From NCBI GenBank assembly GCA_964059195.1, contig CAXKWD010000014.1, positions 1,488,001-1,552,000 of the forward strand: 64,000 nucleotides of DNA, in the 5' to 3' direction. This DNA comes from Ectobius pallidus. Its lineage: Eukaryota; Arthropoda; Insecta; Blattodea; Ectobiidae. Made by a program: the position numbers and the translations under genes. Below, in pieces: positions 1-64,000 of the stretch. Under the pieces are notes generated by a model. That model did not search any database, was not told the DNA's origin, and was given only the letters and a program-made list of their open reading frames with translations. How positions within the stretch are numbered: position 1 is the stretch's first letter; each line of letters starts with the position of its first letter.

Positions 1-3000
1 AGTTTTATAACACCTGACTGTTGCTTAGCAATGACATTTTGAATAAGAAACTGTAGCTTAGCAATGGCATCTCCAAATACGAAACTGTTGCCTAGCAATG
101 TCTTCTATAAGGAATAGCCTTTAATCCCTCAATGATCAATACATACAATGAAAATATCGGTGATATGCTAATGGCATAACAGGTGTTGTAAGTTTTTCCT
201 TAATAGAAAAGAATACTGTTGCCTAGCAATGAGTTTTAAAACACGAAAGTGTTGCCTAGCAATGCCATTTTAAACCGGAAACTGTTGCCTAGCAATGCCA
301 TAAAAAAGAACTGTTGTTTAGCAAAGTCATTTTTAAACACAATATTGCTACCTATTATAAACTTTTAAAAAATATACTGTTGCGTAGCAATGTCAATATC
401 AGACACAAATCTTTTACCTTTCAATGCATTTTTCATGTCGAAACTTTTTCCTAGCAATGTAATTTTTAAAGACAATTTGGCTGCCTAACAATGTAATTTT
501 TCTATCAGGAAAGGTTTGCCTAGCAATCCCAGTCTAAACCGGAAACTGTTGCCTAGCAATTAAGTTTTAAAACAGCTGACTCTTGCTTAGCAATGACATT
601 TTGAACATGAAACTGTAGCTTAGCAATGCCATCTCCAAATACGAAACTGTTGCCAGCAATGTCTTCTATAAGGAAAAGTTTTTGATCCTTCAATGATCAA
701 TACATACAATGAAAATATCGGTGATATGCTAATGTCAAAACATGGGTTGTAAATTTTACTTTAATAGAAAGAATACTGTTGCCTAGCATTGAGTTTTAAA
801 ACACGAAAGTGTTGCCTAGCAATGCCATTTTAAACCGGAAACTGTTGCCTAGCAATGCCATCAAAAAGAACTGTTGCTTAGCAATGTCATTTTTGAACAC
901 AATATTGCTACCTATTAAAAGCTTTTAAAAAAAGATACTGTTGCGTAGCAATGTCAATTTCTGACACGAAACCTTTACCTTTCAATGCATTTTCCCAAGT
1001 AGAAACTTCTTCCTAGCAATGTAATTTTTAAAGACAATTTGGCTGCCTATCAACGTAATTTTTCTATCACGAATGTTTTTCCTAGCCATGCCAGTCTAAA
1101 CCGGAAACTGTAGCCTAGCAATGAAGTTTTAAAACACCTGACTGTTGCTTAGCAATGACATTTTGAACAACAAACTGTAGCTTAGCAATGCCATCTCCAA
1201 ATACGAAACTGTTGCCTAGCAATGTCATCTATAAGGAATAGTTTTTAATCCTTCAATGATCAATACATACAACGAAAATATCGGTGATGTGCTAATGTCA
1301 AAACATGGGTTGTAAATTTTACTTTAATAGAAAGAATACTGTTGCCTAGCAATTACTTTTAAAACACCTAAGTGTTGCCTAGCAATGCCATTTTAAACCG
1401 GAAACTGTTGCCTAGCAATGTCCTCAAAAAGAACTGTTGCTTAGCAATGGCATTTTTAAACACAATATTGCTACCTATTAAAAGCTTTTAAAAAAAGATA
1501 CTGTTGCGTAGCAATGTCAATTTCTGACACGAAACCTTTACCTTTCAATGCATTTTTCAAATTCGAGACTTCTTCCTAGCAATGTAATTTTTAAAGACAA
1601 TTTGGCTACCTAAGAATGTAATTTTTCTATCACGAATGTTTTGCCTAGCCATGCCAGTCTAAACCGGAAACTGTTGCCTAGATATGAAGTTTTATAACAC
1701 CTGACTGTTGCTTAGCAATGACATTTTGAATAAGAAACTGTAGCTTAGCAATGGCATCTCCAAATACGAAACTGTTGCCTAGCAATGTCTTCTATAAGGA
1801 ATAGCCTTTAATCCCTCAATGATCAATACATACAATGAAAATATCGGTGATATGCTAATGGCATAACAGGGGTTGTAAGTTTTTCCTTAATAGAAAAGAA
1901 TACTGTTGCCTAGCAATGAGTTTTAAAACACGAAAGTGTTGCCTAGCAATGCCATTTTAAACCGGAAACTGTTGCCTAGCAATGCCATCAAAAAGAACTG
2001 TTGTTTAGCAAAGTCATTTTTAAACACAATATTGCTACCTATTATAAACTTTTAAAAAATATACCGTTGCGTAGCAATGTCAATATCAGACACAAATCTT
2101 TTACCTTTCAATGCATTTTTCATGTCGAAACTTTTTCCTAGCAATGTAATTTTTAAAGACAATTTGGCTGCCTAACAATGTAATTTTTCTATCAGGAAAG
2201 GTTTGCCTAGCAATCCCAGTCTAAACCGGAAACTGTTGCCTAGCAATTAAGTTTTAAAACAGCTGACTCTTGCTTAGCAATGACATTTTGAACATGAAAC
2301 TGTAGCTTAGCAATGCCATCTCCAAATACGAAACTGTTGCCAGCAATGTCTTCTATAAGGAAAAGTTTTTGATCCTTCAATGATCAATACATACAATGAA
2401 AATATCGGTGATATGCTAATGTCAAAACATGGGTTGTAAATTTTACTTTAATAGAAAGAATACTGTTGCCTAGCATTGAGTTTTAAAACACGAAAGTGTT
2501 GCCTAGCAATGCCATTTTAAACCGGAAACTGTTGCCTAGCAATGCCATCAAAAAGAACTGTTGCTTAGCAATGTAATTTTAAACACAATATTGCTACCTA
2601 TTATAAACTTTTAAATAATATACTGTTGCGTAGCAATGTCAATTTCAGACACGAAACTTTACCTTTCAATGCATTTATGAAAGTCGAAACTTTTTCCTAG
2701 CAATGTAATTTTTAAATACAATTTGACTGCCTAACAATGTAATTTTTCTATCACGAAAGTTTTCCCTAGCCATGCCAGTCTAAAAAGAAACTGTAGCCTA
2801 GCAATGAAGTTTTAAAACACCTGACTGTTGCTTAGCAATGACATTTTGAACAAGAAACTGTAGCTTAGCAATGCCATCTCCAAATACGAAACTGTTGCCT
2901 AGCAATGTCATCTATAAGGAATAGTTTTTAATCCCTCAATGATCAATACATACAATGAAAATATCGGTGATATGCTAATGGCAAAACATTGGTTGTAAAT

Positions 3001-3910
3001 TTTGCTTTAATAGAAAGAATACTGTTGCCTAGCAATGAGTTTTAAAACACGAAAGTGTTGCCTAGCAATGCCATTTTAAACCGCAAACTGTTGCCTAGCA
3101 ATGTCATCAAAAAGAACTGTTGCTTAGTAATGTCATTTTTAAACACAATATTGCTACATATTATAAACTTTTAAAAATATACTGTTGTGTAGCAATGTTA
3201 ATTTCAGACACCAAACTTTTACTTTTCAATGCATTTTTAAAAGTCTAAACGTTTTCCTAGCAATGTAATTTTTAAAGACAATTTGGCTGCTTAACAATGT
3301 AATTTTTCTATGACGAAAGTTTTGCCTAGCCATGCCAGTCTAAACCGGAAACTGTTGCCTAGCAATTAAGTTTTAAAACAAATGACTCTTGCTTAGCAAT
3401 GACATTTTGAACAACAAACTGTAGCTTAGCAATGCCATCTCCAAATACGAAACTGTTGCCTAGCAATGTCATCTATAACGAATAGTTTTTAATCCTTCAA
3501 TTATTAATAGATACAATGAAAAAATCGGTGATATGCTAATGTCAAAACATGGGTTGTAAATTTTACTTTAATAGAAAGAATACTGTTGCCTAGCAATGAG
3601 TTTTAAAACACGAAAGTGTTGCCTAGCAATGCCATTTTAAACCAGAAACTGTTGCCTAGCAATGTCATCAAAAAGAACTGTTGCTTAGCAATGTCATTTT
3701 TGAACACAATATTGCTACCTATTAAAAGCTTTTAAAAAAAGATACTGTTGCGTAGCAATGTCAATTTCTGATTCGAAACCTTTACCTTTCAATGCATTTT
3801 CCCAAGTAGAAACTTCTTCCTAGCAACGTAATTTTTAAAGACAATTTGGCTACCTAAGAATGTAATTTTTCTATCACGAATGTTTTGCCTAGCCATGCCA
3901 GTCTAAACCG

Positions 3911-3945
3911 GAAACTGTTGCCTAGCAATGAAGTTTTATAACACC
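3911..3945 (+). repeat. Example ~33-bp subrepeat (s1)
   Basis: The best match to the ancestral subrepeat: GAAACTGTTGCCTAGCAATG, then a 15-base A/T-rich tail. About 17 such units make each monomer, so the window holds roughly 1,900 in various states of decay. Subrepeat identity follows position: s1 resembles s1 of every other monomer more than it resembles s2-s17 of its own. This means the short tandem expanded first and the 17-unit block was amplified afterwards. Confidence 0.88.
3917..3929. promoter_or_regulatory. X-box-like dyad GTTGCCTAGCAAT (example copy)
   Basis: TTGC-CTA-GCAA at 3918-3928 is a perfect inverted repeat with a 3-base spacer. The 13-mer matches the RFX-family X-box pattern (GTNRCC, spacer of 0-3, RGYAAC) with a 1-base spacer and one mismatch, a final T for C. 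The same or a near-identical dyad occurs about eight times per monomer (s1, s2, s4, s8-s11, s13), roughly 900 times in the window. The dyad is seen directly. Binding by an RFX-type or other protein is inference. Confidence 0.5.
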
Positions 3946-4042
3946 TGACTGTTGCTTAGCAATGACATTTTGAATAAGAAACTGTAGCTTAGCAATGGCA
4001 TCTCCAAATACGAAACTGTTGCCTAGCAATGTCTTCTATAAG

Positions 4043-4140
4043 GAATAGCCTTTAATCCCTCAATGATCAATACATACAATGAAAATATCGGTGATATGCT
4101 AATGGCATAACAGGGGTTGTAATTTTTCCTTAATAGAAAA
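4043..4140. repeat. Core-less block s5-s7 (example copy)
   Basis: About 98 bases per monomer in which the subrepeat core has been lost. The segment from AATGATC through GGTGATATGCTAATG is nearly invariant, while its flanks carry the type-diagnostic changes: CCTTTAATCCCTC in A, TTTTTGATCCTTC in B, ACGAATAG in E, and then GGCATAAC (A), GTCAAAAC (B, C, E) or GGCAAAAC (D). It contains the TGATCA palindrome, changed to TTATTA in the monomers at 3499, 23171 and 25976. It is the most useful stretch for phasing and typing the array. Confidence 0.8.
4085..4097. promoter_or_regulatory. Once-per-monomer dyad ATATC-GGT-GATAT (example copy)
   Basis: A perfect inverted repeat with 5-base arms and a 3-base loop in s6, about 23 bases downstream of the AATGATC landmark. 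It recurs almost unchanged in nearly all monomers. A G in the right arm (GATGTGC) breaks it at about 1288, 8024, 21522 and 36687, and monomer 113 has ATATT at about 62728. It lies in s5-s7, the part of the monomer without TTGC-N3-GCAA dyads, so it is a separate element. A binding role is inferred only from symmetry and conservation. Confidence 0.45.
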
Positions 4141-6714
4141 GAATACTGTTGGCTAGCAATGAGTTTTAAAACACGAAAGTGTTGCCTAGCAATGCCATTT
4201 TAAACCGGAAACTGTTGCCTAGCAATGCCATCAAAAAGAACTGTTGTTTAGCAAAGTCATTTTTAAACACAATATTGCTACCTATTATAAACTTTTAAAA
4301 AATATACTGTTGCGTAGCAATGTCAATATCAGACACAAATCTTTTACCTTTCAATGCATTTTTCATGTCGAAACTTTTTCCTAGCAATGTAATTTTTAAA
4401 GACAATTTGGCTGCCTAACAATGTAATTTTTCTATCAGGAAAGGTTTGCCTAGCAATCCCAGTCTAAACCGGAAACTGTTGCCTAGCAATTAAGTTTTAA
4501 AACAGCTGACTCTTGCTTAGCAATGACATTTTGAACATGAAACTGTAGCTTAGCAATGCCATCTCCAAATACGAAACTGTTGCCAGCAATGTCTTCTATA
4601 AGGAAAAGTTTTTGATCCTTCAATGATCAATACATACAATGAAAATATCGGTGATATGCTAATGTCAAAACATGGGTTGTAAATTTTACTTTAATAGAAA
4701 GAATACTGTTGCCTAGCATTGAGTTTTAAAACACGAAAGTGTTGCCTAGCAATGCCATTTTAAACCGGAAAGTGTTGCCTAGCAATGCCATCAAAAAGAA
4801 CTGTTGCTTAGCAATGTAATTTTAAACACAATATTGCTACCTATTATAAACTTTTAAATAATATACTGTTGCATAGCAATGTCAATTTCTGACCTGAAAC
4901 CTTTACCTTTCAATGCATTTTCCCAAGTAGAAACTTCTTCCTAGCAATGTAATTTTTAAAGACAATTTGGCGGCCTATCAACGTAATTTTTCTATCACGA
5001 ATGTTTTTCCTAGCCATGCCAGTCTAAACCGGAAACTGTAGCCTAGCAATGAAGTTTTAAAACACCTGACTGTTGCTTAGCAATGACATTTTGAACAACA
5101 AACTGTAGCTTAGCAATGCCATCTCCAAATACGAAACTGTTGCCTAGCAATGTCATCTATAAGGAATAGTTTTTAATCCTTCAATGATCAATACATACAA
5201 TGAAAATATCGGTGATATGCTAATGTCAGAACATGGGTTGTAAATTTTACTTTAATAGAAAGAATACTGTTGCTTAGCAATTAGTTTTAAAACACGAAAG
5301 TGTTGCCTAGCAATGCCATTTTAAACCGGAAACTGTTGCCTAGCAATGTCCTCAAAAAGAACTGTTGCTTAGCAATGGCATTTTTAAACACAATATTGCT
5401 ACCTATTAAAAGCTTTTAAAAAAAGATACTGTTGCGTAGCAATGTCAATTTCTGACACGAAACCTTTACCTTTCAATGCATTTTTCAAATTCGAAACTTC
5501 TTCCTAGCAATGTAATTTTTAAAGACAATTTGGCTACCTAAGAATGTAATTTTTCTATCACGAATGTTTTGCCTAGCCATGCCAGTCTAAACCGGAAACT
5601 GTTGCCTAGCAATGAAGTTTTATAACACCTGACTGTTGCTTAGCAATGACATTTTGAATAAGAAACTGTAGCTTAGCAATGGCATCTCCAAATACGAAAC
5701 TGTTGCCTAGCAATGTCTTCTATAAGGAATAGCCTTTAATCCCTCAATGATCAATACATACAATGAAAATATCGGTGATATGCTAATGGCATAACAGGGG
5801 TTGTAAGTTTTTCCTTAATAGAAAAGAATACTGTTGCCTATCAATGAGTTTTAAAACACGAAAGTTTTGCCTAGCAATGCCATTTTAAACCGGAAACTGT
5901 TGCCTAGCAATGCCATCAAAAAGAACTGTTGTTTAGCAAAGTCATTTTTAAACACAATATTGCTACCTATTATAAACTTTTAAAAAATATACTGTTGCGT
6001 AGCAATGTCAATATCAGACACAAATCTTTTACCTTTCAATGCATTTTTCATGTCGAAACTTTTTCCTAGCAATGTAATTTTTAAAGACAATTTGGCTGTC
6101 TAACAATGCAATATTTCTATCAGGAAAGGTTTGCCTAGCAATCCCAGTCTAAACCGGAAACTGTTGCCTAGCAATTAAGTTTTAAAACAGCTGACTCTTG
6201 CTTAGCAATGACATTTTGAACATGAAACTGTAGCTTAGGAATGCCATCTCCAAATACGAAACTGTTGCCAGCAATGTCTTCTATAAGGAAAAGTTTTTGA
6301 TCCTTCAATGATCAATACATACAATGAAAATATCGGTGATATGCTAATGTCAAAACATGGGTTGTAAATTTTACTTTAATAGAAAGAATACTGTTGCCTA
6401 GCATTGAGTTTTAAAACACGAAAGTGTTGCCAAGCAATGCCATTTTAAACCGGAAACTGTTGCCTAGCAATGCCATCAAAAAGAACTGTTGCTTAGCAAT
6501 GTAATTTTAAACACAATATTTCTACCTATTATAAACTTTTAAATAATATACTGTTGCGTAGCAATGTCAATTTCAGACACGAAACTTTACCTTTCAATGA
6601 ATTTTTGAAAGTCGAAACTTTTTCCTAGCAATGTAATTTTTAAATACAATTTGACTGCCTAACAATGTAATTTTTCTATCACGAAAGTTTTCCCTAGCCA
6701 TGCCAGTCTAAAAG

Positions 6715-9527
6715 GAAACTGTTGCCTAGCAATGAAGTTTTAAAACACCTGACTGTTGCTTAGCAATGACATTTCGAATTAGAAACTGTAGCTTAGCAAT
6801 GCCATCTCCAAATACGAAACTGTTGCCTAGCAATGTCATCTATAAGGAATAGCCTTTAATCCCTCAATGATCAATACATACAATGAAAATATCGGTGATA
6901 TGATAATGGCATAACAGGGGTTGTAAATTTTTCTTTAATAGAAAAGAATACTGTTGCCTAGCAATGAGTTTTAAAACACGAAAGTGTTGCCTAGCAATGC
7001 CATTTTAAACCGCAAACTGTTGCCTAGCAATGCCATCAAAAAGAACTGTTGATTAGCAAAGTCATTTTTAAACACAATATTGCTACCTATTAAAAACTTT
7101 TAAAAAATATACTGTTGCGTAGCAATGTCAATATCAGACACAAATCTTTTACCTTTCAATGCGTTTTTCATGTCGAGACTTTTTCCTAGCAATGTAATTT
7201 TTAAAGACAATTTGGCTGCTTAACAATGTAATTTTTCTATGACGAAAGTTTTGTCTAGCCATGCCAGTCTAAACCGGAAACTGCTGCCTAGCAATTAAGT
7301 TTTAAAACAACTGACTCTTGCTTAGCAATGACATTTTGAACAAGAAACTGTAGCTTAGCAATGCCATCTCCAAATACGAAACTGTTGCCTAGCAAAGTCA
7401 TCTATAACGAATAGTTTTTAATCCTTCAATGATCAATAGATACAATGAAAATATCGGTGATATGCTAATGTCAAAACATGGGTTGTAAATTTTACTTTAA
7501 TAGAAAGAATACTGTTGCCTAGCAATGAGTTTTAAAACACGAAAGTGTTGCCTAGCAATGCCATTTTAAACCAGAAACTGTTGCCTAGCAATGTCATCAA
7601 AAAGAACTGTTGCTTAGCAATGTCATTTTTGAACACAATATTGCTACCTATTAAAAGCTTTTAAAAAAAGATACTGTTGCGTAGCAATGTCAATTTCTGA
7701 CACGAAACCTTTACCTTTCAATGCATTTTCCTAAGTAGAAACTTCTTCCTAGCAATGTAATTTTTAAAGACAATTTGGCTGCCTATCAACGTAATTTTTC
7801 TATCACGAATGTTTTTCCTAGCCATGCCAGTCTAAACCGGAAACTGTAGCCTAGCAATGAAGTTTTAAAACACCTGACTGTTGCTTAGCAATGACATTTT
7901 GAACAACAAACTGTAGCTTAGCAATGCCATCTCCAAATACGAAACTGTTGCCTAGCAATGTCATCTATAAGGAATAGTTTTTAATCCTTCAATGATCAAT
8001 ACATACAACGAAAATATCGGTGATGTGCTAATGTCAAAACATGGGTTGTAAATTTTACTTTAATAGAAAGAATACTGTTGCCTAGCAATTAGTTTTAAAA
8101 CACGAAAGTGTTGCCTAGCAATGCCATTTTAAACCGGAAACTGTTGCCTAGCAATGTCCTCAAAAAGAACTGTTGCTTAGCAATGGCATTTTTAAACACA
8201 ATATTGCTACCTATTAAAAGCTTTTAAAAAAAGATACTGTTGCGTAGCAATGTCAATTTCTGACACGAAACCTTTACCTTTCAATGCATTTTTCAAATTC
8301 GAAACTTCTTCCTAGCAATGTAATTTTTAAAGACAATTTGGCTACCTAAGAATGTAATTTTTCTATCACGAATGTTTTGCCTAGCCATGCCAGTCTAAAC
8401 CGGAAACTGTTGCCTAGCAATGAAGTTTTATAACACCTGACTGTTGCTTAGCAATGACATTTTGAATAAGAAACTGTAGCTTAGCAATGGCATCTCCAAA
8501 TACGAAACTGTTGCCTAGCAATGTCTTCTATAAGGAATAGCCTTTAATCCCTCAATGATCAATACATACAATGAAAATATCGGTGATATGCTAATGGCAT
8601 AACAGGGGTTGTAAATTTTTCTTTAATAGAAAAGAATACTGTTGCCTAGCAATGAGTTTTAAAACACGAAAGTGTTGCCTAGCAATGCCATTTTAAACAG
8701 GAAACTGTTGCCTAGCAATGCCATCAAAAAGAACTGTTGATTAGCAATGTAATTTTTGAACACAAAATTGCTACCTATTTAAAGCTTTTAAAAAAAGATA
8801 CTGTTGCGTAGCAATGTCAATTTCTGACACGAAACCTTTACCTTTCAATGCATTTTCCAAAGTCGAAACTTCTTCCTAGCAATGTAATTTTTAAAGACAA
8901 TTTGGCTGCATATCAACGTAATTTTTCTATCACGAATGTTTTTCCTAGCCATGCCAGTCTAAACCGGAAACTGTAGCATAGCAATGAAGTTTTAAAACAC
9001 CTGACTGTTGCTTAGCAATGACATTTAGAACAAGAAACTGTAGCTTAGCAATGCCATCTCCAAATACGAAACTGTTGCCTAGCAATGTCATCTATAAGGA
9101 ATAGTTTTTAATCCTTCAATGATCAATAGATACAATGAAAATATCGGTGATATGGTAATGTCAAACCATGGGTTGTAAATTTTACTTTAATAGAAAGAAT
9201 ACTGTTGCCTAGCAATGAGTTTTAAAACACGAAAGTGTTGCCGAGCAATGCCATTTTAAACCGGAAACTGTGGCCTAGCAATGCCATCAAAAAGAACTGT
9301 TGCTTAGCAATGTAATTTTAAACACAATATTGCTACCTATTATAAACTTTTAAATAATATACTGTTGCGTAGTAATGTCAATTTTAGACACGAAACTTTT
9401 ACATTTCAATGCATTTATGAAAGTCGAAACTTTTTCCTAGCAATGTAATTTTTAAATACAATTTGACTGCCTAACAATGTAATTTTTCTATCACGAAAGG
9501 TTTGCCTAGCAATGCCAGTCTAAACCG
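6715..9527 (+). repeat. Monomers 13-17, order A' E C A'' F
   Basis: Landmarks at 6866, 7428, 7991, 8554, 9118. A' carries GATAATGGCATAAC and GATTAGCAAAGTC. A'' has a type A head but TGTAAATTTTTC and an s11 reading GATTAGCAATGTAA. F is marked by GATATGGTAATG, CAAACCATGG and GTTGCCGAGC. Monomers 12-14 recur as 51-53 at offset 21,916. Monomers 15-16 recur as 66-67 at offset 28,663. The C monomer at 7991 has the rare GATGTGC that breaks the ATATC-GGT-GATAT dyad. Confidence 0.8.
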
Positions 9528-12500
9528 GAAACTGTTGCCTAGCAATTAAGTTTTAAAACAGCTGACTCTTGCTTAGCAATGAGATTTTGAACATGAAACT
9601 GTAACTTAGCAATGCCATCTCCAAATACGAAACTGTTGCCTAGCAATGTCTTCTATAAGGAAAAGTTTTTGATCCTTCAATGATCAATACATACAATGAA
9701 AATATCGGTGATATGCTAATGTCAAAACATGGGTTGTAAATTTTACTTTAATAGAAAGAATACTGCTGCCTAGCAATGAGTTTTAAAACACGAAAGTGTT
9801 GCCTGGCAATGCCATTTTAAACCAGAAACTGTTGCCTAGCAATTTCATCAAAAAGAACTGTTGCTTAGCAATGTCATTTTTTAACACAATATTGCTACCT
9901 ATTTAAAGCTTTTAAAAAAAGATACTGTTGCGTAGCAATGTCAATTTCTGACACGAAACCTTTACTTTTCAATGCATTTTCCAAAGTCGAAACTTCTTCC
10001 TAGCAATGTAATTTTTAAAGACAATTTGGCTGCCTATCAATGTAATTTTTCAATCACAAATGTTTTGCCTAACCATGCCAGTCTAAACCGGAAACTGTTG
10101 CCTAGCAATGAAGTTTTAAAACACCTGACTGTTGCTTAGCAATGACATTTTGAATAAGAAACTGTAGCTTAGCAATGCCATCTCCAAATACGAAACAGTT
10201 GCCTAGCAATGTCATCTATAAGCAATAGCCTTTAATCCCTCAATGATCAATACATACAATGAAAATATCGGTGATATGCTAATGGCATAACAGGGGTTGT
10301 AAATTTTTCTTTAATAGAAAAGAATACTGTTGCCTAGCAATGAGTTTTAAAACACGAAAGTGTTGCCTAGCAATGCCATTTTAAACAGGAAACTGTTGCC
10401 TAGCAATGCCATAAAAAAGAACTGTTGATTAGCAATGTAATTTTTGAACACAATATTGCTACCTATTTAAAGCTTTTAAAAAAATATACTGTTGCGTAGC
10501 AATGTCAATTTCTGACACGAAACCTTTACCTTTCGATGCATTTTCCAAAGTCGAAACTTCTTCCTAGCAATGTAATTTTTAAAGACAATTTGGCTGCATA
10601 TCAACGTAATTTTTCTATCACGAATGTTTTTCCTAGCCATGCCAGTCTAAACCGGAAACTGTAGCATAGCAATGAAGTTTTAAAACACCTGACTGTTGCT
10701 TAGCAATGACATTTTGAACAAGACACTGTAGCTTAGCAATGCCATCTCCAAATACAAAACTGTTGCCTAGCAATGTCATCTATAAGGAATAGTTTTTAAT
10801 CCCTCAATGATCAATACATACAATGAAAATATCGGTGATATGCTAATGGCAAAACATGGGTTGTAAATTTTGCTTTAATAGAAAGAATACTGTTGCCTAG
10901 CAATGAGTTTTAAAACACGAAAGTGTTGCCTAGCAATGCCATTTTAAACCGCAAACTGTTGCCTAGCAATGTCATCAAAAAGAACTGTTGCTTAGTAATG
11001 TCATTTTTAAACACAATATTGCTACCTATTATAAACTTTTAAAAATATACTGTTGTGTAGCAATGTTAATTTCAGACACCAAACTTTTACTTTTCAATGC
11101 ATTTTTAAAAGTCGAAACGTTTTCCTAGCAATCTAATTTTTAAAGACAATTTGGCTGCTTAACAATGTAATTTTTCTATGACGAAAGTTTTGCCTAGCCA
11201 TGCCAGTCTAAACCGGAAACTGTTGCCTAGCAATTAAGTTTTAAAACACCTGACTCTTGCTTAGCAATGACATTTTGAACATGAAACTGTAGCTTAGCAA
11301 TGCCATCTCCAAATACCAAACTGTTGCCTAGCAATGTCATCTATAAGGAATAGTTTTTAATCCTTCAATGATCAATACATACAATGAAATTATCGGTGAT
11401 ATGCTAATGTCAAAACATGGGTTGTAAATTTTACTTTAATAGAAAGAATACTGTTGCCTAGCAATTAGTTTTAAAACACGAAAGTGTTGCCTAGCAATGC
11501 CATTTTAAACCGGAAACTGTTGCCTAGCAATGTCCTCAAAAAGAACTGTTGCTTAGCAATGGCATTTTTAAACACAATATTGCTACCTATTAAAAGCTTT
11601 TAAAAAAAGATACTGTTGCGTAGCAATGTCAATTTCTGAAACGAAAACTTTACCTTTCAATGCATTTTTCAAATTCGAAACTTCTTCCTAGTAATGTAAT
11701 TTTTAAAGACAATTTGGCTACCTAACAATGTAATTTTTCTATCACGAATGTTTTGCCTAGCCATGCCAGTCTAAACCGGAAACTGTTGCCTAGCAATGAA
11801 GTTTTATAACACCTGACTGTTGCTTAGCAATGACATTTTGAATAAGAAACTGTAGCTTAGCAATGCCATCTCCAAATACGAAACTGTTGCCTAGCAATGT
11901 CATCTATAAGGAATAGTTTTTAATCCCTCAATGATCAATACATACAATGAAAATATCGGTGATATGCTAATGGCAAAACATTGGTTGTAAATTTTGCTTT
12001 AATAGAAAGAATACTGTTGCCTAGCAATGAGTTTTAAAACACGAAAGTGTTGCCTAGCAATGCCATTTTAAACCGCAAACTGTTGCCTAGCAATGTCATC
12101 AAAAAGAACTGTTGCTTAGTAATGTCATTTTTAAACACAATATTGCTACATATTATAAACTTTTAAAAATATACTGTTGTGTAGCAATGTTAATTTCTGA
12201 CACTAAACTTTTACTTTTCAATGCATTTTCAAAAGTCGAAACGTTTTCCTAGCAATGTAATTTTTAAAGACAATTTGGCTGCTTAACAATGTAATTTTTC
12301 TATGACGAAAGTTTTGCCTAGCCATGCCAGTCTAAACCGGAAACTGTTGCCTAGCAATTAAGTTTTAAAACAACTGACTCTTGCTTAGCAATGACATTTT
12401 GAACAACAAACTGTAGCTTAGCAATGCCATCTCCAAATACGAAACTGTTGCCTAGCAATGTCATCTATAACGAATAGTTTTTAATCCTTCAATGATCAAT

Positions 12501-15500
12501 AGATACAATGAAAATATCGGTGATATGCTAATGTCAAAACATGGGTTGTAAATTTTACTTTAATAGAAAGAATACTGTTGCCTAGCAATGAGTTTTAAAA
12601 CACGAAAGTGTTGCCTAGCAATGCCATTTTAAACCAGAAACTGTTGCCTAGCAATGTCATCAAAAAGAACTGTTGCTTAGCAATGTCATTTTTGAACACA
12701 ATATTGCTACCTATTAAAAGCTTCTAAAAAAAGATACTGTTGCGTAGCAATGTCAATTTCTGACACGAAACCTTTACCTTTCAATGCATTTTCCCAAGTA
12801 GAAACTTCTTCCTAGCAATGTAATTTTTAAAGACAATTTGGCTGCCTATCAACGTAATTTTTCTATCACGAATGTTTTTCCTAGCCATGCCAGTCTAAAC
12901 CGGAAACTGTAGCCTAGCAATGAAGTTTTAAAACACCTGACTGTTGCTTAGCAATGACATTTTGAACAACAAACTGTAGCTTAGCAATGCCATCTCCAAA
13001 TACGAAACTGTTGCCTAGCAATGTCATCTATAAGGAATAGTTTTTAATCCTTCAATGATCAATACATACAATGAAAATATCGGTGATATGCTAATGTCAA
13101 AACATGGGTTGTAAATTTTACTTTAATAGAAAGAATACTGTTGCCTAGCAATTAGTTTTAAAACACGAAAGTGTTGCCTAGCAATGCCATTTTAAACCGG
13201 AAACTGTTGCCTAGCAATGTCCTCAAAAAGAACTGTTGCTTAGCAATGGCATTTTTAAACACAATATTGCTACCTATTAAAAGCTTTTAAAAAAAGATAC
13301 TGTTGCGTAGCAATGTCAATTTCTGACACGAAACCTTTACCTTTCAATGCATTTTTCAAATTCGAAACTTCTTCCTAGCAATGTAATTTTTAAAGACAAT
13401 TTGGCTACCTAAGAATGTAATTTTTCTATCACGAATGTTTTGCCTAGCCATGCCAGTCTAAACCGGAAACTGTTGCCTAGCAATGAAGTTTTATAACACC
13501 TGACTGTTGCTTAGCAATGACATTTTGAATAAGAAACTGTAGCTTAGCAATGGCATCTCCAAATACGAAACTGTTGCCTAGCAATGTCTTCTATAAGGAA
13601 TAGCCTTTAATCCCTCAATGATCAATACATACAATGAAAATATCGGTGATATGCTAATGGCATAACAGGGGTTGTAAATTTTTCTTTAATAGAAAAGAAT
13701 ACTGTTGCCTAGCAATGAGTTTTAAAACACGAAAGTGTTGCCTAGCAATGCCATTTTAAACAGGAAACTGTTGCCTAGCAATGCCATCAAAAAGAACTGT
13801 TGATTAGCAATGTAATTTTTGAACACAATATTGCTACCTATTTAAAGCTTTTAAAAAAAGATACTGTTGCGTAGCAATGTCAATTTCTGACACGAAACCT
13901 TTACCTTTCAATGCATTTTCCAAAGTCGAAACTTCTTCCTAGCAATGTAATTTTTAAAGACAATTTGGCTGCATATCAACGTAATTTTTCTATCACGAAT
14001 GTTTTTCCTATCCATGCCAGTCTAAACCGGAAACTGTAGCATAGCAATGAAGTTTTAAAACACCTGACTGTTGCTTAGCAATGACATTTAGAACAAGAAA
14101 CTGTAGCTTAGCAATGCCATCTCCAAATACGAAACTGTTGCCTAGCAATGTCATCTATAAGGAATAGTTTTTAATCCTTCAATGATCAATAGATACAATG
14201 AAAATATCGGTGATATGGTAATGTCAAACCATGGGTTGTAAATTATACTTTAATAGAAAGAATACTGTTGCCTAGCAATGAGTTTTAAAACACGAAAGTG
14301 TTGCCGAGCAATGCCATTTTAAACCGGAAACTGTGGCCTAGCAATGCCATCAAAAAGAACTGTTGCTTTGCAATGTAATTTTAAACACAATATTGCTACC
14401 TATTATAAACTTTTAAATAATATACTGTTGCGTAGCAATGTCAATTTCAGACACGAAATTTTTACCTTTCAATGCATTTATGAAAGTCGAAACTTTTTCC
14501 TAGCAATGTAATTTTTAAATACAATTTGACTGCCTAACAATGTAATTTTTCTATCACGAAAGTTTTCCCTAGCCATGCCAGTCTAAAAAGAAACTGTAGC
14601 CTAGCAATGAAGTTTTATAACACCTGACTGTTGCTTAGCAATGACATTTTGAATAAGAAACTGTAGCTTAGCAATGCCATCTCCAAATACGAAACTGTTG
14701 CCTAGCAATGTCATCTATAAGGAATAGTTTTTAATCCCTCAATGATCAATACATACAATGAAAATATCGGTGATATGCTAATGGCAAAACATTGGTTGTA
14801 AATTTTGCTTTAATAGAAAGAATACTGTTGCCTAGCAATGAGTTTTAAAACACGAAAGTGTTGCCTAGCAATGCCATTTTAAACCGCAAACTGTTGCCTA
14901 GCAATGTCATCAAAAAGAACTGTTGCTTAGTAATGTCATTTTTAAACACAATATTGCTACATATTATAAACTTTTAAAAATATACTGTTGTGTAGCAATG
15001 TTAATTTCTGACACTAAACTTTTACTTTTCAATGCATTTTCAAAAGTCGAAACGTTTTCCTAGCAATGTAATTTTTAAAGACAATTTGGCTGCTTAACAA
15101 TGTAATTTTTCTATGACGAAAGTTTTGCCTAGCCATGCCAGTCTAAACCGGAAACTGTTGCCTAGCAATTAAGTTTTAAAACAACTGACTCTTGCTTAGC
15201 AATGACATTTTGAACAACAAACTGTAGCTTAGCAATGCCATCTCCAAATACGAAACTGTTGCCTAGCAATGTCATCTATAACGAATAGTTTTTAATCCTT
15301 CAATGATCAATAGATACAATGAAAATATCGGTGATATGCTAATGTCAAAACATGGGTTGTAAATTTTACTTTAATAGAAAGAATACTGTTGCCTAGCAAT
15401 TAGTTTTAAAACACGAAAGTGTTGCCTAGCAATGCCATTTTAAACCGGAAACTGTTGCCTAGCAATGTCCTCAAAAAGAACTGTTGCTTAGCAATGGCAT

Positions 15501-15713
15501 TTTTAAACACAATATTGCTACCTATTAAAAGCTTTTAAAAAAAGATACTGTTGCGTAGCAATGTCAATTTCTGACACGAAACCTTTACCTTTCAATGCAT
15601 TTTTCAAATTCGAAACTTCTTCCTAGCAATGTAATTTTTAAAGACAATTTGGCTACCTAAGAATGTAATTTTTCTATCACGAATGTTTTGCCTAGCCATG
15701 CCAGTCTAAACCG
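9528..15713 (+). repeat. Monomers 18-28, first copy of the 6,186-bp higher-order unit plus linker
   Basis: Landmarks at 9679, 10242, 10806, 11367, 11930, 12491, 13054, 13617, 14181, 14741, 15302; types B' A''' D C D E C A'' F D E/C. Rare markers include AAGCAATAG (about 10221), AAGACACTG (about 10721), CAATCTAATT (about 11132), GAAATTATCGG (about 11385), CTTCTAAAAA (about 12721) and CCTATCCATG (about 14007). Monomers 27-28 (about 14612-15400) are a copy of monomers 22-23 at offset 2,811. The tail of monomer 28 then switches to a copy of monomer 24 at offset 2,248. So the linker between the two 6,186-offset copies is itself patched together from the first copy. Confidence 0.85.
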
Positions 15714-18700
15714 GAAACTGTTGCCTAGCAATGAAGTTTTATAACACCTGACTGTTGCTTAGCAATGACATTTTGAATAAGAAACTGTAGCTTAGCAATG
15801 GCATCTCCAAATACGAAACTGTTGCCTAGCAATGTCTTCTATAAGGAATAGCCTTTAATCCCTCAATGATCAATACATACAATGAAAATATCGGTGATAT
15901 GCTAATGTCAAAACATGGGTTGTAAATTTTACTTTAATAGAAAGAATACTGCTGCCTAGCAATGAGTTTTAAAACACGAAAGTGTTGCCTGGCAATGCCA
16001 TTTTAAACCAGAAACTGTTGCCTAGCAATTTCATCAAAAAGAACTGTTGCTTAGCAATGTCATTTTTTAACACAATATTGCTACCTATTTAAAGCTTTTA
16101 AAAAAAGATACTGTTGCGTAGCAATGTCAATTTCTGACACGAAACCTTTACTTTTCAATGCATTTTCCAAAGTCGAAACTTCTTCCTAGCAATGTAATTT
16201 TTAAAGACAATTTGGCTGCCTATCAATGTAATTTTTCAATCACAAATGTTTTGCCTAACCATGCCAGTCTAAACCGGAAACTGTTGCCTAGCAATGAAGT
16301 TTTAAAACACCTGACTGTTGCTTAGCAATGACATTTTGAATAAGAAACTGTAGCTTAGCAATGCCATCTCCAAATACGAAACAGTTGCCTAGCAATGTCA
16401 TCTATAAGCAATAGCCTTTAATCCCTCAATGATCAATACATACAATGAAAATATCGGTGATATGCTAATGGCATAACAGGGGTTGTAAATTTTTCTTTAA
16501 TAGAAAAGAATACTGTTGCCTAGCAATGAGTTTTAAAACACGAAAGTGTTGCCTAGCAATGCCATTTTAAACAGGAAACTGTTGCCTAGCAATGCCATAA
16601 AAAAGAACTGTTGATTAGCAATGTAATTTTTGAACACAATATTGCTACCTATTTAAAGCTTTTAAAAAAATATACTGTTGCGTAGCAATGTCAATTTCTG
16701 ACACGAAACCTTTACCTTTCGATGCATTTTCCAAAGTCGAAACTTCTTCCTAGCAATGTAATTTTTAAAGACAATTTGGCTGCATATCAACGTAATTTTT
16801 CTATCACGAATGTTTTTCCTAGCCATGCCAGTCTAAACCGGAAACTGTAGCATAGCAATGAAGTTTTAAAACACCTGACTGTTGCTTAGCAATGACATTT
16901 TGAACAAGACACTGTAGCTTAGCAATGCCATCTCCAAATACAAAACTGTTGCCTAGCAATGTCATCTATAAGGAATAGTTTTTAATCCCTCAATGATCAA
17001 TACATACAATGAAAATATCGGTGATATGCTAATGGCAAAACATGGGTTGTAAATTTTGCTTTAATAGAAAGAATACTGTTGCCTAGCAATGAGTTTTAAA
17101 ACACGAAAGTGTTGCCTAGCAATGCCATTTTAAACCGCAAACTGTTGCCTAGCAATGTCATCAAAAAGAACTGTTGCTTAGTAATGTCATTTTTAAACAC
17201 AATATTGCTACCTATTATAAACTTTTAAAAATATACTGTTGTGTAGCAATGTTAATTTCAGACACCAAACTTTTACTTTTCAATGCATTTTTAAAAGTCG
17301 AAACGTTTTCCTAGCAATCTAATTTTTAAAGACAATTTGGCTGCTTAACAATGTAATTTTTCTATGACGAAAGTTTTGCCTAGCCATGCCAGTCTAAACC
17401 GGAAACTGTTGCCTAGCAATTAAGTTTTAAAACACCTGACTCTTGCTTAGCAATGACATTTTGAACATGAAACTGTAGCTTAGCAATGCCATCTCCAAAT
17501 ACCAAACTGTTGCCTAGCAATGTCATCTATAAGGAATAGTTTTTAATCCTTCAATGATCAATACATACAATGAAATTATCGGTGATATGCTAATGTCAAA
17601 ACATGGGTTGTAAATTTTACTTTAATAGAAAGAATACTGTTGCCTAGCAATTAGTTTTAAAACACGAAAGTGTTGCCTAGCAATGCCATTTTAAACCGGA
17701 AACTGTTGCCTAGCAATGTCCTCAAAAAGAACTGTTGCTTAGCAATGGCATTTTTAAACACAATATTGCTACCTATTAAAAGCTTTTAAAAAAAGATACT
17801 GTTGCGTAGCAATGTCAATTTCTGAAACGAAAACTTTACCTTTCAATGCATTTTTCAAATTCGAAACTTCTTCCTAGTAATGTAATTTTTAAAGACAATT
17901 TGGCTACCTAACAATGTAATTTTTCTATCACGAATGTTTTGCCTAGCCATGCCAGTCTAAACCGGAAACTGTTGCCTAGCAATGAAGTTTTATAACACCT
18001 GACTGTTGCTTAGCAATGACATTTTGAATAAGAAACTGTAGCTTAGCAATGCCATCTCCAAATACGAAACTGTTGCCTAGCAATGTCATCTATAAGGAAT
18101 AGTTTTTAATCCCTCAATGATCAATACATACAATGAAAATATCGGTGATATGCTAATGGCAAAACATTGGTTGTAAATTTTGCTTTAATAGAAAGAATAC
18201 TGTTGCCTAGCAATGAGTTTTAAAACACGAAAGTGTTGCCTAGCAATGCCATTTTAAACCGCAAACTGTTGCCTAGCAATGTCATCAAAAAGAACTGTTG
18301 CTTAGTAATGTCATTTTTAAACACAATATTGCTACATATTATAAACTTTTAAAAATATACTGTTGTGTAGCAATGTTAATTTCTGACACTAAACTTTTAC
18401 TTTTCAATGCATTTTCAAAAGTCGAAACGTTTTCCTAGCAATGTAATTTTTAAAGACAATTTGGCTGCTTAACAATGTAATTTTTCTATGACGAAAGTTT
18501 TGCCTAGCCATGCCAGTCTAAACCGGAAACTGTTGCCTAGCAATTAAGTTTTAAAACAACTGACTCTTGCTTAGCAATGACATTTTGAACAACAAACTGT
18601 AGCTTAGCAATGCCATCTCCAAATACGAAACTGTTGCCTAGCAATGTCATCTATAACGAATAGTTTTTAATCCTTCAATGATCAATAGATACAATGAAAA

Positions 18701-20775
18701 TATCGGTGATATGCTAATGTCAAAACATGGGTTGTAAATTTTACTTTAATAGAAAGAATACTGTTGCCTAGCAATGAGTTTTAAAACACGAAAGTGTTGC
18801 CTAGCAATGCCATTTTAAACCAGAAACTGTTGCCTAGCAATGTCATCAAAAAGAACTGTTGCTTAGCAATGTCATTTTTGAACACAATATTGCTACCTAT
18901 TAAAAGCTTCTAAAAAAAGATACTGTTGCGTAGCAATGTCAATTTCTGACACGAAACCTTTACCTTTCAATGCATTTTCCCAAGTAGAAACTTCTTCCTA
19001 GCAATGTAATTTTTAAAGACAATTTGGCTGCCTATCAACGTAATTTTTCTATCACGAATGTTTTTCCTAGCCATGCCAGTCTAAACCGGAAACTGTAGCC
19101 TAGCAATGAAGTTTTAAAACACCTGACTGTTGCTTAGCAATGACATTTTGAACAACAAACTGTAGCTTAGCAATGCCATCTCCAAATACGAAACTGTTGC
19201 CTAGCAATGTCATCTATAAGGAATAGTTTTTAATCCTTCAATGATCAATACATACAATGAAAATATCGGTGATATGCTAATGTCAAAACATGGGTTGTAA
19301 ATTTTACTTTAATAGAAAGAATACTGTTGCCTAGCAATTAGTTTTAAAACACGAAAGTGTTGCCTAGCAATGCCATTTTAAACCGGAAACTGTTGCCTAG
19401 CAATGTCCTCAAAAAGAACTGTTGCTTAGCAATGGCATTTTTAAACACAATATTGCTACCTATTAAAAGCTTTTAAAAAAAGATACTGTTGCGTAGCAAT
19501 GTCAATTTCTGACACGAAACCTTTACCTTTCAATGCATTTTTCAAATTCGAAACTTCTTCCTAGCAATGTAATTTTTAAAGACAATTTGGCTACCTAAGA
19601 ATGTAATTTTTCTATCACGAATGTTTTGCCTAGCCATGCCAGTCTAAACCGGAAACTGTTGCCTAGTAATGAAGTTTTATAACACCTGACTGTTGCTTAG
19701 CAATGACATTTTGAATAAGAAACTGTAGCTTAGCAATGGCATCTCCAAATACGAAACTGTTGCCTAGCAATGTCTTCTATAAGGAATAGCCTTTAATCCC
19801 TCAATGATCAATACATACAATGAAAATATCGGTGATATGCTAATGGCATAACAGGGGTTGTAAATTTTTCTTTAATAGAAAAGAATACTGTTGCCTAGCA
19901 ATGAGTTTTAAAACACGAAAGTGTTGCCTAGCAATGCCATTTTAAACAGGAAACTGTTGCCTAGCAATGCCATCAAAAAGAACTGTTGATTAGCAATGTA
20001 ATTTTTGAACACAATATTGCTACCTATTTAAAGCTTTTAAAAAAAGATACTGTTGCGTAGCAATGTCAATTTCTGACACGAAACCTTTACCTTTCAATGC
20101 ATTTTCCAAAGTCGAAACTTCTTCCTAGCAATGTAATTTTTAAAGACAATTTGGCTGCATATCAACGTAATTTTTCTATCACGAATGTTTTTCCTATCCA
20201 TGCCAGTCTAAACCGGAAACTGTAGCATAGCAATGAAGTTTTAAAACACCTGACTGTTGCTTAGCAATGACATTTAGAACAAGAAACTGTAGCTTAGCAA
20301 TGCCATCTCCAAATACGAAACTGTTGCCTAGCAATGTCATCTATAAGGAATAGTTTTTAATCCTTCAATGATCAATAGATACAATGAAAATATCGGTGAT
20401 ATGGTAATGTCAAACCATGGGTTGTAAATTATACTTTAATAGAAAGAATACTGTTGCCTAGCAATGAGTTTTAAAACACGAAAGTGTTGCCGAGCAATGC
20501 CATTTTAAACCGGAAACTGTGGCCTAGCAATGCCATCAAAAAGAACTGTTGCTTTGCAATGTAATTTTAAACACAATATTGCTACCTATTATAAACTTTT
20601 AAATAATATACTGTTGCGTAGCAATGTCAATTTCAGACACGAAATTTTTACCTTTCAATGCATTTATGAAAGTCGAAACTTTTTCCTAGCAATGTAATTT
20701 TTAAATACAATTTGACTGCCTAACAATGTAATTTTTCTATCACGAAAGTTTTCCCTAGCCATGCCAGTCTAAAAA
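15714..20775 (+). repeat. Monomers 29-37, near-identical second copy (offset 6,186)
   Basis: Landmarks at 15865, 16428, 16992, 17553, 18116, 18677, 19240, 19803, 20367. Every landmark is exactly 6,186 bp after its counterpart in 9679-14181. All the rare markers of the first copy recur, including CCTATCCATG near 20193, TTATACTTT near 20429 and GCTTTGCAATG near 20551. Homology runs from about 15864 to 20802 (source about 9678-14616). By eye only one difference stood out: TAGTAATGAAG near 19664 against TAGCAATGAAG. Confidence 0.9.
15864..15907 (+). other. A/B' chimeric monomer, left edge of the second 6,186-offset copy
   Basis: Up to GCCTTTAATCCCTC the monomer is type A; from GCTAATGTCAAAACATGG on it is B' (with GCTGCCTAG and GCCTGGCAATG downstream). 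The join lies in the block from AATGATC to GGTGATATGCTAATG, which is invariant between the two parents, so it cannot be placed more closely. Confidence 0.8.
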
Positions 20776-23700
20776 GAAACTGTAGCCTAGCAATGAAGTT
20801 TTAAAACACCTGACTGTTGCTTAGCAATGACATTTTGAACAAGAAACTGTAGCTTAGCAATGCCATCTCCAAATACGAAACTGTTGCCTAGCAATGTCAT
20901 CTATAACGAATAGTTTTTAATCCTTCAATGATCAATACATACAATGAAAATATCGGTGATATGCTAATGTCAAAACATGGGTTGTAAATTTTACTTTAAT
21001 AGAAAGAATACTGTTGCCTAGCAATTAGTTTTAAAACACGAAAGTGTTGCCTAGCAATGCCATTTTAAACCGGAAACTGTTGCCTAGCAATGTCCTCAAA
21101 AAGAACTGTTGCTTAGCAATGGCATTTTTAAACACAATATTGCTACCTATTAAAAGCTTTTAAAAAAAGATACTGTTGCGTAGCAATGTCAATTTCTGAC
21201 ACGAAACCTTTACCTTTCAATGCATTTTTCAAATTCGAAACTTCTTCCTAGCAATGTAATTTTTAAAGACAATTTGGCTACCTAAGAATGTAATTTTTCT
21301 ATCACGAATGTTTTGCCTAGCCATGCCAGTCTAAACCGGAAACTGTTGCCTAGATATGAAGTTTTATAACACCTGACTGTTGCTTAGCAATGACATTTTG
21401 AATAAGAAACTGTAGCTTAGCAATGGCATCTCCAAATACGAAACTGTTGCCTAGCAATGTCTTCTATAAGGAATAGCCTTTAATCCCTCAATGATCAATA
21501 CATACAATGAAAATATCGGTGATGTGCTAATGGCATAACAGGGGTTGTAAGTTTTTCCTTAATAGAAAAGAATACTGTTGCCTAGCAATGAGTTTTAAAA
21601 CACGAAAGTGTTGCCTAGCAATGCCATTTTAAACCGGAAACTGTTGCCTAGCAATGCCATCAAAAAGAACTGTTGTTTAGCAAAGTCATTTTTAAACACA
21701 ATATTGCTACCTATTATAAACTTTTAAAAAATATACCGTTGCGTAGCAATGTCAATATCAGACACAAATCTTTTACCTTTCAATGCATTTTTCACGTCGA
21801 AACTTTTTCCTAGCAATGTAATTTTTAAAGACAATTTGGCTGCCTAACAATGTAATTTTTCTATCAGGAAAGGTTTGCCTAGCAATCCCAGTCTAAACCG
21901 GAAACTGTTGCCTAGCAATTAAGTTTTAAAACAGCTGACTCTTGCTTAGCAATGACATTTTGAACATGAAACTGTAGCTTAGCAATGCCATCTCCAAATA
22001 CGAAACTGTTGCCAGCAATGTCTTCTATAAGGAAAAGTTTTTGATCCTTCAATGATCAATACATACAATGAAAATATCGGTGATATGCTAATGTCAAAAC
22101 ATGGGTTGTAAATTTTACTTTAATAGAAAGAATACTGTTGCCTAGCATTGAGTTTTAAAACACGAAAGTGTTGCCTAGCAATGCCATTTTAAACCGGAAA
22201 CTGTTGCCTAGCAATGCCATCAAAAAGAACTGTTGCTTAGCAATGTAATTTTAAACACAATATTGCTACCTATTATAAACTTTTAAATAATATACTGTTG
22301 CGTAGCAATGTCAATTTCAGACACGAAACTTTACCTTTCAATGCATTTATGAAAGTCGAAACTTTTTCCTAGCAATGTAATTTTTAAATACAATTTGACT
22401 GCCTAACAATGTAATTTTTCTATCACGAAAGTTTTCCCTAGCCATGCCAGTCTAAAAAGAAACTGTAGCCTAGCAATGAAGTTTTAAAACACCTGACTGT
22501 TGCTTAGCAATGACATTTTGAACAAGAAACTGTAGCTTAGCAATGCCATCTCCAAATACGAAACTGTTGCCTAGCAATGTCATCTATAAGGAATAGTTTT
22601 TAATCCCTCAATGATCAATACATACAATGAAAATATCGGTGATATGCTAATGGCAAAACATTGCTTGTAAATTTTGCTTTAATAGAAAGAATACTGTTGC
22701 CTAGCAATGAGTTTTAAAACACGAAAGTGTTGCCTAGCAATGCCATTTTAAACCGCAAACTGTTGCCTAGCAATGTCATCAAAAAGAACTGTTGCTTAGT
22801 AATGTCATTTTTAAACACAATATTGCTACATATTATAAACTTTTAAAAATATACTGTTGTGTAGCAATGTTAATTTCAGACACCAAACTTTTACTTTTCA
22901 ATGCATTTTTAAAAGTCTAAACGTTTTCCTAGCAATGTAATTTTTAAAGACAATTTGGCTGCTTAACAATGTAATTTTTCTATGACGAAAGTTTTGCCTA
23001 GCCATGCCAGTCTAAACCGGAAACTGTTGCCTAGCAATTAAGTTTTAAAACAACTGACTCTTGCTTAGCAATGACATTTTGAACAACAAACTGTAGCTTA
23101 GCAATGCCATCTCCAAATACGAAACTGTTGCCTAGCAATGTCATCTATAACGAATAGTTTTTAATCCTTCAATTATTAATAGATACAATGAAAATATCGG
23201 TGATATGCTAATGTCAAAACATGGGTTGTAAATTTTACTTTAATAGAAAGAATACTGTTGCCTAGCAATGAGTTTTAAAACACGAAAGTGTTGCCTAGCA
23301 ATGCCATTTTAAACCAGAAACTGTTGCCTAGCAATGTCATCAAAAAGAACTGTTGCTTAGCAATGTCATTTTTGAACACAATATTGCTACCTATTAAAAG
23401 CTTTTAAAAAAAGATACTGTTGCGTAGCAATGTCAATTTCTGATTCGAAACCTTTACCTTTCAATGCATTTTCCCAAGTAGAAACTTCTTCCTAGCAACG
23501 TAATTTTTAAAGACAATTTGGCTACCTAAGAATGTAATTTTTCTATCACGAATGTTTTGCCTAGCCATGCCAGTCTAAACCGGAAACTGTTGCCTAGCAA
23601 TGAAGTTTTATAACACCTGACTGTTGCTTAGCAATGACATTTTGAATAAGAAACTGTAGCTTAGCAATGGCATCTCCAAATACGAAACTGTTGCCTAGCA

Positions 23701-26700
23701 ATGTCTTCTATAAGGAATAGCCTTTAATCCCTCAATGATCAATACATACAATGAAAATATCGGTGATATGCTAATGGCATAACAGGGGTTGTAAGTTTTT
23801 CCTTAATAGAAAAGAATACTGTTGCCTAGCAATGAGTTTTAAAACACGAAAGTGTTGCCTAGCAATGCCATTTTAAACCGGAAACTGTTGCCTAGCAATG
23901 CCATCAAAAAGAACTGTTGTTTAGCAAAGTCATTTTTAAACACAATATTGCTACCTATTATAAACTTTTAAAAAATATACTGTTGCGTAGCAATGTCAAT
24001 ATCAGACACAAATCTTTTACCTTTCAATGCATTTTTCATGTCGAAACTTTTTCCTAGCAATGTAATTTTTAAAGACAATTTGGCTGCCTAACAATGTAAT
24101 TTTTCTATCAGGAAAGGTTTGCCTAGCAATCCCAGTCTAAACCGGAAACTGTTGCCTAGCAATTAAGTTTTAAAACAGCTGACTCTTGCTTAGCAATGAC
24201 ATTTTGAACATGAAACTGTAGCTTAGCAATGCCATCTCCAAATACGAAACTGTTGCCAGCAATGTCTTCTATAAGGAAAAGTTTTTGATCCTTCAATGAT
24301 CAATACATACAATGAAAATATCGGTGATATGCTAATGTCAAAACATGGGTTGTAAATTTTCCTTTAATAGAAAGAATACTGTTGCCTAGCATTGAGTTTT
24401 AAAACACGAAAGTGTTGCCTAGCAATGCCATTTTAAACCGGAAACTGTTGCCTAGCAATGCCATCAAAAAGAACTGTTGCTTAGCAATGTAATTTTAAAC
24501 ACAATATTGCTACCTATTATAAACTTTTAAATAATATACTGTTGCGTAGCAATGTCAATTTCTGACACGAAAACTTTACCTTTCAATGCATTTTCCCAAG
24601 TAGAAACTTCTTCCTAGCAATGTAATTTTTAAAGACAATTTGGCTGCCTATCAACGTAATTTTTCTATCACGAATGTTTTTCCTAGCCATGCCAGTCTAA
24701 ACCGGAAACTGTAGCCTAGCAATGAAGTTTTAAAACACCTGACTGTTGCTTAGCAATGACATTTTGAACAACAAACTGTAGCTTAGCAATGCCATCTCCA
24801 AATACGAAACTGTTGCCTAGCAATGTCATCTATAAGGAATAGTTTTTAATCCTTCAATGATCAATACATACAATGAAAATATCGGTGATATGCTAATGTC
24901 AAAACATGGGTTGTAAATTTTACTTTAATAGAAAGAATACTGTTGCCTAGCAATTAGTTTTAAAACACGAAAGTGTTGCCTAGCAATGCCATTTTAAACC
25001 GGAAACTGTTGCCTAGCAATGCCATCAAAAAGAACTGTTGCTTAGCAATGTAATTTTAAACACAATATTGCTACCTATTATAAACTTTTAAATAATATAC
25101 TGTTGCGTAGCAATGTCAATTTCAGACACGAAACTTTACCTTTCAATGCATTTATGAAAGTCGAAACTTTTTCCTAGCAATGTAATTTTTAAATACAATT
25201 TGACTGCCTAACAATGTAATTTTTCTATCACGAAAGTTTTCCCTAGCCATGCCAGTCTAAAAAGAAACTGTAGCCTAGCAATGAAGTTTTAAAACACCTG
25301 ACTGTTGCTTAGCAATGACATTTTGAACAAGAAACTGTAGCTTAGCAATGCCATCTCCAAATACGAAACTGTTGCCTAGCAATGTCATCTATAAGGAATA
25401 GTTTTTAATCCCTCAATGATCAATACATACAATGAAAATATCGGTGATATGCTAATGGCAAAACATTGCTTGTAAATTTTGCTTTAATAGAAAGAATACT
25501 GTTGCCTAGCAATGAGTTTTAAAACACGAAAGTGTTGCCTAGCAATGCCATTTTAAACCGCAAACTGTTGCCTAGCAATGTCATCAAAAAGAACTGTTGC
25601 TTAGTAATGTCATTTTTAAACACAATATTGCTACATATTATAAACTTTTAAAAATATACTGTTGTGTAGCAATGTTAATTTCAGACACCAAACTTTTACT
25701 TTTCAATGCATTTTTAAAAGTCTAAACGTTTTCCTAGCAATGTAATTTTTAAAGACAATTTGGCTGCTTAACAATGTAATTTTTCTATGACGAAAGTTTT
25801 GCCTAGCCATGCCAGTCTAAACCGGAAACTGTTGCCTAGCAATTAAGTTTTAAAACAACTGACTCTTGCTTAGCAATGACATTTTGAACAACAAACTGTA
25901 GCTTAGCAATGCCATCTCCAAATACGAAACTGTTGCCTAGCAATGTCATCTATAACGAATAGTTTTTAATCCTTCAATTATTAATAGATACAATGAAAAT
26001 ATCGGTGATATGCTAATGTCAAAACATGGGTTGTAAATTTTACTTTAATAGAAAGAATACTGTTGCCTAGCAATGAGTTTTAAAACACGAAAGTGTTGCC
26101 TAGCAATGCCATTTTAAACCAGAAACTGTTGCCTAGCAATGTCATCAAAAAGAACTGTTGCTTAGCAATGTCATTTTTGAACACAATATTGCTACCTATT
26201 AAAAGCTTTTAAAAAAAGATACTGTTGCGTAGCAATGTCAATTTCTGATTCGAAACCTTTACCTTTCAATGCATTTTCCCAAGTAGAAACTTCTTCCTAG
26301 CAACGTAATTTTTAAAGACAATTTGGCTACCTAAGAATGTAATTTTTCTATCACGAATGTTTTGCCTAGCCATGCCAGTCTAAACCGGAAACTGTTGCCT
26401 AGCAATGAAGTTTTATAACACCTGACTGTTGCTTAGCAATGACATTTTGAATAAGAAACTGTAGCTTAGCAATGGCATCTCCAAATACGAAACTGTTGCC
26501 TAGCAATGTCTTCTATAAGGAATAGCCTTTAATCCCTCAATGATCAATACATACAATGAAAATATCGGTGATATGCTAATGGCATAACATGGGTTGTAAG
26601 TTTTTCCTTAATAGAAAAGAATACTGTTGCCTAGCAATGAGTTTTAAAACACGAAAGTGTTGCCTAGCAATGCCATTTTAAACCGGAAACTGTTGCCTAG

Positions 26701-28072
26701 CAATGCCATCAAAAAGAACTGTTGTTTAGCAAAGTCATTTTTAAACACAATATTGCTACCTATTATAAACTTTTAAAAAATATACTGTTGCGTAGCAATG
26801 TCAATATCAGACACAAATCTTTTACCTTTCAATGCATTTTTCATGTCGAAACTTTTTCCTAGCAATGTAATTTTTAAAGACAATTTGGCTGCCTAACAAT
26901 GTAATTTTTCTATCAGGAAAGGTTTGCCTAGCAATCCCAGTCTAAACCGGAAACTGTTGCCTAGCAATTAAGTTTTAAAACAGCTGACTCTTGCTTAGCA
27001 ATGACATTTTGAACATGAAACTGTAGCTTAGCAATGCCATCTCCAAATACGAAACTGTTGCCAGCAATGTCTTCTATAAGGAAAAGTTTTTGATCCTTCA
27101 ATGATCAATACATACAATGAAAATATCGGTGATATGCTAATGTCAAAACATGGGTTGTAAATTTTCCTTTAATAGAAAGAATACTGTTGCCTAGCATTGA
27201 GTTTTAAAACACGAAAGTGTTGCCTAGCAATGCCATTTTAAACCGGAAACTGTTGCCTAGCAATGCCATCAAAAAGAACTGTTGCTTAGCAATGTAATTT
27301 TAAACACAATATTGCTACCTATTATAAACTTTTAAATAATATACTGTTGCGTAGCAATGTCAATTTCTGACACGAAAACTTTACCTTTCAATGCATTTTC
27401 CCAAGTAGAAACTTCTTCCTAGCAATGTAATTTTTAAAGACAATTTGGCTGCCTATCAACGTAATTTTTCTATCACGAATGTTTTTCCTAGCCATGCCAG
27501 TCTAAACCGGAAACTGTAGCCTAGCAATGAAGTTTTAAAACACCTGACTGTTGCTTAGCAATGACATTTTGAACAACAAACTGTAGCTTAGCAATGCCAT
27601 CTCCAAATACGAAACTGTTGCCTAGCAATGTCATCTATAAGGAATAGTTTTTAATCCTTCAATGATCAATACATACAATGAAAATATCGGTGATATGCTA
27701 ATGTCAAAACATGGGTTGTAAATTTTACTTTAATAGAAAGAATACTGTTGCCTAGCAATTAGTTTTAAAACACGAAAGTGTTGCCTAGCAATGCCATTTT
27801 AAACCGGAAACTGTTGCCTAGCAATGTCCTCAAAAAGAACTGTTGCTTAGCAATGGCATTTTTAAACACAATATTGCTACCTATTAAAAGCTTTTAAAAA
27901 AAGATACTGTTGCGTAGCAATGTCAATTTCTGACACGAAACCTTTACCTTTCAATGCATTTTTCAAATTCGAAACTTCTTCCTAGCAATGTAATTTTTAA
28001 AGACAATTTGGCTACTTAAGAATGTAATTTTTCTATCACGAATGTTTTGCCTAGCCATGCCAGTCTAAACCG
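20776..28072 (+). repeat. Monomers 38-50, containing a 2,805-bp tandem duplication
   Basis: Landmarks at 20927, 21490, 22051, 22610, 23171, 23734, 24295, 24856, 25415, 25976, 26539, 27100, 27661; types E/C A B D E A B C D E A B C. The first eight match monomers 3-10 at offset 19,672-19,673, and both copies share CCTAGATATG and ATACCGTTGCG. Monomers 41-45 are then repeated as 46-50 at exactly 2,805 bp. Confidence 0.87.
22211..27820 (+). repeat. Tandem duplication of five monomers, 2 x 2,805 bp
   Basis: The two copies are about 22211-25015 and 25016-27820. Shared private markers are ATTGCTTG (about 22661 and 25466), TTATTAATAG (about 23173 and 25978), TTTTCCTTTAATAG (about 24357 and 27162) and ACGAAAACTTTACC (about 24567 and 27372). 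The junction lies inside monomer 45, whose head is type C (CAATTAG at about 24951) and whose tail is type B (GCCATC, then TAATTTTAAAC at about 25051). The exchange therefore happened in the shared stretch ending GTTGCCTAGCAATG near 25008-25021. One difference noticed is CAGGGG near 23790 against CATGGG near 26587. Confidence 0.85.
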
Positions 28073-28090
28073 GAAACTGTTGCCTAGCAA
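28066..28090 (+). other. Monomer-loss junction, C tail to B head
   Basis: A type C monomer normally leads into type A (AATGAAGTTTTATAAC). Here, after GTTGCCTAGCAA, the text becomes TTAAGTTTTAAAACAGC, the head of a B monomer. The relative at 5183-6307 has an A monomer at this point. Offsets fall from 22,478 before the join to 21,916 after it, a change of 562, so exactly one monomer has been lost here or gained in the other copy. Confidence 0.78.
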
Positions 28091-31000
28091 TTAAGTTTTA
28101 AAACAGCTGACTCTTGCTTAGCAATGACATTTTGAACATGAAACTGTAGCTTAGCAATGCCATCTCCAAATACGAAACTGTTGCCAGCAATGTCTTCTAT
28201 AAGGAAACGTTTTTGATCCTTCAATGATCAATACATACAATGAAAATATCGGTGATATGCTAATGTCAAAACATGGGTTGTAAATTTTACTTTAATAGAA
28301 AGAATACTGTTGCCTAGCATTGAGTTTTAAAACACGAAAGTGTTGCCAAGCAATGCCATTTTAAACCGGAAACTGTTGCCTAGCAATGCCATCAAAAAGA
28401 ACTGTTGCTTAGCAATGTAATTTTAAACACAATATTTCTACCTATTATAAACTTTTAAATAATATACTGTTGCGTAGCAATGTCAATTTCAGACACGAAA
28501 CTTTACCTTTCAATGAATTTTTGAAAGTCGAAACTTTTTCCTAGCAATGTAATTTTTAAATACAATTTGACTGCCTAACAATGTAATTTTTCTATCACGA
28601 AAGTTTTCCCTAGCCATGCCAGTCTAAAAGGAAACTGTTGCCTAGCAATGAAGTTTTAAAACACCTGACTGTTGCTTAGCAATGACATTTCGAATTAGAA
28701 ACTGTAGCTTAGCAATGCCATCTCCAAATACGAAACTGTTGCCTAGCAATGTCATCTATAAGGAATAGCCTTTAATCCCTCAATGATCAATACATACAAT
28801 GAAAATATCGGTGATATGATAATGGCATAACAGGGGTTGTAAATTTTTCTTTAATAGAAAAGAATACTGTTGCCTAGCAATGAGTTTTAAAACACGAAAG
28901 TGTTGCCTAGCAATGCCATTTTAAACCGCAAACTGTTGCCTAGCAATGCCATCAAAAAGAACTGTTGATTAGCAAAGTCATTTTTAAACACAATATTGCT
29001 ACCTATTAAAAACTTTTAAAAAATATACTGTTGCGTAGCAATGTCAATATCAGACACAAATCTTTTACCTTTCAATGCATTTTTCATGTCGAGACTTTTT
29101 CCTAGCAATGTAATTTTTAAAGACAATTTGGCTGCTTAACAATGTAATTTTTCTATGACGAAAGTTTTGCCTAGCCATGCCAGTCTAAACCGGAAACTGC
29201 TGCCTAGCAATTAAGTTTTAAAACAACTGACTCTTGCTTAGCAATGACATTTTGAACAAGAAACTGTAGCTTAGCAATGCCATCTCCAAATACGAAACTG
29301 TTGCCTAGCAAAGTCATCTATAACGAATAGTTTTTAATCCTTCAATGATCAATAGATACAATGAAAATATCGGTGATATGCTAATGTCAAAACATGGGTT
29401 GTAAATTTTACTTTAATAGAAAGAATACTGTTGCCTAGCAATGAGTTTTAAAACACGAAAGTGTTGCCTAGCAATGCCATTTTAAACCAGAAACTGTTGC
29501 CTAGCAATGTCATCAAAAAGAACTGTTGCTTAGCAATGTCATTTTTGAACACAATATTGCTACCTATTAAAAGCTTTTAAAAAAAGATACTGTTGCGTAG
29601 CAATGTCAATTTCTGACACGAAACCTTTACCTTTCAATGCATTTTCCCAAGTAGAAACTTCTTCCTAGCAATGTAATTTTTAAAGACAATTTGACTGCCT
29701 ATCAATGTAATTTTTCTATCACGAAAGTTTTCCCTAGCCATGCCAGTCTAAAAAGAAACTGTAGCCTAGCAATGAAGTTTTAAAACACCTGACTGTTGCT
29801 TAGCAATGACATTTTGAACAAGAAACTGTAGCTTAGCAATGCCATCTCCAAATACGAAACTGTTGCCTAGCAATGGCATCTATAAGGAATGGTTTTTAAT
29901 CCTTCAATGATCAATACATACAATGAAAATATCGGTGATATGCTAATGTCAAAACATGGGTTGTAAATTTTACTTTAATAGAAAGAATACTGTTGCCTAG
30001 CAATTAGTTTTAAAACACGAAAGTGTTGCCTAGCAATGCCATTTTAAACCGGAAACTGTTGCCTAGCAATGTCCTCAAAAAGAACTGTTGCTTAGCAATG
30101 GCATTTTTAAACACAATATTGCTACCTATTAAAAGCTTTTAAAAAAAGATACTGTTGCGTAGCAATGTCAATTTCTGACACGAAACCTTTACCTTTCAAT
30201 GCATTTTTCAAATTCGAAACTTCTTCCTAGCAATGTAATTTTTAAAGACAATTTGGCTACCTAAGAATGTAATTTTTCTATCACGAATGTTTTGCCTAGC
30301 CATGCCAGTCTAAACCGGAAACTGTTGCCTAGCAATGAAGTTTTATAACACCTGACTGTTGCTTAGCAATGACATTTTGAATAAGAAACTGTAGCTTAGC
30401 AATGGCATCTCCAAATACGAAACTGTTGCCTAGCAATGTCTTCTATAAGGAATAGCCTTTAATCCCTCAATGATCAATACATACAATGAAAATATCGGTG
30501 ATATGCTAATGGCATAACAGGGGTTGTAAGTTTTTCCTTAATAGAAAAGAATACTGTTGCCTAGCAATGAGTTTTAAAACACGAAAGTGTTGCCTAGCAA
30601 TGCCATTTTAAACCGGAAACTGTTGCCTAGCAATGCCATCAAAAAGAACTGTTGTTTATCAAAGTCATTTTTAAACACAATATTGCTACCTATTATAAAC
30701 TTTTAAAAAATATACTGTTGCGTAGCAATGTCAATATCAGACACAAATCTTTTACCTTTCAATGCATTTTTCATGTCGAAACTTTTTCCTAGCAATGTAA
30801 TTTTTAAAGACAATTTGGCTGCCTAACAATGTAATTTTTCTATCAGGAAAGGTTTGCCTAGCAATCCCAGTCTAAACCGGAAACTTTTGCCTAGCAATTA
30901 AGTTTTAAAACAGCTGACTCTTGCTTAGCAATGACATTTTGAACATGAAACTGTAGCTTAGCAATGCCATCTCCAAATACGAAACTTTTGCCTAGCAATG

Positions 31001-33126
31001 TCTTCCATAAGGAAAAGTTTTTGATCCTTCAATGATCAATACATACAATGAAAATATCGGTGATATGCTAATGTCAAAACATGGGTTGTAAATTTTACTT
31101 TAATAGAAAGAATACTGTTGCCTAGCATTGAGTTTTAAAACACGAAAGTGTTGCCTAGCAATGCCATTTTAAACCGGAAACTGTTGCCTAGCAATGCCAT
31201 CAAAAAGAACTGTTGCTTAGCAATGTAATTTTAAACACAATATTGCTACCTATTATAAACTTTTAAATAATATACTGTTGCGTAGCAATGTCAATTTCAG
31301 ACACGAAACTTTACCTTTCAATGCATTTTTGAAAGTCGAAACTTTTTCCTAGCAATGTAATTTTTAAATACAATTTGACTGCCTAACAATGTAATTTTTC
31401 TATCACGAAAGTTTTCCCTAGCCATGCCAGTCTAAAAGGAAATTGTAGCCTAGCAATGAAGTTTTAAAACACCTGACTGTTGCTTAGCAATGACATTTTG
31501 AACAAGAAACTGTAGCTTAGCAATGACATCTCCAAATACGAAACTGTTGCCTAGCAATGTCATCTATAAGGAATAGTTTTTTATCCTTCAATGATCAATA
31601 GATACAATGAAAATATCGGTGATATGGTAATGTCAAACCATGGGTTGTAAATTTTACTTTAATAGAAAGAATACTGTTGCCTAGCAATGAGTTTTAAAAC
31701 ACGAAAGTGTTGCCGAGCAATGCCATTTTAAACCGCAAACTGTTGCCTAGCAATGTCCTCAAAAAGAACTGTTGTTTAGCAATGGCATTTTTAAACACAA
31801 TATTGCTACCTATTAAAAGCTTTTAAAAAAAGATAATGTTGCGTAGCAATGACAATTTCTGACACGAAACCTTTACCTTTCAATGCATTTTTCAAATTCG
31901 AAACTTCTTCCTAGCAATGTAATTTTTAAAGACAATTTGGCTACCTAAGAGTGTAATTTTTCTATCACGAATGTTTTGCCTAGCCATGCCAGTCTAAACC
32001 GGAAACTGTTGCCTAGCAATGAAGTTTTATAACACCTGACTGTTGCTTAGCAATGACATTTTGAATAAGAAACTGTAGCTTAGCAATGGCATCTCAAAAT
32101 ACGAAACTGTTGCCTAGCAATGTCTTCTATAAGGAATAGCCTTTACTCCCTCAATGATCAATACATACAATGAAAATATCGGTGATATGCTAATGGCATA
32201 ACAGGGGTTGTAAGTTTTTCCTTAATAGAAAAGAATACTGTTGCCTAGCAATGAGTTTTAAAACACGAAAGTGTTGCCTAGCAATGCCATTTTAAACCGG
32301 AAACTGTTGCCTAGCAATGCCATCAAAAAGAACTGTTGTTTAGCAAAGTCATTTTTAAACACAATATTGCTACCTATTATAAACTTTTAAAAAATATACT
32401 GTTGCGTAGCAATGTCAATATCAGACACAAATCTTTTACCTTTCAATGCATTTTTCATGTCGAAACTTTTTCCTAGCAATGTAATTTTTAAAGACAATTT
32501 GGCTGCCTAACAATGTAATTTTTCTATCAGGAAAGGTTTGCCTAGCAATCCCAGTCTAAACCGGAAACTTTTGCCTAGCAATTAAGTTTTAAAACAGCTG
32601 ACTCTTGCTTAGCAATGACATTTTGAACATGAAACTGTAGCTTAGCAATGCCATCTCCAAATACGAAACTTTTGCCTAGCAATGTCTTCTATAAGGAAAC
32701 GTTTTTGATCCTTCAATGATCAATAGATACAATGAAAATATCGGTGATATGGTAATGTCAAACCATGGGTTGTAAATTTTACTTTAATAGAAAGAATACT
32801 GTTGCCTAGCAATTAGTTTTAAAACACGAAAGTGTTGCCTAGCAATGCCATTTTAAACCGGAAACTGTTGCCTAGCAATGTCCTCAAAAAGAACTGTTGC
32901 TTAGAAATGTCATTTTTAAACACAATATTGCTACCTATTAAAAGCATTTAAAAAAAGATTCTGTTGCGTAGCAATGTCAATTTCTGACACGAAACCTTTA
33001 CCTTTCAATGCATTTTTCAAATTCGAAACTTCTTCCTAGCAATGTAATTTTTAAAGACAATTTGGCTACCTAACAATGTAATTTTTCTATCACGAATGTT
33101 TTGCCTAGCCATGCCAGTCTAAACCG
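28073..33126 (+). repeat. Monomers 51-59, order B A' E C A B F A B/F
   Basis: Landmarks at 28223, 28782, 29344, 29906, 30469, 31031, 31590, 32153, 32715. Monomers 51-53 match 12-14 (offset 21,916), sharing GCCAAGCAATG, ATATTTCTACC, ATTTCGAATTAG and GTCGAGAC. Monomers 53-56 recur as 108-111 at offset 30,552, sharing GCAATGGCATCTATAAGG and TGGTTTTT. Monomers 55-59 match 87-91 at offset 17,644, sharing TTTATCAAAGTC, ATCTCAAAATACG and AAGAGTGTAA. Monomer 59 has a B head (GTTTTTGATCC) joined to an F body (AATAGATAC, GGTAATGTCAAACC), with the switch near 32715-32730. Confidence 0.83.
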
Positions 33127-36100
33127 GAAACTGTTGCCTAGCAATGAAGTTTTATAACACCTGACTGTTGCATAGCAATGACATTTTGAATAAGAAACTG
33201 TAGCTTAGCAATGCCATCTCCAAATACGAAACTGTTGCCTAGCAATGTCATCTATAAGGAATAGATTTTAATCCCTCAATGATCAATACATACAATGAAA
33301 ATATCGGTGATATGCTAATGGCAAAACATTGGTTGTAAATTTTGCTTTAATAGAAAGAATACTGTTGCCTAGCAATGAGTTTTAAAACACGAAAGTGTTG
33401 CCTAGCAATGCCATTTTAAACCGCAAACTGTTGCCTAGCAATGTCATCAAAAAGAACTGTTGCTTAGTAATGTCATTTTTAAACACAATATTGCTACCTA
33501 TTATAAACTTTTAAAAATATACTGTTGTGTAGCAATGTTAATTTCAGACACCAAACTTTTACTTTTCAATGCATTTTTAAAAGTCGAAACGTTTTCCTAG
33601 CAATGTAATTTTTAAAGACAATTTGGCTGCTTAACAATGTAATTTTTCTATGACGAAAGTTTTGCCTAGCCATGCCAGTCTAAACCGGAAACTGTTGCCT
33701 AGCAATTAAGTTTTAAAACAACTGACTGTTGCTTAGCAATGACATTTTGAACAAGAAACTGTAGCTTAGCAATGCCATCTCCAAATACGAAACTGTTGCC
33801 TAGCAATGTCATCTATAACGAATAGTTTTTAATCCTTCAATGATCAATAGATACAATGAAAATATCGGTGATATGCTAATGTCAAAACATGGGTTGTAAA
33901 TTTTACTTTAATAGAAAGAATACTGTTGCCTAGCAATGAGTTTTAAAACACGAAAGTGTTGCCTAGCAATGCCATTTTGAACCAGAAACTGTTGCCTGGC
34001 AATGTCATCAAAAAGAACTGTTGCTTAGCAATGTCATTTTTGAACACAATATTGCTACCTATTAAAAGCTTTTAAAAAAAGATACTGTTGCGTAGCAATG
34101 TCAATTTCTTACACGAAACCTTTACCTTTCAATGCATTTTCCAAAGTAGAAACTTCTTCCTAGCAATGTAATTTTTAAAGACAATTTGGCTGCCTATCAA
34201 CGTAATTTTTCTATCACGAATGTTTTTCCTAGCCATGCCAGTCTAAACCGGAAACTGTTGCCTAGCAATGAAGTTTTATAACACCTGACTGTTGCTTAGC
34301 AATGACATTTTGAATAAGAAACTGTAGCTTAGCAATGGCATCTCCAAATACGAAACTGTTGCCTAGCAATGTCTTCTATAAGGAATAGCCTTTAATCCCT
34401 CAATGATCAATACATACAATGAAAATATCGGTGATATGCTAATGGCATAACAGGGGTTGTAAATTTTTCTTTAACAGAAAAGAATACTGTTGCCTAGCAA
34501 TGAGTTTTAAAACACGAAAGTGTTGCCTAGCAATGCCATTTTAAACCGGAAACTGTTGCCTAGCAATGCCATCAAAAAGAACTGTTGCTTAGCAAAGTCA
34601 TTTTTAAACACAATATTGCTACCTATTATAAACTTTTAAAAAATATACTGTTGCGTAGCAATGTCAATATCAGACACAAATCTTTTACCTTTCAATGCAT
34701 TTTTCATGTCGAAACTTTTTCCTAGCAAGGTAATTTTTAAAGACAATTTGGCTGCCTAACAATGTAATTTTACTATCAGGAAAGGTTTGCCTAGCAATCC
34801 CAGTCTAAACCGGAAACTGTTGCCTAGCAATTAAGTTTTAAAACAGCTGACTCTTGCTTAGCAATGACATTTTGAACATGAAACAGTAGCTTAGCAATGC
34901 CATCTCCAAATACGAAACTGTTGCCTAGCAATGTCTTCTATAAGGAAAAGTTTTTGATCCTTCAATGATCAATACATACAATGAAAATATCGGTGATATG
35001 CTAATGTCAAAACATGGGTTGTAAATTTTACTTTAATAGAAAGAATACTGTTGCCTAGCAATGAGTTTTAAAACACGAAAGTGTTGCCTAGCAATGCCAT
35101 TTTAAACCGGAAACTGTTGCCTAGCAATGCCATCAAAAAGAACTGTTGCTTAGCAATGTAATTTTAAACACAATATTGCTACCTATTATAAACTTTTAAA
35201 AAAAGATACTGTTGCGTAGCAATGTCAATTTCTGACACGAAACCTTTACCTTTCAATGCATTTTTCAAAAATTCGAAACTTCTTCCTAGCAATGTAATTT
35301 TTAAAGACAATTTGGCTACCTAACAATGTAATTTTTCTATCACGAATGTTTTGCCTAGCCATGCCAGTCTAAACCGGAAACTGTTGCCTAGCAATGAAGT
35401 TTTATAACACCTGACTGTTGCTTAGCAATGACATTTTGAATAAGAAACTGTAGCTTAGCAATGCCATCTCCAAATACGAAACTGTTGCCTAGCAATGTCA
35501 TCTATAAGGAATAGCCTTTAATCCCTCAATGATCAATACATACAATGAATATATCGGTGATATGCTAATGGCATAACAGGGGTTGTAAATTTTTCTTTAA
35601 TAGACAAGAATACTGTTGCCTAGCAATGAGTTTTAAAACACGTAAGTGTTGCCTAGCAATGCCATTTTAAACCGGAAACTGTTGCCTAGCAATGTCCTCA
35701 AAAAGAACTGTTGCTTAGCAATGGCATTTTTAAACACAATATTGCTACCTATTAAAAGCTTTTAAAAAAAGATACTGTTGCGTAGCAATGTCAATTTCTG
35801 ACACGAAACCTTTACCTTTCAATGCATTTTTCATGTCGAAACTTCTTCCTAGCAATGTAATTTTTAAAGACAATTTGGCTGCCTAACAATGTAATTTTTC
35901 TATCACGAAAGGTTCGCCTAGCAATGCCAGTCTAAACCGGAAACTGTTGCCTAGCAATTAAGTTTTAAAACAACTGACTCTTGCTTAGCAATGACATTTT
36001 GAACAACAAACTGTAGCTTAGCAATGCCATCTCCAAATACGAAACTCTTGCCTAGCAATGTCATCTATAACGAATAGTTTTTAATCCTTCAATGATCAAT

Positions 36101-37857
36101 AGATACAATGAAAATATCGGTGATATGCTAATGTCAAAACATGGGTTGTAAATTTTACTTTAATAGAAAGAATACTGTTGCCTAGCAATGAGTTTTAAAA
36201 CACGAAAGTGTTGCCTAGCAATGCCATTTTAAACCAGAAACTGTTGCCTAGCAATGTCATCAAAAAGAACTGTTGCTTAGCAATGTCATTTTTGAACACA
36301 ATATTGCTACCTATTAAAAGCTTTTAAAAAAATATACTGTTGCGTAGCAATGTCAATTTCTGACACGAAACCTTTACCTTTCAATGCATTTTCCCAAGTA
36401 GAAACTTCTTCCTAGCAATGTAATTTTTAAAGACAATTTGGCTGCCTATCAACGTAATTTTTCTATCACGAATGTTTTTCCTAGCCATGCCAGTCTAAAC
36501 CGGAAACTGTAGCCTAGCAATGAAGTTTTAAAACACCTGACTGTTGCTTAGCAATGACATTTTGAACAACAAACTGTAGCTTAGCAATGCCATCTCCAAA
36601 TACGAAACTGTTGTCTAGCAATGTCATCTATAAGGAATAGTTTTTAATCCTTCAATGATCAATACATACAACGAAAATATCGGTGATGTGCTAATGTCAA
36701 AACATGGGTTGTAAATTTTACTTTAATAGAAAGAATACTGTTGCCTAGCAATTAGTTTTAAAACACGAAATTGTTGCCTAGCAATGCCATTTTAAACCGG
36801 AAACTGTTGCCTAGCAATGTCCTCAAAAAGAACTGTTGCTTAGCAATGGCATTTTTAAACACAATATTGCTACCTATTAAAAGCTTTTAAAAAAAGATAC
36901 TGTTGCGTAGCAATGTCAATTTCTGACACGAAACCTTTACCTTTCAATGCATTTTTCAAATTCGAAACTTCTTCCTAGCAATGTAATTTTTAAAGACAAT
37001 TTGGCTACCTAAGAATGTAATTTTTCTATCACGAATGTTTTGCCTAGCCTTGCCAGTCTAAACCGGAAACTGTTGCCTAGCAATGAAGTTTTATAACACC
37101 TGACTGTTGCTTAGCAATGACATTTTGAATAAGAAACTGTAGCTTAGCAATGGCATCTCCAAATACGAAACTGTTGCCTAGCAATGTCTTCTATAAGGAA
37201 TAGCCTTTAATCCCTCAATGATCAATACATACAATGAAAATATCGGTGATATGCTAATGGCATAACAGGGGTTGTAAATTTTTCTTTAATAGAAAAGAAT
37301 ACTGTTGCCTAGCAATGAGTTTTAAAACACGAAAGTGTTGCCTAGCAATGCCATTTTAAACAGGAAACTGTTGCCTAGCAATGCCATCTCCAAATACGAA
37401 ACTGTTGCCTAGCAATGTCATCTATAAGGAATAGTTTTTAATCCTTCAATGATCAATAGATACAATGAAAATATCGGTGATATGGTAATGTCAAACCATG
37501 GGTTGTAAATTTTACTTTAATAGAAAGAATACTGTTGCCTAGCAATGAGTTTTAAAACACGAAAGTGTTGCCGAGCAATGCCATTTTAAACCGGAAACTG
37601 TGGCCTAGCAATGCCATCAAAAAGAACTGTTGCTTAGCAATGTAATTTTAAACACAATATTGCTACCTATTATAAACTTTTAAATAATATACTGTTGCGT
37701 AGCAATGTCAATTTCAGACACGAAACTATTACCTTTCAATGCATTTATGAAAGTCGAAACTTTTTCCTAGCAATGTAATTTTTAAATACAATTTGACTGC
37801 CTAACAATGTAATTTTTCTATCACGAAAGGTTTGCCTAGCAATGACAGTCTAAACCG
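33127..37857 (+). repeat. Monomers 60-68, order D E A'' B A E C A'' F(deleted)
   Basis: Landmarks at 33278, 33839, 34402, 34964, 35528, 36091, 36654, 37217, 37448. The last two are only 231 bp apart because 333 bp are missing between s10 of monomer 67 and s3 of monomer 68. Monomers 66-67 match 15-16 at offset 28,663. Monomers 68-69 match 17-18 at offset 28,330, and the difference equals the deletion. Monomer 63 has a 2-base longer A run in s14 (TTCAAAAATTCG near 35265), and monomer 64 appears to mix A (head), C (middle) and other tails. Confidence 0.82.
37376..37388 (+). other. Junction of a 333-bp internal deletion
   Basis: Here s10 of an A'' monomer runs directly into s3 of the next F monomer. 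The 13-base TAGCAATGCCATC at the join is common to both parents. In the intact relative the two copies of GCAATGCCATC lie at 8715 and 9048, 333 bp apart, which is ten subrepeats. The join thus marks an exchange between subrepeats in different registers. Confidence 0.88.
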
Positions 37858-40800
37858 GAAACTGTTGCCTAGCAATTAAGTTTTAAAACAGCTGACTCTT
37901 GCTTAGCAATGAGATTTTGAACATGAAACTGTAACTTAGCAATGCCATCTCCAAATACGAAACTGTTGCCTAGCAATGTCTTCTATAAGGAAAAGTTTTT
38001 GATCCTTCAATGATCAATACATACAATGAAAATATCGGTGATATGCTAATGTCAAAACATGGGTTGTAAATTTTACTTTAATAGAAAGAATACTGCTGCC
38101 TAGCAATGAGTTTTAAAACACGAAAGTGTTGCCTGGCAATGCCATTTTAAACCAGAAACTGTTGCCTAGCAATTTCATCAAAAAGAACTGTTGCTTAGCA
38201 ATGTCATTTTTTAACACAATATTGCTACCTATTTAAAGCTTTTAAAAAAAGATACTGTTGCGTAGCAATGTCAATTTCTGACACGAAACCTTTACTTTTC
38301 AATGCATTTTCCAAAGTCGAAACTTCTTCCTAGCAATGTAATTTTTAAAGACAATTTGGCTGCCTATCAATGTAATTTTTCAATCACAAATGTTTTGCCT
38401 AACCATGCCAGTCTAAACCGGAAACTGTTGCCTAGCAATGAAGTTTTAAAACACCTGACTGTTGCTTAGCAATGACATTTTGAATAAGAAACTGTAGCTT
38501 AGCAATGCCATCTCCAAATACGAAACTGTTGCCTAGCAATGTCATCTATAAGGAATAGTTTTTAATCCCTCAATGATCAATACATACAATGAAAATATCG
38601 GTGATATGCTAATGGCAAAACATGGGTTGTAAATTTTGCTTTAATAGAAAGAATACTGTTGCCTAGCAATGAGTTTTAAAACACGAAAGTGTTGCCTAGC
38701 AATGCCATTTTAAACCGCAAACTGTTGCCTAGCAATGTCATCAAAAAGAACTGTTGCTTAGTAATGTCATTTTTAAACACAATATTGCTACCTATTATAA
38801 ACTTTTAAAAATATACTGTTGTGTAGCAATGTTAATTTCAGACACCAAACTTTTACTTTTCAATGCATTTTTAAAAGTCGAAACGTTTTCCTAGCAATCT
38901 AATTTTTAAAGACAATTTGGCTGCTTAACAATGTAATTTTTCTATGACGAAAGTTTTGCCTAGCCATGCCAGTCTAAACCGGAAACTGTTGCCTAGCAAT
39001 TAAGTTTTAAAACACCTGACTCTTGCTTAGCAATGACATTTTGAACAAGAAACTGTAGCTTGGCAATGCCATCTCCAAATACGAAACTGTTGCCAAGCAA
39101 TGTCATCTATAACGAATAGTTTTTAATCCTTCAATGATCAATAGATACAATGAAAATATCGGTGATATGCTAATGTCAAAACATGGGTTGTAAATTTTAC
39201 TTTAATAGAAAGAATACTGTTGCCTAGCAATGAGTTTTAAAACACGAAAGTGTTGCCTAGCAATGCCATTTTAAACCAGAAACTGTTGCCTAGCAATGTC
39301 ATCAAAAAGAACTGTTGCTTAGCAATGTCATTTTTGAACACAATATTGCTACCTATTAAAAGCTTTTAAAAAAAGATACTGTTGCGTAGCAATGTCAATT
39401 TCTGACACGGAAACTTTACCTTTCAATGCATTTTCCAAAGTCGAAACTTCTTCCTAGCAATGTAATTTTTAAAGACAATTTGGCTGCCTATGAACGTAGT
39501 TTTTCTATCACGAATGTTTTTCCTAGCCATGCCAGTCTAAACCGGAAACTGTAGCCTAGCAATGAAGTTTTAAAACACTTACTGTTGCTTAGCAATGACA
39601 TTTTGAACATGAAACTGTAGCTTAGCAATGCCATCTCCAAATACGAAACTGTTGCCTAGCAATGTCATCTATAAGGAATAGTTTTTAATCCTTCAATGAT
39701 CAATACATACAATGAAATTATCGGTGATATGCTAATGTCAAAACATGGGTTGTAAATTTTACTTTAATAGAAATAATACTGTTGCCTAGCAATTAGTTTT
39801 AAAACACGAAAGTGTTGCCTAGCAATGCCATTTTAAACCGCAAACTGTTGCCTAGCAATGTCCTCAAAAAGAACTGTTGCTTAGCAATGGCATTTTTAAA
39901 CGCAATATTGCTACCTATTAAAAGCTTTTAAAAAAAGATACTGTTGCGTAGCAATGTCAATTTCTGAAACGAAAACTTTACCTTTCAATGCATTTTTCAA
40001 ATTCGAAACTTCTTCCTAGTAATGTAATTTTTAAAGACAATTTGGCTACCTAACAATGTAATTTTTCTATCACGAATGTTTTGCCTAGCCATGCCAGTCT
40101 AAACCGGAAACTGTTGCCTAGCAATGAAGTTTTATAACACCTGACTGTTGCTTAGCAATGACATTTTGAATAAGAAACTGTAGCTTAGCAATGCCATCTC
40201 CAAATACGAAACTGTTTCCTAGCAATGTCATCTATAAGGAATAGTTTTTAATCCCTCAATGATCAATACATACAATGAAAATATCGGTGATATGCTAATG
40301 GCAAAACATTGGTTGTAAATTTTGCTTTAATAGAAAGAATACTGTTGCCTAGCAATGAGTTTTAAAACACGAAAGTGTTGCCTAGCAATGCCATTTTAAA
40401 CCGCAAACTGTTGCCTAGCAATGTCATCAAAAAGAACTGTTGCTTAGTAATGTCATTTTTAAACACAATATTGCTACATATTATAAACTTTTAAAAATAT
40501 ACTGTTGTGTAGCAATGTTAATTTCAGACACCAAACTTTTACTTTTCAATGCATTTTTAAAAGTCGAAACGTTTTCCTAGCAATGTAATTTTTAAAGACA
40601 ATTTGGCTGCTTAACAATGTAATTTTTCTATGACGAAAGTTTCCCTAGCCATGCCAGTCTAAACCGGAAACTGTTGCCTAGCAATTAAGTTTTAAAACAA
40701 CTGACTCTTGCTTAGCAATGACATTTTGAACAACAAACTGTAGCTTAGCAATGCCATCTCCAAATACGAAACTGTTGCCTAGCAATGTCATCTATAACGA

Positions 40801-42353
40801 ATAGTTTTTAATCCTTCAATGATCAATAGATACAATGAAAATATCGGTGATATGCTAATGTCAAAACATGGGTTGTAAATTTTACTTTAATAGAAAGAAT
40901 ACTGTTGCCTAGCAATGAGTTTTAAAACACGAAAGTGTTGCCTAGCAATGCCATTTTAAACCAGAAACTGTTGCCTAGCAATGTCATCAAAAAGAACTGT
41001 TGCTTAGCAATGTCATTTTTGAACACAATATTGCTACCTATTAAAAGCTTTTAAAAAAAGATACTGTTGCATAGCAATGTCAATTTCTGACACGAAACCT
41101 TTACCTTTCAATGCATTTTCCCAAGTAGAAACTTCTTCCTAGCAATGTAATTTTTAAAGACAATTTGGCTGCCTATCAACGTAATTTTTCTATCACGAAT
41201 GTTTTTCCTAGCCATGCCAGTCTAAACCGGAAACTGTAGCCTAGCAATGAAGTTTTAAAACACCTGACTGTTGCTTAGCAATGACATTTTGAACAACAAA
41301 CTGTAGCTTAGCAATGCCATCTCCAAATACGAAACTGTTGCCTAGCAATGTCATCTATAAGGAATAGTTTTTAATCCCTCAATGATCAATACATACAATG
41401 AAAATATCGGTGATATGCTAATGGCAAAACATTGGTTGTAAATTTTGCTTTAATAGAAAGAATACTGTTGCCTAGCAATGAGTTTTAAAACACGAAAGTG
41501 TTGCCTAGCAATGCCATTTTAAACCGCAAACTGTTGCCTAGCAATGTCATCAAAAAGAACTGTTGCTTAGTAATGTCATTTTTAAACACAATATTGCTAC
41601 ATATTATAAACTTTTAAAAATATACTGTTGTGTAGCAATGTTAATTTCAGACACCAAACTTTTACTTTTCAATGCATTTTTAAAAGTCTAAACGTTTTCC
41701 TAGCAATGTAATTTTTAAAGACAATTTGGCTGCTTAACAATGTAATTTTTCTATGACGAAAGTTTTGCCTAGCCATGCCAGTCTAAACCGGAAACTGTTG
41801 CCTAGCAATTAAGTTTTAAAACAACTGACTCTTGCTTAGCAATGACATTTTGAACAACAAACTGTAGCTTAGCAATGCCATCTCCAAATACGAAACTGTT
41901 GCCTAGCAATGTCATCTATAACGAATAGTTTTTAATCCTTCAATTATCAATAGATACAATGAAAATATCGGTGATATGCTAATGTCAAAACATGGGTTGT
42001 AAATTTTACTTTAATAGAAAGAATACTGTTGCCTAGCAATGAGTTTTAAAACACGAAAGTGTTGCCTAGCAATGCCATTTTAAACCAGAAACTGTTGCCT
42101 AGCAATGTCATCAAAAAGAACTGTTGCTTAGCAATGTCATTTTTGAACACAATATTGCTACCTATTAAAAGCTTTTAAAAAAAGATACTGTTGCGTAGCA
42201 ATGTCAATTTCTGACACGAAACCTTTACCTTTCAATGCATTTTCCCAAGTAGAAACTTCTTCCTAGCAACGTAATTTTTAAAGACAATTTGGCTACCTAA
42301 GAATGTAATTTTTCTATCACGAATGTTTTGCCTAGCCATGCCAGTCTAAACCG
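37858..42353 (+). repeat. Monomers 69-76, order B' D E C D E D E
   Basis: Landmarks at 38009, 38572, 39133, 39695, 40258, 40818, 41381, 41942. Monomer 69 is B' (GCTGCCTAG, GCCTGGCAATG), as at 9679 and 15865. Monomer 72 carries GAAATTATCGG, as at 11367 and 17553. D-E pairs follow in succession, so this is the section where a two-monomer DE period is clearest. Small local indels give 560-563 bp spacings, for example TTTCCCTAGCC in place of the usual TTTTGCCTAGCC near 40639. Confidence 0.8.
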
Positions 42354-45300
42354 GAAACTGTTGCCTAGCAATGAAGTTTTATAACACCTGACTGTTGCTT
42401 AGCAATGACATTTTGAATAAGAAACTGTAGCTTAGCAATGGCATCTCCAAATACGAAACTGTTGCCTAGCAATGTCTTCTATAAGGAATAGCCTTTAATC
42501 CCTCAATGATCAATACATACAATGAAAATATCGGTGATATGCTAATGGCATAACAGGGGTTGTAAGTTTTTCCTTAATAGAAAAGAATACTGTTGCCTAG
42601 CAATGAGTTTTAAAACACGAAAGTGTTGCCTAGCAATGCCATTTTAAACCGGAAACTGTTGCCTAGCAATGCCATCAAAAAGAACTGTTGTTTAGCAAAG
42701 TCATTTTTAAACACAATATTGCTACCTATTATAAACTTTTAAAAAATATACTGTTGCGTAGCAATGTCAATATCAGACACAAATCTTTTACCTTTCAATG
42801 CATTTTTCATGTCGAAACTTTTTCCTAGCAATGTAATTTTTAAAGACAATTTGGCTGCCTAACAATGTAATTTTTCTATCAGGAAAGGTTTGCCTAGCAA
42901 TCCCAGTCTAAACCGGAAACTGTTGCCTAGCAATTAAGTTTTAAAACAGCTGACTCTTGCTTAGCAATGACATTTTGAACATGAAACTGTAGCTTAGCAA
43001 TGCCGTCTCCAAATACGAAACTGTTGCGAGCAATGTCTTCTATAAGGAAAAGTTTTTGATCCTTCAATGATCAATACATACAATGAAAATATCGGTGATA
43101 TGCTAATGTCAAAACATGGGTTGTAAATTTTACTTTAATAGAAAGAATACTGTTGCCTAGCATTGAGTTTTAAAACACGAAAGTGTTGCCTAGCAATGCC
43201 ATTTTAAACCGGAAACTGTTGCCTAGCAATGCCATCAAAAAGAACTGTTGCTTAGCAATGTAATTTTAAACACAATATTGCTACCTATTATAAACTTTTA
43301 AATAATATACTGTTGCGTAGCAATGTCAATTTCTGACACGAAACCTTTCCCTTTCAATGCATTTTCCCAAGTAGAAACTTCTTCCTAGCAATGTAATTTT
43401 TAAAGACAATTTGGCTGCCTATCAACGTAATTTTTCTATCACGAATGTTTTTCCTAGCCATGCCAGTCTAAACCGGAAACTGTAGCCTAGCAATGAAGTT
43501 TTAAAACACCTGACTGTTGCTTAGCAATGACATTTTGAACAACAAACTGTAGCTTTGCAATGCCATCTCCAAATACGAAACTGTTGCCTAGCAATGTCAT
43601 CTATAAGGAATAGTTTTTAATCCTTCAATGATCAATACATACAATGAAAATATCGGTGATATGCTAATGTCAAAACATGGGTTGTAAATTTTACTTTAAT
43701 AGAAAGAATACTGTTGCCTAGCAATTAGTTTTAAAACACGAAATTGTTGCCTAGCAATGCCATTTTAAACCGGAAACTGTTGCCTAGCAATGTCCTCAAA
43801 AAGAACTGTTGCTTAGCAATGGCATTTTTAAACACAATATTGCTACCTATTAAAAGCTTTTAAAAAAAGATACTGTTGCGTAGCAATGTCAATTTCTGAC
43901 ACGAAACCTTTACCTTTCAATGCATTTTTCAAATTCGAAACTTCTTCCTAGCAATGTAATTTTTAAAGACAATTTGGCTACCTAAGAATGTAATTTTTCT
44001 ATCACGAATGTTTTGCCTAGCCATGCCAGTCTAAACCGGAAACTGTTGCCTAGCAATGAAGTTTTATAACACCTGACTGTTGCTTAGCAATGACATTTTG
44101 AATAAGAAACTGTAGCTCCAAATGCATCTCCAAATACGAAACTGTTGCCTAGCAATGTCTTCTATAAGGAATAGCCTTTAATCCCTCAATGATCAATACA
44201 TACAATGAAAATATCGGTGATATGCTAATGGCATAACAGGGGTTGTTAGTTTTTCCTTAATAGAAAAGAATACTGTTGCCTAGCAATGAGTTTTAAAACA
44301 CGAAAGTGTTGCCTAGCAATGCCATTTTAAACCGGAAACTGTTGCCTAGCAATGCCATCAAAAAGAACTGTTGTTTAGCAAAGTCATTTTTAAACACAAT
44401 ATTGCTACCTATTATAAACTTTTAAAAAATATACCGTTGCGTAGCAATGTCAATATCAGACACAAATCTTTTACCTTTCAATGCATTTTTCATGTCGAAA
44501 CTTTTTCCTAGCAATGTAATTTTTAAAGACAATTTGGCTGCCTAACAATGTAATTTTTCTATCAGGAAAGGTTTGCCTAGCAATCCCAGTCTAAACCGGA
44601 AACTGTTGCCTAGCAATTAAGTTTTAAAACAGCTGACTATTGCTTAGCAATGACATTTTGAACATGAAACTGTAGCTTAGCAATGCCATCTCCAAATACG
44701 AAACTGTTGCCAGCAATGTCTTCTATAAGGAAAAGTTTTTGATCCTTCAATGATCAATACATACAATGAAAATATCGGTGATATGCTAATGTCAAAACAT
44801 GGGTTGTAAATTTTACTTTAATAGAAAGAATACTGTTGCCTAGCATTGAGTTTTAAAACACGAAAGTGTTGCCTAGCAATGCCATTTTAAACCGGAAACT
44901 GTTGCCTAGCAATGCCATCAAAAAGAACTGTTTCTTAGCAATGTAATTTTAAACACAATATTGCTACCTATTATAAACTTTTAAATAATATACTGTTGCG
45001 TAGCAATGTCAATTTCAGACACGAAACTTTACCTTTCAATGCATTTATGAAAGTCGAAACTTTTTCCTAGCAATGTAATTTTTAAATACAATTTGACTGC
45101 CTAACAATGTAATTTTTCTATCACGAAAGATTTCCCTAGCCACGCCAGTCTAAAAAGAAACTGTAGCCTAGCAATGAAGTTTTATAACACCTGACTGTTG
45201 CTTAGCAATGACATTTTGAACAAGAAACTGTAGCTTAGCAATGCCATCTCCAAATACGAAACTGTTGCCTAGCAATGTCATCTATAAGGAATAGTTTTTA

Positions 45301-48300
45301 ATCCCTCAATGATCAATACATACAATGAAAATATCGGTGATATGCTAATGGCAATACATTGGTTGTAAATGTTGCTTTAATAGAAAGAATACTGTTGCCT
45401 AGCAATGAGTTTTAAAACACGAAAGTGTTGCCTAGCAATGCCATTTTAAACCGCAAACTGTTGCCTAGCAATGTCATCAAAAAGAACTGTTGCTTAGTAA
45501 TGTCATTTTTAAACACAATATTGCTACATATTATAAACTTTTAAAAATATACTGTTGTGTAGCAATGTTAATTTCAGACACCAAACTTTTACTTTTCAAT
45601 GCATTTTTAAAAGTCTAAACGTTTTCCTAGCAATGTAATTTTTAAAGACAATTTGGCTGCTTAACAATGTAATTTTTCTATGACGAAAGTTTTGCCTAGC
45701 CATGCCGGTCTAAACCGGAAACTGTTGCCTAGCAATTAAGTTATAAAACAACTGACTCTTGCTTAGCAATGACATTTTGAACAAGAAACTGTAGCTTAGC
45801 AATGCCATCTCCAAATACGAAACTGTTGCCTAGCAATGTCATCTATAACGAATAGTTTTTAATCCTTCAATTATCAATAGATACAATGAAAATATCGGTG
45901 ATATGCTAATGTCAAAACATGGGTTGTAAATTTTACTTTAATAGAAAGAATACTGTTGCCTAGCAATGAGTTTTAAAACACGAAAGTGTTGCCTAGCAAT
46001 GCCATTTTAAACCAGAAACTGTTGCCTAGCAATGTCATCAAAAAGAACTGTTGCTTAGCAATGTCATTTTTGAACACAATATTGCTACCTATTAAAAGCT
46101 TTTAAAAAAAGATACTGTTGCGTAGCAATGTCAATTTCTGATTCGAAACCTTTACCTTTCAATGCATTTTCCCAAGTAGAAACTTCTTCCTAGCAACGTA
46201 ATTTTTAAAGACAATTTGGCTACCTAAGAATGTAATTTTTCTATCACGAATGTTTTGCCTAGCCATGCCAGTCTAAACCGGAAACGGTTGCCTAGCAATG
46301 AAGTTTTATAACACCTGACTGTTGCTTAGCAATGACATTTTGAATAAGAAACTGTAGCTTAGCAATGGCATCTCCAAATACGAAACTGTTGCCTAGCAAT
46401 GTCTTCTATAAGGAATAGCCTTTAATCCCTCAATGATCAATACATACAATGAAAATATCGGTGATATGCTAATGGCATAACAGGGGTTGTAAGTTTTTCC
46501 TTAATAGAAAAGAATACTGTTGCCTAGCAATGAGTTTTAAAACACGAAAGTGTTGCCTAGCAATGCCATTTTAAACCGGAAACTGTTGCCTAGCAATGCC
46601 ATCAAAAAGAACTGTTGTTTAGCAAAGTCATTTTTAAACACAATATTGCTACCTATTATAAACTTTTAAAAAATATACTGTTGCGTAGCAATGTCAATAT
46701 CAGACACAAATCTTTTACCTTTCAATGCATTTTTCATGTCGAAACTTTTTCCTAGCAATGTAATTTTTAAAGACAATTTGGCTGCCTAACAATGTAATTT
46801 TTCTATCAGGAAAGGTTTGCCTAGCAATCCCAGTCTAAACCGGAAACTGTTGCCTAGCAATTAAGTTTTAAAACAGCTGACTCTTGCTTAGCAATGACAT
46901 TTTGAACATGAAACTGTAGCTTAGCAATGCCATCTCCAAATACGAAACTGTTGCCAGCAATGTCTTCTATAAGGAAAAGTTATTGATCCTTCAATGATCA
47001 ATACATACAATGAAAATATCGGTGATATGCTAATGTCAAAACATGGGTTGTAAATTTTACTTTAATAGAAAGAATACTGTTGCCTAGCATTGAGTTTTAA
47101 AACACGAAAGTGTTGCCTAGCAATGCCATTTTAAACCGGAAACTGTTGCCTAGCAATGCCATAAAAAAGAACTGTTGCTTAGCAATGTAATTTTAAACAC
47201 AATATTGCTACCTATTATAAACTTTTAAATAATATACTGTTGCGTAGCAATGTCAATTTCTGACACGAAACCTTTACCTTTCAATGCATTTTCCCAAGTA
47301 GAAACTTCTTCCTAGCAATGTAATTTTTAAAGACAATTTGGCTGCCTATCAACGTAATTTTTCTATCACGAATGTTTTTCCTAGCCATGCCAGTCTAAAC
47401 CGGAAACTGTAGCCTAGCAATGAAGTTTTAAAACACCTGACTGTTGCTTAGCAATGACATTTTGAACAACAAACTGTAGCTTAGCAATGCCATCTCCAAA
47501 TACGAAACTGTTGCCTAGCAATGTCATCTATAAGGAATAGTTTTTAATCCTTCAATGATCAATACATACAATGAAAATATCGGTGATATGCTAATGTCAA
47601 AACATGGGTTGTAAATTTTACTTTAATAGAAAGAATACTGTTGCCTAGCATTGAGTTTTAAAACACGAAAGTGTTGCCAAGCAATGCCATTTTAAACCGG
47701 AAACTGTTGCCTAGCAATGCCATCAAAAAGAACTGTTGCTTAGCAATGTAATTTTAAACACAATATTGCTACCTATTATAAACTTTTAAATAATATACTG
47801 TTGCGTAGCAATGTCAATTTCAGACACGAAACTTTACCTTTCAATGAATTTTTGAAAGTCGAAACTTTTTCCTAGCAATGTAATTTTTAAATACAATTTG
47901 ACTGCCTAACAATGTAATTTTTCTATCACGAAAGTTTTCCCTAGCCATGCCAGTCTAAAAGGAAACTGTTGCCTAGCAATGAAGTTTTATAACACCTGAC
48001 TGTTGCTTAGCAATGACATTTTGAATAAGAAACTGTAGCTTAGCAATGGCATCTCCAAATACGAAAGTGTTGCCTAGCAATGTCTTCTATAAGGAATAGC
48101 CTTTAATCCCTCAATGATCAATACATACAATGAAAATATCGGTGATATGCTAATGGCATAACAGGGGTTGTAAGTTTTTCCTTAATAGAAAAGAATACTG
48201 TTGCCTAGCAATGAGTTTTAAAACACGAAAGTGTTGCCTAGCAATGCCATTTTAAACCGGAAACTGTTGCCTAGCAATGCCATCAAAAAGAACTGTTGTT

Positions 48301-48523
48301 TATCAAAGTCATTTTTAAACACAATATTGCTACATATTATAAACTTTTAAAAAATATACTGTTGCGTAGCAATGTCAATATCAGACACAAATCTTTTACC
48401 TTTCAATGCATTTTTCATGTCGAAACTTTTTCCTAGCAATGTAATTTTTAAAGACAATTTGGCTGCCTAACAATGTAATTTTTCTATCAGGAAAGGTGTG
48501 CCTAGCAATCCCAGTCTAAACCG
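42354..48523 (+). repeat. Monomers 77-87, second copy of the window start (offset ~42,370)
   Basis: Landmarks at 42505, 43066, 43627, 44188, 44749, 45308, 45869, 46432, 46993, 47554, 48113; types A B C A B D E A B C/B A. Against 131-5183 the offset is 42,374, falling to 42,372 and then 42,370-42,371 after small indels. The order ABC ABDE AB is the same, and ATACCGTTGCG (44431) is shared with 2062 and 21734. Monomer 86 has a C head (GAACAACAAAC) and a B tail (GCATTGAG, GCCAAGCAATG), switching between about 47560 and 47650. Monomer 80 contains a local sequence patch, listed separately. Confidence 0.84.
44111..44135 (+). other. Local template-switch patch in s3 of monomer 80
   Basis: Normal copies read TGTAGCTTAGCAATGGCATC before TCCAAATACG. 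Here the text is TGTAGCTCCAAATGCATC, so CTCCAAAT (44116-44123) duplicates the CTCCAAAT 12 bases downstream (44128-44135) and the subrepeat core is erased. The change is 2 bp shorter overall and accounts for the 561-bp spacing of a C-to-A step that is normally 563. It is seen only here. Confidence 0.75.
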
Positions 48524-51500
48524 GAAACTTTTGCCTAGCAATTAAGTTTTAAAACAGCTGACTCTTGCTTAGCAATGACATTTTGAACATGAAACTGTAG
48601 CTTAGCAATGCCATCTCCAAATACGAAACTTTTGCCTAGCAATGTCTTCTATAAGGAAAAGTTTTTGATCCTTCAATGATCAATACATACAATGAAAATA
48701 TCGGTGATATGCTAATGTCAAAACATGGGTTGTAAATTTTACTTTAATAGAAAGAATACTGTTGCCTAGCATTGAGTTTTAAAACACGAAAGTGTTGCCT
48801 AGCAATGCCATTTTAAACCGGAAACTGTTGCCTAGCAATGCCATCAAAAAGAACTGTTGCTTACCAATGTAATTTTAAACACAATATTGCTACCTATTAT
48901 AAACTTTTAAATAATATACTGTTGCGTAGCAATGTCAATTTCTGACACGAAACTTTACCTTTCAATGCATTTTTGAAAGTCGAAACTTTTTCCTAGCAAT
49001 GTAATTTTTAAATACAATTTGACTGCCTAACAATGTAATTTTTCTATCACGAAAGTTTTCCCTAGCCATGCCAGTCTAAAAGGAAATTGTAGCCTAGCAA
49101 TGAAGTTTTAAAACACCTGACTGTTGCTTAGCAATGACATTTTGAACAAGAAACTGTAGCTTAGCAATGACATCTCCAAATACGAAACTGATGCCTAGCA
49201 ATGTCATCTATAAGGAATAGTTTTTTATCCTTCAATGATCAATAGATACAATGAAAATATCGGTGATATGGTAATGTCAAACCATGGGTTGTAAATTTTA
49301 CTTTAATAGAAAGAATACTGTTGCCTAGCAATGAGTTTTAAAACACGAAAGTGTTGCCGAGCAATGCCATTTTAAACCGCAAACTGTTGCCTAGCAATGT
49401 CCTCAAAAAGAACTGTTGCTTTGCAATGGCATTTTTAAACACAATATTGCTACCTATTAAAAGCTTTTAAAAAAAGATACTGTTGCGTAGCAATGTCAAT
49501 TTCTGACACGAAACCTTTACCTTTCAATGCATTTTTCAAATTCGAAACTTCTTCCTAGCAATGTAATTTTTAAAGACAATTTGGCTACCTAAGAGTGTAA
49601 TTTTTCTATCACGAATGTTTTGCCTAGCCATGCCAGTCTAAACCGGAAACTGTTGCCTAGCAATGAAGTTTTATAACACCTGACTGTTGCTTAGCAATGA
49701 CATTTTGAATAAGAAACTGTAGCTTAGCAATGGCATCTCAAAATACGAAACTGTTGCCTAGCAATGTCTTCTATAAGGAATAGCCTTTAATCCCTCAATG
49801 ATCAATACATACAATGAAAATATCGGTGATATGCTAATGGCATAACAGGGGTTGTAAGTTTTTCCTTAATAGAAAAGAATACTATTGCCTAGCAATGAGT
49901 TTTAAAACACGAAAGTGTTGCCTAGCAATGCCATTTTAAACCGGAAACTGTTGCCTAGCAATGCCATCAAAAAGAACTGTTGTTTAGCAAAGTCATTTTT
50001 AAACACAATATTGCTACCTATTATAAACTTTTAAAAAATATACTGTTGCGTAGCAATGTCAATATCAGACACAAATCTTTTACCTTTCAATGCATTTTTC
50101 ATGTCGAAACTTTTTCCTAGCAATGTAATTTTTAAAGACAATTTGGCTGCCTAACAATGTAATTTTTCTATCAGGAAAGGTTTGCCTAGCAATCCCAGTC
50201 TAAACCGGAAACTTTTGCCTAGCAATTAAGTTTTAAAACAGCTGACTCTTGCTTAGCAATGACATTTTGAACATGAAACTGTAGCTTAGCAATGACATCT
50301 CCAAATACGAAACTTTTGCCTAGCAATGTCTTCTATAAGGAAAAGTTTCTGATCCTTCAATGATCAATACATACAATGAAAATATCGGTGATATGCTAAT
50401 GTCAAAACATGGGTTGTAAATTTTACTTTAATAGAAAGAATACTGTTGCCTAGCATTGAGTTTTAAAACACGAAAGTGTTGCCTAGCAATGCCATTTTAA
50501 ACCGGAAAGTGTTGCCTAGCAATTCCATCAAAAAGAACTGTTGCTTAGCAATGTAATTTTAAACACAATATTGCTACCTATTATAAACTTTTAAATAATA
50601 TACTGTTGCGTAGCAATGTCAATTTCAGACACGAAACTTTACCTTTCAATGCATTTTTGAAAGTCGAAACTTTTTCCTAGCAATGTAATTTTTAAATACA
50701 ATTTGACTGCCTAACAATGTAATTTTTCTATCACGAAAATTTTCCCTAGCCATGCCAGTCTAAAAGGAAACTGTAGCCTAGCAATGAAGTTTTAAAACAC
50801 CTGACTGTTGCTTAGCAATGACATTTTGAACAAGAAACTGTAGCTTAGCAATGCCATCTCCAAATACGAAACTGTTGCCTAGCAATGTCATCTATAAGGA
50901 ATAGTTTTTAATCCCTCAATGATCAGAACATACAATGAAAATATCGGTGATATGCTAATGGCAAAACATTGGTTGTAAATTTTGCTTTAATAGAAAGAAT
51001 ACTGTTGCCTAGCAATGAGTTTTAAAACACGAAAGTGTTGCCTAGCAATGCCATTTTAAACCGCAAACTGTTGCCTAGCAATGTCATCAAAAAGAACTGT
51101 TGCTTAGTAATGTCATATTTAAACACAATATTGCTACATATTATAAACTTTTAAAAATATACTGTTGTGTAGCAATGTTAATTTCAGACACCAAACTTTT
51201 ACTTTTCAATGCATTTTTAAAAGTCTAAACGTTTTCCTAGCAATGTAATTTTTAAAGACAATTTGGCTGCTTAACAATGTAATTTTTCTATGACGAAAGT
51301 TTTGCCTAGCCATGCCAGTCTAAACCGGAAACTGTTGCCTAGCAATTAAGTTTTAAAACAACTGACTCTTGCTTAGCAATGACATTTTGAACAATAAACT
51401 GTAGCTTAGCAATGCCATCTCCAAATACGAAACTGTTGCCTAGCAATGTCATCTATAACGAATAGTTTTTAATCCTTCAATTATCAATAGATACAATGAA

Positions 51501-54500
51501 AATATCGGTGATATGCTAATGTCAAAACAAGGGTTGTAAATTTTACTTTAATAGAAAGAATACTGTTGCCTAGCAATGAGTTTTAAAACACGAAAGTGTT
51601 GCCTAGCAATGCCATTTTAAACCAGAAACTGTTGCCTAGCAATGTCATCAAAAAGAACTGTTGCTTAGCAATGTCATTTTTGAACACAATATTGCTACCT
51701 ATTAAAAGCTTTTAAAAAAAGATACTGTTGCGTAGCAATGTCAATTTCTGACACGAAACCTTTACCTTTCAATGCATTTTCCCAAGTAGAAACTTCTTCC
51801 TAGCAACGTAATTTTTAAAGACAATTTGGCTACCTAAGAATGTAATTTTTCTATCACGAATGTTTTGCCTAGCCATGCCAGTCTAACCCGGAAACTGTTG
51901 CCTAGCAATGAAGTTTTATAACACCTGACTGTTGCTTAGAAATGACATTTTGAATAAGAAACTGTAGCTTAGCAATGGCATCTCCAAATACGAAACTGTT
52001 GCCTAGCAATGTCTTCTATAAGGAATAGCCTTTAATCCCTCAATGATCAATACATACAATGAAAATATCGGTGATATGCTAATGGCATAACAGGGGTTGT
52101 AAGTTTGTCCTTAATAGAAAAGAATACTGTTGCCTAGCAATGAGTTTTAAAACACGAAAGTGTTGCCTAGCAATGCCATTTTAAACCGGAAACTGTTGCC
52201 TAGCAATGCCATCAAAAAGAACTGTTGTTTAGCAAAGTCATTTTTAAACACAATATTGCTACCTATTATAAACTTTTAAAAAATATACTGTTGCGTAGCA
52301 ATGTCAATATCAGACACAAATCTTTTACCTTTCAATGCATTTTTCATGTCGAAACTTTTTCCTAGCAATGTAATTTTTAAAGACAATTTGGCTGCCTAAC
52401 AATGTAATTTTTCTATCAGGAAAGGTTTGCCTAGCAATCCCAGTCTAAACCGGAAACTGTTGCCTAGCAATTAAGTTTTAAAACAGCTGACTCTTGCTTA
52501 GCAATGACATTTTGAACATGAAACTGTAGCTTAGCAATGCCATCTCTAAATACGAAACTGTTGCCAGCAATGTCTTCTATAAGGAAAAGTTTTTGATCCT
52601 TCAATGATCTATACATACAATGAAAATATCGGTGATATGCTAATGTCAAAACATGGGTTGTAAATTTTACTTTAATAGAAAGAATACTGTTGCCTAGCAT
52701 TGAGTTTTAAAACACGAAAGTGTTGCCTAGCAATGCCATTTTAAACCGGAAACTGTTGCCTAGCAATGCCATCAAAAAGAACTGTTGCTTAGCAATGTAA
52801 TTTTAAACACAATATAGCTACCTATTATAAACTTTTAAATAATATACTGTTGCGTAGCAATGTCAATATCAGACACAAATCTTTTACCTTTCAATGCATT
52901 TTTCATGTCGAAACTTTTTCCTAGCAATGTAATTTTTAAAGACAATTTGGCTGCCTAACAATGTAATTTTTCTATCAGGAAAGGTGTGCCTAGCAATCCC
53001 AGTCTAAACCGGAAACTTTTGCCTAGCAATTAAGTTTTAAAACAGCTGACTCTTGCTTAGCAATGACATTTTGAACATGAAACTGTAGCTTAGCAATGCC
53101 ATCTCCAAATACGAAACTTTTGCCTAGCAATGTCTTCTATAAGGAAAAGTTTTTGATCCTTCAATGATCAATACATACAATGAAAATATCGGTGATATGC
53201 TAATGTCAAAACATGGGTTGCAAATTTTACTTTAATAGAAAGAATACTGTTGCCTAGCATTGAGTTTTAAAACACGAAAGTGTTGCCTAGCAATGCCATT
53301 TTAAACCGGAAACTGTTGCCTAGCAATGCCATCAAAAAGAACTGTTGCTTAGCAATGTAATTTTAAACACAATATTGCTACCTATTATAAACTTTTAAAT
53401 AATATACTGTTGCGTAGCAATGTCAATTTCAGACACGAAACTTTACCTTTCAATGCATTTTTGAAAGTCGAAACTTTTTCCTAGCAATGTAATTTTTAAA
53501 TACAATTTGACTGCCTAACAATGTAATTTTTCTATCACGAAAGTTTTCCCTAGCCATGCCAGTCTAAAAGGAAATTGTAGCCTAGCAATGAAGTTTTAAA
53601 ACACCTGACTGTTGCTTAGCAATGACATTTTGAACAAGAAACTGTAGCTTAGCAATGACATCTCCAAATACGAAACTGTTGCCTAGCAATTTCATCTATA
53701 AGGAATAGTTTTTTATCCTTCAATGATCAATAGATACAATGAAAATATCGGTGATATGGTAATGTCAAACCATGGGTTGTAAATTTTACTTTAATAGAAA
53801 GAATACTGTTGCCTAGCAATGAGTTTTAAAACACGAAAGTGTTGCCGAGCAATGCCATTTTAAACCGCAAACTGTTGCCTAGCAATGTCCTCAAAAAGAA
53901 CTGTTGCTTTGCAATGGCATTTTTAAACACAATATTGCTACCTATTAAAAGCTTTTAAAAAAAGATACTGTTGCGTAGCAATGTCAATTTCTGACACGAA
54001 ACCTTTACCTTTCAATGCATTTTTCAAATTCGAAACTTCTTCCTAGCAATGTAATTTTTAAAGACAATTTGGCTACCTAAGAGTGTAATTTTTCTATCAC
54101 GAATGTTTTGCCTAGCCATGCCAGTCTAAACCGGAAACTGTTGCCTAGCAATGAAGTTTTATAACACCTGACTGTTGCTTAGCAATGACATTTTGAATAA
54201 GAAACTGTAGCTTAGCAATGGCATCTCAAAATACGAAACTGTTGCCTAGCAATGTCTTCTATAAGGAATAGCCTTTAATCCCTCAATGATCAATACATAC
54301 AATGAAAATATCGGTGATATGCTAATGGCATAACAGGGGTTGTAAGTTTTTCCTTAATAGAAAAGAATACTATTGCCTAGCAATGAGTTTTAAAACACGA
54401 AAGTGTTGCCTAGCAATGCCATTTTAAACCGGAAACTGTTGCCTAGCAATGCCATCAAAAAGAACTGTTGTTTAGCAAAGTCATTTTTAAACACAATATT

Positions 54501-56290
54501 GCTACCTATTATAAACTTTTAAAAAATATACTGTTGCGTAGCAATGTCAATATCAGACACAAATCTTTTACCTTTCAATGCATTTTTCATGTCGAAACTT
54601 TTTCCTAGCAATGTAATTTTTAAAGACAATTTGGCTGCCTAACAATGTAATTTTTCTATCAGGAAAGGTTTGCCTAGCAATCCCAGTCTAAACCGGAAAC
54701 TTTTGCCTAGCAATTAAGTTTTAAAACAGCTGACTCTTGCTTAGCAATGACATTTTGAACATGAAACTGTAGCTTAGCAATGACATCTCCAAATACGAAA
54801 CTTTTGCCTATCAATGTCTTCTATAAGGAAAAGTTTCTGATCCTTCAATGATCAATACATACAATGAAAATATCGGTGATATGCTAATGTCAAAACATGG
54901 GTTGTAAATTTTACTTTAATAGAAAGAATACTGTTGCCTAGCATTGAGTTTTAAAACACGAAAGTGTTGCCTAGCAATGCCATTTTAAACCGGAAAGTGT
55001 TGCCTAGCAATGCCATCAAAAAGAACTGTTGCTTAGCAATGTAATTTTAAACACAATATTGCTACCTATTATAAACTTTTAAATAATATACTGTTGCGTA
55101 GCAATGTCAATTTCAGACACGAAACTTTACCTTTCAATGCATTTTTGAAAGTCGAAACTTTTTCCTAGCAATGTAATTTTTAAATACAATTTGACTGCCT
55201 AACAATGTAATTTTTCTATCACGAAAGTTTTCCCTAGCCATGCCAGTCTAAAAGGAAACTGTAGCCTAGCAATGAAGTTTTAAAACACCTGACTGTTGCT
55301 TAGCAATGACATTTTGAACAAGAAACTGTAGCTTAGCAATGCCATCTCCAAATACGAAACTGTTGCCTAGCAATGTCATCTATAAGGAATAGTTTTTAAT
55401 CCTTCAATGATCAAAACATACAATGAAAATATCGGTGATATGCTAATGGCAAAACATTGGTTGTAAATTTTGCTTTAATAGAAAGAATACTGTTGCCTAG
55501 CAATGAGTTTTAAAACACGAAAGTGTTGCCTAGCAATGCCATTTTAAACCGCAAACTGTTGCCTAGCAATGTCATCAAAAAGAACTGTTGCTTAGTAATG
55601 TCATATTTAAACACAATATTGCTACATATTATAAACTTTTAAAAATATACTGTTGTGTAGCAATGTTAATTTCAGACACCAAACTTTTACTTTTCAATGC
55701 ATTTTTAAAAGTCTAAACGTTTTCCTAGCAATGTAATTTTTAAAGACAATTTGGCTGCTTAACAATGTAATTTTTCTATGACGAAAGTTTTGCCTAGCCA
55801 TGCCAGTCTAAACCGGAAACTGTTGCCTAGCAATTAAGTTTTAAAACAACTGACTCTTGCTTAGCAATGACATTTTGAACAACAAACTGTAGCTTAGCAA
55901 TGCCATCTCCAAATACGAAACTGTTGCCTAGCAATGTCATCTATAACGAATAGTTTTTAATCCTTCAATTATCAATAGATACAATGAAAATATCGGTGAT
56001 ATGCTAATGTCAAAACATGGGTTGTAAATTTTACTTTAATAGAAAGAATACTGTTGCCTAGCAATGAGTTTTAAAACACGAAAGTGTTGCCTAGCAATGC
56101 CATTTTAAACAAGAAACTGTTGCCTAGCAATGTCATCAAAAAGAACTGTTGCTTAGCAATGTCATTTTTGAACACAATATTGCTACCTATTAAAAGCTTT
56201 TAAAAAAAGATACTGTTGCGTAGCAATGTCAATTTCTGACACGAAACCTTTACCTTTCAATGCATTTTCCCAAGTAGAAACTTCTTCCTA
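48375..56290 (+). repeat. 4,488-bp duplication: copy 1 ~48375-52862, copy 2 ~52863-56290
   Basis: The junction is inside monomer 95. Its head is type B (CATTGAG, TAATTTTAAAC), but from s13 it reads ATATCAGACACAAATC, a type A tail. The switch lies just after GCGTAGCAATGTCAAT near 52852-52867. Copy 2 stops matching near 56290, where the type E tail changes from CAACGTAATTT with CTACCTAAG to CAATGTAATTT with GCCTATCAACG. Copy 2 is thus about 1 kb short of a full unit. About ten differences between the copies were noticed by eye, so this duplication looks older than the 6,186- and 2,805-bp ones. Confidence 0.83.
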
Positions 56291-56378
56291 GCAATGTAAT
56301 TTTTAAAGACAATTTGGCTGCCTATCAACGTAATTTTTCTATCACGAATGTTTTTCCTAGCCATGCCAGTCTAAACCG
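48524..56378 (+). repeat. Monomers 88-101, containing an eight-monomer duplication (4,488 bp)
   Basis: Landmarks at 48675, 49234, 49797, 50359, 50918, 51479, 52042, 52603, 53163, 53722, 54285, 54847, 55406, 55967; types B F A B D E A B/A B F A B D E. Each of the last six is exactly 4,488 bp after its partner in 48675-51479. Shared private markers are ACTATTGCC (about 49883 and 54371), AGTTTCTGATCC (about 50344 and 54832), GTCATATTTAAAC (about 51112 and 55600) and GGTGTGCC (about 48496 and 52984). Confidence 0.87.
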
Positions 56379-59300
56379 GAAACTGTAGCCTAGCAATGAA
56401 GTTTTAAAACACCTGACTGTTGCTTAGCAATTACATTTTGAACAAGAAACTGTAGCTTAGCAATGCCATCTCCAAATACGAAACTGTTGCCTAGCAATGT
56501 CATCTATAAGGAATAGTTTTTAATCCTTCAATGATCAATACATACAATGAAAATATCGGTGATATGCTAATGTCAAAACATGGGTTGTAAATTTTACTTA
56601 AATAGAAAGAATACTGTTGCCTAGCAATTAGTTTTAAAACACGAAAGTGTTGCCTAGCAATTCCATTTTAAACCGGAAACTGTTGCATAGCAATGTCCTC
56701 AAAAAGAACTGTTGCTTAGCAATGGCATTTTTAAACACAATATTGCTACCTATTAAAAGCTTTTAAAAAAAGATACTGTTGCGTAGCAATGTCAATTTCT
56801 GACACGAAACCTTTACCTTTCAATGCATTTTTCAAATTCGAAACTTCTTCCTAGCAATGTAATTTTTAAAGACAATTTGGCTACCTAAGAATGTAACTTT
56901 TCTATCACGAATGTTTTGCCTAGCCATGCCAGTCTAAACCGGAAACTGTTGCCTAGCAATGAAGTTTTATAACACCTGACTGTTGCTTAGCAATGACATT
57001 TTGAATAAGAAACTGTAGCTTAGCAATGGCATCTCCAAATACGAAACTGTTGCCTAGCAATGTCTTCTATAAGGAATAGCCTTTAATCCCTCAATGATCA
57101 ATACATACAATGAAAATATCGGTGATATGCTAATGGCATAACAGGGGTTGTAAGTTTTTCCTTAATAGAAAAGAATACTGTTGCCTAGCAATGAGTTTTA
57201 AAACACGAAAGTTTTGCCTAGCAATGCCATTTTAAACCGGAAACTGTTGCCTAGCAATGCCATCAAAAAGAACTGTTGTTTAGCAAAGTCATTTTTAAAC
57301 ACAATATTGCTACCTATTATAAACTTTAAAAAAATATACTGTTGCGTAGCAATGTCAATATCAGACACAAATCTTTTACCTTTCAATGCATTTTTCATGT
57401 CGAAACTTTTTCCTAGCAATGTAATTTTTAAAGACAATTTGGCTGCCTAACAATGTAATTTTTCTATCAGGAAAGGTTTGCCTAGCAATCCCAGTCTAAA
57501 CCGGAAACTGTTGCCTAGCAATTAAGTTTTAAAACAGCTGACTCTTGCTTAGCAATGACATTTTGAACATGAAACTGTAGCTTAGCAATGCCATCTCCAA
57601 ATACGAAACTGTTGCCAGCAATGTCTTCTATAAGGAAAAGTTTTTGATCCTTCAATGATCAATACATACAATGAAAATATCGGTGATATGCTAATGTCAA
57701 AACATGGGTTGTAAATTTTACTTTAATAGAAAGAATACTGTTGCCTAGCATTGAGTTTTAAAACACGAAAGTGTTGCCAAGCAATGCCATTTTAAACCGG
57801 AAACTGTTGCCCAGCAATGCCATCAAAAAGAACTGTTGCTTAGCAATGTAATTTTAAACACAATATTGCTACCTATTATAAACTTTTAAATAATATACTG
57901 TTGCGTAACAATGTCAATTTCAGACACGAAACTTTACCTTTCAATGCATTTATGAAAGTCGAAACTTTTTCCTAACAATGTAATTTTTAAATACAATTTG
58001 ACTGCCTAACAATGTAATTTTTCTATCACGAAAGTGTTCCCTAGCCATGCCAGTCTAACAAGAAACTGTAGCCTAGCAATGAAGTTTTAAAACACCTGAC
58101 TGTTGCTTAGCAATGACATTTTGAACAAGAAACTGTAGCTTAGCAATGCCATCTCCAAATACGAAACTGTTGCCTAGCAATGTCATCTATAAGGAATAGT
58201 TTTTAATCCCTCAATGATCAATACATACAATGAAAATATCGGTGATATGCTAATGGCAAAACATTGGTTGTAAATTTTGCTTTAATAGAAAGAATACTGT
58301 TGCCTAGCAATGAGTTTTAAAACACGAAAGTGTTGCCTAGCAATGCCATTTTAAACCAGAAACTGTTGCCTAGCAATGTCATCAAAAAGAACTGTTGCTT
58401 AGCAATGTCATTTTTGAACACAATATTGCTACCTATTAAAAGCTTTTAAAAAAAGATACTGTTGCGTAGCAATGTCAATTTCTGACACGAAACCTTTACC
58501 TTTCAATGCATTTTCCCAAGTAGAAACTTCTTGCTAGCAACGTAATTTTTAAAGACAATTTGGCTACCTAAGAATGTAATTTTTCTATCACGAATGTTTT
58601 GCCTAGCCATGCCAGTCTAAACCGGAAACTGTTGCCTAGCAATGAAGTTTTATAACACCTGACTGTTGCTTAGCAATGACATTTTGAATAAGAAACTGTA
58701 GCTTAGCAATGGCATCTCCAAATACGAAACTGTTGCCTAGCAATGTCTTCTATAAGGAATAGCCTTTAATCCCTCAATGATCAATACATACAATGAAAAT
58801 ATCGGTGATATGCTAATGGCATAACAGGGGTTGTAAGTTTTTCCTTAATAGAAAAGAATACTGTTGCCTAGCAATGAGTTTTAAAACACGAAAGTGTTGC
58901 CTAGCAATGCCATTTTAAACCGGAAACTGTTGCCTAGCAATGCCATCAAAAAGAACTGTTGTTTAGCAAAGTTATTTTTAAACACAATATTGCTACCTAT
59001 TATAAACTTTTAAAAAATATACTGTTGCGTAGCAATGTCAATATCAGACACAAATCTTTTACCTTTCAATGCATTTTTCATGTCGAAACTTTTTCCTAGC
59101 AATGTAATTTTTAAAGACAATTTGGCTGCCTAACAATGTAATTTTTCTATCAGGAAAGGTTTGCCTAGCAATCCCAGTCTAAACCGGAAACTGTTGCCTA
59201 GCAATTAAGTTTTAAAACAGCTGACTCTTGCTTAGCAATGACATTTTGAACATGAAACTGTAGCTTAGCAATGCCATCTCCAAATACGAAACTGTTGCCA

Positions 59301-62300
59301 GCAATGTCTTCTATAAGGAAAAGTTTTTGATCCTTCAATGATCAATACATACAATGAAAATATCGGTGATATGCTAATGTCAAAACATGGGTTGTAAATT
59401 TTACTTTAATAGAAAGAATACTGTTGCCTAGCATTGAGTTTTAAAACACGAAAGTGTTGCCTAGCAATGCCATTTTAAACCGGAAACTGTTGCCTAGCAA
59501 TGCCATCAAAAAGAACTGTTGCTTAGCAATGTAATTTTAAACACAATATTGCTACCTATTATAAACTTTTAAATAATATACTGTTGCGTAGCAATGTCAA
59601 TTTCAGACACGAAACTTTACCTTTCAATGAATTTTTGAAAGTCGAAACTTTTTCCTAGCAATGTAATTTTTAAATACAATTTGACTGCCTAACAATGTAA
59701 TTTTTCTATCACGAAAGTTTTCCCTAGCCATGCCAGTCTAAAAGGAAACTGTTGCCTAGCAATGAAGTTTTAAAACAACTGACTCTTGCTTAGCAATGAC
59801 ATTTTGAACAAGAAACTGTAGCTTAGCAATGCCATCTCCAAATACGAAACTGTTGCCTAGCAATGTCATCTATAACGAATAGTTTTTAATCCTTCAATGA
59901 TCAATAGATACAATGAAAATATCGGTGATATGCTAATGTCAAAACATGGGTTGTAAATTTTACTTTAATAGAAAGAATACTGTTGCCTAGCAATGAGTTT
60001 TAAAACACGAAAGTGTTGCCTAGCAATGCCATTTTAAACCAGAAACTGTTGCCTAGCAATGTCATCAAAAAGAACTGTTGCTTAGCAATGTCATTTTTGA
60101 ACACAATATTGCTACCTATTAAAAGCTTTTAAAAAAAGATACTGTTGCGTAGCAATGTCAATTTCTGACACGAAACCTTTACCTTTCAATGCATTTTCCC
60201 AAGTAGAAACTTCTTCCTAGCAATGTAATTTTTAAAGACAATTTGACTGCCTATCAATGTAATTTTTCTATCACGAAAGTTTTCCCTAGCCATGCCAGTC
60301 TAAAAAGAAACTGTAGCCTAGCAATGAAGTTTTAAAACACCTGACTGTTGCTTAGCAATGACATTTTGAACAAGAAACTGTAGCTTAACAATGCCATCTC
60401 CAAATACGAAACTGTTGCCTAGCAATGGCATCTATAAGGACTGGTTTTTAATCCTTCAATGATCAATACATACAATGAAAATATCGGTGATATGCTAATG
60501 TCAAAACATGGGTTGTAAATTTTACTTTAATAGAAAGAATACTGTTGCCTAGCAATTAGTTTTAAAACACGAAAGTGTTGCCTAGCAATGCCATTTTAAA
60601 CCGGAAACTGTTGCCTAGCAATGTCCTCAGAAAGAACTGTTGCTTAGCAATGGCATTTTTAAACACAATATTGCTACCTATTAAAAGCTTTTAAAAAAAG
60701 ATACTGTTGCGTAGCAATGTCAATTTCTGACACGAAACCTTTACCTTTCAATGCATTTTTCAAATTCGAAACTTCTTCCTAGCAATGTAATTTTTAAAGA
60801 CAATTTGGCTACCTAAGAATGTAATTTTTCTATCACGAATGTTTTGCCTAGCCATGCCAGTCTAAACCGGAAACTGTTTCCTAGCAATGAAGTTTTATAA
60901 CACCTGACTGTTGCTTAGCAATGACATTTTGAATAAGAAACTGTAGCTTAGCAATGGCATCTCCAAATACGAAACTGTTGCCTAGCAATGTCTTCTATAA
61001 GGAATAGCCTTTAATCCCTCAATGATCAATACATACAATGAAAATATCGGTGATATGCTAATGGCATAACAGGGGTTGTAAATTTTTCCTTAATAGAAAA
61101 GAATACTGTTGCCTAGCAATGAGTTTTAAAACACGAAAGTGTTGCCTAGCAATGCCATTTTAAACCGGAAACTGTTGCCTAGCAATGCCATCAAAAAGAA
61201 CTGTTGTTTAGCAAAGTCATTTTTAAACACAATATTGCTACCTATTATAAACTTTTAAAAAATATACTGTTGCATAGCAATGTCAATATCAGACACAAAT
61301 CTTTTACTTTTCAATGCATTTTTCATGTCGAAACTTTTTCCTAGCAATGTAATTTTTAAAGACAATTTGGCTGCCTAACAATGTAATTTTTCTATCAGGA
61401 AAGGTTTGCCTAGCAATCCCAGTCTAAACCGGAAACTTTTGCCTAGCAATTAAGTTTTAAAACAGCTGACTCTTGCTTAGCAATGAAATTTTGAACATGA
61501 AACTGTAGCTTAGCAATGCCATCTCCAAATACGAAACTTTTGCCTAGCAATGTCTTCTATAAGGAAAAGTTTTTGATCCTTCAATGATCAATACATACAA
61601 TGAAAATATCGGTGATATGCTAATGTCAAAACATGGGTTGTAAATTTTACTTTAATAGAAAGAATACTGTTGCCTAGCATTGAGTTTTAAAACACGAAAG
61701 TGTTGCCTAGCAATGCCATTTTAAACCGGAAACTGTTGCCTAGCAATGCCATCAAAAAGAACTGTTGCTTAGCAATGTAATTTTAAACACAATATTGCTA
61801 CCTATTATAAACTTTTAAATAATATACTGTTGCGTAGCAATGTCAATTTCAGACACGAAACTTTACCTTTCAATGCATTTTTGAAAGTCGAAACTTTTTC
61901 CTAGCAATGTAATTTTTAAATACAATTTGACTGCCTAACAATGTAATTTTTCTATCACGAAAGTTTTCCCTAGCCATGCCAGTCTAAAAGGAAACTGTAG
62001 CCTAGCAATGAAGTGTTAAAACACCTGACTGTTGCTTAGCAATGACATTTTGAACAAGAAACTGTAGCTTAGCAATGACATCTCCAAATACGAAACTGTT
62101 GCCTAGCAATGTCATCTATAAGGAATAGTTTTAATCCCTCAATCATCAATACATACAATGAAAATATCGGTGATATGCTAATGGCAAAACATGGGTTGTA
62201 AATTTTGCTTTAATAGAAAGAATACAGTTGCCTAGCAATGAGTTTTAAAACACGAAAGTGTTGCCTAGCAATGCAATTTTAAACCGCAAACTGTTGCCTA

Positions 62301-64000
62301 GCAATGTCATCAAAAAGAACTGTTGCTTAGCAATGTAATTTTTGAACACAATATTGCTACCTATTTAAAGCTTTTAAAAAAAGATACTGTTGCGTAGCAA
62401 TGTCAATTTCTGACACGAAACCTTTACCTTTCAATGCATTTTTCAAATTCGAAACTTCTTCCTAGCAATGTAATTCTTAAAGACAATTTGGCTACCTAAC
62501 AATGTAATTTTTCTATCACGAATGTTTTGCCTAGCCATGCCAGTCTAAACCGGAAACTGTTGCCTAAGAATTAAGTTTTATAACACCTGACTGTTGCTTA
62601 GCAATGACATTTGGAATAAGAAACTGTAGCTTAGCAATGCCATCTCCAAATACGAAACTGTTGCCTAGCAATGTCATCTATAAGGAATAGTTTTTAATCC
62701 CTCAATGATCAATACATACAATGAAAATATTGGTGATATGCTAATGGCAAAACATTGGTTGTAAATTTTGCTTTAATAGAAAGAATACTGTTGCCTAGCA
62801 ATGAGTTTTAAAACACGAAAGTGTTGCCTAGCAATGCCATTTTAAACCGCAAACTGTTGCCTATCAATGTCATCAAAAAGAACTGTTGCTTAGTAATGTC
62901 ATTTTTAAACACAATATTGCTACCTATTATAAACTTTTAAAAATATACTGTCGTGTAGCAATGTTAATTTCAGACACCAAACTTTTACTTTTCAATGCAT
63001 TTTTAAAAGTCGAAACGTTTTCCTAGCAATGTAATTTTTGAAGACAATTTGGCTGCTTAACAATGTAATTTTTCTATGACGAAAGTTTTGCCTAGCCATG
63101 CCAGTCTAAACCGGAAACTGTTGCCTAGCAATTAAGTTTTAAAACAACTGACTCTTGCTTAGCAATAACATTTTGAACAAGAAACTGTAGCTTAGCAATG
63201 CCATCTATAACGAATAGTTTTTAATCCTTCAATGATCAATAGATACAATGAAAATATCGGTGATATGCTAATGTCAAAACATGGGTTGTAAATTTTACTT
63301 TAATAGAAAGAATACTGTTGCCTAGCAATGAGTTTTAAAACACGAAAGTGTTGCCTAGCAATGCCATTTTAAACCAGAAACTTTTGCCTAGCAATGTCAT
63401 CAAAAAAACTGTTGCTTAGCAATGTCATTTTTGAACACAATATTGCTACCTATTAAAAGCTTTTAAAAAAAGACACTGTTGCGTAGCAATGTCAATTTCT
63501 GACACGAAACCTTTACCTTTCAATGCATTTTCCAAAGTCGAAACTTCTTCCTAGCAATGTAATTTTTAAAGACAATTTGGCTGCCTATCAACGTAATTTT
63601 TTTATCACGAATGTTTTTCCTAGCCATGCCAGTCTAAATCGGAAACTGTAGCCTAGCAATGAAGTTTTAAAACACCTGACTGTTGCTTAGCAATGACATT
63701 TTGAACAAGAAACTCTAGCTTAGCAATGCCATCTCCAAATACGAAACTGTTGCCTAGCAATGTCATCTATAAGGAATAGTTTTTAAACCTTCAATGATCA
63801 ATACATACAATGAAAATATCGGTGATATGCTAATGTCAAAACATGGGTTGTAAATTTTACTTTAATAGAAAGAATACTGTTGCCTAGCAATGAGTTTTAA
63901 AACACGAAAGTGTTGCCTAGCAATGCCATTTTAAACCGGAAACTGTTGCCTAGCAATGTCCTCAAAAAGAACTGTTGCTTAGCAATGGCATTTTTAAACA
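56379..64000 (+). repeat. Monomers 102-115, mosaic of earlier blocks
   Basis: Landmarks at 56530, 57093, 57654, 58213, 58776, 59337, 59896, 60458, 61021, 61583, 62141, 62704, 63231, 63793; types C A B D/E A B E C A B D D E C. Monomers 102-104 match 10-12 at offset 51,347, sharing GAAAGTTTTGCC and GCCAAGCAATG. Monomer 105 has a D head (ACATTGG) and an E tail (AACCAGAAAC), switching near 58290-58357. Monomers 108-111 match 53-56 at offset 30,552. Between 107 and 108 a B monomer leads straight into an E monomer, where the relative at 28.2-29.3 kb has an A' monomer in between. The last monomer is cut by the window end in s11. Confidence 0.82.
63191..63206 (+). other. Junction of a 34-bp (one-subrepeat) deletion
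   Basis: Monomer 114 reads GCAATGCCATCTATAACG, where all its type E relatives have an extra 34 bases (the end of s3 and most of s4, including GAAACTGTTGCCTAGCAATG). CATCT occurs on both sides of the lost segment, which explains the clean join. It accounts fully for the 527-bp spacing between the landmarks at 62704 and 63231. Confidence 0.88.

What the first reader, a model, noticed from the sequence alone, without database searches (positions are those of the whole stretch)
1..64000. Three-level nested satellite: ~33 bp x 17 = ~561 bp, then multi-monomer higher-order strings
The sequence directly shows a 33-bp subrepeat, a 17-subrepeat monomer, and monomer strings that recur at fixed offsets. 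I do not recognise this as any described satellite family. The intact position-specific identity of the subrepeats shows that the short tandem came first and the 17-mer was amplified later.
Basis: partly seen in the sequence, partly recalled or inferred. Interest (0 to 1): 0.75.

Follow-up and report, generated by a model that had tools for sequence, protein, structure and literature searches.

The report
Three-tier nested satellite DNA array
The window is one stretch of a large, non-coding tandem-repeat family in which 33-base repeats were copied in sets of seventeen, and those sets were copied again in longer strings; it is a well-understood kind of DNA with an unusually readable record of how such repeats grow.

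Summary
The 64 kb are one head-to-tail satellite: 114 monomers, 112 of them 558-564 bp. The consensus tiles as 17 subrepeats of about 33 bp. Between monomer types, subrepeats at the same position are 94% identical, at different positions 65%, so the 33-bp array came first. Multi-monomer strings recur, some nearly identical (5 monomers in tandem, 0.03% different), but there is no single higher-order period. The window lies in contig C14 of a 2.12-Gb genome with 272,082 exact core 14-mers, roughly 45 Mb of satellite by extrapolation. Other blocks read show the same 17-unit order with their own unit lengths. Clearest case: the longest exact repeat inside the monomer (27 bp, 265 bp apart) predicts exchange products of 827 and 297 bp; C1 carries an 828-bp unit, a relic on C3 one of about 298 bp, and the junctions read fall at that tract. 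Mechanism: out-of-register recombination at two levels.

The parts
1..64000 (+). continuous head-to-tail satellite array, part of contig C14 (2,696,214 bp), C14:1488001-1552000
134..694 (+). first complete monomer by my anchor (561 bp); 17 subrepeats of about 33 bp. The phase of the start is arbitrary
22054..24858 (+). monomers 40-44 (D E C A B), first copy of a 5-monomer tandem duplication
   Evidence: match at lag 5 over 5.12 monomers, 0.03% different; exact repeats of 1634 and 1236 bp at offset 2805
24859..27663 (+). monomers 45-49 (D E C A B), second copy of that duplication
9682..14743 (+). monomers 18-26, first copy of the longest near-identical string (lag 11)
   Evidence: 8.79 monomers, 0.02% different; exact repeat of 3804 bp at offset 6186
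15868..20929 (+). monomers 29-37, second copy of that string
27664..28225 (+). hybrid monomer J (left C, right A), flanked by B and D as a one-monomer loss by exchange predicts
   Evidence: 15 mismatches to the best single parent, 2 to a two-parent mosaic; 0 of 1000 column permutations as good
52606..53165 (+). hybrid monomer M (left D, right A) between A and D, as a one-monomer gain by exchange predicts
   Evidence: 17 mismatches single, 4 mosaic; 0 of 1000 permutations
37220..37450 (+). 231-bp monomer: loss of 333 bp, joining subrepeat 3 to subrepeat 13 at the same phase
   Evidence: no mismatch to its best full-length match outside the gap; pair 3/13 is rank 5 of 136 in similarity
62707..63233 (+). 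527-bp monomer: loss of 34 bp joining subrepeats 13 and 14 at the same phase
   Evidence: pair 13/14 is only rank 45 of 136

Best explanation
This is a neutral, non-coding satellite built by out-of-register recombination at nested levels. (1) An old 33-bp tandem array diverged until its units were about 65% alike. (2) A block of 17 units became the amplified monomer (about 562 bp). (3) Monomer types about 6-7% apart were copied as multi-monomer strings (5, 8 and 11 monomers in this window). (4) Exchanges one monomer out of register make hybrid monomers rather than identical neighbours, which is enough to explain why no two neighbours are of the same type. (5) Exchanges between different subrepeats delete or add blocks of subrepeats; some of these products were then amplified into locus-specific units, such as 828 bp (17+8) on C1 and about 298 bp (17-8) on C3. 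Steps 1-3 follow from measured divergence; 4 and 5 from junctions read directly; the molecular agent (unequal crossing-over, break-induced replication or another route) is inferred. No function needs to be assumed.
For: Age order: JC distances about 0.47 between subrepeats, 0.066 between monomer types, 0.0003-0.005 between recent strings. Tandem string duplications at lags 5, 8 and 11. Same label adjacent 0 of 113 against 16.5 expected. J and M are two-parent hybrids (0 of 1000 permutations as good) with the left parent's usual predecessor and the right parent's usual successor. Losses of 333 and 34 bp join subrepeats in phase. The longest exact intra-monomer repeat, 27 bp at 265 bp, predicts 827 and 297; C1 anchor intervals are 828 (7), 827 (1) and 822 (1) of 9; C3 gives a 298-bp tandem of 3.1 copies and intervals 301, 296 and one of 973; the junctions read are 10-to-3 on C1 (2 copies in L006) and 2-to-11 on C3 (2 copies in L094), at that tract. 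No ORF of 100 aa, no tRNA, no Rfam match. Core positions are no less variable than spacers between monomers (p=0.61), and in well-kept units the core is, if anything, more often polymorphic (0.27 against 0.22, p=0.04); the most conserved 25-bp window is within chance (p=0.22).
Against: Between subrepeats the 15-bp core agrees more than the rest of the unit (14.4 against 12.1 of 17, p=0.004), which could be old selection. F does not show the simple flank exchange, and H is unclear. Of the subrepeat-level junctions read, C1, C3 and the 231-bp monomer use pairs ranked 4, 4 and 5 of 136, but the 527-bp monomer uses rank 45, and a 5-to-1 junction on C8 fits no similar pair (5/17 is rank 121). The second longest exact repeat (25 bp; sizes 366 and 758) was not seen as a unit, though few loci were read. 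C10's 541-bp form and C4's 526-529 and 571-bp forms are not explained. The consensus used comes from the window, not from C1 or C3.
Confidence: 0.85

Rival explanations
1. Centromeric satellite kept by function: the arrays are the centromere (or its flank) of each chromosome, and a DNA-binding protein reads the GTTGC-N3-GCAAT dyad, as CENP-B reads its box.
For: One-orientation interior blocks on C1 (76.67 to between 77.2 and 77.3 Mb of 229, apart from a strand switch near its left edge), C4 (from between 151.30 and 151.50 to between 152.65 and 152.70 of 191) and C8 (satellite at 52.744 and 52.85 Mb), and a block at the start of C10. The dyad GTTGC-N3-GCAA occurs 696 times in the window. Core more conserved than the rest between subrepeats.
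Against: No extra core conservation among present monomers (p=0.61). Blocks not shown on C2, C5, C7, C9, C11-C13; the rare 18-mer used also missed the C1 block, so its silence means little. A relic (C3) and an isolated piece (C1:30.07 Mb) lie elsewhere. Chromatin data not available; the organism could be holocentric.
Confidence: 0.3
2. Much of the higher-order order is an assembly artefact: long-read assembly collapsed or mis-joined near-identical strings.
For: C14 is a 2.7-Mb contig that was satellite at 13 of 13 sampled points and up to about 740 bases from its right end; such contigs are prone to error (general knowledge).
Against: Blocks on C1, C4, C8 and C10 sit in contigs of 141-229 Mb with the same 17-unit order. 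The main monomer types differ by 4-8%, above usual consensus error. Errors would hardly create hybrids with matched flanks or plus-8 and minus-8 junction products.
Confidence: 0.07
3. A transposable element with internal 33-bp repeats is the source, and the array is a by-product of its tandem insertion.
For: The left edge of the C1 block lies in a reverse-transcriptase-like reading frame (PF00078 hits, best E 4e-23); an isolated part-monomer sits at C1:30.07 Mb.
Against: The window holds no ORF of 100 aa; I recognise no element ends at the isolated piece (by eye); the reverse transcriptase is more simply the site into which the array grew or was inserted.
Confidence: 0.08

Closest known systems
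Cervid satellite I and bovine satellite 1.715 (31-bp subrepeats)
   Same: Monomer of roughly 1 kb with internal 31-bp subrepeats, centromeric satellite in muntjacs (PMC2760882, passages seen; the bovine link from a reference title there).
   Different: 31 against 33 bp, about 1 kb against 562 bp; mammals; sequence relation not tested here.
Primate alpha satellite higher-order repeats
   Same: Blocks of several monomers amplified and homogenised together (PMC8122249, passages seen).
   Different: 171-bp monomer (recalled) without this subrepeat tier; regular units, whereas this window has no single period (the C1 block has).
RFX X-box (recalled, from no call)
   Same: GTTGCC-TA-GCAA resembles the recalled inverted-repeat site in both half-sites but for one base.
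   Different: Of 696 dyads GTTGC-N3-GCAA 693 end in T and none in C; binding untested.

Membership tests
Satellite DNA | long head-to-tail tandem array, non-coding | tested here: met
   114 intervals, one strand; 0 ORFs of 100 aa; C14 sampled from 1 to 2.60 Mb, 13 of 13 points
Satellite DNA | abundant in the genome, several loci | tested here: met
   272,082 exact 14-mers in 2.12 Gb; blocks on C1, C4, C8, C10; copies also on contigs C15, C17, C19, C24, C50, C378
Higher-order repeat | multi-monomer units more alike than their monomers | tested here: met
   strings at 0.02-0.83% difference against about 7% between monomers
Higher-order repeat | regular unit of fixed period | tested here: not met
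   no dominant lag in the window; the C1 block does have one, 8 of 9 intervals 827-828 bp
Centromeric satellite | one block per chromosome | tested here: inconclusive
   blocks seen on C1, C4, C8, C10; others not mapped, the genome search did not complete again
Centromeric satellite | CENP-A chromatin | not testable with these tools
   no chromatin data
Cervid satellite I / bovine 1.715 | sequence homology of the subrepeat | not tested
   no copy of those sequences or satellite database was at hand
RFX X-box | perfect inverted GTTGC-N3-GCAAC (recalled) | tested here: not met
   0 occurrences in the window; 693 of 696 dyads have T in the last position

The most novel reading that the evidence does not exclude
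The 33-bp unit is a protein-binding dyad (RFX-like) that once had, or in some arrays still has, a centromere-related role, so that roughly 2% of a 2.1-Gb genome is an array of such sites; and the lengths of new higher-order units can be predicted from the longest identity inside the monomer.
Probability: 0.08. Interest if true: 0.7.

Novelty: new member of a known kind. Interest (0 to 1): 0.4.

Why it matters
Nested satellites are known, but cases in which each growth step can be read and a rule tested are useful. Here the longest identity inside the monomer predicts both product sizes of one kind of exchange (17+8 and 17-8 subrepeats), and both are found, at two loci. This makes a specific claim about how new higher-order units are seeded, which can be tested over all arrays of one assembly. 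The flat substitution pattern (93 transitions, 189 transversions) is a second lead.

Tried and rejected
A single higher-order period: rejected. Reading the absence of identical neighbours (0 of 113) as a special rule: rejected, since exchange one monomer out of register makes hybrids, not duplicates. A conserved protein box in present monomers: no support; the 40-bp anchor looked conserved, but the most conserved window is within chance (p=0.22). Hairpin or cruciform: weak; z -0.01 for a 34-mer and -2.32 for one 24-mer; a whole monomer was not folded (one search failed). Hits in viral contigs (2 stretches with the exact 17-mer, one in coding-like, one in terminator-like DNA by eye): taken as chance. 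Longer patterns in viral contigs and genome contigs: none. Plasmids and phages, two monomers as query: none. Of 4 papers listed for '561 bp' with satellite terms I looked at passages of 2, which concern other things. A nematode origin from the low transition share: dropped; the C. elegans paper gives 1:1 to 1.32:1. Arthropod telomere repeats: no run of three or more TTAGG or TTAGGG in the loci held; the TTAGG words at the start of C1 are about 50 bp (or multiples of it) apart and belong to another tandem repeat. The organism was not settled.
Full report
What is there. The window is entirely one satellite. Autocorrelation has peaks at 33/34, 67 and 101 and at 561/563, 1124 and 1684. An anchor found 115 times cuts the window into 114 monomers: 112 of 558-564 bp, one of 231 and one of 527 bp. 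The core 12-mer occurs 444 times on the + strand and 0 times on the other. There are no closed ORFs of 100 aa, no tRNA and no Rfam match at the gathering score.

The 33-bp tier. The consensus monomer aligns to a 34-bp unit as 17 units, score 569 against at most 41 in 30 shuffles; units 5, 7, 15, 16 and 17 are degraded. Between the five main monomer types, subrepeats at the same position are 0.937 identical (n=170), at different positions 0.649 (n=2720). Similarity does not fall with distance between units (0.67-0.69 at circular distances 1-8).

The string tier. Clustering at 3.5% gives 15 labels, five of them common (A 20, B 16, C 28, D 17, E 15 of 114). The consensus sequences of these five differ by 4-8%. 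Neighbours never bear the same label (0 of 113; 16.5 expected, minimum 6 in 5000 shuffles). There is no dominant lag. The repeated strings are recent: 8.79 monomers at lag 11 with 0.02% difference, 5.12 at lag 5 with 0.03%, 6.16 at lag 8 with 0.37%; the longest exact repeat is 3804 bp. The string of nine labels alone is not remarkable given the transitions (212 of 500 Markov orders reach it); its near-identity in letters is.

How it grows. Monomers J and M are two-parent hybrids (15 to 2 and 17 to 4 mismatches; 0 of 1000 permutations as good). J (C/A) is preceded by B and followed by D, M (D/A) preceded by A and followed by D, as exchange one monomer out of register predicts (B to C 11 times, A to D 11 times). 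The permutation test was run on 11 of the 16 monomers of rare type listed: both F, both H, J, M and the one G tested had 0 of 1000, K 4, N 8, the two I 51 and 82. F's left neighbour fits conversion as well as exchange, and H's flanks are unclear. The two short monomers lost 333 and 34 bp by joins between subrepeats 3/13 and 13/14 in the same phase.

The genome. After many unanswered requests the genome search placed the window at C14:1488001-1552000 of a 2,124,618,226-base assembly of 410 contigs, with 97,799 forward and 174,283 reverse exact copies of GTTGCCTAGCAATG. At the window's density (385 in 64 kb, pattern with Y at one place) that is about 45 Mb, 2.1% of the assembly; this is an extrapolation, and other blocks may be less dense. 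C14 was satellite on the + strand at 13 of 13 sampled points; at its right end the satellite stops about 740 bases before the contig end. C1-C13 are 229 to 26 Mb long. Blocks were read on C1 (first listed copy of the block at 76.6678 Mb, satellite at 77.2, none at 77.3 Mb; the strand switches near 76.672 Mb), C4 (satellite at 151.50, not at 151.30; last listed copy 152.648, none at 152.70 Mb; minus strand), C8 (satellite at 52.744 and 52.85, none at 52.73 and 52.76 Mb) and C10 (satellite at base 1 and at 0.80, none at 1.20 Mb). I did not read these blocks through. A rare 18-mer variant occurs 1670 times; the answer lists 100 places, in contig order: C3 1, C4 29, C6 1, C8 1, C10 4, C14 10, C15 3, C17 1, C19 1, C24 49. 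It misses the C1 block, so it maps only part of the arrays.

Locus-specific units. Tiling by the 17 reference subrepeats shows the same order at the blocks read on C1, C4, C8, C10, C50 and in the window (gapless tiling, so single units are now and then missed or misnamed). C1 repeats 3..17, 1..10, then jumps from 10 to 3: 25 subrepeats; of 9 anchor intervals 7 are 828, one 827 and one 822 bp. The C3 relic repeats 11..17, 1, 2 and jumps from 2 to 11: 9 subrepeats, 298 bp, 3.1 copies at 86% matches (intervals 301, 296 and one of 973). These are the plus-8 and minus-8 products of one kind of exchange, between subrepeats 2 and 10. The longest exact repeat inside the consensus is 27 bp at a distance of 265. 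On C1 (L006) two junctions have subrepeat 10 before and 3 after the tract, while four ordinary passages are 10-11 or 2-3; on C3 (L094) two junctions have 2 before and 11 after (one search shows the C1 junction in letters, but its C3 alignment lay at another place, a 6-to-11 join). C3's tract itself has since changed by a few bases. C4 has monomers of 526-529, 561-563 and 571 bp, C10 a 541-bp form, and C8 a 5-to-1 join; these are not explained. By nearest neighbour, C4 monomers pair with C4 in 27 of 27 cases and C378 with C378 in 13 of 15; window monomers (every sixth, 19) pair with the window in 12; C14 points far from the window (19) pair with C378 in 9, with each other in 8 and with the window in 2; C8 in 0 of 3, C10 in 2 of 3 and C50 in 1 of 2 with their own. 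Homogenisation is thus local at some loci and shared between C14 and C378.

Function. Core positions are not less variable than spacers between monomers (0.035 against 0.045, p=0.61); within well-kept units means are equal (0.0357 against 0.0364), with slightly more core positions polymorphic (0.27 against 0.22, p=0.04). The most conserved window is within chance (p=0.22). Between subrepeats the core agrees more (14.4 against 12.1 of 17; p=0.004), although the unit used was itself derived from these repeats. The core resembles RFX X-box sites from memory only; the perfect inverted form is absent. I therefore favour neutral growth, with a centromeric role possible and untested.

Mutation pattern. 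Distinct substitutions among 112 monomers are 93 transitions and 189 transversions, the 1:2 expected without any transition bias (p=1e-8 against 1:1, 0.95 against 1:2). It is similar for singletons (41:79), variants in 2-4 copies (25:42), common variants (25:49) and between subrepeats (38:68), but 2:19 for variants seen 5-14 times. C. elegans isolates show 1:1 and 1.32:1 (PMC3151237, passages). I have no unique sequence comparison for this genome.

Literature. Full-text searches for the 14-base core (one paper, on PCR prediction by its title, not opened), shorter cores with 'satellite DNA' (one paper, on Prep1, not opened), '561 bp' with satellite terms (four, two looked at in passages) and '562/563/828 bp' (none) found no description; the library holds open-licence PubMed Central papers only. 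The nearest known architecture is cervid satellite I with 31-bp subrepeats (PMC2760882, passages); alpha-satellite higher-order repeats were seen in passages of a review (PMC8122249).

Noticed in passing
window 1-64000: Substitutions among monomers show no transition bias (93 transitions, 189 transversions), also for singletons and between subrepeats.
   Followed up: partly
L025 (C1:76671000-76673000) and L006: Near its left edge the C1 block changes strand, and its edge lies inside a reverse-transcriptase-like reading frame.
   Followed up: partly
L115 (C4:151300000-151301500): A different tandem repeat with lags 1120 and 248 lies about 200 kb or less from the C4 block.
   Followed up: no
L083 (C1:1-2000): A tandem repeat of about 50 bp at the start of C1, judged from the spacing of TTAGG words; not a telomere repeat.
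   Followed up: no
L003 (C1:30.0737 Mb): An isolated piece of about nine or ten subrepeats outside any array seen.
   Followed up: partly
L118 (C10:800000-801500) and C4 loci L095-L101, L114: Monomer forms of 541, 526-529 and 571 bp that the 27-bp rule does not explain.
   Followed up: no
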